Assembly: GCA_018971625.1 (NCBI GenBank)
Contig: JAGXAJ010000002.1
Coordinates: forward strand, 45,993 to 109,992
DNA length: 64,000 nt
Source: Pseudomonadota bacterium
GTDB lineage: Bacteria > Pseudomonadota > Alphaproteobacteria > Rhizobiales > Xanthobacteraceae
Direction of reading: 5' to 3'
The notes under the pieces are model-generated. The model worked only from the letters and a program-made list of their open reading frames with translations, searched no databases and had not been told where the DNA came from. A program made the translations under genes and the position numbers. Shown here piece after piece: positions 1 to 64,000 of the stretch (position 1 is the first letter of the stretch; each line of letters begins with the position of its first letter).

Positions 1-425
1 ACAACAAACAGAAGGCCGCTGAAGCCGGCCTTGACCAGGCCGAGGCCCAGTACCGCGCCACCGTGATTGCCGCGTTCCAGAATGTCGCGGACTCCTTGCG
101 CGCGCTACAGGCAGATGCACGCGCCATGCAAGCCGCCGTCCACGCGGAAGAGACCGCCAAGGCGAGCCTTGACATCGTCGAAAAGCAGCTCAACGCGGGT
201 CAGGTCAATCAGACAGCCGTCCTTAACGCCCAGCAGACTTATTTGACGGCCGTGGTCACGCGAGTGCAGACGCAAGCAACCCGGCTTTCGGATACGGCAG
301 CCTTGTTCATGGCACTTGGCGGCGGCTGGCCCACGACGTGCATGACGCCGGTCTGGCGCCAATGCGCGATGGGAGAGCCGGCGCCGGCCGCCTTGAACTT
401 ACCGTCAGGCAAGCCGCCGCTATGA
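1..425 (+). CDS. NodT/TolC-family efflux outer-membrane protein (C-terminal part)
   Basis: The gene enters from the left edge; only its last ~140 codons are here, in the frame running from base 3 to the stop at 423-425. The visible part has the Ala/Gln-rich amphipathic heptad pattern of the TolC/NodT helical barrel, with residues typical of the last repeat (AAFQNVADSLRAL, then KQLNAGQVNQTAVLNAQQTY). It ends with a Gly-rich ALGGGW turn, which is usual near the end of outer-membrane efflux lipoproteins. Such proteins form the outer-membrane channel of RND or ABC tripartite pumps. The pump partners should lie to the left, outside the window. The Pro/Ala-rich last 30 residues vary in this family. 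Confidence 0.8.
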   Translation, partial: NKQKAAEAGLDQAEAQYRATVIAAFQNVADSLRALQADARAMQAAVHAEETAKASLDIVEKQLNAGQVNQTAVLNAQQTYLTAVVTRVQTQATRLSDTAALFMALGGGWPTTCMTPVWRQCAMGEPAPAALNLPSGKPPL

Positions 426-439
426 GGATAGAGGGCTTG

Positions 440-759
440 CTACCAGGCAATCACGGCAACGAGCAGTGTGAGCGGCAGCAGCACAGGTCCAAGATAGAGC
501 CAGGTTCGATAGCCGCCTGGATCCCTGGGCACGGTGAAAAAGTTGACAAGCAGCCAGCTGCAAACGGCTAGCCCAAGGCGACCCGAGCGACGTCGCTTGG
601 CGTCTCCCAGATGGACCAGATGCTTTCGAGCTGAGGACTGGCGACGCGCGCGGTAATGACAATCAGGATCGCGATAAATACGGTTCGCACCGCTAGTCCC
701 CCGAACCAAACGGCTCTGGACAACCCTGCGTCCGGCGTTTTCGCCTTCACCGTAGTCAC
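440..759 (-). pseudogene. Small three-helix membrane protein, split by a frameshift
   Basis: On the minus strand an ATG at 757-759 opens a 63-codon frame (begins MTTVKAKTPDAGLS) with one or two hydrophobic helices, stopping at 568-570. Reading on in the -1 frame from the G-rich stretch just before that stop gives LAVCSWLLVNFF, a PRDPGGYRTW loop and a final hydrophobic helix, ending at 440. Joined, they give a coherent ~106-residue protein with about three membrane segments. Neither half makes sense alone, so I read this as a one-base indel or a sequencing error. The gene is convergent with the efflux gene. Function unknown; the N-terminal half resembles small conserved Bradyrhizobium membrane proteins from memory only. 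Confidence 0.55.
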
Positions 760-997
760 AGCAACTTACCTTTGGCAAATCGTGGACTCACGCCTTCAAG
801 ATATTCCTGACAATCGAACACGACAAGGGCTTCAGCCGAGCGGTTCTGAAACGGTTGGCAATCCGGGGGAAAAGGAATCTGAGGCCTAGCCAATGGGTAA
901 GCCACTTTGACCTGAATTTGACTAAAGTAAATAGCTTAAAGCAATTCAGAACTGGCGAGGCCCGCTCTCTCCCGGGTTCACTTTGAAAGAGCATTCA

Positions 998-1300
998 ATG
1001 AGAAGCATCGTAGCAGCATTGATGTTTTGGCTGGTGATCAGTGGTTCGGCACAAGCTGGCAAAGTGAATCATAACGGACGCTGTCTCGTCGAAGTACTAC
1101 ACTCGGAAGAATTGCCAATCGGACCTCTCTTTTATCACAGCATCAGCGCGACTTTGCTGGTGACCGCGCCCCGCGCGTTGCCAGCCGAAACTACCGTTTA
1201 CAAAGTTATACCCTGGCAAGTCCCGCCGCCGCGGCAGGGGCAAAAAGCCTGGGTCCGATGCAACAAGATCGCACCTGGAGATTCGTTCGGACTTTTCTGA
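998..1300 (+). CDS. Small secreted hypothetical protein
   Basis: This encodes a 100-residue protein starting at the ATG at 998. An upstream in-frame TTG at 983 would only add MKEHS. It has a clear Sec signal peptide (MRSIVAALMFWLVISGSAQA, cleavage after AQA). The mature part of ~80 residues has two cysteines (GRCLVEV and WVRCNKIAPGD), which could form a periplasmic disulfide. No enzyme motif is visible and I do not recognise the family. It stands alone, with non-coding or decayed sequence on both sides. An export role is supported only by the signal peptide. Confidence 0.6.
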   Translation: MRSIVAALMFWLVISGSAQAGKVNHNGRCLVEVLHSEELPIGPLFYHSISATLLVTAPRALPAETTVYKVIPWQVPPPRQGQKAWVRCNKIAPGDSFGLF

Positions 1301-1541
1301 ACTCAAGCGGGCACCTGAGGCAGGTATCGTCGTTGATCGGGTGCTTGGTTCAGGTAAGTCCCACTGGCTTCGCTTTGCGAGGCAAGCGTTAGCCCCGTCG
1401 GGCAAATCAGCAAAATCGTGTCCAGCCTTCGCGCGAAAATTTTTCACTTTTCTTTGCGGCAAGTCAGTTGCCTGCCGCAATTTGGCGCGCCACGGCCGAT
1501 GAAGATGGGCACTATAGCTTCGCCGTGGCGCCGGCGAGACC

Positions 1542-1685
1542 GTTGGCATCAAGCAAACCGACGACCGCATTTGGCTGGTCAGCCTCATGGACTATGATCT
1601 CGGCTACTTCGACGATGAGACCTGCAGGCTCGAACCCTTTGCAAATCCCTTCGGACCAAAAGTGTTACCTATGTCCTCGGAATGA
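1542..1685 (+). mobile_element. IS481-like transposase C-terminal remnant
   Basis: The frame from 1542 reads VGIKQTDDRIWLVSLMDYD, then LGYFDDETCRLEPFANPFG and a stop at 1683-1685. From memory this matches the conserved C-terminal tail of IS481-family integrase-type transposases common in Bradyrhizobium (DxIWLVSxxDYDLGYFD...NPFGPxVLPMS). The DDE catalytic core is absent and upstream frames are interrupted. A separate short frame from the ATG at 1499 (KMGTIASPWR) is abutted out of frame, consistent with junction debris. This is decayed insertion-sequence material and cannot be an active element. Confidence 0.5.
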
Positions 1686-1748
1686 AACGTAACCCATGTG
1701 TCCGGTCGGTCGACTATCATTTCTCCATCATCGCTTATGGAGACAATG

Positions 1749-2072
1749 ATGCGCAAGCCGCGGGACCTTGATGCAGAGCTGAAGGCACTTGGGGACAAGG
1801 CGCGTGACCTCAAGAGCCGCAAGGTGCAGCAGCTTGGCGAACTCGTTATCGCCACCGGGGCAGATAGCCTCAGCGCGGACGAACTGGCAGGCGCCCTGAT
1901 CATGCTGGCCGAGAAGGACGGTGCCAGGAAGGAGGCATGGGCAAAACGTGGGACTGCATTCTTTCAGAGTCGGGCGCGTCGAACTGCACCGGCAGCTGCG
2001 CGCCACACTGGCGGCGCTCGGGCGCAACCGGGCGGCGCGCAAACGCCATCAGGCGGCCCGGGCTCGGCATGA
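1749..2072 (+). CDS. traC: Conjugal transfer protein TraC (Ti-type), orphan
   Basis: This is a 107-residue, charged, helical protein starting MRKPRDLDAELKALGDKARD, then KVQQLGELVIATGAD and a Lys/Arg-rich WAKRGTAFFQSRARR segment before a low-complexity Gly/Ala/Pro tail. This is the pattern of the small TraC proteins of Ti/Sym-plasmid and ICE DNA-processing operons, which work with the TraA relaxase and the TraD/TraG coupling proteins at oriT. Start choice: two adjacent ATGs (1746, 1749) follow a GGAGA ribosome-binding site. traD begins 2 bp after the stop. No traA or traG follows, so this is a stranded pair from a former conjugative element. Confidence 0.7.
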   Translation: MRKPRDLDAELKALGDKARDLKSRKVQQLGELVIATGADSLSADELAGALIMLAEKDGARKEAWAKRGTAFFQSRARRTAPAAARHTGGARAQPGGAQTPSGGPGSA

Positions 2073-2073
2073 T

Positions 2074-2319
2074 ATGCGCACTTGGCAGGTCGAGCGCCGC
2101 AAGCGCACGCGGCACCTTATCGAACTCGGCGGCCTCGCCTTCAAAGCCGGTATTGTTGAGCTGACCGGCGACGACCGCGCCACGATCTTCGGCGCACTGC
2201 TCTGGATGGCCGACAAGCTCCAGAGCGATCAGGGCGAACGAACGCGAGCGCTTTGGGCCGCAAAGGGGAAGCAGGCGTTCGACATGGACCCGGCAATGCA
2301 TATACGCGCAGATCGTTGA
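2074..2319 (+). CDS. traD: Conjugal transfer protein TraD (small), orphan
   Basis: This is an 81-residue protein beginning MRTWQVERRKRTRHLIELGG, followed by KAGIVELTGDDRATIFGALLW and ALWAAKGKQAF. These are the conserved blocks of the small TraD protein that follows TraC in Ti-type Dtr operons. The frame is open further upstream to 1921, but the ATG at 2074 directly after the traC stop matches the usual gene order. The last ~10 residues (MDPAMHIRADR) look atypical. traG is normally next and is missing here, which suggests the element was cut off just after traD. Confidence 0.7.
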   Translation: MRTWQVERRKRTRHLIELGGLAFKAGIVELTGDDRATIFGALLWMADKLQSDQGERTRALWAAKGKQAFDMDPAMHIRADR

Positions 2320-2405
2320 TGTGGGACAAGTCCGCCGTTATCAGGAGGATAGAAAGGCATCCAAACGGGTGGATCGATGATGCGGACTGGCTTTTCGAAG
2401 CAGCA

Positions 2406-3545
2406 TCATTTTTTGAATTCGTTCGACTTCGAATCCAAAATTTCTGTCAAGAGATCTCCTAATTTGGGCGTGAAGAGCTTGCGTCCAATCGCGTTGAGGT
2501 GAATAGCATCGTGAAAATACTCACGCTTCTCAAATTCGACGAATTCATTTTCGTCGAGGAAGGTGACGTTATGGCCGGACGGCAGCAAAGCTCGTAGGTC
2601 CGGCGCGCCCTGGACAGGTTCGCGCGCCGGAATCGGAACGGGACCGCGCGGAAGCTGCAAAAAGATCAGCTGTGTTTTACTGTCCTTGTACAGATCAATA
2701 ATCCTGGTCAGCCACCGCGTTTGGAAAGCGGCATTCCGAGCTGTGAATTGTATGGCTCGGTCCGGCGCAGGACGGGTGAACTCTCGCGCCGTCTCCTTTT
2801 GTTCAAACAGCTTGAGGCCTTTTGGCAGGGCCAGGATAGAGCCGTGCTCCGGGTCGAAGCGAAAATCCTCCATGGTCCCTTCCATGCCAGACCACTCATC
2901 CTCCCAGGTCCAGCCCGCGGACTTTCGGATCTCGAGTTGCTTAATGCGGGTGCGTGGATGGGCCACCAGGTCGATAAGGTCGTCGCCGAAGCCAGTGCTG
3001 GCAAGGATCGCCGACTGAACCGCTCGACGCCTGACGTCGCTGTCACTAAAACTGCCGATCAGCTGTTTCCAGGCAGATATCGAAAGCACTTGACTGAGCA
3101 TCTGCACATTATTGTAGTCGTTCTCTTCGTCAACGATCCATGGCTCCACGAGGTAGGATGCGACCGGTATCACGATCGCCGCATATCGGTCATGTCCGGG
3201 ATCGATCGCCGACAGAATGAAGTACCACATCTTCTCGTTGGTCGCCGCGACGGCCGCCCGGATCAGCGAAAAACGTGATTCTGGATGACTTGTGTTGTAT
3301 TGGTGAGGCCAGAACGCCCAATCGATCCGGGAGTTTCCAGTTATAAGAACATCCCGTTTCGGGAAAGCTTTCCGCGCCCGCTCGTAGAGGACTTCAGAAT
3401 AGAGTTGACCCGCAAGCGTCTCGGGGTTCTGGATCCGGGAATAAGCGCCTGAGCGGAATACCAGATTGTCGAGCAGCAAGAAGGCGCAGAGCGTAAGCGT
3501 CAAGAGCGCGAGCGGGCGTCGTGCATGGGTAGTGCAATCGAGCAT
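2406..3545 (-). CDS. Membrane-anchored SGNH-hydrolase-like protein, DltD-like position in a four-gene cassette
   Basis: 379 residues. An N-terminal signal anchor (about residues 11-29) is followed by an extracytoplasmic domain. VLITGNSRIDWAF places a nucleophile-type Ser72 in a GNS variant of the SGNH block-I GDS. Near the C-terminus FHDAIHLNAIGRKLF supplies the Asp346/His349 pair (DxxH). This is the layout of DltD/AlgX-type periplasmic proteins that partner MBOAT acyltransferases. Its ATG overlaps the MBOAT stop (TGATG), so the two are translationally coupled. I infer that it helps transfer an acyl group from carrier or membrane to an extracytoplasmic polymer or lipid, or trims it; the substrate is not visible. 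It is the last gene of the minus-strand fkbH-acp-MBOAT operon. Confidence 0.7.
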   Translation of the reverse strand: MLDCTTHARRPLALLTLTLCAFLLLDNLVFRSGAYSRIQNPETLAGQLYSEVLYERARKAFPKRDVLITGNSRIDWAFWPHQYNTSHPESRFSLIRAAVAATNEKMWYFILSAIDPGHDRYAAIVIPVASYLVEPWIVDEENDYNNVQMLSQVLSISAWKQLIGSFSDSDVRRRAVQSAILASTGFGDDLIDLVAHPRTRIKQLEIRKSAGWTWEDEWSGMEGTMEDFRFDPEHGSILALPKGLKLFEQKETAREFTRPAPDRAIQFTARNAAFQTRWLTRIIDLYKDSKTQLIFLQLPRGPVPIPAREPVQGAPDLRALLPSGHNVTFLDENEFVEFEKREYFHDAIHLNAIGRKLFTPKLGDLLTEILDSKSNEFKK

Positions 3546-4924
3546 CAAAATTGCCCATAGATGAAGCCGGGTCCGCTTTGGACATGCAGCACCGACAGCA
3601 GCAGCAAGCCAAAGGCGAGACAGACCCAGCTTGGAACAATCACAAATGGTTTCCTGATCCATCCAAGCCCAGGACAGCCCGCGCCAACGAAAAGGATCAC
3701 TGGCATCGAAACGATTGCTCCATTCACGACATTGTTGGGCAGGCTGAAGACATTCAGTGAGCCATTTGGACTGAGTCCAGCGATATGCCAGACGCGGTCG
3801 ATAGCCTCTCCCCAACTTCGAAGATGCCAGAAGATTTGCGAGAATGTCATCAGCATGAACGTCGCCGCGATGCCGATCATCTGGCCGGCAACCAACGTGG
3901 TTCGGCTGCGCCCGAAAAAGCGCTTCCGCCAGCCCGTGGACAACGCAGTCAGACAGACAAAGAAGGCGTGATAGGCGCCAAAGGCAAGGAAGTTGACGGT
4001 AAAGCCGTGCCAAACGCCGACCAAAATCATGCTGGTCGCCACGCTGATGATAAGGCCCAGTTGGCGAAGGTCGCGCAGCGCCATCTGCAGCGGCAGGAAT
4101 ATGTAGTCTGCGATCCAGCTGGTAAGGCTGATATGCCAGCGCCGCCACATCTCCGGAAGGGTCGTGGCCGCGAACGGAGCAGCAAAGTTGGGTGGCCCAT
4201 CCACGCCAAAAAGTTTGCCTAAACCGAGAGCGATGTTGGTGTAGCCCGCGAAATCGGCGTAGAGCTGCAGAGTGTAACAACACGCCACCAGCGCGAGCGT
4301 CGTTCGCGTATATGCCGATGGATTCGCGTCTATCGCCGTGATGAACAACGTCAGACGGTCGGCCAGCACGAATTTCAGCAACAAGCCGCCGAGTATGAGG
4401 TAAAAGCCTTCTTCGATTCTCGCAGGACATACTGGCGACGAAAACCGTTCCTTGACCTGCGCCAGGAAATCGGGAGCGCGTTGGATCGGTCCGGCAACAA
4501 TTTGAGGGAAGAACGATGGATAGAGCAGAAAGGCTACGATATCCGTAGCCGGTGCTTCCCCCCAATAAACCTCGAGCAGATAAGACAACAGCTTGAACGA
4601 ATAGTATGATAGCCCCAACGGCAGTAAAATATTTTCTGTCGAATCCAGGAATTTGAAGACAACCAGCGTTCCTGCAATCACAAGCAATGACGCGGCGAGC
4701 AGAGGCTTCCGCGCTTTGTCGCTGGCGGCCGCGATTGTGACGCCGGCCTTGAAAGCAAATAGCGAAATAAGAAGCAGAGGTATCGCCGAGATCGGACTCC
4801 AGGTGGCGCAAACCAAATATGAGATCGCGAGAAGATAGTGCGTCCGCCAGGCTGCGGGAACAGCATAAAACACGAGCGCCGCAATGGTGAGAAACGCGAA
4901 GAACTCGATCGACAGAAAAGCCAT
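3545..4924 (-). CDS. MBOAT-family O-acyltransferase (DltB/AlgI-like)
   Basis: 459 residues, very hydrophobic, with about 10-12 membrane segments. The MBOAT signature is intact: LPEMWRRWHISLTSWI around residue 257-271 carries His264, and GVWHG carries the catalytic His306. PQIVAGPIQRA (about 140-150) is the conserved AlgI/DltB block. The length is normal for the AlgI/DltB branch, which moves acyl groups from a cytoplasmic donor to an extracytoplasmic glycan (alginate acetylation, teichoic-acid D-alanylation). The immediately upstream gene encodes a carrier protein, as DltC does for DltB. This suggests that the donor is an acyl-ACP rather than acetyl-CoA. The stop overlaps the SGNH gene start, and a 3-bp gap separates it from acp. 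Confidence 0.88.
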   Translation of the reverse strand: MAFLSIEFFAFLTIAALVFYAVPAAWRTHYLLAISYLVCATWSPISAIPLLLISLFAFKAGVTIAAASDKARKPLLAASLLVIAGTLVVFKFLDSTENILLPLGLSYYSFKLLSYLLEVYWGEAPATDIVAFLLYPSFFPQIVAGPIQRAPDFLAQVKERFSSPVCPARIEEGFYLILGGLLLKFVLADRLTLFITAIDANPSAYTRTTLALVACCYTLQLYADFAGYTNIALGLGKLFGVDGPPNFAAPFAATTLPEMWRRWHISLTSWIADYIFLPLQMALRDLRQLGLIISVATSMILVGVWHGFTVNFLAFGAYHAFFVCLTALSTGWRKRFFGRSRTTLVAGQMIGIAATFMLMTFSQIFWHLRSWGEAIDRVWHIAGLSPNGSLNVFSLPNNVVNGAIVSMPVILFVGAGCPGLGWIRKPFVIVPSWVCLAFGLLLLSVLHVQSGPGFIYGQF

Positions 4925-4927
4925 ATA

Positions 4928-5170
4928 TCAAGGCGTTTTGTGTTGTATCAGCACGATCAGATCGCCCACCGTTTTCAGCGCGCGGACTTCGCGCGTGGTG
5001 AAGCGGACCGCAAACGATCTTTCGATCGCGAGGATCAGGTTGATGTGCGTCAAAGAATCCCATTGCGCGATGTCGGAGGCAGTCGTCGCGTCTTCGATCT
5101 CTATCGACGAGTCGTCAAAAACCGATTGGAATACGGCGTTCAGCCGCGGCCTGATCTCACGAGGGATCAT
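4928..5170 (-). CDS. Acyl carrier protein of an FkbH/MBOAT cassette
   Basis: 80 residues, the usual carrier-protein length. The phosphopantetheine site is ASDIAQWDSLTHINLILA with Ser39 in the DSL motif; helix II (INLILAIERSF) and a C-terminal LKTVGDLIVLI segment are typical. It is not the housekeeping fatty-acid AcpP, which has a DSLDTVELV site. The W-DSL-THINL form is common in the dedicated carriers next to FkbH proteins. Its start overlaps the end of fkbH by 14 bp, so the pair is almost certainly co-translated. Role inferred: it holds the three-carbon or similar acyl unit loaded by FkbH and presents it to the MBOAT enzyme. Confidence 0.88.
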   Translation of the reverse strand: MIPREIRPRLNAVFQSVFDDSSIEIEDATTASDIAQWDSLTHINLILAIERSFAVRFTTREVRALKTVGDLIVLIQHKTP

Positions 5171-6956
5171 TTGATATTTCCCCTAACGGCCACGAGTTGA
5201 TGTGGTGAGGCAGCGGTGAATAGGCTTCCACATCCATTCGCCATGTGGTTTCGCCGTGCAACGTTTCTTCGACGCGCGCAAAGCCGAAACCAGGGTAGAA
5301 GTCCCGGACCATGCCGTTCTTGGGCGTCGGAAGATACGATCCCACCACGCTGTGCGAGCCGCGCTGGCGGGCCAGTTCGAAGATGGCGTTCATCGCGAAT
5401 GCTTCGACGCCGCGTTTCAAAACGCGGCAGCTCATCAAGAATTCGTCGATGACGACTGCATCGGACATCTTCAGGATGATGATGGAGATAAGGCCGCTGT
5501 CGCCGAACTTGTCCTTGAGACTCATCGTCAGCGTGTAGTAGTCAGGATCGCACATGAGTTTTGTGCAAGCAGATTCACTGTAACGCCGTGTCGTGAGGTT
5601 GAACTGGTTGCTGCGCTGCATGAGCTGGACAATGCGGGGCAGGTTGAACTCGGAAAATCGCTCGACTTTCATCGTCATGTCGAGCGATACGAGATAGGAA
5701 TCAATATCGGAGAACTCGTTGCTCAGTTCATGGCGGGCCGCTTCTTGCCGGTATTGCGCCACGCGATTTTCATCTGCCTGCGAATAGGACGTTGTTTCGA
5801 ACAGCGCGAGATCTGCCAGCGTGGACAGAAAGAGCGACGGATCGTCCGGCAATTCAGGTACAATGACATCCGGCAGCAGCTCTCGAACCAGTCCGCGTTC
5901 GAACGGATTGTCGTCGAGAAAAACGATGGAGTCGAAACCGATATTCAAGATACGTCGAACCGTCTTGATGTTGTCTGCCTTGTTTTCCCAGTTGGCGATG
6001 AAGACCGCAATGTCCTCTTCCTTGAGAACCATGTCCGGATGTTTCTGGAACGGCAGCAAAGCGTGATGACGCTCGTTCTTGCTGACGACGGCGAGAATGA
6101 TGCCGCGACGCTTGAGTTCGAGCAGGAAGTGCTGAAACTCAACGAAGGCCTCACCGTCGTCCAGTTCGCCGAGACGAATGCTCTCAAGGCCGTCGTCACC
6201 GATCGTGCCACCCCATAATGTCCCATCTAGGTCAAGCGCCACGCATTTGACAGCCCTGCCGTCCGCGGCGAGTATGATGTCGGTCAGGCTTCGGCCGAAG
6301 CGCGGCATTGCATCAAAGCTGCACAGCGCTTTGCTGAGAATCCAAAGTCGATCATCGAACCATTTTTGCCGGCCCGCTTCGGCCGCGATAAAATCAGTGT
6401 CACAAATCAGCACGTTGCCCGCTTGCCGGGCAGCGTCGATGATGCCGTGGTTGAGGTCTGCAATGATCGCGCCGACCGAATGCGGGACCTTGACCTCGTA
6501 GTTGCCGAACGCACGCTCGGCCGGCAGTACGAACGTGGCCTGCACAAGTTGGGCCGAAGACCGCTCGGCAATTCTCGACCATAGCTCCACCAGATGCCGC
6601 GTCGCCGATTCCGCAAAGTCCTTTCGCGAACCAGCAGCGTAAATCTTGCCTCGCAGCTGTTGCGTCGTCATTATTATGGCGACGTAATGCGGCTTGAACT
6701 TGTACAACTCGGATGTCGGATCGATCACCTCAATGTCGATTGAGTCGAACGCCGCCTCGTATATTTCCAGTCCGACGCCGTGCCTGGCACACAGAGCCTT
6801 AAGGATCGGAGCTAACGATTGGGTGGAAAAATCAGCCAGGATTGCCAGCCGAATGATTTTGTTCGGTGTCATCTCCGCCGATTTCTTGGCTTCCCGAAGC
6901 AGATCAAAGTAGTCCAGTTGATCCAGTCGCCGCGCGGCAGCTTGAGACGAAATCAT
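5157..6956 (-). CDS. FkbH-like protein (SGNH-like, HAD and GNAT-like regions)
   Basis: 599 residues, full FkbH length. An N-terminal SGNH-like region (about 35-220, with LADFSTQSL and CDTDFIAAEAG) precedes the HAD core, where VALDLDGTLWGG holds Asp242 and Asp244. VFLDDNPFERGLVRE is the HAD motif IV block. A C-terminal GNAT-like part (about 430-590) contains QRSNQFNLTTRRYS and CRVLKRGVE. Characterised FkbH proteins dephosphorylate 1,3-bisphosphoglycerate while loading a glyceryl group onto a carrier protein. The co-transcribed ACP makes glyceryl-ACP formation the best guess. Unlike polyketide contexts, no PKS or methoxymalonyl dehydrogenase genes are near; an MBOAT and an SGNH gene follow instead. 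It is the first gene of the minus-strand operon. Confidence 0.88.
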   Translation of the reverse strand: MISSQAAARRLDQLDYFDLLREAKKSAEMTPNKIIRLAILADFSTQSLAPILKALCARHGVGLEIYEAAFDSIDIEVIDPTSELYKFKPHYVAIIMTTQQLRGKIYAAGSRKDFAESATRHLVELWSRIAERSSAQLVQATFVLPAERAFGNYEVKVPHSVGAIIADLNHGIIDAARQAGNVLICDTDFIAAEAGRQKWFDDRLWILSKALCSFDAMPRFGRSLTDIILAADGRAVKCVALDLDGTLWGGTIGDDGLESIRLGELDDGEAFVEFQHFLLELKRRGIILAVVSKNERHHALLPFQKHPDMVLKEEDIAVFIANWENKADNIKTVRRILNIGFDSIVFLDDNPFERGLVRELLPDVIVPELPDDPSLFLSTLADLALFETTSYSQADENRVAQYRQEAARHELSNEFSDIDSYLVSLDMTMKVERFSEFNLPRIVQLMQRSNQFNLTTRRYSESACTKLMCDPDYYTLTMSLKDKFGDSGLISIIILKMSDAVVIDEFLMSCRVLKRGVEAFAMNAIFELARQRGSHSVVGSYLPTPKNGMVRDFYPGFGFARVEETLHGETTWRMDVEAYSPLPHHINSWPLGEISNDPS

Positions 6957-7083
6957 TGGCAGGTCGCTGAAAACGGATAAGCAAAATGACAGTGCTTCGC
7001 AGTCGGGACGATTTTATGCCGCAAACCGAACTTTGCCACAAGAATAAACACCATCATCATCCATCGATAGAAGCCTTAGGCAA
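6957..7083. promoter_or_regulatory. Divergent intergenic region, fkbH operon / GT4 gene
   Basis: This 127-bp spacer separates the starts of fkbH (leftward) and the PimB'-like glycosyltransferase (rightward), so both promoters should lie here or in the gene ends. It is more AT-rich than its surroundings, with ATAAGC and AATAAAC runs. I cannot assign -35/-10 boxes with confidence. The shared spacer is one reason to suspect co-regulation of the acyl-transfer operon and the glycolipid genes. Confidence 0.4.
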
Positions 7084-8208
7084 GTGCCCAAGATCCTGAT
7101 TATCACGAACGATTTTCCGCCTCGTGTCGGAGGCATTCAGTCGTTTCTTCATACAGTCGCGATGCAGCTTTCGAAAGATGTCGCCGTCTACGCGCCAGCG
7201 TGGCGCGACGCTACGTCTTTTGACAGGTCCTTGCCGTTTCCCGTTTTTCGCCACCCGACCTCGTTGATGCTGCCGGTGTGGACGGTGCGCCGACGCGCAC
7301 TCGCGATCATGGCTGGCGAAGGCTGTGACAGCATATTGTTCGGTGCCGCGGCTCCGCTCGGATTGCTGGCGCCGGCGCTGCGACGCGCCGGCGCACGGCG
7401 CATGGTCGCAATCACCCATGGTCATGAGGCCGGATGGGCCGCGGTCCCGCTGGCGCGCGGATTGCTGCGCCACATCGGCGATTCCGTCGATGCCGTCACT
7501 TACCTCGGCGATTATTTCCACCGCCGCCTTGCCGACACCCTGTCGCCGGCAGCGGCGGCCCGGATGAGACGTCTCGGCCCAGGCGTTGATACGGAGCGTT
7601 TCCGGCCAGGTTGCGGCGGCGCGATCGTTCGGGCGCGGCTGGGTCTGGGAACAAGGCCCGTTATTCTCTGCGTCTCGCGCCTGGTGCCACGCAAGGGGCA
7701 GGATATGTTGATCCGCGCCATGCCTATGGTGCTCAAGGCAGTGAGCGAAGCAGTTCTGGTCCTGGTCGGGGAGGGCCCTTACGCGGGCAAGCTCCGCCGT
7801 CTCGCGCGCAGGCTCGGCCTCGGCAGGCACGTTCTGTTCACTGGCGAGATATCGGGTGAGGAATTGCCTGCCTACTACGATGCGGCCGATATTTTCGCGA
7901 TGCCATGCAGAACCCGCCGCGCCGGGCTCGACGTCGAGGGGCTTGGCATTGTCTTTCTGGAAGCGGCCGCCAGCGGCCTGCCCGTCATCGCGGGCGATTC
8001 GGGCGGTGCCCCCGATGCCGTGCTCGAGGGCGAGACCGGGTTCGTCGTTTCTGGCCGCGATTTGCAAGGCCTCGCCGATCGGCTGAAACGGCTGTTGGTC
8101 GATCCGGCCCTGGCCAAAACGATGGGTACGAGAGGACGTGCGTGGGTAGAAGGCTCCTGGAGCCGGGACGTACTCGGCCGGTCTCTAAGAGAGCTGCTCG
8201 AACTCTAA
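7084..8208 (+). CDS. GT4 glycosyltransferase, PimB'-like (candidate second mannosyltransferase on an inositol lipid)
   Basis: 374 residues starting at GTG 7084. The N-terminus, KILIITNDFPPRVGGIQSFL, is close to the opening of actinobacterial PimB' proteins (VTNDFPPRxGGIQ). GT-B/GT4 features follow: a VDTERFRPG linker, CVSRLVPRKGQDMLIRAMP and the donor-binding EX7E motif in EGLGIVFLEAAASGLPVIA. In mycobacteria PimB' adds the second mannose to phosphatidylinositol monomannoside. The family is broad and also makes LPS and exopolysaccharide sugars, so the assignment rests on the N-terminal match plus neighbouring PimA-like and inositol-phosphate synthase genes. Its stop overlaps the stop of the convergent PimA-like gene by 3 bases. 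Confidence 0.75.
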   Translation: MPKILIITNDFPPRVGGIQSFLHTVAMQLSKDVAVYAPAWRDATSFDRSLPFPVFRHPTSLMLPVWTVRRRALAIMAGEGCDSILFGAAAPLGLLAPALRRAGARRMVAITHGHEAGWAAVPLARGLLRHIGDSVDAVTYLGDYFHRRLADTLSPAAAARMRRLGPGVDTERFRPGCGGAIVRARLGLGTRPVILCVSRLVPRKGQDMLIRAMPMVLKAVSEAVLVLVGEGPYAGKLRRLARRLGLGRHVLFTGEISGEELPAYYDAADIFAMPCRTRRAGLDVEGLGIVFLEAAASGLPVIAGDSGGAPDAVLEGETGFVVSGRDLQGLADRLKRLLVDPALAKTMGTRGRAWVEGSWSRDVLGRSLRELLEL

Positions 8209-9380
8209 GGGTGGACGCGGCCCGCACGGTGGATCCGGCGTGACCGCGATCGTCTCGCCTCCTCATAGACAGCGAGAAAGGCCGGTAACCGTTCCTTGCT
8301 GTCATAGCTGAGGGCTTCGTCCCGTCCCCATTCCCCCAAGCGAGCACGCAAGTCGGACTGCGTGATCAGCCTCTCAAGCTTGTTGCGCAAATCCGAGGCG
8401 TCGCCGGGCGCGGCCAACAGGCTTGACGCCTCTCCCGTGAGCACGGTCTTGTATCCTGCATTTGCCGCAGCGATGATCGGCTTGCCGCTTGCCATCGCCT
8501 CGGCCAGAACGATCCCGAACCCTTCGCCGTAGATCGCGGGGGCGCAAAACACGTCGCACGTGGCATAGAGGGAGGGGAGATCGAGGTCGTCGATCCGGCC
8601 CAGAAACACGACGTCGGGGATCCTTTCTCGCTCCACCAGGCCCTCCAGCCTGTGCCGCTCGGATCCATCTCCTGCGATCAGCAACTTTGCATTTGAAATA
8701 TCCTGTCTCAGCTCCGCAAAGGCTTTCAGTAGAATGGAGGCGCCTTTGCGTGGCTCCAACCGGCCGAGGAATAGAATGTTGATGCGTTCGTCTTTCAAAC
8801 CTTCAAGTGGCGCTGCGCCGCAACCAAAGCGGCGCAAGTTGACGCACGGTGGCAGGACCGTGCCGGCCGCCAGGTGCAGATCCCGCTGCACCCTCGATGC
8901 CAGAATGACATGGTCCAGTCGCGACGCCAGGCGTCGATTCAACATCCCATACAAGGCTCGCTGCGCCGCGCCGGATCCTGTTTCCGGTGGAACGGCATGA
9001 AATGTGCCCACGTTCGCTGCGGTCGATCTGTTGAGAACCTGCATCGAAAGAAAAGGGCTGAGTGGCGTGTGCAGATGGACGACATCGAAATCGGCCGAAC
9101 TCATGAGCTGATCGAGCCTTCTCGACTCTTCGCCAAAAGCCAGCGAAAATTCGAACGCAGTCTTGTTGATGGAGATCAGTCTCGCAGCTCCGACCTTGAC
9201 GATCGTCACCTCATCCCGGCGGGCTTCTTCGCGGCTTGCGTGCTTGCCCCGGGATACGTGCGGAGCAATGATTGTAACGTTGTGCCCTATCGCGGCGAGC
9301 GCGCTGGACAGGTCGAGAATATGAGCTTGAACGCCGCCAGGGCGGTCGATGTCATAAGGACATACCTGCGCAATTTTCAA
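8205..9380 (-). CDS. GT4 glycosyltransferase, PimA-like (candidate phosphatidylinositol mannosyltransferase)
   Basis: 391 residues. The start KIAQVCPYDIDRPGGVQAHI matches the PimA opening (VCPYSFDxPGGVQxHV), including the GGVQ loop at the acceptor site. FDVVHLHTPLSPFLSMQVL parallels the PimA FDVLHIHEPxxPSLSMLAL block. ILFLGRLEPRKGASILLKA and the EX7E motif GEGFGIVLAEAMASGKPII are intact. PimA transfers the first mannose from GDP-mannose to inositol of phosphatidylinositol on the inner face of the cytoplasmic membrane. The last ~15 residues are Arg-rich (SRSRRIHRAGRVHP), fitting peripheral membrane binding. It is convergent with the PimB'-like gene and divergent from a GT32-type gene. Confidence 0.75.
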   Translation of the reverse strand: MKIAQVCPYDIDRPGGVQAHILDLSSALAAIGHNVTIIAPHVSRGKHASREEARRDEVTIVKVGAARLISINKTAFEFSLAFGEESRRLDQLMSSADFDVVHLHTPLSPFLSMQVLNRSTAANVGTFHAVPPETGSGAAQRALYGMLNRRLASRLDHVILASRVQRDLHLAAGTVLPPCVNLRRFGCGAAPLEGLKDERINILFLGRLEPRKGASILLKAFAELRQDISNAKLLIAGDGSERHRLEGLVERERIPDVVFLGRIDDLDLPSLYATCDVFCAPAIYGEGFGIVLAEAMASGKPIIAAANAGYKTVLTGEASSLLAAPGDASDLRNKLERLITQSDLRARLGEWGRDEALSYDSKERLPAFLAVYEEARRSRSRRIHRAGRVHP

Positions 9381-9507
9381 TATTTGCCTTCGCTCTCGCC
9401 AGCCGGAAAACTCAGTTTGAAGGACCGTAACACAGGATCAAACCAGCGGCGATTGACCTTGATGGACCGGTATCTCAATATTTGGTGCCCCCGGGATTAC
9501 AGATTTC
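9381..9507. promoter_or_regulatory. Divergent intergenic region, PimA-like / GT32-type genes
   Basis: This 127-bp spacer lies between the starts of the leftward PimA-like gene and the rightward GT32-type/ABC-transporter group. Promoters for both directions are expected here by layout. No operator or sigma-factor boxes were recognised. Confidence 0.35.
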
Positions 9508-10278
9508 ATGTCGCCTCCCATACCAACCATTCTGCACCAGCTCTGGCGCACGGCTGACTTGCCGCCTGCCTTTGCCAAATGGCGCGCCGGGTGGATTGCC
9601 TGCCATCCGACGTGGTCCCATCGCCTTTATGACGACGAAGCCATGCGCCGGACCACGGCTGATCGGGCGCCGCAATGGCTTGCCACGTTCGACGCACTTC
9701 CTCGCGTGATCCAGCGCGCCGATTTCTTCCGATATCTGATCGTCTATCTCGACGGCGGAATGTACGCGGACATCGACATGGTTTGTTATCACCCGAACAA
9801 CAAGCTGCTGGCCGATGCAAGCTGCGTACTTGGTACGGAAAACCACATCAGCACCTATTTGCAGCAAAAGCTCAATTACCAGCGGCCCTGGCAGCTTGCC
9901 AATTTCATCTTCGCCGCGGCCCCGGAACATCCCTTGTTTGCGGCTCTGCTCGAGGCGATTGCCCGAAAAGCGACCAGGACGGTCGAGAGCGATCATCACG
10001 TCCAGGAGATCACGGGGCCGCGTCTGCTGACACGAATTGCCTATGACTTGCCTGCCGACGTGCGCGGGTCCATCCGGCTTCTTCCCCAGATCAACTGGAA
10101 TCCGCCCTCGATCTATCCACGAATTGGGCCGATTGCGCGACGGACGTATGCCCGGCATCTCTGCGTGGGAAGTTGGCGAACGCTCCGGTTCTGGTGGCAG
10201 CAGCCCGCGGAAGGCAGATTAGGCCATCATATTCGCCCACCCAATCCGTTCGCTACCGCTTCTCCGGATCTTCGATAG
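9508..10278 (+). CDS. GT32-type (Och1-like) glycosyltransferase, copy A
   Basis: 256 residues. It opens with IPTILHQLWRTADLPP, the IPxxIHQIW block of GT32 (Och1/capsular mannosyltransferase-like) enzymes. RADFFRYLIVYLDGGMYADID carries the R-x-D-xx-RY helix and the LDGG-x-YADID nucleotide-sugar/metal site (Asp88, Asp90). Members transfer mannose, galactose or related sugars in glycolipid and capsule synthesis; the sugar cannot be told from the sequence. It is a clear paralogue of the gene at 12206, with the first ~100 residues nearly collinear. The pair flanks an MsbA-like ABC transporter, all on the plus strand. It probably elongates the glycan head of the lipid built by the neighbouring genes. 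Confidence 0.8.
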   Translation: MSPPIPTILHQLWRTADLPPAFAKWRAGWIACHPTWSHRLYDDEAMRRTTADRAPQWLATFDALPRVIQRADFFRYLIVYLDGGMYADIDMVCYHPNNKLLADASCVLGTENHISTYLQQKLNYQRPWQLANFIFAAAPEHPLFAALLEAIARKATRTVESDHHVQEITGPRLLTRIAYDLPADVRGSIRLLPQINWNPPSIYPRIGPIARRTYARHLCVGSWRTLRFWWQQPAEGRLGHHIRPPNPFATASPDLR

Positions 10279-10393
10279 GGCAGCCAAAAGCGCGCTGTCC
10301 GAGGCTCAGGTTCTGCTTGCCCGCTGCTGCGGGTCGATCGTAAGTTGAGCCGACCTATCGGGCAGCTTTACAGAATTTCATTTGCGAGTCTGA

Positions 10394-12199
10394 ATGACCG
10401 TGCTCCACAAGATCGGCCGCTGGCTGCGAAACCGGGCGTTCAAGCTCGGACCGTCGTCCGACAGCGCGGATCAAGATAGCGCTATTTTCTTCCGCCTTCT
10501 TCACGAACAGACCGCGCGGAATTGGCTGACCTACCTGGTCAGCTTCTTTCTGATGGCCGTGCTTGCATCCTGCGTGACATTGACCGCCTATCTCATCGGA
10601 GCGGTCGTCAATGCGACGACGATCGCCAATGATTTTCACCGCGTGCTGGTTGTTTCGGCGGTGATCATTGTCGCCTTTTTGGTGAAAGGTCTCGCGCAAT
10701 ACGGCCAGGCCATCCAGCTGACCCGTGCGCACGCCACGAGTACGGCGTTCTACCGCCGTGTCCTGTTCGACAGGCTACTTCGCGAGAATATCCATTTTCT
10801 GTCCAACGAGCACTCGTCCGAGACGATCACGCGTCTGCGCCTCAGCGCGGAGGCGCCAGCCAAACTTGTCGACTTGACCATTTGCGCCGTCGGTCGCGAG
10901 GGGCTTTCGATCATCGGCCTGTCGAGCGTCATGATCTATCGCGACCCCATCTTGTCGCTTGGCTGCGTCCTGTCCGTGCCGCTGTTGTTTGCCCTCGCAA
11001 GGAAATCGCGTGCGCGCCTCGACCGCCTCACGCTGATGTCGATAAGGGCGCAAGGCGGGATGCTGGAAGTGCTCCAGGAGGCACTGAACGGCATATTGTC
11101 GGTCAAGGCTTTCGGTCTGGAACGTTCGATGCGAGATCGCGCCGGTCGGGAAATCGATTTGGTTCGCGACGCCGACGAGAAAATCGCAAAGCTGACATGG
11201 CAATACATGCCGCTGGTTGAAGCTCTCAGCGGGAGTGTCGTTGCCCTGATCATCCTTTATGGAAGCTATCGGATCTTGTCGGGTGGATCGACGCCGGGGG
11301 ATCTTGTCTCCTATCTGACCGCTTTCCTGCTGGTTTACGAGCCCGTCAAGCGGCTGACGCGCTTTCCGCTGGACGTTGCCAATGCCATGCCGGGCTTGCG
11401 GTTGCTCTATGAAACCCTGGATTCGGAACCGTCGGAGCCATCTGACGACGGCAAGCCGGATCTGCAGGTCAGAGAGGGCCGCATCAGGTTCGATGGCGTC
11501 ACGTTTGGGTATAGGCAGAACGTCCCGGTGTTGCGCGGGCTGACGCTGGTCGCTGCGCCGGGTCAGGCGACGGCGCTGGTCGGTCGCTCGGGCAGCGGGA
11601 AATCGACGATTTTCAGACTTTTGCTCAGGCTCCGTGACTGCCAGACTGGCATGATCACAATCGACGGACAAAATATCGCCGGCGTTTCCCGAACCTCGGT
11701 GCGGCGCCACATCGCCTATCTGGGCCAGGACGCGTTTCTGTTTCATGGGACAGTCGCGGACAACATCGCGGTCGGAAAGATCGGAGCGTCGCGCGAGGAA
11801 ATCGTCGCGGCTGCGCGCGCTGCCAATGCCCACGAGTTCATTACGAGCTTCCCTGAAGGCTATGAAACACGCGTCGGCGAGAACGGCCGCGCGCTCTCGA
11901 GCGGCCAGAGACAACGCATAGCGATTGCGCGCGCCTTCCTGAAAGACGCGCCGATCGTCCTTCTGGACGAGCCGACGGCATCGCTGGATACGATCTCGGA
12001 ACGCGAGGTGCAGCGTGCAATCGTCCAACTCTGCGCCCATCGCACCGTGCTGATTATTGCGCACCGGATGCATACGATCGCTGACTCGTCGGCCATCTAC
12101 GTGATCGACAATGGACAGGTCCGGGAATCCGGCGATCACGCAGCATTGCTCCGCGTTGGGCAAACCTATCAAGCGCTGTGGTCGGAGCTGCAGGTTTAG
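10394..12199 (+). CDS. MsbA-like ABC transporter (fused TMD-NBD), putative glycolipid flippase
   Basis: 601 residues: an N-terminal transmembrane domain of about six helices (about residues 45-330) fused to an ATPase domain. Walker A is LVGRSGSGKST, the signature is LSSGQRQRIAIARAF, Walker B is PIVLLDEPTASLD, and the H-loop is IIAHRMHTI. This is the lipid-exporter half-transporter layout of MsbA and related flippases, which move lipid-linked glycans from the inner to the outer leaflet of the cytoplasmic membrane. It sits between two GT32-type genes, only 6 bp before the second. That argues that its substrate is their product and not general lipid A. The housekeeping msbA is expected elsewhere. 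Confidence 0.85.
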   Translation: MTVLHKIGRWLRNRAFKLGPSSDSADQDSAIFFRLLHEQTARNWLTYLVSFFLMAVLASCVTLTAYLIGAVVNATTIANDFHRVLVVSAVIIVAFLVKGLAQYGQAIQLTRAHATSTAFYRRVLFDRLLRENIHFLSNEHSSETITRLRLSAEAPAKLVDLTICAVGREGLSIIGLSSVMIYRDPILSLGCVLSVPLLFALARKSRARLDRLTLMSIRAQGGMLEVLQEALNGILSVKAFGLERSMRDRAGREIDLVRDADEKIAKLTWQYMPLVEALSGSVVALIILYGSYRILSGGSTPGDLVSYLTAFLLVYEPVKRLTRFPLDVANAMPGLRLLYETLDSEPSEPSDDGKPDLQVREGRIRFDGVTFGYRQNVPVLRGLTLVAAPGQATALVGRSGSGKSTIFRLLLRLRDCQTGMITIDGQNIAGVSRTSVRRHIAYLGQDAFLFHGTVADNIAVGKIGASREEIVAAARAANAHEFITSFPEGYETRVGENGRALSSGQRQRIAIARAFLKDAPIVLLDEPTASLDTISEREVQRAIVQLCAHRTVLIIAHRMHTIADSSAIYVIDNGQVRESGDHAALLRVGQTYQALWSELQV

Positions 12200-12205
12200 C
12201 GCCCG

Positions 12206-12979
12206 ATGGACAGGATGAGTTCAGGCAATATTCCCAAGATTCTGCATCAGCTTTGGCATACAGCCGACTTGCCGCCACGTTTCGCCGAGTGGCGCGCCGG
12301 ATGGATTGCCAACCATCCGACGTGGTGCCATCGCCTTTATGACGGTGAGGCAATGCGCCGGATAACAGCCGATCGCGCGCCACAATGGCTTGCCACGTTC
12401 GACATTCTTCCGCGAATGATCCAGCGCGTCGATTTTTTCCGGTATCTTATCGTCTACCTTGATGGCGGCCTTTACGCCGATGTGGACATGATATCCTATT
12501 TGCCCTGTGATGCCCTGCTCCGTGACGCGAGCTGTGTCCTCAGCATCGAACATCGACTTTACCGGCAACTTCAAACTGAACTTGGCTACAGGCGGCCTTG
12601 GCAAATTGCGAACTTTGTCTTTGCCGCGGTGCCCGGCCATCCATTTTTGGCAGCGCTGCTTGAAGCCGTCGCGCGGCAGGCGAGCATGCCGGCACTGAGC
12701 GACGACGCCGTGGAGGAAATCACCGGGCCTCGCCTGCTGACCCGACTGGCCTATGCACTGCCGGCCGAACAGAGAGGCGAAATTCGTATCTTGCCGCAGG
12801 TTCATTTGAACCCGCCTTTCTTCTATCCGCGTTTGGGGCCGCTCGCACACATCATCTATGCTCGCCATATCTGTGCTGGGGAGTGGCGCAAGCAGTCACG
12901 ACCCTTGAACAGGCGGTTTTTGCCCAAAGGACCGTTTCCCAATCCATTTTCAACGGACTGCGCGACCCTCCTTGATTGA
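12206..12979 (+). CDS. GT32-type (Och1-like) glycosyltransferase, copy B
   Basis: 257 residues. The start can be the ATG at 12206 or at 12215; the latter gives MSSGNIPKILHQLWHTADLP. It has the same motif set as the copy at 9508: HQLWHTADLPPRFAEWRAGW, QRVDFFRYLIVYLDGG and LYADVD. The PWQIANFVFAA and EEITGPRLLTRLAYALPAE blocks are also shared with copy A. The two diverge at the C-terminus, so they probably act on successive positions or different acceptors after a duplication. It begins 6 bp after the ABC transporter stop and is surely in the same transcript. Next comes the convergent DUF3108 gene. Confidence 0.8.
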   Translation: MDRMSSGNIPKILHQLWHTADLPPRFAEWRAGWIANHPTWCHRLYDGEAMRRITADRAPQWLATFDILPRMIQRVDFFRYLIVYLDGGLYADVDMISYLPCDALLRDASCVLSIEHRLYRQLQTELGYRRPWQIANFVFAAVPGHPFLAALLEAVARQASMPALSDDAVEEITGPRLLTRLAYALPAEQRGEIRILPQVHLNPPFFYPRLGPLAHIIYARHICAGEWRKQSRPLNRRFLPKGPFPNPFSTDCATLLD

Positions 12980-13016
12980 CGCCGGGCCTTTTTGCTGCGC
13001 TGGAAACAGGCGGTTT

Positions 13017-13851
13017 TCACGGCGCGGGTGCCGACGCGGCTGCTCCGTTGATTTCAAGGCGCCTCGCCTCCATCATTCCCAGACCCAGCGGTGTGCGGAT
13101 CGAGATGCGAGACGGCACCAGGATGCCTGCGCCCGCGACGGGGACAAGCCAAACCTCCATGTCGCGCTGCTCGGCGAGATATTTGAACAAAAACCGGTTC
13201 GGGTCATGGCCCGCTATCGGCACGAAGTACATCGCGCAAACCACAGCAACGCCTCGGGTATCCGACCGGAGCCGTCACATCGGCAACCTGCTTGAACTCG
13301 AGCTTGAGGTCGTAGCGAACGCGACCGTCGAAGACCGGGACCGTTCTTTTGCACGCTTCCGGGCCGGGCTGACTCGTCTGGCCGGGCGCGCTGACCAGAG
13401 CAGCCGTCAATGGGTCAATGACCTTTGTGCGGTGATCCTTTGTGATCGGCAACAACGCTCCGTTGGGAGGTGGTTCCGGATCAATGGATACCTCAGTGGC
13501 ATTGCGGTCGGAAAAATTGACACGGACCGTTTCTTCCCGGGACCTGACGTTGGTCGTCAGCGTATACGTCGATGGCAGCATCTCGCCATGGGAACGAGCG
13601 CCGCTCGTCGCGATTTCGCCGCGGCCGTCCAGCACGACCCGAAACGCGCCTGATGTGGCGCCCTTCGCCGTCGCCCGGAAGCGGCGTTCGTCGATGTCGA
13701 GCCGTCCGGATATCTCGCCGATCGGAAGGCCTGCAAGTGTGACCTGGTAAAATGCGTCAAGCCTGACCTCGGCTGCTCTCGAAGTGCCGTCGGCTCCTTG
13801 CATCAAGGCAGTAACGAGCAAATAGCTTCGAAGCCGGCGACCCGGGCGCAT
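13017..13851 (-). pseudogene. DUF3108 periplasmic protein, frameshifted near its C-terminus
   Basis: From the ATG at 13849-13851 the frame has a signal-like N-terminus (Arg-rich, then SYLLVTALM) and a mature start AEVRLDAFYQVTLAGLPIGE. That block and VRYDLKLEFKQVADV are characteristic of DUF3108 proteins of Rhizobiales. Around 13245-13255 the frame runs into unrelated PRRCCGLRDVL and stops at 13204. The expected continuation, VVCAMYFVPIAGHDPNRFL, then MEVWLVPVAGAGILVPSRIS, is in another frame ending at 13017. One extra base near AGGCG fits. Unless this is a sequencing error, the conserved C-terminal third is lost. DUF3108 function is unknown. Its place beside the LptF/G-like genes suggests an envelope-lipid role. 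Confidence 0.7.
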
Positions 13852-14054
13852 GACGTGGACCAAGTTAGCCTCTCGCGAACCCGCCCATTTTTTGCTGCCG
13901 CATCATGGGATGTTGCGAGATCGTTGCGAAAAATGCAATATTTTCCGGCACAAGACCGGGTGGCCGGCCGCGTCAGGGGTGACCGGAGCAGCTTGCCGAT
14001 GAATGACGTTGCCGCAATCGCGTTGGGTGACGTGGATACTGGACAGATTGCCAC
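13852..14054. promoter_or_regulatory. Divergent intergenic region, DUF3108 / LptF-like genes
   Basis: This ~200-bp spacer lies between the leftward DUF3108 gene and the rightward lptF-like/lptG-like genes. It contains AT-rich patches (GAAAAATGCAATATTTTCC near 13926-13944), an imperfect palindrome that could be part of a promoter or operator. Assignment is by position only. Confidence 0.35.
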
Positions 14055-15263
14055 ATGACTTGGTCGCCCTGGCATCTATGGCCGAAGCTATACAGCGCTC
14101 GTCTGTTCATCCGAACGCTGCTCGAATTCTGTCTTCTCGCATCGCTCATCGAAGGTCTGTACCTTTCCGAGCGCCTTATCTCAATACTCAAGATCGTCAT
14201 CGACAAGCCCGTTGGATTTGACAATCTGGTGCCGCTGCTGGCGTCGGCCGCACCGGAAGTTCACCTCGCAACCCCGCTCGCGGTTCTGATCGCAACGTAT
14301 CGCGTGGCGCTGCTGTCTCGCGAGAACCGCGAGCTCGTCGTCCTTGCTTCAGGGGGACAAAGCACGGTGCCGCTTCTGCAGGTCGCGACCGCCGTGGCGG
14401 TTGCGGCGTCGATCTTCAGTCTGTCAATCTCGGGGGAACTGGCGCCGCGCGCAAAATATGCATTCCGCGCCAATGTTGACGCTGTTCAATTCGAGGCACT
14501 TCGCGGCGGCAGCACGCCCGGGCAGTTTCTCTACTTGCCCGACAATACGATCTACGTGTGGCCAGCGAGGGCCGGCACCGCCCGGCCGATCTTCGTCAAG
14601 CAGGAACTGGATGAAAAGTCATATCGAATCCTGAATGCGCAGAACACCGAGATCGTGGATCGCTCTTCACAGGGCATGCTCATTGTAGGAATGCGCGGCG
14701 TTACGATTAACGACCTTCCGAATGATGACGAGAACCGGGTTGCGACCGGCACCAATGCGAGCGCAGCCCCTGATGTGGCTTGTGAAAATTGCGGGGCTCG
14801 ATTCAATCATCTGCGATCGGACAGCCTCGTGAAGACCGTCGATGTATTGCAGCTTGTCGCTGCGCCACCTCGCGGTGCCAGCATCGATGAATGGACGACG
14901 CCCGAGCTGCTCGGTTGGGTAGCTGCGCCAGACAGCAAAGCTCCAGAGGCGGCCACAGAAACAGGCGAGGTCACGCGCCGGTTGGCCCGTGCGCTACTGT
15001 GTTTCCTGGCCCCCTTCGTCGCCTGGCTCACGGTTTCGTTTACCACTCGGTCGTTGCGGGCGTTCGCGCTTCCGTTGGCCTGCATCGGAGTCATGGTTGC
15101 AGACATCGGATTTTCCCAACTTGTGGGGCGTCTCGGTCAGATCGGCACGGGTGCGTTATCATCGATCCTCTTGGGAATCGCCTGCACGCTTCTGATACTG
15201 CTTGTTGCGCAGATCGTCGTCCGGCAAGGTCAGCTGATCTTTCCGGCCCTCGGACGCTCATGA
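14055..15263 (+). CDS. LptF/LptG-family permease (YjgP/YjgQ), first of a pair
   Basis: 402 residues: three N-terminal membrane helices (about 20-125), a large periplasmic domain (about 130-300) and three C-terminal helices (about 310-395). The N-terminal block LLASAAPEVHLATPLAVLIATY, then LSRENRELVVLASGG, corresponds to the LptF/G coupling-helix region (P-x-x-LLxATxxxxGRLxxxxELxAxxxxG). The periplasmic part would be the beta-jellyroll that hands lipid to an LptC/LptA bridge. CENCGARFNHL in it is unusual, with a paired-cysteine look. Housekeeping lptF/lptG are expected next to lptD elsewhere, so this is a second, specialised set. It partners the gene at 15512 and the ATPase at 16779. Confidence 0.8.
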   Translation: MTWSPWHLWPKLYSARLFIRTLLEFCLLASLIEGLYLSERLISILKIVIDKPVGFDNLVPLLASAAPEVHLATPLAVLIATYRVALLSRENRELVVLASGGQSTVPLLQVATAVAVAASIFSLSISGELAPRAKYAFRANVDAVQFEALRGGSTPGQFLYLPDNTIYVWPARAGTARPIFVKQELDEKSYRILNAQNTEIVDRSSQGMLIVGMRGVTINDLPNDDENRVATGTNASAAPDVACENCGARFNHLRSDSLVKTVDVLQLVAAPPRGASIDEWTTPELLGWVAAPDSKAPEAATETGEVTRRLARALLCFLAPFVAWLTVSFTTRSLRAFALPLACIGVMVADIGFSQLVGRLGQIGTGALSSILLGIACTLLILLVAQIVVRQGQLIFPALGRS

Positions 15264-15285
15264 ATTCGTGTGAGCGCCATATCCG

Positions 15286-15504
15286 ATGAACCTACTGGGA
15301 CTGGCCGCACTTGCGCTTATGGTCTGGATATTCGTCCGGCCCCCGTTGACGGCCTCGGACGCGATGTTCAAGGGCGCGATCGGTATCGGCGCGGCGATCC
15401 TGCTGGCGCCTGCCAGGCGGTTCGGCTACCTGGTCTATCCGTTCGTTCTTCCGGCAGCTGCGCTGACGTTCGCAACAGCCGAGCAGGCTGGGCCCAGCCG
15501 GTGA
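15286..15504 (+). CDS. Small hydrophobic protein between the LptF- and LptG-like genes
   Basis: 72 residues, ATG at 15286, 22 bp after the lptF-like stop and 7 bp before the lptG-like start, so its position is operonic. It has two or three membrane segments: MNLLGLAALALMVWIFVRPP, an AMFKGAIGIGAAILLAPARR helix and LVYPFVLPAAALTFATA. I know of no family. It may be an accessory subunit of the export permease. Coding status is supported by its tight fit between two real genes and its consistent hydrophobic pattern. Confidence 0.6.
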   Translation: MNLLGLAALALMVWIFVRPPLTASDAMFKGAIGIGAAILLAPARRFGYLVYPFVLPAAALTFATAEQAGPSR

Positions 15505-15511
15505 AACGGTC

Positions 15512-16723
15512 GTGACGACGTTGCCGTTAAGAGGTCGGCGTTTGTCGACGATGGCCCGATTGATACGTCGCGCTATCCCGGTCCCGTTCGGCTGGCACAC
15601 CCGCTACATGGTGATGAATTATTGCCGGCACACATTCCTCGTGGGTTGCGCCGTTCTGACCATCGCCCTGTCGATCGACTCCTCCTTGTTCCTGTCGAAA
15701 GTGCTGACCACCATCTCGACCTGGAACACGTCCTGGAGCGCGCTTTACGTCGGGTGGTATCTCGTACTCCGTGGAACCGATTTCCTGGCCGAGTTGCTGC
15801 CGCTTGTCTGCTTCCTCGGCGCATTCTGGACGGAGATCGCGCACACGCTGTCAAGTGAGCGACTTGTCGTCTGGCTCAGCGGACGGACTCCATGGCAGTG
15901 CGTGCTGCCGGTCTTATTGTTCGGCCTCATTGTCGGCGGCGTGCAATTGGCTCTGAACCGTTATCTGCGCCCCGATGCGGTCATGAGCCTGGCGAAAAAT
16001 CATCTTGGATTCTATGGCGAGCATTTCGATCCGCGGCCGCTGCCGTATCAGCAATGGTTCGCCGCGGGGCACGATATCGTTCAGGCTCGCGTCGAACCAG
16101 GCGAACCGGCCACCCTGCGGGATATCAACATCTATCGGATGGACGATGCGCTTTCATTGAAGGCCTTCATCCGCGCCAAATCTGCAATACCGGTCGGCCG
16201 CGACAAGTGGAAACTTGTCGACGGTTATCGGTGGTCGGCCACGGAAACTCAAGAGCGGCCCAGCTTTAGTCGGCGCGATCCAAAGGCGCCTGCGCTGTCC
16301 GAACAAATTCCGTTCGCGAACGAAATCACCGAGCTCAATCTTTCGCCCGTTTGGCTCAACAACAACAGGATCGGGGCCCGCTACCTGACCACAGACGTAT
16401 TCGCCTCGCTCGAACACGAGGATTTCTCGCCAGCCTATGAATTCCGCACCTGGCAGCGCGCCAGATGGTCACTCGCATTGTTCTGTGCAGCAATGCCGCT
16501 GCTGGCGGCCAGCCTTTCGCTGGTGTTTTTGGCCAAGCGGATCACTCCTGCGGCGTTGATCATCATCGCGATCGCGGGATACGCGGCCAATACCCTCATG
16601 AAGATTTCGGTCTTGCTCGGCGAGCACGGTCAAGTTAGCCCAGTGATGGCCGCATGGTTCGTGCCGGTGCTAGTACTCTTGGCCTGTTCCGGCGTGATCG
16701 GTTTCATTAGTCGCGATGATTGA
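15512..16723 (+). CDS. LptF/LptG-family permease (YjgP/YjgQ), second of a pair
   Basis: 403 residues from the GTG at 15512. Hydrophobic helices lie near residues 35-60, 75-110 and 115-140, and three more at the C-terminus after about residue 310. The periplasmic part in between includes LPYQQWFAAGHDIVQARVEP and LRDINIYRMD. FLAELLPLVCFLGAFWTEIAHTLSSERLVVWLSGRTPW is the counterpart of the LptG coupling region. The C-terminal SLVFLAKRITPAALIIIAIAGYAANTLMKIS is typical of LptG ends (FG...Y...). Together with the gene at 14055 it would form the heterodimeric membrane part of an LptB2FG-like extractor that pulls a lipid out of the inner membrane. The ATPase gene is convergent at 16779. Confidence 0.8.
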   Translation: MTTLPLRGRRLSTMARLIRRAIPVPFGWHTRYMVMNYCRHTFLVGCAVLTIALSIDSSLFLSKVLTTISTWNTSWSALYVGWYLVLRGTDFLAELLPLVCFLGAFWTEIAHTLSSERLVVWLSGRTPWQCVLPVLLFGLIVGGVQLALNRYLRPDAVMSLAKNHLGFYGEHFDPRPLPYQQWFAAGHDIVQARVEPGEPATLRDINIYRMDDALSLKAFIRAKSAIPVGRDKWKLVDGYRWSATETQERPSFSRRDPKAPALSEQIPFANEITELNLSPVWLNNNRIGARYLTTDVFASLEHEDFSPAYEFRTWQRARWSLALFCAAMPLLAASLSLVFLAKRITPAALIIIAIAGYAANTLMKISVLLGEHGQVSPVMAAWFVPVLVLLACSGVIGFISRDD

Positions 16724-16778
16724 CGGCGAGGGCGGCATCGCTTTCGCGGCGAAGGCCCGCGCTCATGAAGCCTTCGAG

Positions 16779-17525
16779 TTACATGGCGCGAGCTGGGGAA
16801 TGACCGGCAAGCTCTCCCGCACTACCTTCGTACACAACCCTTCCCGAGTCGATGACATAGCCGCGTTCGACGCTGGCGAGCGTTTCCTTGACGCTGTGGT
16901 CGGTAATCAGGACGCCGAGGCCGAGTCCGGTAAGATATCTGATAGTCGCTCTGATCTCTTCGATTGCGATCGGGTCGATGCCGGCGAAGGGTTCGTCGAA
17001 AAGAATGAAGGCTGGCCGCGCGGCTAGTGTGCGTGCAATCTCGCAGCGGCGGCGTTCTCCGCCGGAAATCCCGGTCGCCGGGGCACGACGGACATGCTCA
17101 AGCCTGAAGCGCTCGAGAAGGTGGCCGGTGAGACGTTCGCGGCGGGCGCGGTCAACCTCGTAAGCCTCGATGACAATCATAATGTTCTGCTCCACGGTAA
17201 GACCACGGAACAAGGAGGGCTCCTGAGGCAGGTAACTCAAGCCGCGTCTGGCCCGCTGGTGGATCGGCATGAAGGTGATGTCCTCGCCATCCAGCAGGAT
17301 GCTGCCCGCGTCTGGCACCTGCACCCCTGCAATCATCTGAAATAGCGTGGTCTTGCCCGCTCCGTTTGGTCCAAACAGTGCGACAGCTTCGCCGCGATCG
17401 ATATGAATACTGATGTCGGAGGTGACGTCGCGCAGCCCGATCCTTTTTGAGAGCTGACTTGCCATAAGCATGCAAGAAACTCCTGTGCTGGAGGCGGAGG
17501 CCGACTTGTCTGTTGCCGGCAGCAT
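16779..17525 (-). CDS. LptB-like ABC ATPase in an operon with inositol-phosphate synthase
   Basis: 248 residues. Walker A is LFGPNGAGKTT, the Q-loop block is LSYLPQEPSLFRGLTVEQNI, the signature is ISGGERRRCEIARTLA and Walker B is FILFDEPFAGIDPIAI, followed by VLITDHSVKETL. The PLPQE-xSxFRxLTVEQN and DEPFAGIDPIA blocks are diagnostic of LptB and not of general importers. Compared with housekeeping LptB it lacks the YLGxxF C-terminal extension, ending GHSPARAM. Start: ATG at 17525, with later ATGs at 17471 and 17465 also possible. The gene begins 15 bp after the ino1 stop on the same strand, so the two are almost certainly co-transcribed. This ties inositol production directly to an Lpt-like export machine. 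Confidence 0.85.
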   Translation of the reverse strand: MLPATDKSASASSTGVSCMLMASQLSKRIGLRDVTSDISIHIDRGEAVALFGPNGAGKTTLFQMIAGVQVPDAGSILLDGEDITFMPIHQRARRGLSYLPQEPSLFRGLTVEQNIMIVIEAYEVDRARRERLTGHLLERFRLEHVRRAPATGISGGERRRCEIARTLAARPAFILFDEPFAGIDPIAIEEIRATIRYLTGLGLGVLITDHSVKETLASVERGYVIDSGRVVYEGSAGELAGHSPARAM

Positions 17526-17540
17526 GCACGGCTTGCTGGC

Positions 17541-18641
17541 CTAGGCGGCGCTGCCGTCGCCGGGCGATTCGCCGTCAACGAAACTGAGCAGCATGCGCCG
17601 AGCCTCATCGTCGGTGAACTGACGAGGCGGCGCTTTCATATAGTAGCCGGAAGCTTCAAGGATAGCGCCGCCCAATCCACGATCAAGGGCAATCTTCGCA
17701 CAGCGAACGGCGTCGACAACCACCCCCGCAGAATTCGGTGAGTCCCAAACCTCGAGCTTAAGCTCCAAATTAAGAGGGACGCCCCCGAAGCCGCTTCCCT
17801 CAATCCTGATATGGGCGATCTTGCGGTCTTGCAGCCAAGGCACATAGTCGCTGGGACCGACATGGATTTGTCCCTCGTCAAATGTGTCGTGGAGCTGGCT
17901 GACGACGGCCTGCGTTTTCGAGATTTTCTTCGACGTCAGCCGGTCGCGCTCCAGCATGTTCAGGAAGTCGGAGTTGCCGCCGAAATTCAGCTGGTAGGTC
18001 CGGCACACCGTGACGCCGCGTTCCCTAAACAGGTTGGCAAGCGTTCGATGGGTGATGGTGGCCCCGACCTGGCTTTTGACGTCGTCACCAATAATCGGAA
18101 GGCCGCGTTCTTCAAAGCGCTTGCGCCATTTCGGGTTGGAAGCCAGGAAAACGGGGATGCAGTTGACATAGGCGCATCCCGCTTCGATCGCAGCATTGGC
18201 GTAGTATTCGCTGGCCTTCTGAGATCCCACGGGAAGGTAGGAAACCACGATCTCAGATCCGGTGCGTTTGAGAACATCAATCACATTTGCCGGTCGAGAT
18301 TTCGACAGTTCGATCTTGTCCCGGAGAAATTCGCCAACACCGTCGAGCGTCTCGCCACGGCTGACTTCGACACCCAGGGGCGGCACTTTAGCGAACTTCA
18401 AAGTATTATTGGGTCCCGCGAAAATGGCTTCGGAAACGTCGCGGCCGACCTTGGCGGCATCGACATCAAAGGCCGCGGAGACGACGATGTCGCCGACATC
18501 GTAGCCTCCCAACGTGGGGTGCATCAGCCCGTGCATTGGCTGATTGGATGAGCCTTCCCGGTAATGATGCAGTCCCTGTATCAGGGAGGACGCGCAATTG
18601 CCGATCCCAACAATTGCCGTTCGAATTTCGGAAAACCCCAT
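17541..18641 (-). CDS. ino1: Inositol-3-phosphate synthase (MIPS)
   Basis: 366 residues, the length of actinobacterial/archaeal-type enzymes. The NAD-binding loop is [20 protein letters not shown]. Other family blocks are [14 protein letters not shown], the [14 protein letters not shown] segment, [15 protein letters not shown], and [14 protein letters not shown] with the active-site region. The enzyme turns glucose-6-phosphate into 1L-myo-inositol-1-phosphate in the cytosol, using bound NAD. Most alphaproteobacteria degrade inositol and do not make it, so the gene is notable. An AAGGA ribosome-binding site lies about 9 nt before the ATG. The LptB-like gene follows at 15 bp. Inositol-1-phosphate is the direct substrate of PIP synthases, and a CDP-alcohol phosphatidyltransferase gene lies 3 kb away. 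Confidence 0.93.
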
Positions 18642-19067
18642 TGAAAAAAATCCTTAAGTCCGGCGCCTCAGACGCCGAACTCCCCTAAACGTAAATTAGC
18701 TTAATGGCTAGTCCGGCGCCAGTTCTCGACGGGTCATATTTTGCTCGTCGGGTGCGTCCTCCTAAACGAACCTTCCGTTGTTTCTGGTCAGAAACAGTCT
18801 GAAGGCAGGAATACCCTCGCTTCACTTGTTTCGAAGGTTTGAAAGTGGCTCGGCTATTCAAGTAATATTGATCAAATCCTCCCGTTACGATGACCAAGGA
18901 TCTGACATCGAGTGGAAATCGTCGGTACCTTCCAACAGTCTGGCGAGTGTTTATGGCCTGACCCGCGGGCAATGGTCGCTGCTTGTCATGCGCTTCAGGC
19001 GGATTCAGCGGCGCGTCACGGCGCGACCACGCGCCTGACTGCCGCTCGCGGGCCGCAGTAGTCTTGT
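18642..19067. promoter_or_regulatory. 426-bp non-coding gap upstream of ino1
   Basis: No gene is supported here. The part next to ino1 is AT-rich (AAACGTAAATTAGCTTAATGG near 18688-18708) and probably holds the ino1-lptB promoter, read leftward. A short inverted repeat, GGCGCC-TCAGAC-GCC at about 18662-18676, lies in the untranslated leader. Open frames in the right half have no recognisable content. Confidence 0.35.
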
Positions 19068-19601
19068 CTAACTTGCGAAATGCGCGACCGGCAACATCAA
19101 CAGGCCCGAAAGCGCGCCGGCGATCACGTCATCACTGACGACATTAAAGCCGGCGTGCCTGCCGAGGGCGACATCGACTGGCCAAGGCTTGAAGATGTCG
19201 AACAGCCGAAAGAGGGCCAGCGCAGCCAGCTGAATCCAAAGCAACGAGCTATTGATAATCAGCAGCGTGACGAGGGCTCCCGTGACCTCGTCGATCACGA
19301 CGGTTTGCGGATCATCTTGTCCACAATCGGCAGCAACGAGATGAGCACAGAGGACGGAAAGCGCGGCAATCAGCCCGGCAACAGCCAGCTGCAGCTGCAT
19401 GGGCTCCAAGCGCAACAACCAGTAGAGCGGCAGCGTCGTTGCGGTTGCAATTGTTCCTGCGCCGAACCGGATGTATCCGACGCCAAACCAGGTTGCTGCC
19501 AGATATGATCCGGCCAGCACAACACTTTCTCGCCGCGGCCGGCACTCGTCAGGTCGAGCCTTCGCGTCGTCGCTCACATTCGTCGCCCCCAGCTTCCACA
19601 C
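19068..19601 (-). CDS. PgpA-family phosphatase, candidate phosphatidylinositol-phosphate phosphatase
   Basis: 177 residues from GTG 19601, or about 169 from GTG 19577; about four membrane segments. All PgpA blocks are present: GVGYIRFGAGTIATAT (FGxGTxGT-like), DPQTVVIDEVTGALVT with Asp104/Glu105, FRLFDIFKPWPVDVA, and GFNVVSDDVIAGALSG with Asp157/Asp158. Classical PgpA dephosphorylates phosphatidylglycerol-phosphate. A PgpA-like enzyme is known in Bacteroides to dephosphorylate phosphatidylinositol-phosphate beside MIPS and PIP synthase genes. The same trio is present here, so I prefer PIP phosphatase, but PGP phosphatase is not excluded. The minus-strand orientation matches ino1, which is 426 bp downstream. 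Confidence 0.8.
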   Translation of the reverse strand: MWKLGATNVSDDAKARPDECRPRRESVVLAGSYLAATWFGVGYIRFGAGTIATATTLPLYWLLRLEPMQLQLAVAGLIAALSVLCAHLVAADCGQDDPQTVVIDEVTGALVTLLIINSSLLWIQLAALALFRLFDIFKPWPVDVALGRHAGFNVVSDDVIAGALSGLLMLPVAHFAS

Positions 19602-19739
19602 TCAACGCGGGTACCCAACCCGTCAATTTCTAGCTCATATGGCCGGTGCGCCACAAGGCGTGGACGCCGCGGGCGGAGCTTGCGGTATATCGCTTTGGCG
19701 TTGATCTATGTAGCCTGTCGCTCCGATGCTGAGGCTCTG

Positions 19740-20603
19740 ATGCACGACTTGGTTGTCCGTTCTCTGAAACTTGCCTGCAGGCTTCCGCGCCCGTTGCGCG
19801 ATGCGTTATCGGCTATCGCCGGTACCGTGGCCTGGGCAGTTGCCGCGCAGCCGCGCCGGAACGTGACCTCGAACGTCAAGCAGGTCCTGAGGCATTTCTC
19901 CGGAGAACCGCGCGCACTGCACGTGCAGCACATCGCGCGGCGGGTTTTCCGCCGCTGTATCAGCAACTACCTTGAGTTGTTTGCTCTTCCAAGGCTCGCG
20001 AAGGAGGAAATACTCGGGCGGATTGACGTCGTAGGCCAGGAACATTTCGAGCAGGCCATCGCGCAAGGAGGCGGCGTCATCATTGCCTCAGCTCACCTCG
20101 GTCCGTTCGAATACCTGCCGTCCTGGATGCCGGCACGCGGCTTCGAAATGACCATCCCCGTTGAAAGGATGGAGGACAGGCAGATGCTCGGCATGATGCT
20201 TCAGGCTCGCCTGTCAAACGGCGTGACATTTGTACCTCTTACCGGCTTTGCCGCGATCCGAACCATGGTTCGGACGCTCCGGAAGAGGCAGGTGGTCTTG
20301 ATCACTGCTGATCGCGCAGTCGAAGGCCAAAGCACCGTTGTGAGCTTCTTCGGCGCTCCAGCGAGGCTGCCGATCGGCCCCGTCGATCTCGCTATCATGA
20401 CGGGGGCGCCCCTGATCGGCGGATTTGGCTGGTGCCGCGGGCGGCGGGATATCATTGAATTCGCGCCAATCTCGCTGGCATTACCCGTTCAGCAGCGAGC
20501 GGATCGCGCGGCATTGCAGGCGGCCCTTGTCGATCAGCTGGAGAGGGCGATCGGCACACATGTCGACGAATGGGTCGTATTCGAGCCCATCTGGCAGTAT
20601 TGA
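19740..20603 (+). CDS. LpxL/HtrB/PatA-family lipid acyltransferase
   Basis: 287 residues from the ATG at 19740; an upstream in-frame TTG at 19680 seems less likely. The catalytic HX4E motif is SAHLGPFEYL (His119, Glu124), followed by ITADRAVEGQSTVVSFFGAPARLPIGPVDLA, the usual D-R...FFG-x-xAxxPxGPxxLA block. The family includes LpxL/LpxM (lipid A secondary acylation) and mycobacterial PatA, which acylates the mannose of PIM. Given its neighbours I favour acylation of the inositol glycolipid, with a second lipid A acyltransferase as the alternative. Divergent from the PgpA-like gene, with a 138-bp spacer. Confidence 0.82.
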   Translation: MHDLVVRSLKLACRLPRPLRDALSAIAGTVAWAVAAQPRRNVTSNVKQVLRHFSGEPRALHVQHIARRVFRRCISNYLELFALPRLAKEEILGRIDVVGQEHFEQAIAQGGGVIIASAHLGPFEYLPSWMPARGFEMTIPVERMEDRQMLGMMLQARLSNGVTFVPLTGFAAIRTMVRTLRKRQVVLITADRAVEGQSTVVSFFGAPARLPIGPVDLAIMTGAPLIGGFGWCRGRRDIIEFAPISLALPVQQRADRAALQAALVDQLERAIGTHVDEWVVFEPIWQY

Positions 20604-20630
20604 AATACCTTGCGGTTTTCAAAGCCGTGA

Positions 20631-21044
20631 TCAAGACTCTCTTCGCAGCAGATTGAAGCCCCCAAACAGCGCCAGAAAGGTTGTGGCTGCGGCAGCAATC
20701 GCTGCGAAGGGAAGAACGACGTGCCAGCCGCTGTGGTGCTGGAAGGTTCTATAGGCCGCACATGCAAGCAGGAGCGGCAGTGCCACGGCAATGACCGGAA
20801 TTCGGTGCGGAAGCTGTAGCAGGCGAAAGCGTGCAAACTTCCGCCAGGGCGGTTCGACCAGAACCCCAAATGAAAGCGCACAGACATTGAGAGTGATCAA
20901 GAAAACGGTCAGGCAGCCTCGGTAAATGATCTGCCCGGCGATCGCGGTCCAATACGCAAAGCGGTCCGCCGGCGGCGCAGGCACGGAAAAATCGGAATAT
21001 GCCTGCACATACAATCGTGCATGCCACGGCTTCTTCACTTCCAA
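20631..21044 (-). CDS. Small membrane protein, unknown
   Basis: Up to 137 residues from a TTG at 21044; a GTG at 21038 is equally possible, so the start is uncertain. Three membrane segments are visible: about YWTAIAGQIIYRGCLTVFLI (31-52), IPVIAVALPLLLACAAY (81-98) and VVLPFAAIAAAATTFLALF (110-128). No catalytic motif or known family was recognised. It is convergent with the acyltransferase gene and sits between acyltransferase and phosphatidyltransferase genes. An accessory role in the lipid pathway is possible but unproven. Confidence 0.5.
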   Translation of the reverse strand: MEVKKPWHARLYVQAYSDFSVPAPPADRFAYWTAIAGQIIYRGCLTVFLITLNVCALSFGVLVEPPWRKFARFRLLQLPHRIPVIAVALPLLLACAAYRTFQHHSGWHVVLPFAAIAAAATTFLALFGGFNLLRRES

Positions 21045-21246
21045 CGCGTCTACTCCATTTCAGCCATGTGGTTGCAAACAGTCGTCCATCGGCAGTGAAG
21101 CCGTTCCGTCCATAATTTGCAATTGTCGATTGGTGCCGATAAGAATTGGCATTGATCCAGGCGAACGGCCTGGGGGTGGCGCCAAAGGCACTAGATGTGA
21201 ATGCCAGTGCGCTGCCGGCAAATGAGTTTTCAGCATCCGCGCGCTC

Positions 21247-21873
21247 ATGTTGGCCAGTCTTTTACGCGAGCCCGTCATATGGATCGGGCGTACTTTTCTC
21301 AGATTGCTTGTCGCGTCCGGCGTGACGCCGAACCAGATCACGTTGACCGGGCTTGCTCTCGTGCTGCTCAGCTGCGCTCTGTATGTTCTCACCAACGATA
21401 TGTTCGTGCTCGGCGTCGGCCTGTCGCTTTCCTATGCCTTCGACGGGCTCGATGGCACGATTGCTCGCCGGACCGGTAAAGCCACGCTGTTCGGAGGGTA
21501 TTTGGATGCAGTCGTTGATCGTTACCAGGAGATAGTGAGCTATTTCGTTGTAGGGCTCGTGAAGGGTTGGTGGATCGGTGTGTTCCTTTTGACGGTTGGG
21601 TCGTTGTTGGTGAGCTACAACAAGGCCGCTGTCGCGCTTCAAGTTCAGATCGAGAACAAGGCGTGGCCGGATCTGATGGAGCGGCCGCGACGCGCCTGGC
21701 TGTTCTGCGCCGCACTCATTCTGGATAACGCCGTCCCAGTGCCAGATCGCCTTGGAGGCAGCTTTGCCCATCTCGCGATATGGTACATCGCAATCCTCGT
21801 TCACTTCACTGCGGTGCAGCGGTTCGTTCGCGCAAAGCGAATGCTCATGGATATGGCGGCCCCTTCACGCTGA
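21247..21873 (+). CDS. CDP-alcohol phosphatidyltransferase, candidate phosphatidylinositol-phosphate synthase
   Basis: 208 residues with about five or six membrane helices. The complete CDP-OH-P signature D-x2-D-G-x2-A-R-x8-G-x3-D-x3-D is seen in FDGLDGTIARRTGKATLFGG, continuing YLDAVVDRYQE (Asp66, Asp69, Asp87, Asp91). The N-terminal GVTPNQITLTGLALVL is also typical. The family attaches an alcohol (glycerol-3-P, serine, inositol, inositol-1-P) to CDP-diacylglycerol. With MIPS and a PgpA-like phosphatase beside it, inositol-1-phosphate is the most likely acceptor, giving phosphatidylinositol-phosphate. A PgsA-like role in phosphatidylglycerol synthesis is the main alternative, but that gene is usually a lone housekeeping gene elsewhere. 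Confidence 0.83.
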   Translation: MLASLLREPVIWIGRTFLRLLVASGVTPNQITLTGLALVLLSCALYVLTNDMFVLGVGLSLSYAFDGLDGTIARRTGKATLFGGYLDAVVDRYQEIVSYFVVGLVKGWWIGVFLLTVGSLLVSYNKAAVALQVQIENKAWPDLMERPRRAWLFCAALILDNAVPVPDRLGGSFAHLAIWYIAILVHFTAVQRFVRAKRMLMDMAAPSR

Positions 21874-21930
21874 CGGTGCGCCCGAGCTGACATAGAGAAG
21901 CTAGGTGAAGTTTGAGGCAACATAACCAGA

Positions 21931-22560
21931 GTGGTCTCGATTGCACGCAGGGTCTGGTTTCCAAAATCCCCGGGGGCGAGGATCGCGTCCGCATTCGCTT
22001 TGCTGTGTATTGCGCCACTGCTGTTTTATGCGACACGCTTTCTGATCGACAAGGCGTGGAGCGTCGAGGTTACCTTTCAGGGAATGTCCGACGATGTTTC
22101 CCGATTTGCTGTTTATAATGGGAATCGATCAAAGCAGTTTGTTCGCGTCACTCGCTTTGTCCTTTCAACCGCCAGGTTCGGCAAGCTCGATTGGGATGAT
22201 TTCGATTCGAAGATCGCGGATCCTGGCCGCTTTGTGCCGGCCGCCGGCCGCATCGACTTCTCGGTGGTTGCTCCGGCCGACACTGGCGAGTACCTGTGCT
22301 CGTCGCTCAGGGCGATTGGTTTCTTCGCGCAATACGGCGCCCTCAAAAATGGAAGATTGACGGCGGGCCCAGCGCGCGCGTCCACAGCGAAGAAAATAAT
22401 TGAGGATCTTAGCTGCTCGTATGACTTTTCAAACAAAAAGCAGCCCATGGAAAGCGTGAGTCAAAAGGACGACGGTTCGGACGTAACCCAGACAATACAC
22501 GTGCCATGTGGTCAGGTGGGCTGGGTATCCGAATGCGTATCCCAGATTGCACCGTTTTGA
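21931..22560 (+). CDS. Single-pass membrane-anchored protein, unknown
   Basis: 209 residues from GTG 21931. One N-terminal transmembrane segment (about residues 16-36, RIASAFALLCIAPLLFYATR) is followed by a soluble, presumably periplasmic domain with four cysteines (EYLCSS, DLSCSY, HVPCGQ, SECVSQ) that could make two disulfides. No motif recognised. It starts 57 bp after the phosphatidyltransferase stop on the same strand, so it may be in that transcript. It is convergent with the GT-C-like gene. Confidence 0.6.
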   Translation: MVSIARRVWFPKSPGARIASAFALLCIAPLLFYATRFLIDKAWSVEVTFQGMSDDVSRFAVYNGNRSKQFVRVTRFVLSTARFGKLDWDDFDSKIADPGRFVPAAGRIDFSVVAPADTGEYLCSSLRAIGFFAQYGALKNGRLTAGPARASTAKKIIEDLSCSYDFSNKKQPMESVSQKDDGSDVTQTIHVPCGQVGWVSECVSQIAPF

Positions 22561-22589
22561 CGGGTGAGTTGTTGGCGCCCGCGACCGCG

Positions 22590-24215
22590 TCAGTGAACCG
22601 CCGCGGCATCGAGCGGTTTCTTTTCGACCTTGTAGAGCCGAAAGTCACCTGAACTTTTGACGAACGCCAATTGACTCTGCGAGAGGGCCAGAAGATCGTC
22701 TCCAAAGTCTGGACCATCGACCACGACGTAGTCGAACTTGAGAAGCTGGCTAGCCAGGTCGGCACCATACTTCCTGTACTCCTTCTTTGTATCGGCGAGG
22801 AAAGTAAACGAAGTCTCCGGAACCGGCTGCAGCCATTGATCGTGGAATCTGAGAGGCTGCTGGCCGGGCTTCGTGAAGATGGATTGCACCAGAGCACGCT
22901 TTGCCAGAACCGCAAAGGCTCCGACATGGTACAGTCCGATCGAATGAAGTTGTGACGGCTTCATGCCGCTGTGTAGGACAAATAACGCGCTGCCCTCCGG
23001 AGTCTCATGTATGACATTGAGGAAATCCTCTCGCCCCAGCTCTGACCTGTGCCACGACTGAACGTTAACGCACGAGATCGCAAACGTCAGCAGCAAGATG
23101 CCGACCATGATCTGTTTTACGTGGATTTCGCCTCGCTCAGTGGGCACGCAGGAGGCGATAAAGACGAGGATCGCCAGGAACAAGACTCTCCAGGCCACGT
23201 AGAAGGTACCGGCTATCTGATCTGGAAGCAGAAAGAACAGCAAGATGGAGATCGCGATCGGAACAGCGAAATCTCCACGCACCTCAATCCATCGCAATCT
23301 TACGATTGCAATGCCAACGACCAGGGCAAACGCGACGACCAAGACGAAGTTAATGACGGGATTGCCCAGGCTGATAAGATTTTCGATCTGCAATACCCGA
23401 ACGAACGGGAATTGAAACTGCTGGACCGTGAACTCTGGATTCGTGGAACCCTGGTTAGCGTGGATCAGCATGAACGGCACGGGGAGCGCCTGTAGGCTAT
23501 CGCGAACCAGTCGCGCGACAAACAGCATCGGCGTCGGCGATTTCCGCTCGATCATTCGCTGTATTTCGTAGCCAAAGACGAACAGGCCGTAGAATGCCCA
23601 GGCATAGAGATGCACAAAGTATAGTGCTGTAGAACAGGCCGTTGCGAAAAAAAGCCTCCTAAGCCAATGCATTTTGACCGCCGACACCCACCAGGCCGCG
23701 GCGAGCAGCGCGCATCCACACCCAAGCTCAAAGCCGAGAAATCCCCTCGCAAAGCCAGCATTGAACAGCAAGGGCACCGCGAGCAGGGGCGCTATTGTTA
23801 GTCTTGATGCGACGATGCGATTAAGCGCAAAGCAACCCGCAAGGGTCGTGAGGCTGGCCGTCGCAATAAATAGCTTCCCTGTCCACGCCAACGGCAAGAA
23901 CCGGCCGACGGCCATGGCCCAGATGTCCCAACCAAGGTTGGGCAGCGTGGTCCATTGGACGCTGTAGAGCCGCTGTAGTACCGGGTCATCTCGATGGAGC
24001 AAGATGAAAGCTCGCGCCAAGTGATTGGGGTAGTCTTGCAGGCCGGGGTATGGGAAAAAGAGAAGTGGCGCGAGTGCGATTGTTAGCGCCCCGGCCGTCC
24101 AGGCGATTACCGATGCGTTGAAACGGTTCGCTGCCGCTGGCCGCGGCAAGTGTTGTTTGACGATTTCAACCGACATTGTGGTTAGTTGGAATTGCCGATC
24201 GAACGAGGAGATCAC
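22590..24215 (-). CDS. GT-C-like polytopic membrane protein, putative lipid-linked-sugar glycosyltransferase
   Basis: Up to 541 residues (ATG at 24215; ATG at 24176, MSVEIVKQHL, is an equally good start). About ten membrane helices are followed by a ~110-residue soluble C-terminal domain. In the first periplasmic loop, LLFFPYPGLQDYPNHLARAF contains the Asp (QDYPNH) expected for a GT-C catalytic acid/base. GT-C enzymes use polyprenyl-phosphate sugars on the periplasmic face; PIM elongation beyond the early steps uses such enzymes. The assignment is structural inference, as no family signature is certain. It is the last gene before the tRNA and reads away from it. Confidence 0.6.
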   Translation of the reverse strand: MISSFDRQFQLTTMSVEIVKQHLPRPAAANRFNASVIAWTAGALTIALAPLLFFPYPGLQDYPNHLARAFILLHRDDPVLQRLYSVQWTTLPNLGWDIWAMAVGRFLPLAWTGKLFIATASLTTLAGCFALNRIVASRLTIAPLLAVPLLFNAGFARGFLGFELGCGCALLAAAWWVSAVKMHWLRRLFFATACSTALYFVHLYAWAFYGLFVFGYEIQRMIERKSPTPMLFVARLVRDSLQALPVPFMLIHANQGSTNPEFTVQQFQFPFVRVLQIENLISLGNPVINFVLVVAFALVVGIAIVRLRWIEVRGDFAVPIAISILLFFLLPDQIAGTFYVAWRVLFLAILVFIASCVPTERGEIHVKQIMVGILLLTFAISCVNVQSWHRSELGREDFLNVIHETPEGSALFVLHSGMKPSQLHSIGLYHVGAFAVLAKRALVQSIFTKPGQQPLRFHDQWLQPVPETSFTFLADTKKEYRKYGADLASQLLKFDYVVVDGPDFGDDLLALSQSQLAFVKSSGDFRLYKVEKKPLDAAAVH

Positions 24216-24342
24216 CGCGTGGGGCCAATGGGCGTACGACGACCAGTACTATGGAAATGAGGACTAATCTCGCATTATGCACGATGGTAGCGCAATGGTT
24301 TTCAGGCACTGCTTACTGATCTCGAGATTTGGAGTCTGCAAA

Positions 24343-24419
24343 TGGCGCGCCCGACACGATTCGAACGTGTGACCTCCACCTTCGGAGGGTGGCGCTCTAT
24401 CCAGCTGAGCTACGGGCGC
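24343..24419 (-). tRNA. tRNA-Arg (anticodon CCG)
   Basis: Read on the minus strand from 24419: acceptor GCGCCCG, D-arm GCTC...GAGC, anticodon stem CCACC/GGTGG around the loop CTCCGAA with anticodon CCG. Then come a short variable loop, the T-arm ACACG-TTCGAAT-CGTGT, acceptor CGGGCGC, discriminator G and an encoded CCA, 77 nt in all. All stems pair. It decodes CGG arginine codons. The envelope-gene block starts just downstream of its 3' end, the classic integration position of genomic islands. A truncated copy lies 125 bp upstream. Confidence 0.95.
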
Positions 24420-24543
24420 GTTGATTGCTTACGCAGTGCTTACGTGGGGTCTTGGCGAGAATGACGCAATCGGCCCCAATTTCGCAAGCTCTTGTTTTCC
24501 TGTCCCCTTTCAATCCGCCTGACCGTACACAGTGGCTTGACAC

Positions 24544-24587
24544 CTGCCTTCGGAGGGCGACGCTCTATCCAGCTGAGCTACGGGTGC
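24544..24587 (-). repeat. Truncated second copy of tRNA-Arg(CCG), 5' half
   Basis: Read on the minus strand from 24587: GCACCCG TA GCTC AGCTGGATA GAGC, then CTCCGAAGG of an anticodon arm, after which similarity stops. It matches the 5' ~44 nt of the complete tRNA with a few changes (GCACCCG versus GCGCCCG; TCGCC versus CCACC). There is no T-arm or 3' acceptor, so it cannot be functional. It is either one half of an integration duplication or a decayed tandem tRNA. The rest of the 311-bp gap (24420-24730) shows nothing else. Confidence 0.75.
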
Positions 24588-24730
24588 GGCGAGGGTTCAT
24601 TTAGCCGATTGGCCCGGCCTCGGCAACGGCCAGCCGAGGGACAAAGCCGGTTTGCCGTCGGGGCAGTCAAATCCCATAATGCTCGCGGCCAGCGCGGGCC
24701 GGCATAGCATGGACCCAGCAATCGAACCGG

Positions 24731-26617
24731 GTGTCGTGGATGAATGGACTGAATCCGATCGCTGGCTGGGAAAGCGGGTCCGACAATTTTGCGCTGTTTC
24801 GAACGCTTGGTTCCGAACAGCGGTTGAAGACGCTGCAGGCCATGGTTCGCCGCGACCTCGTGCGCGGCGAAATGCTGGTCGCGCAGGGCGATCCATCGGA
24901 TTCCCTGTTCATGGTGCTGCATGGCGCGCTGGCCGTGCGCCGGACCGCCGATGCCCAGCCGTTCGCCGAATTGCGCGCCGGCGAACTGGTCGGCGAAATC
25001 GGCTTTTTTGCCAACGTGCCGCGCACCGCCAATGTCATCGCGATCCGCGACACCAGCGTGCTGGTGCTGACGCGAGCGGCCTATCAGGGTCTCGCGCAGG
25101 ATAGTCCGGCGATCGCCGAAGCGCTGCTCGCCGCGCTCGCGTCGCGCTTCGCGCAACGCACCGAACGCCTGCCGGTGATCCGCCGTTCGCCGGTGGCCCG
25201 CACCGTGGCGTTGATCGAGGGCGGAAACGAGCCCGTGCCGGAGGCCTTCGAACGGCAGATGCGCGAGGCGCTCGCCCGCACCGATGCCGAGGTGGTCGAT
25301 CCCGTTCGCGTCGAAGCTACCTTTCCCGGACGCGCTTTGGATGATCCCGAAGTCACCGACTGGCTCAACGAGCTCGAACAGACGGCGCCGCTTGTGGTCT
25401 ATCTGGGAGGCCGGGAAGCTTCAGCCTGGACGCGCAAGGCCATCCGCCAGGCCGACATGGCCGTGTTTGCGTGCCGCGGCGAGGCGCCGGATGCAGGCCT
25501 GACCGAGGTGGAGGCCTTTGCCTGCGAGGTCCATCCGGCGTCGGCGCGTCGGCTGGTCCGCGTTCATGACCGCCGCAGCAGCGAGGTCAGCGGCACGGCG
25601 GCGTGGCTTGCGCGGTTGCCCTCTTTCATGCATCACCATGTCGCGCTGCAGGATCAACTCGACATCGGCAGCCTGATCCGCTTCCTGTCCGGCCGTGCGA
25701 TCGGATTCGTCGCCGGCGGCGGCGGCAGCTACGGCGCGGCGCATGCCGGCATCTACAAGGCGTTTCGCGAACGCGGCGTGATGTTCGATATCTTTGTCGG
25801 CACCAGCGTCGGCTCCGCCATGGCGGCGGGATTTGCCAAAAACTACGAGGCCGACCACCTCGAGCGCGGCGCGCACGAGATTTTTGTCAAGGCGCGCAGC
25901 TTCCGGCGGCCGACCTGGCCGCGCTATGCGCTGCTCGATCACAAGGCGTTCGACCGCGCGCTCGCGGAACAATATGGCGCGCATTGCCGGATCGAGGATT
26001 GCTGGCGGCCGTTCGCCGCGGTTGCGACCAACCTTTCAAACCATAATCTCGAACTGATCCGCTCGGGCCCGGTGTGGCAGGCGGTGCGCGCATCGAGCGC
26101 GATCCCCGGCCTGTTGCCGCCGTTCTATACCAGCGAGGGAACGATGCTGGTTGACGGCTGTCTGATCGACAACGTTCCGCTGGCGCCGATGCACCAGCTC
26201 AAGAGCGGCCCCAATCTGGTGGTGCATTTCGGCAATCCCGCGACCGAGACCTTCGACGTCGATTATGCGTCGCTGCCCGGCCGGCTCGAACTGGCCGCCG
26301 CCATGCTGCTGCCGTTCCGCAAAAAGTCGCTGCCGGTGGCGCCAAGCGCGGTCAACGTGCTGTGGCGCAGCCTTGTCGCGCACCAGCGTTACGACGCGCT
26401 GCAGGCCGCGCCGCTCGATCACGTGATGCGGCCGCCGCTGCCGCCGGGCATCCGCATCACCGAGTTCGAACGTCATACCGAGATTTTTCAAGCATCCTAT
26501 CTGTGGGCGCGCCAGGCGATCGCGGCGCTGGAAGCAAGCGCCGATCGATCGATTGCCGCGATCCTCGCGGCGGGACGTCCCGGCAAATGTGCGATAGATG
26601 TTGGCCGCGTTAGATAG
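24731..26617 (+). CDS. Cyclic-nucleotide-binding domain / patatin-like phospholipase
   Basis: 628 residues from GTG 24731, or 625 from ATG 24740. The N-terminal CNMP-binding domain (about 20-135) has GEMLVAQGDPSDSLFMVLHG and AGELVGEIGFFANVPRTANV. A middle linker (about 150-300) is followed by a patatin domain with oxyanion loop GGGGSYGAAHAGIYKAFRE, nucleophile elbow FVGTSVGSAM (GXSXG) and DG dyad MLVDGCLIDNVPL. This is the bacterial NTE/RssA-like lysophospholipase layout. The enzyme acts on phospholipid acyl esters at the cytoplasmic membrane, gated by nucleotide binding. The gene overlaps the convergent YccF gene by 8 bp. Confidence 0.9.
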   Translation: MSWMNGLNPIAGWESGSDNFALFRTLGSEQRLKTLQAMVRRDLVRGEMLVAQGDPSDSLFMVLHGALAVRRTADAQPFAELRAGELVGEIGFFANVPRTANVIAIRDTSVLVLTRAAYQGLAQDSPAIAEALLAALASRFAQRTERLPVIRRSPVARTVALIEGGNEPVPEAFERQMREALARTDAEVVDPVRVEATFPGRALDDPEVTDWLNELEQTAPLVVYLGGREASAWTRKAIRQADMAVFACRGEAPDAGLTEVEAFACEVHPASARRLVRVHDRRSSEVSGTAAWLARLPSFMHHHVALQDQLDIGSLIRFLSGRAIGFVAGGGGSYGAAHAGIYKAFRERGVMFDIFVGTSVGSAMAAGFAKNYEADHLERGAHEIFVKARSFRRPTWPRYALLDHKAFDRALAEQYGAHCRIEDCWRPFAAVATNLSNHNLELIRSGPVWQAVRASSAIPGLLPPFYTSEGTMLVDGCLIDNVPLAPMHQLKSGPNLVVHFGNPATETFDVDYASLPGRLELAAAMLLPFRKKSLPVAPSAVNVLWRSLVAHQRYDALQAAPLDHVMRPPLPPGIRITEFERHTEIFQASYLWARQAIAALEASADRSIAAILAAGRPGKCAIDVGRVR

Positions 26618-27014
26618 GCACGATCACCTTGCCGATCGGCCACAGCGCAAGCCCTGCGAGTTTCAGATGGGCCCAGGCAAAGGGAAGACCGACGATGGTG
26701 ACGGCCCACAGGATGGCGGTGATGAGATGTCCCAGTGCCAGCCACCAGCCCGCCAGCACCAGCCAGATCAGGTTGCCGATCAGGCCGAGCGGTCCGGTGC
26801 CGATATCGTGCTGGCCAGTGACGCCGTCGCGATCGACGGCCTGCTGGCCGAAGGGAAGCAGGCTGTAGACGCCGATATTGAATGCAGCCCGTGCCCAGGG
26901 CAGGCCGATAATGGTAATCGCCATGATAACGGCAGCGATCATCCAGCCGACCGCCATCCAAAGCCCGCCGAAAACGATCCAGACGATATTCAGCAGCAGC
27001 GAGACGGCGGGCAT
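26610..27014 (-). CDS. YccF-domain inner-membrane protein
   Basis: 134 residues from the ATG at 27014. It has two tandem YccF-type repeats: NIVWIVFGGLWMAVGWMIAA, then TIIGLPWARAAFNIG; and NLIWLVLAGWWLALGHLITA, then TIVGLPFAWAHLKLA. The repeated N-x-W-x3-G-GW...IIGLPWA pattern is diagnostic of this family (DUF307), with about four membrane helices. Function unknown. The frame is open upstream to 27203 but that part is not hydrophobic or conserved-looking. Confidence 0.85.
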   Translation of the reverse strand: MPAVSLLLNIVWIVFGGLWMAVGWMIAAVIMAITIIGLPWARAAFNIGVYSLLPFGQQAVDRDGVTGQHDIGTGPLGLIGNLIWLVLAGWWLALGHLITAILWAVTIVGLPFAWAHLKLAGLALWPIGKVIVPI

Positions 27015-27248
27015 GCAATGGCTCTGAAATGATAGTTGCGGGCGCGAATTATAGCCCATCAAACCGGATCTCCATACGAATATCCGGTGACCGGACCAGC
27101 GAAGGCCGATGCGGCGGAATCCGGACATCGGAGGAAATGTTGAAATGGCTTGCCGCGGTTGGCTCGCCATTGACAGAGCGTTAACGGGGATTCGGATTCC
27201 CATCCAGGCAAAGAGCGCCTGCCAACCGCCGTTTCCGCGTTGGTCGGT

Positions 27249-28256
27249 TCAGCTCTTGGGCACCCGGCACTGCATGGTGCAGTGGATTCCGGTTTTCAGA
27301 AACGAGATTTCAGTCCTGCCATCGAACGGCCTGAGCGCGGAATTCAGAAGCTTGGTGCCAAATCCGGGCGCTCCGATCGGCCCGACCGCGGGGCCTTCGT
27401 TCTCGTCCCAAATGATGGTCAGGCGATCGTCCGACATTGACCACGACACCTGCAACAATCCGCGCGCCGCGGCGAATGCGCCATATTTTCCGGCATTGGT
27501 CGCAAGCTCATGGAAGATCAGCGCGAGGCTGACCGCCAGCTTGGCCGGGAGAAACAGGGGATCACCGTTCAGGGTAAAGCGGACATGACCGTAGGGACCG
27601 AGTTCGGACAGCAGGAGATCCTTGATGTCGCAGCCGCTGCCATCGACACGCGCGATCAGGTCGTCGGTCGCCGATAGTGCCCGAATCCGATGATCGATAT
27701 TGGCCCAGACTTTGGGCTGATCCTGCAGCACTTGATGCAAGACGGCGTGAACCGTCGACAATTTGTTTTTCAGCCGGTGCTGCAACTCATCGACCATAAG
27801 CTTGCGATATTCCTCCTCTTGCGTCAGCCGCCTGGCGATGTCGCGCTGCCGTGCGGCGACGGAGCGATAATGGTCGACGCCCCATATTGTAAGGCCGCAT
27901 ACCACGAGGAAGATCATCAGCAGCACCAGCCTTGCAAAATCGAGCGAAGTGTTGCTGAAATTGAGCGCGAGGCCGAGCGTGCCGCCAGCCAGCGCCGTTG
28001 CGATCCCGATCCGGAAGCCTCCGAACGCGGCGGCGAAGAATACGGCCGGGAAATAGGGCGTGAAGAACACGTCCGGGCGGATCAGCGAAAGACACCACCG
28101 GACAAGCGTCGACAACAGGACGCAGAATGCCGCAAACCCGATGCTAAGGAATGGCGGTGGTTGAGATATTCCCTGCCAGCCCCGCCGGAAATCGTCGATC
28201 CATTTCCCCATATGCCCCTTGAGCCCGATCAGCTGATCCAAAATAAGGCCGAGCAT
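27249..28256 (-). CDS. HWE-type membrane sensor histidine kinase
   Basis: 335 residues from ATG 28256, or 320 from ATG 28211. An N-terminal DUF4118-like membrane region of about four helices (LIRPDVFFTPYFPAVFFAAA is the typical block) is followed by a short linker and an HWE kinase core. The phospho-acceptor is in VDELQHRLKNKLSTVHAVLH, the N-box is HELATNAGKYGAF and the HWE signature is ITIIWDENEGP, with the Trp-Glu motif. It ends with a GFGTKLLNSAL G-box. Such kinases are abundant in Rhizobiales and often feed general-stress or light pathways. No cognate regulator is adjacent. Confidence 0.85.
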   Translation of the reverse strand: MLGLILDQLIGLKGHMGKWIDDFRRGWQGISQPPPFLSIGFAAFCVLLSTLVRWCLSLIRPDVFFTPYFPAVFFAAAFGGFRIGIATALAGGTLGLALNFSNTSLDFARLVLLMIFLVVCGLTIWGVDHYRSVAARQRDIARRLTQEEEYRKLMVDELQHRLKNKLSTVHAVLHQVLQDQPKVWANIDHRIRALSATDDLIARVDGSGCDIKDLLLSELGPYGHVRFTLNGDPLFLPAKLAVSLALIFHELATNAGKYGAFAAARGLLQVSWSMSDDRLTIIWDENEGPAVGPIGAPGFGTKLLNSALRPFDGRTEISFLKTGIHCTMQCRVPKS

Positions 28257-28389
28257 AGAGCAAAAAACGCAAATGCGCGCCCGAACGTTCGAGGATCTCA
28301 ATATCTTCGAGTCATCGCGGTAAAGCGTTGCTTGCTTTGTTCCCGCCGGCCCCGGATATTTGGAACTACGGCGCCAGACCAGGGAGAGC

Positions 28390-29023
28390 GGCTTGACTGC
28401 AAGGTTGCGGTGATTACCGGTGCGACCAGCGGCATCGGGCGGCGAACCGCGGAAATATTCGTGGCCGAGGGCGCAAAGGTCGTCATCACCGGCCGCCGCG
28501 CGCCGGAGGGCGACGCGCTCGCCAAAAAGCTTGGCGCCGCCTGCATCTTCCGTCAAACCGATGTCACGGTCGAGGACCAGATGCGCGCGCTGATTGGTCT
28601 CGCGGTCGAGAAATTCGGCCGCATCGATTGTCTGTTCAACAATGCCGGCGGTCCCGCCCAGACCGGTGGCATCGAGGGGCTGGAGGCCGATCGGTTCGAC
28701 GCGGCGATGGCGACGCTGGTGCGCAGCGTCATGCCGCGATCGCTACCGGAATCATCGGCAAGGCGCTCGGCTTGCCGATCGATGCTGCGGAAAGGACCTC
28801 TGACATGGTGCGCGAGGCTTACAAGACCGCGCAACCGATTCAACGCGCCGGCCTTACCGATGACATCGCCTATGCCGCATTGTTTCTCGCCGGGGACGAG
28901 TCCAGCTTCATCAACGGCCACGATCTGGTGGTCGACCGCGCCATTACCGGCGGCTGCAATTGGACCGCGCAACAGCAAGGCTACGTCGCGCTGCGCAAGG
29001 CGTTCGAGCAGGATGTAGCGTAG
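28390..29023 (+). pseudogene. Short-chain dehydrogenase with internal deletion and frameshift
   Basis: The 5' frame has the SDR Rossmann start KVAVITGATSGIGRRTAEIF and the CLFNNAGG motif (about 28630-28660), running to DAAMATLVRSVM near 28735. There the homology breaks. The 3' part continues in a different frame as ATGIIGKALGLPIDAAERT, then QRAGLTDDIAYAALFLAGDE and FINGHDLVVD, ending at 29023. The missing middle would carry the catalytic Ser and the YxxxK pair, so the product cannot be an active SDR. The upstream start codon is also unclear. This is a dead gene. Confidence 0.8.
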
Positions 29024-29089
29024 CGAGTTCACTTAGCCCTCGAACAACGAATGAGAGCAGGACCAAGATGCGCCGGTCGCTTGAGCCGC

Positions 29090-29340
29090 TTAGCCTGCCG
29101 GTGCGATCACGACGCGCAATCCATCGCGGGGTTTCGGAATCGGCCACATCCGCCACTCCGGCGTGATGCGGGGCTGCAGCGATACTCCGAGATTTTGCAA
29201 AAAATGCCGCGCGACCTTGCAGGGAAGGCCAGCGAGGTCGAGCCGGGGGCGAGTTTGATAGGCCTGGCGCGCTCGCCGGCGGCCAAACGTCTTCGGCGAA
29301 GCGATTATTTTCCTGCCTGAAGAATGATGCTCGTCGCACC
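29090..29340 (-). pseudogene. Possible remnant of an unrecognised gene
   Basis: On the minus strand a frame without a good start codon reads RARQAYQTRPRLDLAGLPCK, then FLQNLGVSLQPRITPEWRMW and PIPKPRDGLRVVIAPAG before a TAA at 29090-29092. Its composition looks protein-like rather than random, but I do not recognise the family, and upstream in-frame stops block extension. It may be the C-terminal end of a lost gene next to the broken SDR. The gap from here to 29491 shows nothing else apart from a ribosome-binding site at its end. Confidence 0.3.
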
Positions 29341-29491
29341 GGAGTTCGCTTGGCGCAATTCAAGACGGTGATCGCGATCTATTCGATCGGCCATCGACAA
29401 GGATTCCTTGGAACCGCGGCACACGATCTTTTCATTTTGCACTGCAGCAATTATCTGCTTTCAGTCGGATTGAAAATCCTCGCGGGGGGAG

Positions 29492-30694
29492 TTGCCATTG
29501 TCTCTACTCAAAAATGTCGAATACCTGCGGCGTTTCGCAAAGCTGCATCAATTCAACAGCCTGGAGCAGGTCGCGCGAAATTTCACATCGGCGACTCGCA
29601 GTCCGCTGGTCGAAATAAACGGCTTTGGCGCCAATCCGGGCCATCTCAGGATGTGGTCATTCGTGCCGGCCAGGCTGGAGCGGGCAGCCCCGCTTGTCGT
29701 CGTCCTGCACGGCTGCGGCCAGACTGCTGCTGGCTACGACCAAGGCGCCGGTTGGTCGACGCTCGCGGAACGTTATGGCTTTGCGCTGCTGATGCCGGAA
29801 CAGCGGCGAGCCAACAATGCGCAAGGTTGCTTCAACTGGTTCAATCCGGAAGACACCGCGCGCGATCACGGCGAAGCGTGCTCGATCCGGCGGATGATCG
29901 CGCGGATGGTGAAGGATCACGGCATCGACAAGCGTCGCATCTTCGTCACTGGCCTTTCCGCCGGCGGCGCAATGACATCGGTGATGCTCGCAACCTATCC
30001 GGAAGTGTTTGCGGCCGGTGCTGTCATTGCAGGCCTGCCGTATGGCGTGGCCAGCAATGTGCGGGAAGCGCTGGACGGAATGCTGCAGTCGAATTCGCGC
30101 CCGGCCGGCGAACTGGGTGATCTGGTGCGAGGCGCATCGACGCATCAGGGCCCTTGGCCAAAATTGTCGGTATGGCACGGCAGCGCCGATCGCATGGTCG
30201 ATCCCGCCAACGCCAGCGAGATCGTCAAGCAATGGCTCGATGTGCATCGTTTGCCGGCAGCGCCGATGTTTGAAGGTATCGTCGACGGCCATCCGCATCA
30301 GGTGTGGTGGAATGCGGATGGCGAGACCATTGTCGAGTCCTACACCATCACCGACATGGCTCACGGTACCCCGCTTGGCATCGCCGACAATGACGAACGA
30401 TACGGCGCCGAAGGCGCATTCCTGATCGAGGCGGGGATTTCGTCGTCGTATCATATCGCAAACTTCTTCGGCTTGACCAAGCGAATCGGTCAGCCCCGCA
30501 CCACGGACACAACTGTGACAGACGCTTCCAAACCGCAGCCGCCGTCTGCGCCGCTCCGCACCCCCGACGTTGCCGCCGTGCTGAGGCCGCTTTCGCCGCG
30601 GCAAGCTGAGCCGCCGCCACGACGGCGACGCCGTGCGATCGATGTTGGCGCGATCATTACGCGTGCGCTGACGGCGGTCGGCCTGATGAAATAA
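29492..30694 (+). CDS. PHB depolymerase family esterase
   Basis: 400 residues from a TTG at 29492, placed 5 nt after a strong GGGGGA ribosome-binding site. This is a LpqC/extracellular PHB-depolymerase-type alpha/beta hydrolase: PLVVVLHGCGQTAAGYDQGAG (oxyanion region), nucleophile elbow FVTGLSAGGAMTSVM (GXSXG), VWHGSADRMVDPANA with the acid, and GIVDGHPHQVWW with the likely His. GCFNWFNPEDTARD is typical. The C-terminal ~80 residues are Pro/Arg-rich and low complexity. No signal peptide is apparent. Members hydrolyse short polyester or feruloyl-type esters; the substrate is not evident. Confidence 0.85.
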   Translation: MPLSLLKNVEYLRRFAKLHQFNSLEQVARNFTSATRSPLVEINGFGANPGHLRMWSFVPARLERAAPLVVVLHGCGQTAAGYDQGAGWSTLAERYGFALLMPEQRRANNAQGCFNWFNPEDTARDHGEACSIRRMIARMVKDHGIDKRRIFVTGLSAGGAMTSVMLATYPEVFAAGAVIAGLPYGVASNVREALDGMLQSNSRPAGELGDLVRGASTHQGPWPKLSVWHGSADRMVDPANASEIVKQWLDVHRLPAAPMFEGIVDGHPHQVWWNADGETIVESYTITDMAHGTPLGIADNDERYGAEGAFLIEAGISSSYHIANFFGLTKRIGQPRTTDTTVTDASKPQPPSAPLRTPDVAAVLRPLSPRQAEPPPRRRRRAIDVGAIITRALTAVGLMK

Positions 30695-30920
30695 GGCAGG
30701 TGCGCTTGCAGCCAACCTCGACCGGCGGTCGCAGTTAATGTCCGTGGCGCGAACCCGTCATTTTGTTCCTCTTTTCCGGAAATAAATTTGAACCAAATCC
30801 GCGCCCGCGCGTTTAATCGGAATGCGATAGGCGGTTAAGTTCCGGCTGAATTGCATTTGGGCTGCTGGAACCCGGCAAGCCAGAACTCATCGGACAGAAC
30901 TTGGCCTCCGATTGCTGCCT

Positions 30921-33416
30921 ATGTTGAAGACCAGCGTACCCACTGCGAACATCGCGGATTTCCTCGTCGGCGGCGGCGAGATGGGTGCGTTGATGCGGGC
31001 CCATGACTGGTCGGCAAATCCGCTGGGCGGTCCCGAAAGCTGGCCGCAAAGTCTGCGCACGGCGGTACGGCTGCTGCTCAACACCAACCATCCGATGTTC
31101 ATCTGGTGGGGTCCGCAGCTCATCCAGTTCTACAACGACGCCTATCGCCAGACCATGGGACCCGAACGCCACCCGAGCGCGCTTGGCCAGGGTGGGCGGG
31201 AGTGCTGGGGCGAGATCTGGCACATCATTGGTCCGCAAATCGATCAGGTGATGAGCGGCGGCGGCGCGACCTGGCACGAGAACCAACTCGTTCCGGTGAC
31301 GCGTCACGGCGCCTTGCAGCAGGTGTATTGGACTTACGGCTTCAGCCCGATCGATGAAGGCGATCGCGTCGGCGGCGTGCTCGTGGTCTGCCGCGACGTC
31401 ACCGCGGATTATGTCGCCGCGGCGGCCCTGCGGGAGCGTGAGGCTGAACTCGCGCGGGTGCAGCAGATCGGCCGCATCGGTGGCCTCGAGGTTGATCTGC
31501 GAACCGGTTTTTTCAATCGCCGGTCACCGGAATATCTCGCGATTCACGGGTTGCTGCCCGACGCGACCCATGAGTCGCATGAGGACTGGCTGCGGCGGAT
31601 CCATCCCGACGATCGCGACGCCACCGAGAAGAAATTCCTCGATGCGGTCGCAAGCAACGTGCGCGACTATACGGCGCGATACCGGATCGTTCGTCCGATC
31701 GACGGCGAGGTGCGCTGGATTTCGGTCCGCTCCACGATCGAGCGCGACGCCGACGGGCGAGCCGTGCGGTTGGTCGGCGCCCACAGCGACATTACCGAAC
31801 AGGTGCTGGTGGAACAGGCGCTGCGGCAAAGCGAGGAGCGCTACCGTACCCTGGCCGATCAGCTCGCCGAGCTGAATGCGACGCTGGCGCAGCGCGTCGA
31901 GGAAAAGACCCGCGAGCGCGACCGGATCTGGAACGTGTCGCAAGATCTGTTGCTGGTCGCCGATCGCAACGGCATCTGGAAAACGGTCAACCCGGCCTGG
32001 ACCCGGACGCTGGGCTGGAGCGAGGCGGAATTGCTCAACCGCACTTCGCAATGGCTGGAGCATCCCGACGATAACGGCAAAACGCGCGCGCAGGTCGAAA
32101 AACTCGGCCGCAGCGAGGCCACGATCAAATTCGAAAGCCGCTTTCGTCACAAGGATGGCTCCTATCGCTGGCTGTCATGGACCGGCGTGCCGGACCAGGA
32201 TCACATCTATGCGGTGGCCCGCGACATCACCGCGGAGAAGGCCGCGGCCGACCGGCTGCGGGCGGCCGAAGAAGCCCTGCGGCAATCGCACAAGATGGAA
32301 GCCGTCGGCCAGTTGACCGGCGGCATCGCGCACGATTTCAACAATCTGCTGACCGGGATCGTGGGATCGCTGGATCTGCTGCAAACCCGGCTCAATCAGG
32401 GACGGGTCGACAACGTCGCGCATTATATCGATGCGGCGATGACCTCGGCCAACCGCGCCGCCGCGCTGACGCACCGGCTGCTGGCTTTTGCGCGCCGCCA
32501 GCCGCTGGTGCCAAAAAGCGTCGATGCCAACCAGCTTGTGGTGTCGCTGGAGGATTTACTGCGTCGGACCATCGGCGAGGCCATCGATCTGACGATTGTG
32601 GCCTCGGACGATCTTTGGAATACGCTGTGCGACCCCAATCAGCTGGAAAGCGCGCTGCTCAACCTCGCGATCAATGCGCGCGACGCCATGCCCGACGGTG
32701 GCAAGCTGGCGATTTCCACCTGCAATGCGCGGTTCGACGACACCATGGCCGATGCGCCGGCGCTTTCACCCGGTGAATACGTCTGCATCGACGTCACCGA
32801 CACCGGCACGGGCATGAGCGCGGAAGTGGCGGCGCGCGCCTTCGATCCGTTCTTTACCACCAAGCCGATCGGGCAGGGCACCGGCCTCGGGCTGTCGATG
32901 ATCTATGGCTTCGCGCGGCAATCCAACGGTCAGGCCACGATCGACAGCAAACCGGGACACGGCACCACGGTCAGGCTTTATCTGCCGCGGCATCAAAAGG
33001 CTGGCGCGCGCGAGCCGCCCTCGGCCGCTGTGAGCGACGAGCGCGCCAGCACCGGCGAGACCGTATTGGTGGTCGAGGACGAGCCGGTGGTGCGCGGCGT
33101 GGTCCTGGAAATGCTGGGTGAGCAGGGCTACCAAACGTTCGAGGCGGTTGACGGGCCGGCGGGTCTGCAGATCCTGCGCAGCGACCGGCGGATCGATCTG
33201 CTGGTGACCGACGTCGGGCTGCCTGGCATGAATGGACGCCAGCTCGCCGATCAGGCCCGCGAAATGCGGCCGGACCTGAAGATCCTGTTCATCACCGGCT
33301 ATGCCGAGAGCGTGGCGATGGCTGGCGGCTTTCTGCAGCCAGGCATGGAAATGATCACCAAGCCGTTCGACCTCGGCAATCTGTCACGCAGGATCCGCGC
33401 AATGGTGTCGGGCTAG
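30921..33416 (+). CDS. PAS-containing hybrid histidine kinase
   Basis: About 831 residues from ATG 30921. Order: an N-terminal PAS/GAF-like sensor starting ALMRAHDWSANPLGGPESWP (the opening block of many Bradyrhizobium hybrid kinases), two further PAS/PAC modules (about 170-300 and 340-450), then HisKA with GQLTGGIAHDFNNLLTGIVG carrying the phospho-His. HATPase_c follows (NQLESALLNLAINARDAMPD, DTGTGM, GQGTGLGLSMIYGFARQ). A C-terminal receiver (about 710-830) has VLVVEDEPVVRG, acceptor Asp in LLVTDVGLPGMNGR and Lys in MITKPF. Cytoplasmic, with no membrane segments. Signal unknown. Confidence 0.9.
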   Translation: MLKTSVPTANIADFLVGGGEMGALMRAHDWSANPLGGPESWPQSLRTAVRLLLNTNHPMFIWWGPQLIQFYNDAYRQTMGPERHPSALGQGGRECWGEIWHIIGPQIDQVMSGGGATWHENQLVPVTRHGALQQVYWTYGFSPIDEGDRVGGVLVVCRDVTADYVAAAALREREAELARVQQIGRIGGLEVDLRTGFFNRRSPEYLAIHGLLPDATHESHEDWLRRIHPDDRDATEKKFLDAVASNVRDYTARYRIVRPIDGEVRWISVRSTIERDADGRAVRLVGAHSDITEQVLVEQALRQSEERYRTLADQLAELNATLAQRVEEKTRERDRIWNVSQDLLLVADRNGIWKTVNPAWTRTLGWSEAELLNRTSQWLEHPDDNGKTRAQVEKLGRSEATIKFESRFRHKDGSYRWLSWTGVPDQDHIYAVARDITAEKAAADRLRAAEEALRQSHKMEAVGQLTGGIAHDFNNLLTGIVGSLDLLQTRLNQGRVDNVAHYIDAAMTSANRAAALTHRLLAFARRQPLVPKSVDANQLVVSLEDLLRRTIGEAIDLTIVASDDLWNTLCDPNQLESALLNLAINARDAMPDGGKLAISTCNARFDDTMADAPALSPGEYVCIDVTDTGTGMSAEVAARAFDPFFTTKPIGQGTGLGLSMIYGFARQSNGQATIDSKPGHGTTVRLYLPRHQKAGAREPPSAAVSDERASTGETVLVVEDEPVVRGVVLEMLGEQGYQTFEAVDGPAGLQILRSDRRIDLLVTDVGLPGMNGRQLADQAREMRPDLKILFITGYAESVAMAGGFLQPGMEMITKPFDLGNLSRRIRAMVSG

Positions 33417-33463
33417 CGCACCGGTCGTGGCGACCAGCTCGGCCGGCGTCATCGGGCCAGCCG

Positions 33464-34144
33464 TCACATCCTGCCGGTGAGGAATGGGTTGGTCAGGCGC
33501 TCCTGGCCGATCGTGGAGCCGGCGCCATGGCCACAGATGAAGCCGATGTCGTCGCCGAGCGGCAACAGCTTCTCGGTGATCGACTTGATCAGGGTTTTGT
33601 GATCGCCGCCGGGCAAATCGGTTCGCCCGACCGAGCCGTTGAACAGAACGTCGCCGACATGGGCGAAGCGCAATTCCTTGTTGTAGAACACCACGCTGCC
33701 AGGCGAATGGCCGGGACAATGCAGGATGTCGAAGGTCAATTCGCCAATCGAGACCTGATCGCCTTCGTTGAGCCAGCGATCCGGCGCAAAATCGCGCACG
33801 CCGGTCATGCCGAACCGCGCACCGCTCGATACCACATGGTCGAGCAGGAACTTGTCGTTGAGGTGCGGGCCCTCGATCGGCACCGTCAGCGTGTCGCGCA
33901 ATTCCGCCGCGCCGCCGACGTGATCGATATGGCCGTGGGTGAGCCAGATTTTCTCGACATTGACGTTGGATTGCTCGATCGCCCGCAGGATCTTCGGCAC
34001 TTCGCCGCCGGGATCGATCACGACCGCCTTTTTGCTGGCCTCGCACCAGATCAGGGTGCAGTTCTGCTCGAACAGCGTCACCGGAATGATGGCGGCACCT
34101 GCTTTCGACCTGGTCTCGGTTTCGCTCTTGGCTTGCTGGGTCAT
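33464..34144 (-). CDS. Metallo-beta-lactamase-fold hydrolase (GloB/YcbL-like)
   Basis: 226 residues from the ATG at 34144. The metal-binding motif WLTHGHIDHVGGA (HxHxDH) is present, plus LHCPGHSPGSVVFY, the bridging Asp in GDVLFNGSVGRTDL, and FICGHGAGSTIGQERLTNPF. This order matches YcbL-type glyoxalase II enzymes, which split S-lactoylglutathione-like thioesters. The short length (no C-terminal helical domain of true GloB) supports the YcbL type. It is convergent with the hybrid kinase gene. Confidence 0.85.
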   Translation of the reverse strand: MTQQAKSETETRSKAGAAIIPVTLFEQNCTLIWCEASKKAVVIDPGGEVPKILRAIEQSNVNVEKIWLTHGHIDHVGGAAELRDTLTVPIEGPHLNDKFLLDHVVSSGARFGMTGVRDFAPDRWLNEGDQVSIGELTFDILHCPGHSPGSVVFYNKELRFAHVGDVLFNGSVGRTDLPGGDHKTLIKSITEKLLPLGDDIGFICGHGAGSTIGQERLTNPFLTGRM

Positions 34145-34265
34145 TGTCGCACAATGCCGATTTTTGCGGGCTCGCCAAGCAAAATTAAGTTGCAAACGCC
34201 GCGGCACCGACGTTCCCTCGTCATGTTCCCGCCATCCATTGCGAACCGGATGGAGTTTCCGGCGT

Positions 34266-34360
34266 TAGAGCGTTTTCGAGCGAAGTGGGACACCGGTTCG
34301 CGTAAAGAAAACGCGTCAAAACAATATCTAGAGTCCCGTTCCATCGGAGCGGGGCTCTAG
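34266..34360. repeat. Intergenic palindromic repeat (Bradyrhizobiaceae type)
   Basis: TAGAGCGTTTTCGAGCGAAG, then a CACCGGTTCGCGT core and GAAAACGCGTCAAAACA: the arms GCGTTTTC (34270-34277) and GAAAACGC (34307-34314) are inverted. A second inverted pair, TAGAG...CTCTA, spans 34329-34360. From memory this is a widely dispersed intergenic element in Bradyrhizobium/Rhodopseudomonas genomes. It may form an RNA hairpin in the aglA leader. Confidence 0.6.
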
Positions 34361-34393
34361 CCTGCTCCGGCGCGGCAAGAGGGACGACTGACG

Positions 34394-36007
34394 ATGGATC
34401 GGGGCGGCGGTGCCTGGTGGCAGCACGGCATTTTCTATCAGATTTATCCGCGTTCGTTTCAGGACTCCAACGCCGACGGGGTCGGCGACATCGCCGGCAT
34501 AATCGAGCGGCTGCCCTATCTGCAAGCACTCGGCGTTGACGCGATCTGGCTGTCGCCGATTTTTCCGTCTCCGATGGCGGATTTCGGCTACGACATTTCC
34601 GACTACACCGGGATCGATCCGCTGTTCGGCACGTCAGAGGATTTCGACGCGCTCATGAGTGCCGCTCACGCGGCGGGATTGAAGGTCATTCTCGATCTGG
34701 TACCCAATCACACCTCCGACCGGCATCCCTGGTTCATCGAAGCGAGAAGTTCGCGCGATAATCCGAAGCGCGACTGGTATCTGTGGCGGGATCCGAAGCC
34801 AGATGGCAGTGCGCCGAACAACTGGCTGTCGGAATTCGGCGGCAGCGCCTGGACGCTCGATGATGCAACGGGCCAATATTATTACCACGCCTTCCTCGCC
34901 CAGCAGCCGGATCTGAACTGGCGCAACCCGCAAGTGCGCGAAGCGATCCACGAGGTCATGCGGTTCTGGCTGCGCAAGGGCGTCGATGGCTTCCGCGTCG
35001 ACGTGATCTGGCACCTGATCAAGGACGCCGAATTCCGCGATAACCCGCCCAATCCCTTTTATCGTGAGGGCCGGCCGCCGCATGAGAAAATCCTGACGCA
35101 ATATTCGACCGATCAGCCCGAGGTGCATGAGGTGGTGGCGGGGATGCGCCGCGTCATCGACGAGTTCGACGACCGCGTGCTGATCGGCGAGATCTATCTG
35201 CCGTTCGAGCGTCTGGTCGCCTATTACGGCAATGATCTCAGGGGCGCGCAGATGCCGTTCAACTTCGCGCTGCTGTCGACGCTGTGGAGCGCGCGTTCGG
35301 TCGAAAAGATCATTGCCGATTACGAGGCGGCCCTGCCGAAAGGAGCCTGGCCGAACTGGGTGCTGGGCAACCATGATCGGCCGCGGGTTGCGAGCCGCGT
35401 CGGCGCCGCGCAGGCGCGCGTCGCCGCGATGCTGCTGTTGACGCTGCGGGGCACGCCGACGCTCTATTATGGCGACGAGATCGGTATGCACCAGGTCGCG
35501 ATCGCACCCGATCAGGTGCGGGACCCCTTCGAGAAGAACGTGCCGGGAATCGGCGTCGGCCGCGATGGCTGCCGGACCCCGATGCAATGGGACGCGACGC
35601 CTTATGCCGGGTTCTCGGCGGCGAAGCCGTGGCTACCGCTGGCCGATGATTTTCGCCACGAGAACGTCGTCAATCTCGATGCCGACGCGCAATCGATCCT
35701 TCATCTCTACAAGGCGTTAATTCAACTGAAGAAGCAATTGCCGCAGCTTCAATCCGGCGACTACGTGCCGGTCGCGGCAGAAGGCGATCTCCTGCTGTAT
35801 CGCCGGGCGAGCGACGGAGGGGCTGCCACGATCGTGCTCAATCTCGGTGCGGAGCCGCTCTCGATCGAATCGGACGCCGCGGGCCTTGCGGGCGAAATCC
35901 TGCTCTCGACCCTGATGGACAGGAACGGCGAGAGGATTGGCGACAGGCTCGATTTGCGGGCCGATGAGGGCGTCATCATCGGTGCGCCGGCCGGTCAGGC
36001 GGAATGA
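34394..36007 (+). CDS. Alpha-glucosidase (GH13)
   Basis: 537 residues, a full-length GH13 enzyme. Conserved regions: ILDLVPNHTSDRHPWF (region I), GVDGFRVDVIWHLIKD with nucleophile Asp (region II), RVLIGEIYLPFERLVAYYG with the acid/base Glu (region III) and WVLGNHDRPRV (region IV). The start WWQHGIFYQIYPRSFQDSNA and the GIGVGRDGCRTPMQWD block are typical of oligo-1,6-/alpha-glucosidases such as rhizobial AglA. It hydrolyses alpha-glucosides (maltose, sucrose, trehalulose types) in the cytoplasm. Its 3' end overlaps the convergent GH13 gene by 13 bp. Confidence 0.9.
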   Translation: MDRGGGAWWQHGIFYQIYPRSFQDSNADGVGDIAGIIERLPYLQALGVDAIWLSPIFPSPMADFGYDISDYTGIDPLFGTSEDFDALMSAAHAAGLKVILDLVPNHTSDRHPWFIEARSSRDNPKRDWYLWRDPKPDGSAPNNWLSEFGGSAWTLDDATGQYYYHAFLAQQPDLNWRNPQVREAIHEVMRFWLRKGVDGFRVDVIWHLIKDAEFRDNPPNPFYREGRPPHEKILTQYSTDQPEVHEVVAGMRRVIDEFDDRVLIGEIYLPFERLVAYYGNDLRGAQMPFNFALLSTLWSARSVEKIIADYEAALPKGAWPNWVLGNHDRPRVASRVGAAQARVAAMLLLTLRGTPTLYYGDEIGMHQVAIAPDQVRDPFEKNVPGIGVGRDGCRTPMQWDATPYAGFSAAKPWLPLADDFRHENVVNLDADAQSILHLYKALIQLKKQLPQLQSGDYVPVAAEGDLLLYRRASDGGAATIVLNLGAEPLSIESDAAGLAGEILLSTLMDRNGERIGDRLDLRADEGVIIGAPAGQAE

Positions 36008-37692
36008 GCCGTCTTGCGCGAAGCGTCGTTGTCGATCTCGCGCCGCTTCAACAGATAATCCAGTCCGCCGACGCGGTACCAGCGATAGCCGTAACCTTCG
36101 ATCAATAATCGATGCCGGCCGCCGGCGGCGCGGCTATGGTCCTCCGACAGCAGATTGACCAGCAGCTTGCCGGCGTCGCCCGGGACACCTGATGCGAATG
36201 AGATTTCGCGCGGCTTCTCGTCAAGATTGTGCACGAACAGCACCGAATTGTTGCGCCAGTCGTAACGAATGATCAGGACCGCGGGATCCCGCGCATTGAT
36301 GATCCTGAAATCACCCCAGCCGATTTCCGGCACCTCCTTGCGCATCCGGATGATGCGCTCGGTCCAGTTCAGGAGCGATTCGGGATCGCGGCGCTGCTTG
36401 GCGACATTGACGTGCTCGAACGCGTATGGCCCCTGATCGATGACCGGCAAGCACGGCCGGTCGCTTTCGGTGAAGCCGGCATGCGGTTCGGTCGACCACT
36501 GCATCGGGGTGCGGGCGCAATTGCGCTCCGGCAGATCGAGATTGTCACCCATGCCGATTTCATCGCCGTAACGGAACACCGGGGTGCCCGGCAGCGTACA
36601 CATCAGGCTGTAAGCGAGTTCGAGACGCGGTCGATTGCCGCTCAGCATCGGCGCCAGCCGGCGGCGAATGCCGCGTTGGTAAAGCTGCATGTTCTTGTCG
36701 GGGCCAAAGCTCTTGAACACCTTTTCGCGTTGCGCCCTGGTCAGCCTTCCGAGATCGAGTTCATCGTGGTTGCGCAGGAACAGCCCCCATTGCGCCGTGG
36801 CCGGACGCGGCCTGGTCTTGTTCAGAGCCTTCGCAAGCGGGCCGCAGTCGGCTGCCGCCAGCGCATAGAACAGGTGCTGGTTGACGTGGAAGTTGAACAT
36901 CATCTGCATGCGGTCGCCGTCTCCGCCGAAATATTCCATGTCGGTTTTTGGCACGACGTTGGCTTCGGCGAGAATGATGGCGCTGCCCTCGCGCCATTGC
37001 AGAAACTCGCGGAACGATCGCAGCATGTCGTATTGTTCGACGGGCTTCCTGACCTTGGCGCCCTTGGCCGCGATCACGAACGGCACCGCGTCCATCCGGA
37101 AACCGGAAACGCCGAGCTGAATCCAGAAACCCATGATCTTGAGGATTTCGGCCTGCACATGCGGGTTCGAGGTATTGAGATCGGGCTGGAAATCGTAGAA
37201 GCGATGGAAGTACCATGCCTTGGCGGTCTTATCGCGTGTCCACGTGGATTTCTGCACGCCGGGAAACACCACGCCCTTGTCGGCGTTGGCCGGTTTCTTG
37301 TCAGCCCAGACATACCAGTCCCGGTAGGGAGAATCCTTGGCGCGCCGTGCCTCGCGAAACCATGGATGCGCGTCCGAGGTGTGGTTGACGACGAGGTCGA
37401 TGATCACGCGGATGCCGCGCTGCCGGCAGCCATGGGTGAATTCGACGAAATCGCCGAGCGTGCCGTAGCGCGGATCGACACCATAATAGTCGGAGATATC
37501 ATAGCCGTCGTCCTTGCCGGGCGAGGGCTGAAATGGCATCAGCCAGATCGTCGTGATACCCAGCCCCTGCAGGTAATCCAGCCGCCGCAACAGGCCCTTG
37601 AAATCGCCGACACCGTCGCCATTGGCGTCCATATAGGTGCCGACGGAAAGGCAATAAAACACGCCGTTCTTGTACCAGAGGTCGTCGATCAT
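35995..37692 (-). CDS. GH13 enzyme, trehalose-synthase/amylosucrase-like
   Basis: 565 residues from the ATG at 37692. GH13 regions: IIDLVVNHTSDAHPWF (I), GVSGFRMDAVPFVI (II, nucleophile Asp), AIILAEANVVPKTDMEYFG (III, Glu) and LFLRNHDELDLGRLT (IV). WYKNGVFYCLSVGTYMDANG, DRMQMMFNFHVNQHLFYALA and RNCARTPMQWS resemble trehalose synthase (maltose/trehalose interconversion). The protein lacks the maltokinase or TreS C-terminal extensions. Product specificity is uncertain: trehalose synthase or an alpha-glucosidase-like transferase. Located tail-to-tail with the other GH13 gene. Confidence 0.82.
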   Translation of the reverse strand: MIDDLWYKNGVFYCLSVGTYMDANGDGVGDFKGLLRRLDYLQGLGITTIWLMPFQPSPGKDDGYDISDYYGVDPRYGTLGDFVEFTHGCRQRGIRVIIDLVVNHTSDAHPWFREARRAKDSPYRDWYVWADKKPANADKGVVFPGVQKSTWTRDKTAKAWYFHRFYDFQPDLNTSNPHVQAEILKIMGFWIQLGVSGFRMDAVPFVIAAKGAKVRKPVEQYDMLRSFREFLQWREGSAIILAEANVVPKTDMEYFGGDGDRMQMMFNFHVNQHLFYALAAADCGPLAKALNKTRPRPATAQWGLFLRNHDELDLGRLTRAQREKVFKSFGPDKNMQLYQRGIRRRLAPMLSGNRPRLELAYSLMCTLPGTPVFRYGDEIGMGDNLDLPERNCARTPMQWSTEPHAGFTESDRPCLPVIDQGPYAFEHVNVAKQRRDPESLLNWTERIIRMRKEVPEIGWGDFRIINARDPAVLIIRYDWRNNSVLFVHNLDEKPREISFASGVPGDAGKLLVNLLSEDHSRAAGGRHRLLIEGYGYRWYRVGGLDYLLKRREIDNDASRKTAHSA

Positions 37693-37832
37693 GCCGGGGC
37701 AGCCCCTATCGGTCCGCCCGTCCTTTGCAGCGGCCAACAGATAAGTGGGCAGGCCATTCCGGGTTCCCGCGGTCTACCATCCGGGGCGAAACCGCTTCCC
37801 ACCTTTGCTGCCGGCGCTCTATGCTGGCCGTC

Positions 37833-38318
37833 ATGGAATCGCACGCCCGCCAAATCCATCTCGCACCAGCTGCGGACGGCCGTCAGTCGGAGACAGCCCT
37901 GGCGATCGCGCGCGGCACCGCAAGGCTGTTACGATCGTTGGGGTTTTCCTGCGTCAGCGAGTTGCCTTTGCCGTCCGGCCGGCGCGCCGATCTGGTGGCG
38001 CTAAACGAGCGCGGCGAGATCTGGATCGTCGAGATCAAATCCTCGGTCGAGGATTTGCGGGCCGACCAGAAATGGCATGAATATCGCGCCCATTGCGACC
38101 GGCTGTTCTTTGCCTTCACGCAGGATCTGCCATGCGAGATCTTTCCTGCCGAGACCGGCCTCATCGTCGCCGACGCCTATGGTGCCCACATGCATTGCGA
38201 GGCGCCGGAGCATCGTCTGCCGGCGCCGACTCGCAAGCAGATGACCATCCGTTTTGCGATGGCCGCAGCCCAACGGATCAACCGTCTGATCGATCCGCAG
38301 GGGCATGGCGAGTTCTAG
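37833..38318 (+). CDS. mmcB: MmcB-family DNA repair protein
   Basis: 161 residues from ATG 37833 (ATG 37821 also possible). The nuclease-fold core shows LPSGRRADLVALNERGEIWI followed by VEIKSSVEDLRADQKWHEY, a PD-(D/E)XK-like arrangement (Asp ... E-x-K). The C-terminal TRKQMTIRFAMAAAQRINRL helix is typical. MmcB is a conserved alphaproteobacterial protein of the SOS/mutagenesis regulon. Divergent from the GH13 gene, with a 140-bp spacer. Confidence 0.85.
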   Translation: MESHARQIHLAPAADGRQSETALAIARGTARLLRSLGFSCVSELPLPSGRRADLVALNERGEIWIVEIKSSVEDLRADQKWHEYRAHCDRLFFAFTQDLPCEIFPAETGLIVADAYGAHMHCEAPEHRLPAPTRKQMTIRFAMAAAQRINRLIDPQGHGEF

Positions 38319-38516
38319 TGTTCCAGCAGCGAGCGAATGCTTCGATCGATAGGCCGCTATCCCCTAGGGCAACACGGCGATCTTTTGCGCGCATGGTCCG
38401 CATTGGGTGCAGGGAGCGACCCAACGTTAATGCGCTAGACTAACGCCCGCGTCGCTCCGCCCTGGTCCTGGTTCGAGACAACGTGATGTCCTATCCTTAG
38501 TGCTGGGGAGAAGGCC

Positions 38517-38627
38517 GTGAGGCTAGGCGACATCGTCAAGGTAATGGTGCCGGACCTGCAAAGTGGCCGCTGGTCGCGCGCGCGAGTTGGCTGTCAACGG
38601 GGGTTGCATGGCAATACTGATCCCTAG
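38517..38627 (+). CDS. Possible 36-codon leader ORF overlapping the NERD-helicase start
   Basis: A GTG at 38517 stands after a strong GGGGAGAAGG ribosome-binding site and opens a 36-codon frame (VRLGDIVKVMVPDLQSGRWS...) that runs past the helicase start at 38608. It could be a short coupled leader peptide or an accident. The rest of the spacer from 38319 holds no gene. Confidence 0.25.
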   Translation: MRLGDIVKVMVPDLQSGRWSRARVGCQRGLHGNTDP

Positions 38628-40425
38628 CCTCGGCTTCGCGCGCTTCGACACGCGCGGCGAACTGCGGCTCGCGGAGCGCCTCAAGGACTTTCTCGAAGAG
38701 AACGCTGTCGTTTGGCACAATCTTCCGGTAGGTCCTCACAGCCGGCATCCCGACTTTATCATCGTTCACCCGGCGAACGGCCTGCTCGTGCTCGAAGTGA
38801 AGGATTGGCGTTTGGAGTCGATAGCCTCGGCGGACAAAACAAAAATCGAACTGCTGACGAGTCGTGGCACCGTGCGGGAGAGCAGTCCTCTCGAGCAGGC
38901 TCGCAAGTATGCGTTCGAGGTCGTACGCACGCTGCAGCAAGACGGGCAACTGCTGTTTCCAGCTGGTCATCGCTTTGAGGGCCGAACCATACTCCCGTTC
39001 GGCTACGGGGCGGTATTCACCAATGTCACGCGCAAGCAGTTCGATCAGACCAATCTCAAGGAGGTGCTAGCCGAGCATCTATGTGTATTCAAGGATGAGA
39101 TGTCGGAGGGTGCGGACCCCGAAGAATTCCGGTCGAGATTATGGCGCATGGTTTATCCGCGTCTCGGAGAGCCCCTGTCGATGCCGCAATTCGACCGGTT
39201 GCGTGCGCTGCTCTTTCCCGAAATCCGCATTCGACAAATTGCTCTGCCTCTGGACGAACCGATATTGCCGGATCCGTCAGACCGGGCGCTTGCAGTGATG
39301 GACCTGCACCAGGAGCAGATCGCGCGCAGCTTGGGAGAAGGGCATCGAATTATTCGCGGTGTCGCTGGATCGGGCAAGACACTGATCCTTGCCTTTCGAG
39401 CCGAATATTTGGCGCGTGCGGCGACCAAGCCGGTGCTCATTCTGTGCTACGCCAACGGCATCGCTGGGCGACTTGAGGATAGCATGCAGAGTCGTGGCGT
39501 GGAGGACCGCGTTCAGGTCCGCACCTTTCATTCATGGTGCTACTGGATGCTGCGGACTTATGGGATTGCCGCCCCGTCCGAGCGAGAATATCCGGACTAC
39601 GAAAAACGACTGGCTGCGAGCGTTTCAGAGGTCGTGAAGGCCGTAGATCAGGGGCATATCCCTACGGAGCAGTATGATGCTGTCCTGATCGACGAGGCAC
39701 ACGACTTCGAGCCGCAATGGCTCGCGCTTGCGGCCAAGATGGTAAACCCGCGCACGAAGGCACTGATGGTCGTCTACGACGATATACAGGCCATCTACAA
39801 GGGGCGAGAGCGCCCCGTGTGGAGGCAGCTCGGAATTGAAGCGCAGGGCAGAACGACCGTGCTAAAAGTCAACTATCGCAACACCACCCAAATCGTCGCC
39901 TTTGCGAGACGCTTCGCGTCGGACGTAATCGGCGCTCCGGGCACGATAGCCGATGATGAGCACGCCATCCTGTTGCCCGAAGATGCGGGACGGCAGGGAC
40001 TGTTACCAGAAGTGAGGCAGTGTGTGAGCATCGACGCAGAAGCTCACTGCATCGCCGAGTGGTTTCTTGGGCGAAAAAAGGCGGGGTACGAGTGGCCGCA
40101 AATGGCTTGCCTTTATCCGGAGCACTGGATTGGGGAGCGGATCGCTCAGGTACTCGCCAGGCATGAAGTGCCGATCGACATTGCCAAGAACAACAGGAAC
40201 AGAGTTTCGACGAAGCGGGTAGCCGTGCGGTTCTTGAGCATGCACACCGCGAAGGGGCTCGAGTTTCCGTGCGTCGCTATTGCGGGGTTGGGCTTCCTCG
40301 GCCGCCGCGGCGAGGCGGTCGAGGAGTGTGTTCGACTGACGTATGTTGGAGTTACTCGGGCAACCCACGAGGCGCTTTTGACTTACTCAAGTGAGTCGGC
40401 GCTGGTGAAGCGATTGATCGCGTAG
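38608..40425 (+). CDS. NERD-domain UvrD-like helicase
   Basis: 605 residues from the ATG at 38608. The N-terminal NERD nuclease-related domain (about 15-140) shows ELRLAERLKDFL, RHPDFIIVHPANGLLVLEVK (Asp ... E-x-K) and DWRLE. The UvrD/SF1 helicase part has Walker A IIRGVAGSGKTLI (Lys257), motif II VLIDEAHDFEP (about 362-365), a VVYDDIQAIYKGRE motif III and the C-terminal VAVRFLSMHTAKGLEFPCVA and RLTYVGVTRA motifs V/VI. NERD-helicase fusions occur in mobile or defence-rich areas and are thought to process DNA. Nothing here proves a defence role. It stands alone between MmcB and the MscS channel. Confidence 0.85.
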   Translation: MAILIPSLGFARFDTRGELRLAERLKDFLEENAVVWHNLPVGPHSRHPDFIIVHPANGLLVLEVKDWRLESIASADKTKIELLTSRGTVRESSPLEQARKYAFEVVRTLQQDGQLLFPAGHRFEGRTILPFGYGAVFTNVTRKQFDQTNLKEVLAEHLCVFKDEMSEGADPEEFRSRLWRMVYPRLGEPLSMPQFDRLRALLFPEIRIRQIALPLDEPILPDPSDRALAVMDLHQEQIARSLGEGHRIIRGVAGSGKTLILAFRAEYLARAATKPVLILCYANGIAGRLEDSMQSRGVEDRVQVRTFHSWCYWMLRTYGIAAPSEREYPDYEKRLAASVSEVVKAVDQGHIPTEQYDAVLIDEAHDFEPQWLALAAKMVNPRTKALMVVYDDIQAIYKGRERPVWRQLGIEAQGRTTVLKVNYRNTTQIVAFARRFASDVIGAPGTIADDEHAILLPEDAGRQGLLPEVRQCVSIDAEAHCIAEWFLGRKKAGYEWPQMACLYPEHWIGERIAQVLARHEVPIDIAKNNRNRVSTKRVAVRFLSMHTAKGLEFPCVAIAGLGFLGRRGEAVEECVRLTYVGVTRATHEALLTYSSESALVKRLIA

Positions 40426-40533
40426 GCTAGAACATTAACGGTAGCGGCCGACCGCGGCGGAGCCTTTGATACGTGGGCTGAGGATGGGAACGTGACCACC
40501 CGATACTTATTACGCACAGGTCAGGGAGTCATT

Positions 40534-40656
40534 ATGAGCCTCACATCGCAAGCGACGGTATCCAGAAATAATATGCGTTCAGGAAATGACAGCCTGCCGC
40601 GCAGGCTCGGATTCGCGGCCCCGCCGGGTTCAATCGATATTCACACACCACCGTGA
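40534..40656 (+). CDS. Possible 40-codon ORF upstream of mscS-like gene
   Basis: An ATG at 40534 follows a CAGGGAG ribosome-binding site and opens a 40-codon frame (MSLTSQATVSRNNMRSGNDS...). It has no recognised homology and is not hydrophobic. The surrounding gap 40426-40746 otherwise looks non-coding and should hold the promoter of the mechanosensitive channel gene. Confidence 0.25.
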   Translation: MSLTSQATVSRNNMRSGNDSLPRRLGFAAPPGSIDIHTPP

Positions 40657-40746
40657 CAGACCACGCAATCGCACATTTGAGTCATCGTCTGGCCATCAAG
40701 TTTTCGGAGACGGCCGAGGAATTGCCGTCAAATATGGGAGCAGCCG

Positions 40747-43341
40747 ATGATCCGCCGACTGTGGTTCGTAGCGTGGGCGTTGAGCCTCTTTTCCCTGCTG
40801 GTTGCAGCCGGGGCTCAGGCTCAGACCGCACAGGCGCCGACATCGCCCAATCCAGACGTGGCTCCGCAGGCCGGTTCTCCTTCGGGTGCGCAAGCCACCG
40901 CACAGCCAGCAAAACCGCCCGTCCCTTCGATCAACACGGCCGAGATCGTTGCACGTGCCAACAACAGCGTCGGCGTTGACATCGAGAAGAGGATCAAGGG
41001 TTGGCAACAGGAGCTTTCGCGCCTGGAGAGCGACCTGCAAAAGGAGGGCTTGCGCTATTCGGAACTGAACGACTTCCGTGACAAGCTCCAGGGCGTTCGC
41101 GGCGAGATTGGCAGCTTCCGCACGCATCTTGAACCTGCACTAGCCACCGCCAAGGATCAATTGGGCTTGCTCGGGCCGGCACCAGCCGCCGGTCAACCAC
41201 CCGAGCCGGACGACGTAGCACGCATCCGGGCTGACCGGACCTACTACCTCGGAGTGTTGACCGGAGGTCAGAAAGAGATCGACTCCGCCGACCTGCGCAT
41301 CGACAAGCTCATCGATACCATCCAGGACATCCGTCGAAGGAATTTCGCCACGCGCCTGTTGCAGCCGGTCCCTGGCATCTACTCGTCTGCGACCTGGTCG
41401 GGAGTGCCGGACTATGTCCCATCGGCCACATTCCGGGTTCGCGACATCATGGCCGGCTGGTGGGGCGGTCTCGACGATCAGGACGAGGTGTTGCTCGTCG
41501 CTTTCGAAGCCGGACTGCTCCTGCTCGGGCTCGCTGTTGCCGCCGCCTTCGGAACCTGGCGGTTGCGCCGCCGGCCGTCCGAGGACGTTGATCAGCCCTT
41601 CTGGCGGCGGGCCGTGGTCGCCGGCGCCATCGCCTTGCTGTGGATATTGCCGGTCGTGGTGCCGATCGCTTTCCTCTATGGGCTTGTCGCCGACACGCAT
41701 CAATTGCCTAAACGCGTCGATTGGCTGCTGTATTCGACTGCGCAATCAATCATCACCATTCTCGCGGTCAGCGTGCTTGTGATCAGTGCGTTCGCGCCGA
41801 GGGTGCCGCATTGGCGGTTGATCCCCGTCTCCGATCGCACAGCACGTCTGATTTGCGGGCTCCTTCTGGCGCTCGCAATCGTGTACGGCGTGACCACGTT
41901 GCTCTACGTGGTCACCCGCGTCGTGCAGGCCCCCTTTGCGCTGACGGTCGCGGTCTCGCTTCCGTCGAGCCTGCTCGTGGCCGGAATCATCGTTGCCATC
42001 CTTCTTACGCCGCTGGAGGCGCAGCACCAGGACCGAACCCTGTCACCGCGGCTGCTCGCCGTGCTGCGGGTCCCTGTTTGGATTGCAGTCGTCGCGATCG
42101 TCATATCGGCGCTTGCCGGGTACTTGGCGCTTGCCCGGTTTCTCGCGCAACAATTGGTCGTGACCAGCTCCGTTATGGCGTTTGCCTACCTGCTGCTGCT
42201 GTGGGTCGATGGACTGATGCAGGGCTTGAGCGACGACCGCGCAGCGACAGGCCGCTGGCTCAAGGAAAGCTTTGGTGAGCAACACCGGCAGCACGAGCGG
42301 CTGGCTCTGCCGATCGGCCTGGTCCTCAAAGCTATGGTGATCATACTGTCCGTGCCCCTCATTTTGCTCCAATGGGGTTACAACTGGCCGGACGTCTACG
42401 ACTGGTACAAGCAGCTCTTCTTCGGTTTCCGGGTTGGCAACACTCAAGTATCCATTGCGGTGCTCCTCGCGTCGGTGATCGTGTTCGCGCTCGCCTATGG
42501 CGCCGCGCGACTTTTCCAGGGCTGGCTCGATGAGCGGGTCCTCATGCCGGCGGGTATTTCGGGCGGCCTCCGCGATTCGATCCGCGTTGGAGTGGGATAC
42601 GGCGGCGTCGTCATCGCAACGCTTGCGGCCTTCTCTTACGCAGGCTTCGACCTGTCCAATCTCGCGATCCTGGCCGGCGCATTCTCGGTCGGTATCGGTT
42701 TCGGTCTGCAAAGCATCGTCAACAATTTCGTGTCAGGGCTGATCCTTCTGGCCGAGCGCCCCATCAAGATCGGTGACCTGGTCGTCGTCGGGGGCGAAGA
42801 AGGCTATGTTCGCAAGATCAGCGTTCGTTCGACCGAGGTCGAGACGTTTGAGCGAGCGAGCGTTGTGATTCCGAACTCCTATTTCATCACGGAGAAGGTG
42901 AAGAACTGGACATTGCGCGACAACAAGCGTCGGATCGCGATCCCGGTCAAGGTTGCGAATGGCTCCGATCCGAGGGCGGTCCAATCTATTCTGCTCAAGG
43001 TCGCGCAGGACCATCCCAGTGTCCTGACACTGCCCGCACCATCCTTCGATTTTGAAGATTTTGGGGTAGACGGCCTCACGTTCAAACTCTACGCCTTTGT
43101 CGATCTGCGTCAGGGTGGCAACGTGGCGGCTGATCTAAGGATCGCCATCCTGGAAGCCTTCCAGGAGGCCGGGATCCAGATCCCGTCCCGACAGGGAGAG
43201 GTCACGCTGCAGACCATCGACTTGTTGCGTGAGATGGCGGTCTCAAGTGACGCTCATAAGACAAGCGTCGAAGCCAAAGGGCCTGCTGCAGGGCAGCTTG
43301 CCAATCTACCAAGAAAGCCGGCAAATCTCATCAGACCCTAG
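40747..43341 (+). CDS. DUF3772-type small-conductance mechanosensitive channel
   Basis: 864 residues. Signal peptide (MIRRLWFVAWALSLFSLLVA, cleavage near AGAQA|QT), a periplasmic helical DUF3772 domain (about 60-230), ~11 membrane helices and a C-terminal MscS domain. In the latter, NLAILAGAFSVGIGFGLQSI is the pore-lining TM3 and NNFVSGLILLAERPIKIGDL, continuing VVVGGEEGYVRKISVRSTEV, is the beta domain. ASVVIPNSYFITEKVKNWTL is also canonical. It releases solutes under hypo-osmotic shock. The size and periplasmic domain place it with the large YjeP/DUF3772 channels. Nearby genes look unrelated. Confidence 0.9.
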   Translation: MIRRLWFVAWALSLFSLLVAAGAQAQTAQAPTSPNPDVAPQAGSPSGAQATAQPAKPPVPSINTAEIVARANNSVGVDIEKRIKGWQQELSRLESDLQKEGLRYSELNDFRDKLQGVRGEIGSFRTHLEPALATAKDQLGLLGPAPAAGQPPEPDDVARIRADRTYYLGVLTGGQKEIDSADLRIDKLIDTIQDIRRRNFATRLLQPVPGIYSSATWSGVPDYVPSATFRVRDIMAGWWGGLDDQDEVLLVAFEAGLLLLGLAVAAAFGTWRLRRRPSEDVDQPFWRRAVVAGAIALLWILPVVVPIAFLYGLVADTHQLPKRVDWLLYSTAQSIITILAVSVLVISAFAPRVPHWRLIPVSDRTARLICGLLLALAIVYGVTTLLYVVTRVVQAPFALTVAVSLPSSLLVAGIIVAILLTPLEAQHQDRTLSPRLLAVLRVPVWIAVVAIVISALAGYLALARFLAQQLVVTSSVMAFAYLLLLWVDGLMQGLSDDRAATGRWLKESFGEQHRQHERLALPIGLVLKAMVIILSVPLILLQWGYNWPDVYDWYKQLFFGFRVGNTQVSIAVLLASVIVFALAYGAARLFQGWLDERVLMPAGISGGLRDSIRVGVGYGGVVIATLAAFSYAGFDLSNLAILAGAFSVGIGFGLQSIVNNFVSGLILLAERPIKIGDLVVVGGEEGYVRKISVRSTEVETFERASVVIPNSYFITEKVKNWTLRDNKRRIAIPVKVANGSDPRAVQSILLKVAQDHPSVLTLPAPSFDFEDFGVDGLTFKLYAFVDLRQGGNVAADLRIAILEAFQEAGIQIPSRQGEVTLQTIDLLREMAVSSDAHKTSVEAKGPAAGQLANLPRKPANLIRP

Positions 43342-43438
43342 GCTTGCTGCGAACGCGATCGAGACCTTGCAGGAAGTGACACCGTGCCGATCGAAGCGTT
43401 GTTGCAAGACGAGACGTCGACGATCATTGCATTGGCGG

Positions 43439-44293
43439 TCACCAGTCGTCGTACAGCCACTCGCTTGGGATTCGAGGCCGCGCTCTTGCATACGGCGGCT
43501 GATGATGCGTCCGCTCGGGCTTGCGGACGCCCGGAGCCGGCTGCATCGGAAGCGGTAACGCCTTCTGCTCGGAAACCTTCACGAGCTCCTGTTTCATTTC
43601 GTCCTGGCTCGCCTTGAGTTCCCCAATGGCTTTGGAGTTCTCGCGGGCCATTTGTTGCTGATCCGCCTTGAGCTGTTCGATATTTCGCTCCACATTTGCG
43701 AGGTCGCGCGCGATCGTTTGCAGCAGCTGCGTCTGGTCGGGAAGAGCTGTGTTGGCTGTGGGCGCGGCGTCCTGCGGCGGCGCGGTCTGAACCAAGGGCG
43801 TCGCTTGGGGCGGAGCGGCGTCCGCCGCGGCCACCTGAACGGCGGGTGAAGCGGGCTGCACCGTAAGCGGCGGATCATCCGGGGGCAATGATGGAGTTGA
43901 AGCGAGCTGGGGCACCCAACGGGCGAGAACCAGCTTGGTTCTCCCACCATAAGACGACTGCAAAACCAGTGCAGCGACAACGAGACATCCTGCCACCGAC
44001 AATGCGGCGAGGGCGCGGAACCCCGGCATTCCGCGCGGCGATTGCGGGGCAGGCCCGGAAGAGGCAGGGCTAGGCTCGGAAGAAGCAGGATCAGGTCCGA
44101 CCGCAGGCGGGTTAAGTTGCGCCGGAGGCGGGGGCGCGGCATCGCGCTCCATTCTTGCAAGCTTTTCACTCAAACGCGTGAGGTCTTCACCGGCGCGCGT
44201 GATCTGCTTGTGGGCTTCTGCAAGTCTTTCGTCGGCAGGCGCGGCCTGGCTATCGTTCGATTCGACTGGGTTCGGAGTGGGTGTGGAGTTCAT
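43439..44293 (-). CDS. Membrane-anchored coiled-coil protein, unknown
   Basis: 284 residues. A charged N-terminal segment with heptads (ERLAEAHKQITRAGEDLTRL, about 23-50), a Pro/Ser-rich linker, one transmembrane helix (about 93-110, LAALSVAGCLVVAALVLQS) and a Pro/Ala/Gln-rich stretch. A coiled coil follows at about 180-240 (TQLLQTIARDLANVERNIEQ, LKADQQQMARENSKAIGELK). The end is basic (YARARPRIPSEWLYDDW). Proteins of this make-up are common hypotheticals in Bradyrhizobium. No enzymatic motif; possibly an envelope-spanning structural protein. Convergent with the mechanosensitive channel gene. Confidence 0.65.
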   Translation of the reverse strand: MNSTPTPNPVESNDSQAAPADERLAEAHKQITRAGEDLTRLSEKLARMERDAAPPPPAQLNPPAVGPDPASSEPSPASSGPAPQSPRGMPGFRALAALSVAGCLVVAALVLQSSYGGRTKLVLARWVPQLASTPSLPPDDPPLTVQPASPAVQVAAADAAPPQATPLVQTAPPQDAAPTANTALPDQTQLLQTIARDLANVERNIEQLKADQQQMARENSKAIGELKASQDEMKQELVKVSEQKALPLPMQPAPGVRKPERTHHQPPYARARPRIPSEWLYDDW

Positions 44294-44668
44294 TGACGTT
44301 TCCCTTTCCGCTCAATGTCACCCAGGAGGGCCGACCCGGCTATCCGTTAGAGTTGCCTTCAGCACTCCCGTCAGTCTTGTCCAAAGAATGGCCGGATGAT
44401 AGCGCGTTTGAGGTCACGTGATAATGGAGGGATACTGGCTCGGGCCTAGCCGGCGGTCAGGTCCCGCTTTGGGTCATGAACGACAAAACTCAAGGCGAGG
44501 TGACAGGCCCGCTTTCGGGTGCATAGCGCCCGCAACAGGATCAACGGTTCCGCAAGCGGATCAAGCAATATCGTCAGTCGCGACATCCGAGGGATAGAAA
44601 TTCACTGGCTTCCGCTATTTTATGTCGAGCCGCAGTTCTGTAGCGGCGATCATGCTACGAGGTTCGCC

Positions 44669-45394
44669 ATGACTTCCAGGTCCTCGATCAGGCGGCTCGG
44701 CGCGCCGCTCGTTGCTTTTTCTGACCATCTGACCATCTGGCCGTTGGTTCGCCAGTACATGCAATTGAGGACGCTGCAAAGGTGGGATCAAGGCGCATTT
44801 AGATCCGAGGCGACCGGCGCGGCTCAGATTGTGGCCGACCGTTTCGAGACTGGCCCGATCGATGTGGAGTACAATTCCAGGAAAGGCGGAAGTGCAACGA
44901 TCGAAGCGCTGACCAAGTCGTTGCAGACGGCAGGCAGCCGCTTGGATGCCGAGAAAGATGTGCTCTTTTTGGTTCTCACCTCGCATGGCTCTCCTGATGG
45001 CCTTGCAATCAAGGCCGGGCGGCTCACGGAAACGCTCACGCCATGTCGTCTCCGCGACATGCTCGCGAAGACTGGTGTGCGACACAAGGTGGTGGTCATC
45101 TCGGCTTGTTATTCTGGAGTTTTCATTCCGTATTTGGCAAATCCCGATGTGCTGGTTATCACTGCGGCCGATGCCAGGCACCCGTCGTTCGGCTGCCAGG
45201 ACAAGGCTAGGTGGACTTATTTTGGCGACGCTTTTTTCAACGTCGCGCTCCGGAAAGACGTGAGCCTGAAAGATGCATTTCTCGATGCGCGCTCACTCGT
45301 CCGGGAGCGAGAATTGCGGCAACATTTCGAGCCATCGAATCCGCTCATGTCGGGCGGTGCAGACGTGCTGCCATTGCTTGCCGGACGCTACTGA
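44669..45394 (+). CDS. Peptidase C13/caspase-fold protein
   Basis: 241 residues from the ATG at 44669; an in-frame GTG at 44519 would add 50 unconvincing residues. The caspase-like dyad is present: VLFLVLTSHGSPDGL gives His106 and VVVISACYSGVFIPYL gives Cys147. VLVITAADARHPSFGCQDKA supplies the downstream pocket region and ARWTYFGDAFFNVAL is typical of the bacterial C13 (legumain-like) family. Full-length relatives usually carry an N-terminal membrane domain that is absent, so this is a short or truncated form, presumably cytoplasmic. Its neighbour downstream is a GHKL-nuclease protein. Confidence 0.75.
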   Translation: MTSRSSIRRLGAPLVAFSDHLTIWPLVRQYMQLRTLQRWDQGAFRSEATGAAQIVADRFETGPIDVEYNSRKGGSATIEALTKSLQTAGSRLDAEKDVLFLVLTSHGSPDGLAIKAGRLTETLTPCRLRDMLAKTGVRHKVVVISACYSGVFIPYLANPDVLVITAADARHPSFGCQDKARWTYFGDAFFNVALRKDVSLKDAFLDARSLVRERELRQHFEPSNPLMSGGADVLPLLAGRY

Positions 45395-45546
45395 ACAGCC
45401 CGCCGCTTCAGAAGCAGCGATCATTCGTCCCCCAGTCAGCATTTCGGCTATTTCTACCCTCGCGGGAAACTAAAGCGTTTCAACTAACCCATTCTCGCGC
45501 AGCATTCGATCTGCTACGTTCGCCGCCCATTAGCTGGTGCACAAAA

Positions 45547-47607
45547 ATGGTCGTACTCACTCTCAAAGCTAAGCACGACCACCTGCAGAAGGTGGCGAGC
45601 ACGCACGACCATGTGAAAGCGATTTCCGAATTCGTCTGGAATGCTCTCGACGCAGACGCGAAGCGGACTTCCGTCGAATTCGAGCGCAATCCCCTTGGGG
45701 GACTCGTGAGCATCATTATCCGGGATAACGGCACCGGCATCAGCAAGGCGAGGGCTGAGCATGATTTCGAGAGCCTCGGCGAGTCCTGGAAGCGAACGAA
45801 CCCTCGAACGCCGATTTTAGCACGCGCGATTCATGGAAAGGAAGGGCAGGGGCGATTGCGCTTCTTCTCTTTATCTCAGCGAGCGCACTGGGATTCGGTC
45901 TATGAAGAGGACAAGACGCTGCTGAAGCTTACGATCGATATCGATGCGGACCGGCTCGAGATCAGCAATGTGTCTGAGCCGGCCCGAGCGGATGCCGACG
46001 CCAAGACCGGAACGGTCGTACAACTCACTCCGCTCAAGGGCACCTTCGACTGGCTCGTTGGCGATGAAGCGAGGTCGGAATTCGACTCGATCTTCGCTCC
46101 GTATATTCTTCAGTATCCCGATGCTGAGATCATATATGACGACAAGCCAGTCGATCCGAATCGGACAATCGAGCGCTCTCACGAATTTCCCAAGCAGGCC
46201 ATTATCTGCCCTGGTCGCGTTGTCAAAGACCTCACCCTGCGCGTGATCGAATGGAAGCCGCGGATTACAGCGAGAAAGATATATTTTGGCGGGGAAAGCG
46301 GTGTCGTGCTCGGGTCGCTGCCAGCGAACGTCCCGGCGCCGGAGTTCGTATTTTCGGCATATGCATATACGCCTTTCTTTAACGAGATCGCCGAAGCAAA
46401 CCTGCTGGAATTTGATGGCTTGACCGATCCCGACTTCGCTCGGGTCCTTGAATATGTTCGGGATACCCTGACCGATTATTTTCGCGTTCGGCAGGCCGAG
46501 AAATCAGGCGAACTGATTCAGGAGCTTAAGGACGCTGGCGTCTACCCTTACGAGGGAGAACCAAAGGACGAAGTTGAACGCCATGAGCGCCAAGTGTTCG
46601 ATATCACCACGCATGCGGTGGCCTCATACTCTCGCGATTTTAAGAAGGCTGACAATCCGCTCAAGAAGATAACTTTGGGACTGCTTCGAGAGGCGGTTAA
46701 AAACAATCCAGAGTCAGTGTCGCGTATTCTCAAGGCGGTATTTAATCTCCCGAAAGTGCGTCAGGACGAATTCTCTCAACTTCTCGAAAAGACGGAGCTG
46801 GGTAATATCATTGCTGCATCGAATCTCGTTGCCAACCGTGTTGTTGCGCTCAAGGTTTTAAAGGAAATCGTGTTCGAACCTAAGCATCGTCGGACGATTA
46901 AGGAGCGAGGTGAGCTTGATGTGCTCGTGCGCGACAACACTTGGCTATTCGGCGAAGGCTTTCACTTCACGATGGCCGAAGCTGGACTCACGAAAATAAT
47001 GCGGCGTGTCTCGGAAGAATTATCGCTCAAACGTGCGAAGGGGACGAAAGGACGGAAGCCTGACGGCAAGATCGGCCGCATCGATTCTTTTATGGGGCGC
47101 CTCGTTCCTCATGGCGACGTGAACCATCGTGAATTTCTGCTAATCGAGCTTAAGCGCCCGTCGCTGGTTATCGGCCGCAAAGAGCTCGACCAGTTGGAAG
47201 ACTATGTAACCTCGATTTTAGCGCAGCCTGATTTTTTGAATACCTCGACGAGCTGGAATTTTTATCTGGTGACCAGCGAGTATGACGATGTGGTGAAGGA
47301 GCGTATTACTCAGGAAAATCGACCGGCGGGTCTTTTCATCGACAAAGCGAACCATAGGGTATGGGTTAAATCGTGGGCCGAGCTGCTCCGCGACGCTGAG
47401 GGCAGATTAAAGTTCGTCCAAGACCAACTCCGCATCGAAGTCTCAGCGGAAGAAATCGAGAGGCGCATTGCAGAATTGAAGGCTTCCGTTCTCAAGAGCG
47501 AGGCGCTTGATCTTGGAGACGGTTCCGGCGAACCGGTGGGAGCGACAAAAAAGATCAGGACACCGCGATCCAGCGCATCTGGCGACGAGCCAACGCAACG
47601 CCCGTAG
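45547..47607 (+). CDS. GHKL ATPase fused to a PD-(D/E)XK (Shedu/DUF4263-like) nuclease domain
   Basis: 686 residues from the ATG at 45547. The N-terminal GHKL ATPase has its N-box in AISEFVWNALDADAKR (Glu28, Asn32), the G1 box in IIIRDNGTGISKA (Asp60) and a glycine-rich HGKEGQGRLRFFSLS lid. A middle region is mixed helical. The C-terminal part shows RGELDVLVRDNTWLFGEGFH and IGRIDSFMGRL (Asp513), then REFLLIELKRPSLV (Glu534, Lys536), a D...ExK nuclease signature like that of Shedu SduA. MORC/Hsp90-like ATPase plus nuclease is an architecture seen in candidate antiphage proteins. Codon use here is less GC-rich than in its neighbours, suggesting recent gain. Function is inferred. Confidence 0.75.
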   Translation: MVVLTLKAKHDHLQKVASTHDHVKAISEFVWNALDADAKRTSVEFERNPLGGLVSIIIRDNGTGISKARAEHDFESLGESWKRTNPRTPILARAIHGKEGQGRLRFFSLSQRAHWDSVYEEDKTLLKLTIDIDADRLEISNVSEPARADADAKTGTVVQLTPLKGTFDWLVGDEARSEFDSIFAPYILQYPDAEIIYDDKPVDPNRTIERSHEFPKQAIICPGRVVKDLTLRVIEWKPRITARKIYFGGESGVVLGSLPANVPAPEFVFSAYAYTPFFNEIAEANLLEFDGLTDPDFARVLEYVRDTLTDYFRVRQAEKSGELIQELKDAGVYPYEGEPKDEVERHERQVFDITTHAVASYSRDFKKADNPLKKITLGLLREAVKNNPESVSRILKAVFNLPKVRQDEFSQLLEKTELGNIIAASNLVANRVVALKVLKEIVFEPKHRRTIKERGELDVLVRDNTWLFGEGFHFTMAEAGLTKIMRRVSEELSLKRAKGTKGRKPDGKIGRIDSFMGRLVPHGDVNHREFLLIELKRPSLVIGRKELDQLEDYVTSILAQPDFLNTSTSWNFYLVTSEYDDVVKERITQENRPAGLFIDKANHRVWVKSWAELLRDAEGRLKFVQDQLRIEVSAEEIERRIAELKASVLKSEALDLGDGSGEPVGATKKIRTPRSSASGDEPTQRP

Positions 47608-47958
47608 GGAAAGAGAACGCCGACGTCGAATAAATGCTTGACAGCAATTTGCTGATTTGCCCGTCGTGCCAAATTGTCGCGGTTATAGTTGTTGATCTCG
47701 AGGGCAAATCACCGGCTCATTGCCCGCTATCCCGGGCCCGCAAGAGGGACGTTGGCCATCGTCATTAACGTTGGGCGCGGGAGCGATGGACGCAAGACTG
47801 TGCGAAGACGAACCGCGCGGGATGCGTACGGCGAAGTCGTGTGGTCCTGACGCCTCGACGCTGGCGTCAAGCTGGCGAGGATGCTTCGCATCACGCCAGT
47901 GATGGTGACAAGAAAGCCCGATCACCAAGGAGAGCACGAAGGAAACCGTAAAGCCATT

Positions 47959-48059
47959 GCGCAGGGAATGCCGGCGTGAGGCCGGTGAACCTGTGGCGCT
48001 ACACGGTGCATTTTTTTGCACCAACCACGGGTGCATCGGGCACCCGGCATTCCCTGCGC
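47959..48059. repeat. Intergenic inverted repeat, 16-bp perfect arms
   Basis: GCGCAGGGAATGCCGG (47959-47974) is the exact reverse complement of CCGGCATTCCCTGCGC (48044-48059). Inside is a hairpin GGTGCA-TTTTTT-TGCACC (48006-48023). This is one of three repeat units filling the 823-bp gap 47608-48430, which contains no supported gene. It resembles dispersed Bradyrhizobium intergenic repeats; a transcript through it would fold strongly. Confidence 0.7.
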
Positions 48060-48132
48060 CCTCTTACTTCCGGGGCGAACGATACTGCACAACTCGGACG
48101 CAGTGTGTCGCGAGAATGATGACTCACATCTC

Positions 48133-48251
48133 GTCGTCCCGGCCTGGAGCCGGGACCCATAACCCCTGGCGTTGATTGTGGCGAAGACGATCGACTCCGC
48201 GGCCAAACGAGAGCACGCCGCGTATGGGTCCCGGCTCAAGGCCGGGACGAC
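48133..48251. repeat. Intergenic inverted repeat, ~29-bp arms
   Basis: GTCGTCCCGGCCTGGAGCCG (48133-48152, arm runs to 48161) pairs with the reverse complement at 48223-48251 (ends GGCCGGGACGAC) with one or two mismatches. The ~60-bp spacer includes GGCGTTGATTGTGGCGAAGA. From memory the CCGGGACCCATA arm occurs in many copies in Bradyrhizobiaceae genomes, possibly as a non-autonomous element. Confidence 0.7.
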
Positions 48252-48298
48252 TTAGAAAGCGTGGCTGTTTGAAATTCAAATCAGAAAGCCCGGAACCC

Positions 48299-48422
48299 CT
48301 CATCCTGAGGAGCGCGCGGGCGCGCGCGTCTCGAAGGATGGGCTCCATGCGCGGCCATGGCTCGAGACGGCGCACCGGACAGCGCAATAGCGCTGCCAGG
48401 AGAGCGCCTCCTCATCGTGAGG
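48299..48422. repeat. Intergenic repeat of the CTCATCCTGAGGAGC...CTCGAAGGATG type
   Basis: CTCATCCTGAGGAGCGCGCG, then GTCTCGAAGGATGGGC and a later GCCTCCTCATCGTGAGGC: imperfect nested inverted repeats rich in CGCG. From memory the CATCCTGAGG...CTCGAAGGATG pattern is a common rhizobial intergenic repeat. It lies directly downstream of the regR stop and could act as an mRNA 3' stabiliser or terminator. Confidence 0.55.
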
Positions 48423-48430
48423 CTTGTTGC

Positions 48431-48985
48431 CTACCGCGGCGCGCGCTTGGCCAGAATGCGCTGCAGGGTGCGGCGATGCATGTTGAGCCGGCGTGCGGTC
48501 TCGGAGACGTTGCGGTTGCACATCTCGTAGATGCGCTGGATGTGCTCCCAACGCACGCGGTCGGCCGACATTGGATTGTGCGGCAATTCGGATTTCTCGG
48601 TGCCGCGCGCGAGCAGGGCTGCGACCACGTCGTCGGCATCGGCGGGCTTTGACAGATAATCCACTGCGCCCATCTTCACTGCCGTGACGGCGGTAGCGAT
48701 GTTGCCGTAGCCGGTCAACACGATCGCGCGCGCATCCGGCCGCTTGCGTTTCAACGCCGACACGACGTCCAGGCCGTTGCCGTCGCCGAGCCGCAGATCC
48801 ACCACCGCAAAGGCCGGCGCGGCCTTGCCGATCTGCGCCAGACCGTCGGAGACGGTGTCGCAGGAAGTCACCGCGAAGCCGCGGGTTTCCATGGCGCGCG
48901 ACAGCCGCTCCAGAAACGGCTTGTCGTCTTCCACAATCAACAGCGAGCGATCGGCCTGATCATTCAGTTCGGCGATGGCGTTCAC
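48431..48985 (-). CDS. regR: Response regulator RegR (ActR/RegA/PrrA type)
   Basis: 184 residues from a GTG at 48985. The receiver has LLIVEDDKPFLERLSRAMET, acceptor Asp in FAVVDLRLGDGNGLDVVSAL and the Thr/Lys positions in IVLTGYGN and YLSKPADADD. A short linker leads to a Fis-type helix-turn-helix, RNVSETARRLNMHRRTLQRI, nearly invariant in this family. RegR/RegA activates genes for nitrogen fixation, CO2 fixation and microaerobic respiration in response to redox. It is followed by the cognate kinase regS upstream on the same strand, with a 108-bp gap. Confidence 0.93.
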   Translation of the reverse strand: MNAIAELNDQADRSLLIVEDDKPFLERLSRAMETRGFAVTSCDTVSDGLAQIGKAAPAFAVVDLRLGDGNGLDVVSALKRKRPDARAIVLTGYGNIATAVTAVKMGAVDYLSKPADADDVVAALLARGTEKSELPHNPMSADRVRWEHIQRIYEMCNRNVSETARRLNMHRRTLQRILAKRAPR

Positions 48986-49093
48986 GGTGTGCAATCCTTT
49001 GGTCGAACATCCGTTCATATGGTGTGACAAATGGGCGCTGCCAAGCCAACCAAAGTCGATTTGGCTCCGCCATCTTACCACTTGAGAAGGCTT

Positions 49094-50410
49094 CTAAGAT
49101 ACGGGTTCGGCTGCCATTTCCTCCGCCTCGAAGCGTTCGCGGGGCCAGGTGATCTGGACCACCGCGCCGTGCTCGGGAAACATCCGATTGGTAAACGATA
49201 CCCTGGCGCCAGTACGTTCCAGCAGCGTGCGTGCGATGAATACCCCAAGGCCGAGTCCACCATGGGTTTCGGCCGCATTACGCCGCCGCGACAAATAAGG
49301 CTCGCCGATCCGCTTCAACATGTCCGGTGCGATCCCGGGCCCGTCGTCGGAAATGACGATGTCGACGACTTCCTTGTTCCACGACGCATTGACCTCGACC
49401 GCGCTGCGCGCGAAATCCACTGCGTTCTCCAGGATGTTGCCGACACCATAGAGTATAGCGGGATTGCGGATGCCGACCGGCTCGGGGGTGGCGCCAAGGG
49501 CAATCCGGACCTTGATCGCGACGTCGAAATCGCGATGCGGGGCAACGGCTTCCTCGATCAGCGTCGAGAGCGGCATGCGGTCGAACGGTGCGCCGGTGGC
49601 GGATAGTTGCGTGATCTTGGCCAGGATGTCCCGGCACCGCTGTGCCTGTTCGCGCAAGGTCTTGAGGTCGCCGGCCAGTGGGCTGTTGTTGGCGATGGTG
49701 CTCTCCAGCTCGCGCGAAATCAGGAAGATGGTCGATAGCGGCGTTCCCAGTTCGTGGGCGGCCGCCGCCGCCAACCCGTCGAGTTGGGTCAAATGCTGTT
49801 CGCGCGTCAGCACCAGTTCGGTCGCGGCCAGCGCATCGGAGAGCTGGCGGGCTTCCTCGGTAACCTGGAACGCATAAAGGCTGGTGACGCCGATCGCGAC
49901 CGCGATCGAAAGCCAGACGCCGAACAGATAGATCGGCGGCAGTACCAGTGGATCGTCGCTGTCCCACGGCAGCGGGAAATGAAAAAACACCAGCAGCGAG
50001 GCGCAAACCACCGCGAGCACGCCAAGCGCGATGGTCAAGCGGATCGGCAGCGCGGTCGCCGAAATCAGCACGGGCGCGAGAAACAGAAACGAAAACGGGT
50101 TCTCCAGTCCGCCGGTGAAAAACAGCAGCCCGGCAAGCTCGATGATGTTGAGCGCCAAGAGCGCCGCCGCATAAGCGGGTTCCAGCCGGTGCATCGGATT
50201 GAAGGCGATCTGCAGCGCCAGATTGAGCAGTGCGGACAGGCTGATGATGGTCAGGCAGGGAATGACCTCGACGTCGAATTCGAGCCCCTGCACGACGATG
50301 AAAATCGTCGCCAGTTGCCCAAGCACGGCCAGCCAGCGCAGCCGCAGGATCGTATCCAGGCGGACATAGCGGCGTGGATGACGAAAATCGGATACTGCAG
50401 TATCGGTCAT
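49094..50410 (-). CDS. regS: Redox sensor histidine kinase RegS (RegB/PrrB/ActS type)
   Basis: 438 residues. Six membrane helices (about 25-182) include FFTGGLENPFSFLF with the GGLENPF heptad (100-106) that binds ubiquinone in RegB. The H-box is LAAAAAHELGTPLSTIFLIS, with His219. Cys259 in REQAQRCRDILAK is at the place of the redox-active Cys of RegB. ATP-binding blocks are GNILENAVDFA, ISDDGPGIA and GGLGLGVFIARTLL. It phosphorylates RegR under reducing conditions. Both redox-sensing elements are intact, so signalling is expected to be normal. Confidence 0.93.
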   Translation of the reverse strand: MTDTAVSDFRHPRRYVRLDTILRLRWLAVLGQLATIFIVVQGLEFDVEVIPCLTIISLSALLNLALQIAFNPMHRLEPAYAAALLALNIIELAGLLFFTGGLENPFSFLFLAPVLISATALPIRLTIALGVLAVVCASLLVFFHFPLPWDSDDPLVLPPIYLFGVWLSIAVAIGVTSLYAFQVTEEARQLSDALAATELVLTREQHLTQLDGLAAAAAHELGTPLSTIFLISRELESTIANNSPLAGDLKTLREQAQRCRDILAKITQLSATGAPFDRMPLSTLIEEAVAPHRDFDVAIKVRIALGATPEPVGIRNPAILYGVGNILENAVDFARSAVEVNASWNKEVVDIVISDDGPGIAPDMLKRIGEPYLSRRRNAAETHGGLGLGVFIARTLLERTGARVSFTNRMFPEHGAVVQITWPRERFEAEEMAAEPVS

Positions 50411-50629
50411 GCCGGGAGTTTAGCCGCGCAGGGTTCCGATCACAAATTGAGCCGCGGTCTGTTCCAAGACGGCACGCTTCGAGATGCGGCGCATCAGCTG
50501 GGCTCCTCTGATATGAGGTTCTTCGCGGTAGGGAGCGCGGCATCCCGCCTGTCCCGAACCATTGGCTCCAGGAGCCGTTCGAGCCCAAGCCTTGCGCTTG
50601 CGGCCACGATGGCCCAATGAACGGCCCGC

Positions 50630-51421
50630 ATGACGCGCAACGATACAGCATCGCCTTTGTCGACCGCGGATCCCGCCGGATCCGCGGCGATCGAAGTCGC
50701 CGACCTGGTCAAGCTCTACAAGGCTACCCGCGCCGTCGATGGTGTCTCGTTCCGCGTCGCGCGCGGCAGCATCACCGGGCTGCTCGGCGGCAACGGCGCC
50801 GGCAAGACGACGACGATCGCCATGATCATGGGGCTGGTGCTGCCGACCTCGGGACGCATCCACGTGCTCGGCCATTCGATGCCGGAGCAAAGCGCCGACG
50901 TGCTCGGGCGGATGAATTTCGAAAGCCCCTATGTCGACATGCCGATGCGGCTCACGGTGCGGCAGAACCTGACCATCTTCGGTCACCTCTATGCGGTTGC
51001 CGATTTGCGCGATCGCATCGCGCAACTGGCCGCCGATCTCGATCTCGGCGATTTCCTCGACCGCGCCAACGGCAAGCTCTCCGCCGGCCAGAAGACCCGC
51101 GTGGCGCTGGCGAAGGCGCTGATCAACCGGCCGGAACTATTGCTGTTGGACGAGCCGACCGCGTCGCTCGATCCCGATACCGCCGACTGGATCCGCCAGC
51201 ACCTCGAGACCTACCGCAAGACCCATGGTGCGACGATCCTGCTGGCCTCGCATAACATGCTGGAGGTCGAGCGGCTGTGCGATCGGGTCATCATCATGAA
51301 GCGCGGCCGGATTGAGGATGACGATAGCCCCGACGCGATCATGGCCCGCTACAACCGGACAAATCTGGAAGAGGTGTTCCTCGACGTCGCCCGCGGCCGC
51401 ATCCGGCAGAGCGCGCCATGA
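50630..51421 (+). CDS. ABC-2 exporter ATP-binding protein
   Basis: 263 residues. Walker A is LLGGNGAGKTTTIAM, the signature is LSAGQKTRVALAKALINRPE, Walker B is LLLLDEPTASLDPDTA and the H-loop is LLASHNMLEVERLCDR. DrrA/NodI-like class of ABC-2 ATPases. Its 3' end overlaps the permease gene by 4 bp (ATGA), so the two are coupled. Substrate unknown. Divergent from regS. Confidence 0.88.
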   Translation: MTRNDTASPLSTADPAGSAAIEVADLVKLYKATRAVDGVSFRVARGSITGLLGGNGAGKTTTIAMIMGLVLPTSGRIHVLGHSMPEQSADVLGRMNFESPYVDMPMRLTVRQNLTIFGHLYAVADLRDRIAQLAADLDLGDFLDRANGKLSAGQKTRVALAKALINRPELLLLDEPTASLDPDTADWIRQHLETYRKTHGATILLASHNMLEVERLCDRVIIMKRGRIEDDDSPDAIMARYNRTNLEEVFLDVARGRIRQSAP

Positions 51422-52266
51422 ACGGGAACGCGGCGAGCAAAGCGGCTGTCGGCAGGGTCGTCGCCCATCGGCGAATCTCGCCGCATCGTATCGGTGCGAT
51501 GGTGCAGCGCTATTGGTACCTGCTGATGTCATCCTGGCCGCGGCTGTTGGAGCTGATCTATTGGCCGGCATTGCAGATCATCACCTGGGGGTTCCTGCAA
51601 CGCTTCATCTCAGAGAATGCCGGGTTCTTTGCCCGCGCCGGCGGCACGCTGATCGGCGCGGTAATCCTGTGGGACATTTTGTTCCGCGGCCAGCTCGGCT
51701 TTTCGATCTCCTTTCTGGAAGAGATGTGGGCGCGCAATCTCGGCAACCTGATGATGAGCCCGCTAAAGCCGATCGAATTCCTGATCTCGTTGATGATCAT
51801 GAGCCTGGTGCGGCTCGCGATCGGCGTGATCCCGATGACCTTGCTGGCGTTCTTTTTCTTCGGCTTCAATTTCTATAGCATCGGGCTGCCGCTGATCGTG
51901 TTCTTCTGCAACCTGATCTTTACCAGCTGGTCGATCGGGATCTTCGTTTCGGGGCTGGTGCTGCGCAATGGGCTCGGCGCCGAGAGCATCGTCTGGACGC
52001 TGATGTTCGGCATCCTGCCATTGGCCTGCATCTATTATCCGGTAACGGTGCTACCGCATTGGCTGCAATATGTTGCCTGGTCGCTGCCGCCGACCTATGT
52101 ATTCGAAGGCATGCGGGCGCTGCTGAGCGACCATGTGTTTCGGGCCGACCTGATGATCGAGGCTTTCGCCATCAATGTCGCGCTTTTTGTCGCTTCGTTT
52201 GCGGTATTTCTGGCGCTGTTGCGCAGCGCCCGCCGGCATGGGGCGCTGCTCCAGGGCGGCGAGTAA
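51418..52266 (+). CDS. ABC-2 type permease
   Basis: 282 residues, about six membrane helices: WYLLMSSWPRLLELIYWPAL, LIGAVILWDILFRGQLGFSI, FLISLMIMSLVRLAIGVIPM, then LIVFFCNLIFTSWSIGIFVS and a conserved YPVTVLPHWLQYVAWSLPPT followed by YVFEGMRALL. The latter is the ABC-2 LP..LQ.l...P.ty..eg.R block. It forms the membrane half of an exporter with the ATPase just upstream. Confidence 0.85.
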   Translation: MNGNAASKAAVGRVVAHRRISPHRIGAMVQRYWYLLMSSWPRLLELIYWPALQIITWGFLQRFISENAGFFARAGGTLIGAVILWDILFRGQLGFSISFLEEMWARNLGNLMMSPLKPIEFLISLMIMSLVRLAIGVIPMTLLAFFFFGFNFYSIGLPLIVFFCNLIFTSWSIGIFVSGLVLRNGLGAESIVWTLMFGILPLACIYYPVTVLPHWLQYVAWSLPPTYVFEGMRALLSDHVFRADLMIEAFAINVALFVASFAVFLALLRSARRHGALLQGGE

Positions 52267-52399
52267 TCGGGGGCAAACCTACTTATCCCATGAATTAACG
52301 GGATATTGGCCGTGTTCAGCCCGTAGATATACCGGCCAGCGGATTGACGCATTATTACGCATTCGGCACTATGCTGCGATGCAAAAGGGACATCAATAA

Positions 52400-53737
52400 A
52401 TGCCGATTGGTGAATTTGGCGGCCTGCCGCCACAGGTGGCCGAAGGCAGTCCGGCGCTGACCACGCCGATGTACTGGATGTACGAAATGGCGCAGGCGTC
52501 GCTCAATCCGGCGCGCGCCGTGACCGATGCGACCAAGCTTCTGTTCCAGAATCCGATGAATCCGTGGTCGCATACCGAGTTAGGCAAATCGATCGCCGCC
52601 GGCTGCGAACTGTTTGAACGCACCACGCGCCGTTACGGCAAGCCTGAATGGGGCATTCACTTCACCGAAGTCAGCGGCGTCCGCACCGCGGTCGAAATAA
52701 GCACCATCTGGGAAAAGCCGTTTTGCCGCTTGCTGTATTTCGATCGCAAGCTGACGCGGCCGTTACGCAGCCCACAGCCGCGCGTGTTGATCGTGGCGCC
52801 GATGTCCGGTCACTATGCGACGCTGCTGCGCGGCACGGTCGAGGCCTTTCTGCCGACCCATGAGGTCTACATCACCGACTGGTCCGATGCGCGAATGGTG
52901 CCGCTGGCGGCGGGCCGTTTCGATCTCGACGACTATGTCGACTACCTGATCGAGATGCTGCATGTGCTCGGCGGCAACATGCACGTCATCGCCGTATGTC
53001 AGCCCTCGGTGCCGGTGGTGGCGGCGGTTTCCATTATGGAAGCCGAGCGCGATCCCTTTGTGCCGGCCTCGATGACGCTGATGGGAGGCCCGATCGATAC
53101 CCGCCGCAATCCAACCGCCGTCAACAATCTGGCCGCCGAACGCGGCATCGACTGGTTCCGCAACAACGTCATCACCAAGGTGCCGTTTCCGCATCCGGGC
53201 GTGATGCGCGACGTCTATCCGGGGTTCCTGCAGCTCAACGGCTTCATCAGCATGAATCTCGACCGTCACATGGACGCACACAAGAGACTGTTCAGTAATC
53301 TGGTGAAGGGCGACGGCGACCTGGTCGACAAACATCGCGACTTCTATGATGAATATCTCGCGGTGATGGATCTCAGCGCGGAATATTACCTGCAGACCGT
53401 CGATCTGGTGTTCGTCAAGCACGCGTTGCCGAAGGGCGAGATGACCCATCGCGGCAAACCAGTCGACCCCTCCAAAATCACGCGCGTGGCGCTGATGACG
53501 GTGGAAGGCGAGAAAGATGATATCTCCGGTCTCGGGCAAACCGAGGCTACGCACGCGCTATGCAGCGCGATTCCCGATCATCGGCGGGTGCATTACGTGC
53601 AAAAAGGCGTCGGACATTACGGCGTCTTCAACGGTTCGCGCTTCAAATCCGAAATCGTGCCGCGCATTTCCGATTTCATGATGTCGTCGGCCAATGGGAA
53701 GCCTTTGAAACTTTCATTGGCTGCGGCGGCCGAATAG
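52400..53737 (+). CDS. phaZ: Intracellular polyhydroxybutyrate depolymerase
   Basis: 445 residues. The start GLPPQVAEGSPALTTPMYWM, then EMAQASLNPARA, the lipase-box-like element HVIAVCQPSVPVVAAVSIM with the catalytic Cys, and TLMGGPIDTRRNPTAVNNLA are characteristic. C-terminal RVHYVQKGVGHYGVFNGSRF holds the His. These match the intracellular PhaZ of PHB-storing rhizobia and Cupriavidus, which mobilises carbon granules. Length is normal. Confidence 0.9.
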   Translation: MPIGEFGGLPPQVAEGSPALTTPMYWMYEMAQASLNPARAVTDATKLLFQNPMNPWSHTELGKSIAAGCELFERTTRRYGKPEWGIHFTEVSGVRTAVEISTIWEKPFCRLLYFDRKLTRPLRSPQPRVLIVAPMSGHYATLLRGTVEAFLPTHEVYITDWSDARMVPLAAGRFDLDDYVDYLIEMLHVLGGNMHVIAVCQPSVPVVAAVSIMEAERDPFVPASMTLMGGPIDTRRNPTAVNNLAAERGIDWFRNNVITKVPFPHPGVMRDVYPGFLQLNGFISMNLDRHMDAHKRLFSNLVKGDGDLVDKHRDFYDEYLAVMDLSAEYYLQTVDLVFVKHALPKGEMTHRGKPVDPSKITRVALMTVEGEKDDISGLGQTEATHALCSAIPDHRRVHYVQKGVGHYGVFNGSRFKSEIVPRISDFMMSSANGKPLKLSLAAAAE

Positions 53738-54054
53738 ATTCGCGTATTCGTTTGCCAACATGATTGAGAGTGCGATGGTCGGTGGCTGATCCGTTGGTAG
53801 GGGTAACCTTCTGAATTGGCCAAGGAAATCCGGATTCATCGCCCGCTGAAGGAATGAGCCATGGCTCAGCCCTTAGGCGGTATCGGGAAGCGCGTTTCAC
53901 GGTCGAAATTTTTGTTCCAGCCCCATCCTGTAGAGGCTCACTGGCCAGCCAGCCCCTGTATATTGGGCAAATGATTTGTTTTTGCGCGGAGCGATTTCAC
54001 TGGCGGCGGATATGGCAGAATCCGGGCGAACTGCTGCTCCCCGGACTTTCAGAC
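53738..54054. other. Non-coding gap after phaZ
   Basis: This 317-bp stretch separates two plus-strand genes. It has no supported gene. AT-rich patches (TATTGGGCAAATGATTTGTTTTTGC near 53960-53984) probably include the promoter of the following metalloprotease gene. Confidence 0.35.
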
Positions 54055-54810
54055 ATGGCTACTCGCGCGCTCCTTTATCGGCGGCCCGCCGAACCTTCGA
54101 CTATTTTGGTCAGGCATGGCTCGCAAATCTTCTCCATCCGGCTGCGCCGGCATCGGCGCGCGCGGCGCTACACCTTGCGCATTCATCCGACCGATCGCGA
54201 GGCAATCCTGACGATGCCGCCGCGTGGCACGCTCGTCGAAGCCAAGGATTTTGCGCGATTGCACGGCGGTTGGATCGCCGCGCGTCTTGGGCGGCTGCCG
54301 AAAGCCGCGCCGTTTCAGGCGGGTACTGTGGTGCCGTTGCGTGGCGTTCCGCATCGGATCGTGAATCGCGCCGGCGAGCGCGGCACAGTGTGGACCGAAA
54401 TCCGCGACAGTGGCGAAAAGATCCTCTGCGTCGCGGGTGGCCCCGAACATACCGAGCGCCGGGTCCACGACTACCTCAAGCGCGAGGCGCGCAAGGATTT
54501 GCAGAAAGCGTCGATGGCCTATGCCGGCGAACTTGGCGTCCGGGTCAAGCGGGTGTCGATCCGGGATCAGTCGAGTCGCTGGGGTTCCTGCACGTCGGCG
54601 GGATCGGTGTCGTTCTCGTGGCGGCTGATCCTGGCGCCTCCCTTTGTGCTCGATTATCTCGCCGCTCATGAAGTTGCTCATCTGGTCGAGATGAATCACT
54701 CGGCGCGATTTTGGCGAGTGGTCGCGAGGATCTGTCCGTCGGTCGAGCGGGCCAAGACCTGGCTCGACACCCACGGCAACGATCTGCATCGTTACGGCAT
54801 TCGGGACTAG
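54055..54810 (+). CDS. YgjP-like M48 metallopeptidase
   Basis: 251 residues from the ATG at 54055. The zinc motif is DYLAAHEVAHLVEMNHSARFW (HEXXH, then H in NHS), preceded by SSRWGSCTSAGSVSFSWRL, the R-WGSC block of the YgjP/DUF45 family. The N-terminal part RHRRARRYTLRIHPTDREAI fits too. A soluble, SprT-like metallopeptidase. Convergent with the PBP1A gene. Confidence 0.88.
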   Translation: MATRALLYRRPAEPSTILVRHGSQIFSIRLRRHRRARRYTLRIHPTDREAILTMPPRGTLVEAKDFARLHGGWIAARLGRLPKAAPFQAGTVVPLRGVPHRIVNRAGERGTVWTEIRDSGEKILCVAGGPEHTERRVHDYLKREARKDLQKASMAYAGELGVRVKRVSIRDQSSRWGSCTSAGSVSFSWRLILAPPFVLDYLAAHEVAHLVEMNHSARFWRVVARICPSVERAKTWLDTHGNDLHRYGIRD

Positions 54811-54949
54811 ACTTTGCAGTAGGTCCGGGCGCGATGCGGCGTTTCTTTGTGCTGCTTGGCTGAGCCGAAATCTGACGACGCGTGGAGCCCGGTCCAGCAG
54901 CACACCACTGACGCGCTGCGCCATCCCCCGTGGCGAGCGCGCTCGCCGA

Positions 54950-57187
54950 TTATCGTCCCCCGAACAGCCGCTGTACCAGCCAGCCGTCGAGCCCGGCATC
55001 GGCCTCAGGTCGTACCGAGCTATTGCGCGCCGGAGCAGCGCGGTTTGGAGCCATCGGTGCGTACGGCGCAAGCGAGGCCGATGCGGGCGGCGCGGCCGCG
55101 GGCGCGGTGATCTGGGATATGGTGGCTTGCGGTCCCTGCGCGATGTTGGAGAAGAAGCCCGGAGCTTGCGAGGTCGGCAGCATTGCAACCGGTACGCCCT
55201 GATGCGCCGCGCGCATGAAGCGGGTCCAGATCTCGACCGGCAATCCGCCGCCCACAGCCCTCTTGGTCGGTGTGCTGTCGTCATTGCCGAGCCAGACACC
55301 GGTCACGAGGTTGGTGGTGTAGCCGATAAACCAGGCGTCGCGGAAATCCTGGCTGGTGCCGGTCTTGCCCGCCGCGACCCAGCCCGGCAGTTCCGCCTTG
55401 CGCGCGGTGCCGCTGCGCAGCGTTTCCTCCATCATGGTATTCATCATCGCGACATTGCGCGGGTCAATCACCTGGCCGAGTTGGTCGGGCTGGCGGGCAT
55501 AGAGCAACTTGCCGTGGGTGGTACGGATTTTCAGCACCACGTGCGGCGTGATGCCTTGGCCGCCATTGGCAAACGGCACATAGGCGCCGACCAGTTCCAT
55601 GAGCGATACTTCCGAGGTGCCGAGCGCGATCGAGGCATTGGCCTCGAGCTTCGATGAAATCCCCAGCCGGTGCGCGGTGCGCACCACATTGGCGGGGCCG
55701 ACTTCCATGCCAAGCCGCACCGCGACCGTGTTGAGCGACATCGCCAGCGCCTGCCTCAGGGTCACCGCACCGAGATATTCATGCTCGAAGTTCTCCGGCT
55801 TCCAGCCCTTGACGTTGATCGGTGCGTCCTGCCGGATCGTATCCGGCGTCATGCCGGCCTCTATCGCCGTGAGATAGACGAACGGCTTGAACGCCGAGCC
55901 GGGTTGCCGCTTGGCGGTGACCGCGCGGTTGTACTGGCTCTCCGAATAGTTGCGGCCACCAACCATGGCGCGCACCGCTCCGTCGGGGGTCATCGCCACC
56001 AGCGCGCCCTGGCTGACGTTGAACTTCACGCTTTTTGCCGCCAGTTCGTCGATCACGGAAGCTTCCGCGATACTCTGCAGTCTCGGATCGATCGAGGTTT
56101 CGACCACGATGTCCTGATCGATCGGGCCGACCAGATCGTCGAGCACTTCGCCGATCCAGTCGGCGACGTAGTTGATGGTGCCTGCGCCGACGGGCTTCAC
56201 ATTGTAGGAGGGATGCCCGATCGAGGCCTGCGCCTGCGCTTCGGTGATGAACCGGGCGTCCGCCATCGCCGCCAGCACGACCTGGGCGCGCTTTTCGGCG
56301 CCGTCAGGGTTGCGGTTCGGCGCCAGCCGCGACGGCGATTTGACCAGGCCGGCGAGCATCGCGGCTTCCGCCAATGTCACGTTCTTGGCCGATTTGCCAA
56401 AATAGCGCTGCGCGGCGGCTTCGACGCCATAGGCGCCGGAACCGAAATAGACCCGGTTGAGGTAGAGTTCGAGAATTTGCGCCTTGGTGTATTTGCGCTC
56501 CAGCCAGAATGCGAGTTCAGCTTCCTGCAGCTTGCGCTGCAGGGTGCGCTCCTGGGTCAGGAACAGGTTCTTGGCAAGCTGCTGCGTCAGTGTCGAGCCA
56601 CCCTGCGAGACGCCCCGATGTAAAAGGTTGGTCACCGCCGCGCGCAGGATGCCGACGGGGTCGACGCCATGATGCGAATAGAACCTCCGGTCCTCGATGG
56701 CGATGAAGGCCTTCGGCAGATAGGGCGGCAAATCCTTCAGCGCGACATTGGCGCCGGGCATTTCGCCGCGGGTTACCAATACGCTGCCATCGATGCCGAC
56801 GATCTGGATGGTCGGGGGCCGTTTTGGAATTTCCAGCGCCTGGATCGGCGGCAGATGCGCACCGACATAGACCACCACGCCGACCGCGGCGATCATCGCC
56901 CACAGGCCAAGCACCGCGCCCCAATAGAACAACCGGTAGAAAGTCGGGCCACGGCGCGCGCCGGATCTGCGCTTGCTGCCGCTGCGGCTTGGGCGTGGCT
57001 TTCGCTCGGGCGGCGGCTCATCGTCACCGTCGTCATCCTCGACCTTGCGCCGGGCGGAAGATTTTTTCGGCTGGCTTTCTCCGCTGGCAATCCGGTCCTG
57101 CGGGCCAAGGCGCAAATCGCCAAGTGCTGCGGCGAGCCCAAATAGCGGCTCCTTGCGACCGCCACTTTTTTTCCGTCCCCACGCCAT
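54950..57187 (-). CDS. Class A penicillin-binding protein (PBP1A-type)
   Basis: 745 residues. A basic, low-complexity cytoplasmic N-terminus (1-80), one transmembrane helix (about 85-108), a GT51 transglycosylase (AFIAIEDRRFYSHHGVDPVG with Glu, QGGSTLTQQLAKNLFL, RKYTKAQILELYLNRVYFGS) and a transpeptidase: SxxK in QPGSAFKPFVYLT, SxN in AMSLNTVAVRL and KTGTSQDFRDAW. It polymerises and crosslinks peptidoglycan at the inner membrane. The C-terminal ~70 residues are Pro/Ala-rich and variable. Confidence 0.93.
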   Translation of the reverse strand: MAWGRKKSGGRKEPLFGLAAALGDLRLGPQDRIASGESQPKKSSARRKVEDDDGDDEPPPERKPRPSRSGSKRRSGARRGPTFYRLFYWGAVLGLWAMIAAVGVVVYVGAHLPPIQALEIPKRPPTIQIVGIDGSVLVTRGEMPGANVALKDLPPYLPKAFIAIEDRRFYSHHGVDPVGILRAAVTNLLHRGVSQGGSTLTQQLAKNLFLTQERTLQRKLQEAELAFWLERKYTKAQILELYLNRVYFGSGAYGVEAAAQRYFGKSAKNVTLAEAAMLAGLVKSPSRLAPNRNPDGAEKRAQVVLAAMADARFITEAQAQASIGHPSYNVKPVGAGTINYVADWIGEVLDDLVGPIDQDIVVETSIDPRLQSIAEASVIDELAAKSVKFNVSQGALVAMTPDGAVRAMVGGRNYSESQYNRAVTAKRQPGSAFKPFVYLTAIEAGMTPDTIRQDAPINVKGWKPENFEHEYLGAVTLRQALAMSLNTVAVRLGMEVGPANVVRTAHRLGISSKLEANASIALGTSEVSLMELVGAYVPFANGGQGITPHVVLKIRTTHGKLLYARQPDQLGQVIDPRNVAMMNTMMEETLRSGTARKAELPGWVAAGKTGTSQDFRDAWFIGYTTNLVTGVWLGNDDSTPTKRAVGGGLPVEIWTRFMRAAHQGVPVAMLPTSQAPGFFSNIAQGPQATISQITAPAAAPPASASLAPYAPMAPNRAAPARNSSVRPEADAGLDGWLVQRLFGGR

Positions 57188-57683
57188 CCGCTACAACGCC
57201 CACGCCGACTTGCCCGAAACGCTACCGTTCGGAGTTTAAGGGCCGGTTACTGAAAGATTAAGGTCGGATTAGGAGGTGCGGCGGCGAGCTTTCGAATGCG
57301 CATCCTTGACCGGCGCTTTTGGTCCGCGAGCCATGCCGGTGGGCGTTGAGCGATCTTCGAAGGCAGGGTACGAGCAGGGTACTACATGGGCCATATCGAT
57401 CCGACTAGGGAAGTATTTGCGCAATTCAAGGCCAATGATCGCGCAGGCCCCGTTCACAGCTGAACCTGGTCCGGCTGCGGCGGCAGGCGGCCTATCCCGA
57501 CGGCCGCAAGCGACCGGTGCGGAAGCCTGTGCGGCCTATGGCAGGGAAAGCGGGCCGGTGTCTATCGGGAGTCGGTGAAGCACCGGCAGACGGCGGTCGA
57601 GGATTCGCGTTTGATCCGCCACGCGGTCCTGCCGATCGGCAAGACCTTCGGCGAAATCCCGGAATAAATTACCACCAATGCAA

Positions 57684-57708
57684 ATCGGCGGCCCGAGGGG
57701 CCGCCGAT
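57684..57708 (-). terminator. Perfect 11-bp hairpin, probable terminator downstream of livK remnant
   Basis: ATCGGCGGCCC (57684-57694), loop GAG, then GGGCCGCCGAT (57698-57708): a perfect 11-bp GC-rich stem. It lies 30 bp after the stop of the leftward livK-like fragment; read on the minus strand it is followed by only a short T-run (TTTG), so termination may be weak. The rest of the gap 57188-57739 shows no supported gene; it should include the PBP1A promoter near its left end. Confidence 0.6.
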
Positions 57709-57739
57709 CGTTCTTGAGAGGGCTCATCGCCGGCGACGT

Positions 57740-58610
57740 CTAGCCCGCCGCGCCGGTATCCTCGAGGATCGGCCCAAATAACCCCCAACGCTCGCCATTG
57801 AACTTCATCATCTGAAGCTGCCTATTGACGCGATAATCGGTCGGCGAGGTATTGGCGAGAATGCCCGGCAGCGCCAGGTCGAGCTGGACATTCAGGCTTG
57901 TCGCCTGTTTCATGACGTTTTCGCGGGTCAGATTATCGCCGCACTGTTTGAGCACGTAGACCAGCAATTGTGCGGTGCTGCAGGCGTAGGTGTTGAAGTT
58001 CGAATCCTTGTCGCCATCGGGATAATATTTTGCCATGAAACCGAAATATTTCTTCATGCCGGCATCGTTCTTCCAGGTTGGATCGAGCGGGTCCTTGACG
58101 TAACCAACGCTGATCAAGCCTTTGGATGCCTCAAGGCCCGCGGGCTTTATCACCGCGCCGACCGAGGTGGCGTTGATGTCGCGGATATGCACCGGATGCC
58201 AGTTGAGTTCGGCGATTTTCTTGATCGCCTGCGCCGCCTGCTTCGGGGTCGAAGCCGAGAAGAACAAGTCAGCGCCGGCGTCCTTCAGCTTGAGAATTTG
58301 CGAGTCGATGGTCGGTTCCGAGACTTCGTAGGACGCCTCACCGACGATCATCGTGCCGGCCTTGTCGGCGAGGCCGACCTTGATGCCGTTCAGATAGTCC
58401 TTGCCGAGATCGTCATTCTGATAAAGCACGTCGACCTTGGCGTACGGATAATTCTTGAGGATGTACTGGCCGTAGATGCGGCCCTCGACGAAGTAGTTGG
58501 GATTGAATCCCATCGTCCACGGAAAATTCTTCGGATCGGTAAAGCGTGATGCGCCGGTGGCCGCAAACAATTGCGGGACCTTTTTCGCATTGAGGTACTT
58601 CTGGGAACCG
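57740..58610 (-). pseudogene. Branched-chain amino-acid-type ABC substrate-binding protein (LivK-like), 5'-truncated
   Basis: Homology starts abruptly at SQKYLNAKKVPQLFAATGAS (near 58610) and continues through PKNFPWTMGFNPNYFVEGRI, YQNDDLGKDYLNGIK and IDSQILKLKDAGADLFFSAS to a normal C-terminus. The family has ~400 residues; the first ~110, with signal peptide and the first lobe start, are missing. Upstream, the same frame reads unrelated sequence into a TGA near 58659-58661, and no signal peptide is found before glnD. An internal ATG could give a 276-residue product, but it could not be exported. The gene is dead. Confidence 0.8.
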
Positions 58611-58806
58611 CCGCATTGGGTGTAATCAGGCGATCGCGGGCGGCACCGTCCGTACAGGCGGAATCCTGCGGCCGGCCGTCAGCGCCGCATGATGGCGCGG
58701 AGCAGGAAGAATGCCTCGATCTCGAACGTGTCTTTGGCGTGGAACAGTCCCAGGTCCCGGCGAGAAATCTATCATGCCTGGCCGGCACCCGCTTGCCGGC
58801 TGCCGG

Positions 58807-61599
58807 TCAGGCCGCCGGTTGCGCGGCCACGTCGTCGGTGACCAGCAGATGGATCAGCGCGCTCTTGATCGCGGCCTGCCGGGTCGGTGCGTTGATCTGC
58901 GCGCCGAGCAGGTCGGTGACGTAGAACACGTCGCGGGCGCGCTCGCCGAAGGTCGCGACATGGGCGGAGGCGATATTGAGGTTCAGTTTCGAGATTGCGG
59001 TGGTCAGCTGGTACAACAGGCCGGGGCGATCGAGGCCGGACACCTCGATCACCGTGTAGCGATCCGACCACTGGTTGTTGATGGTCACTTCCGGCTCGAC
59101 CACGAAGGGACGCGCCTTGCGTCCGGAAGTGCGGCGCGCGACCACATCGGGCAGACGCAATTTGCCTTCCAGCACGCCCTCGATCATTTCGCCGATCCGC
59201 CTCGCGCGCCGTCCTTCGTCCTCGTCGCGGTCGTATTCCCGCGTGATCGCGATGGTGTCGAGCGCGCGGCCGTCGGTGGTGGTGTAGATTTGCGCGTCGA
59301 CGATGTTGGCGCCGGCGGAAGCGCAGGCGCCGGCGATGATCGACAACAGCCAGGGATGGTCGACCGCGAGAATAGTCAGTTCGGTGACACCGCGGACCTC
59401 GTCGAAGCCGACATTGATCGCGAGCTTGTTGCCGGCCTGCTCATTGGCCTTGATAAAGTGCGCGTGCCGAACCTTGCGCGGCAGTTCCACCTTGAGCCAA
59501 TAGGCCGGATAATGCCGCGAAATATAGGAATGGAGTTCCGGTTCCGGCCATTCGGTGAAGGCTGCGCGAAATTCCGACTGCGCCACCGCGATACGCTGGG
59601 CGCGGTTGACCTCCGAGAAGCCACCGGTCAGCACCGGCTCGGTTTCGTAATACAACGTGCGCAGCAGTTGCGCCTTCCAGCCGTTCCAGACACCAGGGCC
59701 GACACCCCTGATATCGGCGGTGGTCAGGATCGTCAAAAGTTTCATTTGCTCGACCGACTGAACCACGGCGGCGAAATTCTCGATGGTCTTGCGGTCCGAA
59801 AGGTCGCGTGACTGCGCCACCGTGGACATGGTCAGATGCTGCTCGATCAGCCAGGCGACGGTCTCGGTGTCGGCGGTGCTGAAACCGAGCCGCGGGCAGA
59901 GCCGCCGTGCCACCTTGGCGCCGGCGATCGAATGGTCCTCTGGTCTACCCTTGGCGATGTCGTGCAATAGCGTGGTGATGTAGAGCACCGCGCGGTGCTC
60001 GGGACGAATCTTGCGCATCAGGTCGCTGGCGACGACGAATTCGTCGTTGCCGCCGCGCTCGATCTCTTGCAGGAAGCCGACGCAGCGCAAGAGATGCTCG
60101 TCCACCGTGTAGTGGTGATACATGTTGAACTGCATCATCGACACGATCTTGCCGAAAGCGCGGATGAAATTGCCGAGCACGCCGGTCTCGTTCATGCGCC
60201 GCAGCACCACTTCCGCGTCGTTCGAGGTCAGGATCTCCATGAACAGAAGGTTGGCTTCCCGATTTTCGCGAAGCTGGGTGTTGATCAGCTTCAGCGACCG
60301 CGTCACGGTACGCATGGCATCGGGATGGAACGCGAGATTGTTCTTCTGCGCCAGGCGAAAGATTCGGATCAGATTGACCGGATCCTGCCTGAAGACATCG
60401 GGCGCGGCGAGGTTGATGCGGTTGTTGTCGACGATGAAATCGTCGCTGTCGGGCATCCGATGCCGTTTCGTGCTCGGCAGCAACCGCGCCATCATGCGGC
60501 TGAGTACCGGCGCGGCCTTGGCCTGCTGGTCCTCGAGCTTGGCGCACATGATCGCAGTCAGATCGCCGACATCCTTGGCGATCAGGAAATAGTGCTTCAT
60601 GAAGCGTTCGACATCCTGCATGCCGGGATGCGAGGTGTAGCCGAGCCGCACCGCGATCTCGCGCTGCAAGTCGAACGACAGGCGCTCTTCGGCCCGACCC
60701 GAGAAGAAATGGATGTTGCAACGAACCGACCACAGGAAATCGGCGCAGCGGCGGAAGGTGCGGTACTCCTGGGCATCGAACACGCCGCATTCGAGCAGCT
60801 CGTCGGTCTCGCGCACGCGGTAGACATATTTCGCGATCCAGAACAGCGTGTGCAGATCGCGCAGTCCGCCTTTGCCGTCCTTGACGTTGGGTTCGACCAG
60901 ATAGCGCGATAGCCCGGCGCGGCGATGGCGTTCGTCGCGCTCGGCGAGTTTGGCGGCGACGAATTCGGCGGCGGTGCCCTGCACCACGTCCTTGTCGAAT
61001 CGCGCCACCAGCTCGTCATAAAGCGGTCGGTCGCCGGTCAGGAACCTGGTTTCAAGGATCGCGGTGCGGATCGTCATGTCGCCGCGCGCCTGGCGGATCG
61101 ATTCATCGACCGAGCGGGTGGCGTGGCCGACCTTCAATCCCATGTCCCACAGGCAATACAGGATCGCTTCGGCGACTTGTTCGCCCCACGCGGTCTGCTT
61201 GTAGGGCAGGATGAACAATAGATCGATATCGGACTCCGGCGCCATCAACCCGCGGCCATAACCGCCGGTGGCGACGACCGCCATGCGCTCGGCGCCGGAG
61301 GGGATCGGCGAGTAATAGAGATGGCGGGTAGCGGCAGCAAACAGGATGCGGATGATTTCGTCCTGCACGAAGCACAGTCGCTCCGCGCAACGCCGGCCAT
61401 GACGATCCCTCAGCAGCACCGCCTGCGCCACCGCGCGAGCCTCGATCATCTCGGCCTTCAACAGTTGGGCCATGGCGGCGCGAAACAAATCCTCGCGCCC
61501 GGCATGTTTTTCGGCGAGCGCATCGACCGCGGCGGTGATCCGCGCGGTGTCGAAACGCTCATCCGCATCGGGCCGGGATCCTGTCACAACGCTTTCCAT
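58807..61599 (-). CDS. glnD: Bifunctional uridylyltransferase/uridylyl-removing enzyme GlnD
   Basis: 930 residues from the ATG at 61599; the frame is open further upstream to 61800 but MESVVTGSR is the expected start. Nucleotidyltransferase motif VVATGGYGRGLMAPESDIDL (GGxGRxxxxPxSDxD), a GlnD_UR_UTase middle region, an HD domain with LYITTLLHDIAKGRPEDHSI, and two C-terminal ACT domains (TELTILAVDHPWLLSIIAGA and TVIEVSGLDRPGLLYQLTTA). It uridylylates PII proteins when glutamine is low and removes UMP when it is high, controlling nitrogen assimilation and fixation. All domains intact. Confidence 0.95.
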   Translation of the reverse strand: MESVVTGSRPDADERFDTARITAAVDALAEKHAGREDLFRAAMAQLLKAEMIEARAVAQAVLLRDRHGRRCAERLCFVQDEIIRILFAAATRHLYYSPIPSGAERMAVVATGGYGRGLMAPESDIDLLFILPYKQTAWGEQVAEAILYCLWDMGLKVGHATRSVDESIRQARGDMTIRTAILETRFLTGDRPLYDELVARFDKDVVQGTAAEFVAAKLAERDERHRRAGLSRYLVEPNVKDGKGGLRDLHTLFWIAKYVYRVRETDELLECGVFDAQEYRTFRRCADFLWSVRCNIHFFSGRAEERLSFDLQREIAVRLGYTSHPGMQDVERFMKHYFLIAKDVGDLTAIMCAKLEDQQAKAAPVLSRMMARLLPSTKRHRMPDSDDFIVDNNRINLAAPDVFRQDPVNLIRIFRLAQKNNLAFHPDAMRTVTRSLKLINTQLRENREANLLFMEILTSNDAEVVLRRMNETGVLGNFIRAFGKIVSMMQFNMYHHYTVDEHLLRCVGFLQEIERGGNDEFVVASDLMRKIRPEHRAVLYITTLLHDIAKGRPEDHSIAGAKVARRLCPRLGFSTADTETVAWLIEQHLTMSTVAQSRDLSDRKTIENFAAVVQSVEQMKLLTILTTADIRGVGPGVWNGWKAQLLRTLYYETEPVLTGGFSEVNRAQRIAVAQSEFRAAFTEWPEPELHSYISRHYPAYWLKVELPRKVRHAHFIKANEQAGNKLAINVGFDEVRGVTELTILAVDHPWLLSIIAGACASAGANIVDAQIYTTTDGRALDTIAITREYDRDEDEGRRARRIGEMIEGVLEGKLRLPDVVARRTSGRKARPFVVEPEVTINNQWSDRYTVIEVSGLDRPGLLYQLTTAISKLNLNIASAHVATFGERARDVFYVTDLLGAQINAPTRQAAIKSALIHLLVTDDVAAQPAA

Positions 61600-61792
61600 G
61601 GCTAACCGGATAAAGGACAGGGCTGATGCTGTCACGGTCATTGTGACTGAACAGCAGCGTCGTGCTACATTCGTGTCGGTTTGGGCAAGGCTGTTCTCAT
61701 CGCTTGAGCACACGTATTTCCCCTTGACGTGCATAATTAACTCATTGAAAGAAAATCCGTTTTCAGAGCAAATCGGAGGGAGGCCTAAACCG

Positions 61793-62767
61793 ATGCCCAT
61801 GATTTCACGGCGCGCCTTGGCCGGGTTGATCGCGATCTGGACGCTGATACCTGGCGGCGCCTATGCCGCCGAGCCGCTCAAGGAGATTCACATCGACTGG
61901 GCGACCTATAATCCCGTATCCATGATCCTCAAGCAGAAGGGCCTGTTGGAGAAGGAATTCGCCAAGGACGGCATCAGCATTGTCTGGGTGCAGTCGGCCG
62001 GTTCCAACAAGGCGCTCGAGTTCCTCAATGCCGGCTCGATTGATTTCGGCTCGACCGCCGGCTCTGCGGCGCTGGTGGCCCGGATCAACGGCAATCCGAT
62101 CAAGTCGATCTATGTCTATTCGCGTCCTGAATGGACCGCGCTGGTCACGACCAAGGATTCCACCATCAAGACCGTCGCGGACCTCAGGGGCAAGCGCGTC
62201 GCGGTCACCCGCGGAACCGATCCGCATATCTTCCTGGTGCGCGCGCTACTCGGCGCCGGCATGAGCGAAAAAGACATCACGCCGGTACTGCTGCAGCACC
62301 CCGACGGCAAGACTGCGCTGATCCGCGGCGACGTCGACGCCTGGGCCGGTCTCGACCCGATGATGGCGCAGGCGGAAATCGAGGACGGCGCGCGGCTGTT
62401 CTTCCGCGATCCGGCCGCCAACACCTGGGGCATCCTCAATGTGCGCGAGCAGTTCCTGAAGGATAATCCCGACGTGGTCCGGCGCGTGCTCGCCACCTAC
62501 GAGGAAGCGCGGAAATATTCGCTGGCGAATTACGATGACCTGAAGAAAACCTTCATGACCATCACCAAACTGCCGGGCAATGTGGTCGACAAGCAACTCA
62601 AGGAGCGCACCGAGTTGACCCATAACCGGATCGGCGCGCCGCAACGCGAATCCATTCTTGCGGCGGGTTTGGCCTTGCAGCAGGCCGGCGTGATCGACGC
62701 CAAGGTCGACGTCAAGGCGGCGCTCGACAGCCTGATCGACGATCAGGTTCCGCTGCCGACGAATTAG
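61793..62767 (+). CDS. Aliphatic-sulfonate-type ABC substrate-binding protein (SsuA-like)
   Basis: 324 residues from the ATG at 61793 with a GGAGGG ribosome-binding site about 11 nt upstream. Signal peptide ALAGLIAIWTLIPGGAYA|AE. The NMT1/SsuA fold is seen in IHIDWATYNPVSMILKQKGL, QSAGSNKALEFLNAGSIDFG, SAALVARINGNPIKSIYVYS and LRGKRVAVTRGTDPHIFLVR. It binds sulfonates, taurine-like or related anions in the periplasm. It is followed, after a repeat, by the permease and ATPase of the same importer. Divergent from glnD. Confidence 0.88.
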   Translation: MPMISRRALAGLIAIWTLIPGGAYAAEPLKEIHIDWATYNPVSMILKQKGLLEKEFAKDGISIVWVQSAGSNKALEFLNAGSIDFGSTAGSAALVARINGNPIKSIYVYSRPEWTALVTTKDSTIKTVADLRGKRVAVTRGTDPHIFLVRALLGAGMSEKDITPVLLQHPDGKTALIRGDVDAWAGLDPMMAQAEIEDGARLFFRDPAANTWGILNVREQFLKDNPDVVRRVLATYEEARKYSLANYDDLKKTFMTITKLPGNVVDKQLKERTELTHNRIGAPQRESILAAGLALQQAGVIDAKVDVKAALDSLIDDQVPLPTN

Positions 62768-62775
62768 CGGTTCTT

Positions 62776-62920
62776 ACCTTCTCCCCTTGTGGGAGAAGGT
62801 GGCTCGCATCTTTGCGAGCCGGATGAGGGATAGCCACAAGGCGAGAGGCCGCGTACCCTCACCCGGCTCGCCGCCGCTTCGCGTCGTCGATCCACCCTCT
62901 CCCACAAGGGGAGAGGGGGA
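62776..62920. repeat. Long intergenic palindrome (RPE/RIME-like)
   Basis: ACCTTCTCCCCTTGTGGGAG (62776-62795, arm to 62802) is nearly the reverse complement of CTCTCCCACAAGGGGAGAGG (62896-62915). Between them are nested arms GGCTCGCATC-TTTGCGAGCCGGATGAGGG and CCCTCACCCGGCTCGCCGCC. The transcript would fold into one ~145-nt hairpin. The type is widely dispersed in rhizobial genomes. It sits between the substrate-binding and permease genes and may lower distal expression. Confidence 0.75.
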
Positions 62921-62994
62921 GGCTCCGTACGACGCTGGCACCTCGTCCTATCCGCCAGCTTGCAATCCCGGGCGAGACGCGTTCTTGCTATGAC

Positions 62995-63840
62995 ATGACG
63001 GTCGAACTTTCCGCGGCGGCACAGAGCGAACCGGTGGCCAAACCCGCCGCATCCGGGCGGGTGCGACGCTGGACGCGGCCGCTGTTGGGGTTGTTGCTGC
63101 CGGTAAGCCTCGCGGCGGCCTGGGAACTCATTGTCTGGCTCGGCCTCTCGAATGGAAGACTGGTGCCGCCGCCGACCAAAATCTTCGCGACCATCGTTGA
63201 ACTGGCGCGCAGCGGCGAACTCACCCGTCATATCGTGGCGACCCTGACACGGGTTTTCGCGGGCTTTGGTCTCGGCGTGGTGGCCGGTACCTTGCTTGGC
63301 GCCGTCTCCGGCTATTGGAGCCTGGCACGCCGGCTGCTCGATCCCACGGTACAAGCGCTGCGCGCGATCCCGTCGATCGCCTGGGTGCCGCTCTTCATCC
63401 TGTGGCTCGGCATTTTCGAAACCTCGAAAGTGGCACTGATCGCCGTTGGAGTGTTCTTCCCGGTTTATCTCGGCGTCATGGGCGCGATCCTGTCGGTCGA
63501 TCGCAAGATCGTCGAAGTCGGGCGCACCTTTCGCCTCAGCGGTCCGGCGATGATCCGCCGCATCCTGCTGCCTGCGGTGCTGCCGGCCTATGTGGTCGCG
63601 CTCCGCGTCGGGCTTGGGCTCGGCTGGATGTTCGTGGTCGCCGCTGAATTCATGGGCGCCTCCGAAGGGCTCGGCTATCTCCTGATCGACGGCCAGCAAC
63701 TTGGCAAGCCCGCGCAGATCCTGGCCGCGATCGTGATCTTCGCGATTCTTGGCAAGACTACCGATTGGCTGATCGAAATCGCGTTCGCGCCGCTGTTGCG
63801 CTGGCAGGATGCGTTCGGCCGGCAAAGCGGAGCGTCCTGA
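62995..63840 (+). CDS. Sulfonate-type ABC permease (SsuC-like)
   Basis: 281 residues from the ATG at 62995. About six membrane helices (LLGLLLPVSLAAAWELIVWL first). The EAA loop is FRLSGPAMIRRILLPAVLPA preceded by YLGVMGAILSVDRKIVEVGR; LRAIPSIAWVPLFILWLGIF is the conserved SsuC/TauC/NrtB block. Its stop overlaps the start of the ATPase gene (TGATG), so the two are coupled. Confidence 0.9.
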   Translation: MTVELSAAAQSEPVAKPAASGRVRRWTRPLLGLLLPVSLAAAWELIVWLGLSNGRLVPPPTKIFATIVELARSGELTRHIVATLTRVFAGFGLGVVAGTLLGAVSGYWSLARRLLDPTVQALRAIPSIAWVPLFILWLGIFETSKVALIAVGVFFPVYLGVMGAILSVDRKIVEVGRTFRLSGPAMIRRILLPAVLPAYVVALRVGLGLGWMFVVAAEFMGASEGLGYLLIDGQQLGKPAQILAAIVIFAILGKTTDWLIEIAFAPLLRWQDAFGRQSGAS

Positions 63841-64000
63841 TGCTGGTGCTCAATCGCGTCGGGAAAATCTATCCCAACGGCGTCAATGCGCTGGAACGGT
63901 TTTCCGCCGAGATTCAGCTTGGCGAAATCGTCGCGATCATCGGCGGCTCGGGCTGCGGCAAATCGACCTTGCTGCGCGCGGTCGCCGGTCTCGACCGCGC
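63840..64000 (+). CDS. Sulfonate-type ABC ATPase (SsuB-like), N-terminal part
   Basis: Starts at the ATG at 63840 overlapping the permease stop and runs off the window after ~53 codons. Walker A is present: VAIIGGSGCGKSTLLRAVAG, the form usual in SsuB/TauB/NrtD ATPases. It completes the substrate-binding-permease-ATPase importer order. Confidence 0.9.
   Translation, partial: MLVLNRVGKIYPNGVNALERFSAEIQLGEIVAIIGGSGCGKSTLLRAVAGLDR

What the first reader, a model, noticed from the sequence alone, without database searches (positions are those of the whole stretch)
7084..24215. Candidate complete inositol-phosphoglycolipid (PIM-like) pathway in an alphaproteobacterium
Seen: MIPS (17541-18641), CDP-alcohol phosphatidyltransferase (21247-21873), PgpA-like phosphatase (19068-19601), PimA-like (8205-9380) and PimB'-like (7084-8208) GT4 enzymes, an LpxL/PatA-type acyltransferase (19740-20603), two GT32-type transferases and a GT-C-like protein, all in one block. 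Known: MIPS, PIP synthase and a PgpA-like PIP phosphatase are clustered in Bacteroides; PimA, PimB' and PatA build phosphatidylinositol mannosides in actinobacteria. Inference: this bacterium makes a mannosylated or otherwise glycosylated, extra-acylated phosphatidylinositol. I know of no such full set described in Rhizobiales. The set combines Bacteroides-like and actinobacteria-like steps.
Basis: partly seen in the sequence, partly recalled or inferred. Interest (0 to 1): 0.95.

Follow-up and report, generated by a model that had tools for sequence, protein, structure and literature searches.

The report
Inositol-glycolipid factory with its own exporter
A Bradyrhizobium-like bacterium carries, side by side, four genes whose closest solved relatives are enzymes with which mycobacteria and corynebacteria make sugar-decorated phosphatidylinositol lipids, a likely synthase for the inositol phospholipid itself, and a second set of pump subunits of the kind that exports lipopolysaccharide, so it likely makes an inositol glycolipid and would send it to its outer membrane; related gene sets sit in other Alphaproteobacteria.

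Summary
The genes are real and at the stated places. MIPS, the PimA-like and PimB'-like enzymes and the PatA-like acyltransferase have actinobacterial inositol-lipid enzymes as closest solved structures. The PIP synthase is divergent (closest structure archaeal AF2299) but keeps all six inositol-phosphate pocket residues of Mtb PgsA1; none of the genome's four other family members has the set. Of 297 genomes of the order, 18 have a close PIP synthase; all 18 have MIPS and extra LptF/LptG-family genes, which lie near the synthase in 15. Inositol-locus LptF and LptG form their own clades; MIPS is directly followed by lptB in the window and six other loci. Best reading: a glycosylated, probably acylated phosphatidylinositol is made, flipped and exported by a dedicated second LptB2FG. 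No lipid has been measured; sugar and export are inferred, and some synthase loci, mostly Mesorhizobium, lack the Lpt genes. Caulobacter's proposed LptF2/G2 for phosphosphingolipids is the nearest precedent. New variant of a known kind.

The parts
7084..8208 (+). PimB'-like GT4 glycosyltransferase
   Evidence: PDB 3oka 317.8 bits, E 8e-94, next protein 82.2 bits
8205..9380 (-). PimA-like GT4 glycosyltransferase
   Evidence: PDB 4n9w 150.4 bits, E 6e-43, next protein 90.2 bits
9508..10278 (+). DXD-type sugar transferase a (GT32-like)
   Evidence: PF04488 46.2 bits
10394..12199 (+). MsbA-like lipid flippase (ABC exporter)
   Evidence: best NCBIfam TIGR02203 MsbA 411.6 bits (cut-off 602)
12206..12979 (+). 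DXD-type sugar transferase b (GT32-like)
   Evidence: PF04488 41.1 bits
14055..15263 (+). LptF-like permease, inositol-locus clade
   Evidence: PF03739 80.1 bits; LptF clade 100/100
15512..16723 (+). LptG-like permease, inositol-locus clade
   Evidence: PF03739 101.2 bits; LptG clade 100/98; two residues uniform in 31 of 31 inositol-locus rows
16779..17525 (-). second LptB ATPase
   Evidence: TIGR04406 288.5 bits, over cut-off 240; the genome's other LptB is on contig C37
17541..18641 (-). myo-inositol-phosphate synthase (MIPS/Ino1), 15 bases upstream of lptB
   Evidence: TIGR03450 516.8 bits; 1gr0 468.8 bits; gap
19068..19601 (-). PgpA-like phosphatase, predicted PIP phosphatase
   Evidence: PF04608 110.9 bits; absent from the 59 other same-genus genomes searched
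19740..20603 (+). PatA-like acyltransferase
   Evidence: NF005919 PIM acyltransferase 137.1 bits (cut-off 209); 5oce 68.9 bits
21247..21873 (+). phosphatidylinositol-phosphate synthase (CDP-alcohol phosphotransferase), divergent
   Evidence: NF040950 110.8, NF045883 66.5 bits; pocket residues
21931..22560 (+). protein of unknown function with a hydrophobic N-terminus, conserved in the Bradyrhizobium PRO17 locus
   Evidence: no Pfam; 50% identity in L057
22590..24215 (-). GT-C fold glycosyltransferase, predicted to act in the periplasm
13204..13863 (-). DUF3108-like exported protein, frame broken near its C-terminus; membership in the system unsure
   Evidence: relatives beside the synthase in 3 of 80 loci, one of them a DUF3108 match; fold of a relative

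Best explanation
The block is predicted to be an inositol-glycolipid assembly line with its own outer-membrane export pump: MIPS would make inositol phosphate, the synthase would join it to CDP-diacylglycerol, the PgpA-like enzyme would remove the phosphate, and the PimA-like, PimB'-like, DXD-type and PatA-like enzymes would likely add sugars and a further acyl chain. An MsbA-like flippase would turn the lipid to the periplasmic side, where the GT-C enzyme may add a sugar from a polyprenyl-phosphate donor. A second LptB2FG, distinct from the housekeeping one, would then extract it from the inner membrane and feed it to the outer membrane. Shown here: gene content, family membership, the intact inositol-phosphate pocket, the second LptB/F/G set, its clades, and the co-occurrence across genomes. 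Inferred: every reaction in the cell, the sugar identity (mannose is only a guess from PimA/PimB'), the acylation, and the export. Which periplasmic bridge and outer-membrane port it uses is open; no LptA, LptC or LptD was found among the block's frames that were scanned, so it may share the housekeeping bridge.
For: PDB matches of MIPS, PimA, PimB' and PatA. Pocket residues R94, S132, K135, R152, R155, R195 of PgsA1 (passages of PMC6506517) fall on R92, S123, K126, R146, R149, R192 in three MAFFT runs; present in 26 of 26 cluster synthases, full set in 0 of 4 own paralogues. PgpA in 1 of 60 genus genomes, the window's own. Second LptF/G and LptB in addition to a housekeeping lptF-lptG-lptD-surA locus. 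Order-wide: 18 of 18 genomes with a close synthase have MIPS (49 of 279 others) and three or more LptF/G genes (41 of 279 others); MIPS on the synthase's contig in 16 of 18, an LptF/G gene within 13.5 kb in 15 of 18. Inositol-locus LptG (28 rows) and LptF (33 rows) form clades with 100/98 and 100/100 support. MIPS directly followed by lptB in the window and 6 other loci.
Against: No lipid has been measured, and nothing shows that this LptFG moves the inositol lipid and not a modified LPS. In 3 of the 18 genomes (G208, G068, G135) the third LptF/G copy is elsewhere; G036 and G186 have one copy near the synthase, of higher score (150.9 and 155 bits) than the window's. Of 57 public loci of 20 kb or more, 29 show no LptF/G at the cut-offs used, and 16 of these, mostly Mesorhizobium, no MIPS and no PimA-like gene either, 13 of them with PgpA. 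41 genomes without a close synthase also have three or more LptF/G genes, so extra copies have other uses. One inositol-locus LptF row (L112_13948) falls outside the clade, housekeeping LptF rows fall in two groups, and many branches are long. The closest solved structures of the synthase are archaeal AF2299 (49.5 bits) and an inositol cytidylyltransferase fusion (34), ahead of PgsA1 (29.2). The PimA-like enzyme lacks two acceptor-site residues that I recall for PimA (R68, K123). The window genome is a draft of 157 contigs.
Confidence: 0.6

Rival explanations
1. The inositol lipid is the anchor or starter of a surface polysaccharide (capsule- or O-antigen-like); the second LptB2FG exports the finished lipid-linked polymer, and the block is a surface-polysaccharide island.
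For: The block lies in a region of about 40 kb without a match in one same-genus genome, G302; an FkbH-domain gene lies next to it; a polysaccharide-export (PF02563) gene lies about 18 kb upstream, in the flank shared with G302; two ABC ATPases with Wzt_C domains in the R. palustris locus; a Stealth-family gene in a Stappia locus with relatives in 34 of 80 loci; in Bacteroides inositol is linked to the capsule (PMC9246714, passages).
Against: No polymerase or polymer exporter was found among the window-block frames scanned; a PatA-like acyltransferase and a GT-C enzyme fit a discrete glycolipid better.
Confidence: 0.22
2. Two neighbouring but separate functions: ordinary phosphatidylinositol (or PIM-like) inner-membrane lipid synthesis, and a paralogous Lpt set that exports a variant LPS.
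For: Proven Lpt substrates are LPS (recalled); some genomes keep the pieces apart (G208, G068, G135) and 29 of 57 long synthase loci show no LptF/G.
Against: MIPS-lptB adjacency in four genera, clade-specific LptF and LptG and linkage in 15 of 18 genomes argue for one system.
Confidence: 0.12
3. MIPS and the CDP-alcohol enzyme make a soluble inositol compound (di-inositol phosphate-like solute or a mycothiol-like thiol), not a lipid.
For: TIGR03450 is named for mycothiol Ino1, MshA is the best NCBIfam model of GT4a and second of GT4b (far below its cut-off), and fused inositol cytidylyltransferase/DIPP synthases match the synthase (4mnd).
Against: Best solved relatives of the GT4 enzymes are PimA and PimB', not MshA; PIP-synthase pocket; lipid enzymes and exporters all around.
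Confidence: 0.04
4. Artefact: the contig is chimeric or foreign to the genome.
For: Only 2 of 242 same-genus genomes, the window's own included, have the synthase; draft assembly.
Against: The same contig carries same-genus DNA at roughly 70-93% identity on both sides, and a Bradyrhizobium MAG has PgpA, PatA, synthase, the unknown gene and GT-C in the same order, 80% synthase identity.
Confidence: 0.02

Closest known systems
Phosphatidylinositol mannoside (PIM) pathway of Mycobacterium/Corynebacterium (Ino1, PgsA1, PimA, PimB', PatA, PimE)
   Same: Ino1, PimA, PimB' and PatA are the closest solved relatives of four genes; the synthase has PgsA1's pocket residues; a GT-C enzyme is present.
Bacteroides thetaiotaomicron inositol-lipid cluster BT_1522-1526 (PMC9246714, passages read)
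   Same: Clustered MIPS, PIP synthase and PgpA-like PIP phosphatase.
   Different: No Pim-like transferases or acyltransferase in the passages seen, and the term Lpt does not occur in that text.
Caulobacter crescentus phosphosphingolipid locus CC_1168-CC_1152 with LptC2, LptF2, LptG2 (PMC11324152, passages read)
   Same: A second Lpt permease set and a potential flippase beside synthesis genes of a non-LPS anionic lipid, proposed for selective transport to the outer membrane.
   Different: Ceramide-based; the word inositol does not occur in that text; whether its LptF2/G2 belong to the inositol-locus clades was not tested.
Housekeeping LptB2FG of the same genome (contigs C22, C37)
   Same: Same families, same pairing.
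   Different: Separate clades, PF03739 scores 260.7/196.4 against 101/79.3 bits, residue differences in LptG.

Membership tests
PIP synthase (prokaryotic phosphatidylinositol-phosphate synthase) | CDP-alcohol motif DxxDGxxARx8GxxxDxxxD | tested here: met
   D66, D69, G70, A73, R74, G83, D87, D91
PIP synthase (prokaryotic phosphatidylinositol-phosphate synthase) | inositol-phosphate pocket R94, S132, K135, R152, R155, R195 of PgsA1 (PMC6506517, passages) | tested here: met
   R92, S123, K126, R146, R149, R192 in three MAFFT runs with the 6h53 chain. The pairwise phmmer alignment agrees for the four arginines but sets S123 and K126 off register. R137 is A128 in the window
PIP synthase (prokaryotic phosphatidylinositol-phosphate synthase) | score over the NCBIfam equivalog cut-off | tested here: not met
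   66.5 of 170 bits (NF045883), 110.8 of 180 (NF040950); a divergent relative, not an equivalog by these models
PIP synthase (prokaryotic phosphatidylinositol-phosphate synthase) | uses inositol phosphate as acceptor | not testable with these tools
   needs enzyme assay
MIPS / Ino1 | full-length match to inositol-3-phosphate synthase | tested here: met
   TIGR03450 over residues 6-354 of 366, 516.8 bits (below its 638 cut-off); 1gr0 468.8 bits
PimB' | full-length match to PimB' well above other GT4 | tested here: met
   317.8 bits over residues 3-373, next protein 82.2 bits
PimB' | transfers mannose to PIM1 | not testable with these tools
   needs assay
PimA | best match among solved GT4; catalytic H118 and EX7E, donor R196, K202 (numbers recalled) | tested here: met
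   alignment
PimA | acceptor-site R68 and K123 (recalled) | tested here: not met
   S and E in the alignment; filed as PimA-like, not PimA
PatA | catalytic H126, acid E200 (E or D in the HtrB/MsbB/PatA group, PMC4792965), E149, R164 | tested here: met
   H, D, E and R in the alignment; H284, a docked inositol contact, is V (roles)
PatA | score over NCBIfam cut-off NF005919 | tested here: not met
   137.1 of 209 bits; filed as PatA-like
LptB2FG exporter | LptF + LptG + LptB | tested here: met
   PF03739 over cut-off for both; TIGR04406 over cut-off
LptB2FG exporter | equivalog scores for LptF/LptG (LPS exporters) | tested here: not met
   63.6 of 230 and 107.3 of 240 bits; paralogous clade
LptB2FG exporter | LptA, LptC, LptD partners in the block | tested here: inconclusive
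   none among the frames scanned; LptD is in the housekeeping locus
GT-C glycosyltransferase | GT-C fold with an acidic residue after the first membrane helix | tested here: met
Caulobacter-type LptF2/G2 lipid exporter | same clade as CC_1155/CC_1156 | not tested
   Caulobacter sequences were not in hand

The most novel reading that the evidence does not exclude
Probability: 0.5. Interest if true: 0.92.

Novelty: new variant of a known kind. Interest (0 to 1): 0.82.

Why it matters
Inositol lipids are described as comparatively rare in bacteria and were thought limited largely to Actinobacteria and Spirochaetes before the Bacteroidetes work (PMC9246714, passages). A PIM-like pathway in an alphaproteobacterium with its own Lpt set would mean that the Lpt bridge is not only an LPS machine but a way to put a chosen anionic glycolipid on the cell surface, next to the proposed sphingolipid case in Caulobacter. 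Because records of named strains carry synthase and LptFG together (Stappia and Shimia species, R. palustris JSC-3b), the prediction can be tested by ordinary lipidomics and gene removal. A role in plant or marine symbioses is speculation.

Tried and rejected

Weak points of the counts. One search scored at most 6 candidates per genome, so copy numbers may be low. Genome lists were typed; the 18 positives belong to 7 families and are not independent. 'Close synthase' means 125 bits or more; the next match has 44.1, and 210 of 297 genomes have some weaker CDP-alcohol match. Only the best 80 of 123 loci were kept by the tool. Rows dropped from trees: 8 ORFs by length, 2 long ORFs (L166_1787, L173_2638) and 12 near-copies. 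The f20 genomes were picked because they had MIPS, a weak synthase hit and four LptF/G copies, so their LptF/G were expected to exist, not to fall in the clade. The control genome G034 gives one informative row (L173_2297): its other two rows look like its housekeeping pair. PimA residue numbers are recalled; two source papers were not held.
Full report
Setting. The window is positions 45993-109992 of contig C9 of a 4.32 Mb draft genome (157 contigs, 95.5% complete). Same-genus genomes match the contig at roughly 70-93% DNA identity to the right of about 24.67 kb, and one of them, G302, at 73-83% to the left of the window. GC of the block's genes is 0.55-0.61 (0.65 in GT4a) against 0.614 on the right. 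The block is therefore a variable region in its genus: the synthase is in 2 of 242 same-genus genomes, the window's own included.

What was missed. In the same block lie an MsbA-like exporter (TIGR02203 best, 411.6 bits, below its 602 cut-off), a LptF-like and a LptG-like permease, and an LptB that passes its curated cut-off (288.5 of 240 bits). They are not the housekeeping set: the genome has another LptF/LptG pair (260.7 and 196.4 bits against 101 and 79.3), followed by LptD and SurA, and another LptB on contig C37.

Is the phosphatidyltransferase a PIP synthase? In Mtb PgsA1 a pocket of R94, R152, R155, R195 and K135, with S132 at the bound sulfate, is the proposed inositol-phosphate site (passages of PMC6506517). 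Three MAFFT runs put R92, R146, R149, R192, K126 and S123 of the window protein exactly there; the pairwise phmmer alignment agrees for the four arginines and sets the serine and lysine off register. All six are present in 26 of 26 cluster synthases; the full set is in 0 of 4 other CDP-alcohol enzymes of the same genome. The NCBIfam cut-offs are not reached, so it is a divergent synthase. The PgpA-like gene is the only one in the genome, and none of the 59 other same-genus genomes searched has one. In Bacteroides a PgpA-like gene is needed for PI and read as PIP phosphatase (PMC9246714, passages); the same role is the natural reading here, untested.

Pim-like enzymes. PimB' conservation is strong and full length. 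The PimA-like enzyme keeps the histidine, the EX7E glutamates and the donor-site arginine and lysine, but the positions of R68 and K123 of PimA are S and E (residue numbers recalled). PatA's H126, E149 and R164 are kept, E200 is D, and H284 is V (roles from PMC4792965, passages). So a glycosylated and acylated phosphatidylinositol is well supported by sequence, mannose less so. Two DXD-type transferases suggest further sugars.

Co-occurrence. In the same 297 genomes of the order, 18 have a close synthase (125 bits or more; the next has 44.1). MIPS is in 18 of these 18 and in 49 of 279 others; three or more LptF/LptG genes in 18 of 18 and 41 of 279 others. MIPS is on the synthase's contig within 20.3 kb in 16 of 18; an LptF/G-family gene lies within 13.5 kb in 15 of 18, two in 13; in G208, G068 and G135 the third copy is elsewhere, and in G036 and G186 the one near copy scores higher than the window's. 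These are seven families, not 18 independent cases. Among the best 80 of 123 public loci, at the cut-offs: MIPS 31, PgpA 37, PimA-like 47, LptF or LptG 34 (both 25), PatA-like 1, PimB'-like 1. Of the 57 loci of 20 kb or more, 28 have LptF/G and 25 LptF/G with PimA-like; 16 have none of LptF/G, MIPS and PimA-like, mostly Mesorhizobium, 13 of them with PgpA. So the synthase with PgpA also lives without the Lpt genes, or with ones too far off or too divergent to be seen. A Stappia PimA-like protein has PimA as best structure, 144.9 bits with the next at 66.8. PimB', PatA and GT-C are additions of the Bradyrhizobium form.

A dedicated Lpt. In the careful tree (98 rows) the inositol-locus LptG rows, window included, form one clade (28 rows, support 100/98) apart from 16 housekeeping LptG, and the LptF rows one clade (33 rows, 100/100) apart from 17 housekeeping LptF, which themselves fall in two groups. 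L112_13948 lies outside. Four of the clade rows come from family f20, picked because these genomes have MIPS, a weak synthase hit and four LptF/G copies. Two f20 loci (L165, L166) read LptG, LptF, PgpA, LptB, MIPS, GT4 and a divergent synthase; L169 ends before LptG; in L167 only LptB, MIPS, GT4 and the synthase were seen. Their LptB is 51.7-54.1% and their MIPS 61.6-63.8% identical to the window's; the L166 synthase scores 120.7 bits to NF040950. As a control, G034, with neither MIPS nor close synthase, has one extra LptF-type row, which falls outside the clade; next to it lie an aminotransferase I/II and an NTP transferase, as in the Caulobacter sphingolipid locus (inference from two domains). 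Long branches limit this tree. MIPS is followed directly by lptB in the window (15 bases) and in six loci: R. palustris JSC-3b, a Phyllobacteriaceae MAG and four f20 genomes. Second LptB copies occur in G000, the four f20 genomes and G037, not in the other 24 of 30 genomes searched, so Stappia-type loci probably share the housekeeping LptB.

Mechanism. I therefore propose synthesis of glycosyl-phosphatidylinositol on the cytoplasmic side, flipping by the MsbA-like protein, a possible periplasmic sugar by the GT-C enzyme, and delivery to the outer membrane by a dedicated LptB2FG. Shown: genes, residues, clades, linkage. Inferred: all reactions, the sugar, the acyl chain, the transport and its direction.

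Known ground. The idea of a second Lpt set for a non-LPS lipid is in print for Caulobacter phosphosphingolipids (LptC2, LptF2, LptG2; PMC11324152, passages), where transport was not investigated. The lists of ten searches of open-licence papers show nothing on an inositol lipid with Lpt genes. So: a new variant of a known kind, with a bold reading that cultured strains can test at once.

Noticed in passing
window 13204-13863 (-): DUF3108-like exported protein whose frame breaks near the C-terminus while similar sequence seems to go on in another frame; a sequencing error or a decayed gene.
   Followed up: partly
window 2406-6956 (-): Inside a chance 885-aa ORF lies a frame that looks like an MBOAT acyltransferase (3545-4924; by eye, no family scan of that frame), with a probable partner, and then an FkbH-domain protein (5157-6956, TIGR01686 287.3 bits); possible further modification genes.
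   Followed up: no
L123 (Stappia) and relatives: A related locus type with a second CDP-alcohol enzyme, an NTP transferase, an FGGY-type kinase and a Stealth-family gene beside PIP synthase and LptFG; could make a CDP-activated polyol for the same lipid.
   Followed up: partly
L165, L166, L167, L169 (family f20 genomes): MIPS-lptB loci with a divergent PIP synthase of only about 40-52 bits to the window's; the system is wider than a search with one synthase shows.
   Followed up: partly
L058 (Rhodopseudomonas palustris JSC-3b): PIP synthase and MIPS-lptB next to two Wzt_C ABC ATPases, LptF/G-like genes and a DXD-type transferase.
   Followed up: no
L065, L066, L077, L082, L085, L106, L110: Related PIP synthases also in records named Gammaproteobacteria, Betaproteobacteria, Desulfobacterales, Desulfotignum and Magnetococcales.
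   Followed up: no
L174 (G034), about 7-16 kb: Extra LptFG-type genes beside an aminotransferase I/II and an NTP transferase, a candidate sphingolipid-type export locus.
   Followed up: partly
L090-L101, L104, L107, L136 (mostly Mesorhizobium): PIP synthase with PgpA-like gene but without LptF/G, MIPS or PimA-like gene within about 10 kb; a simpler inositol-lipid locus or one with distant partners.
   Followed up: no
window 24731-26617 (+): Patatin/neuropathy-target-esterase-like protein with a cyclic-nucleotide domain at the edge of the variable region; shared by same-genus genomes.
   Followed up: no
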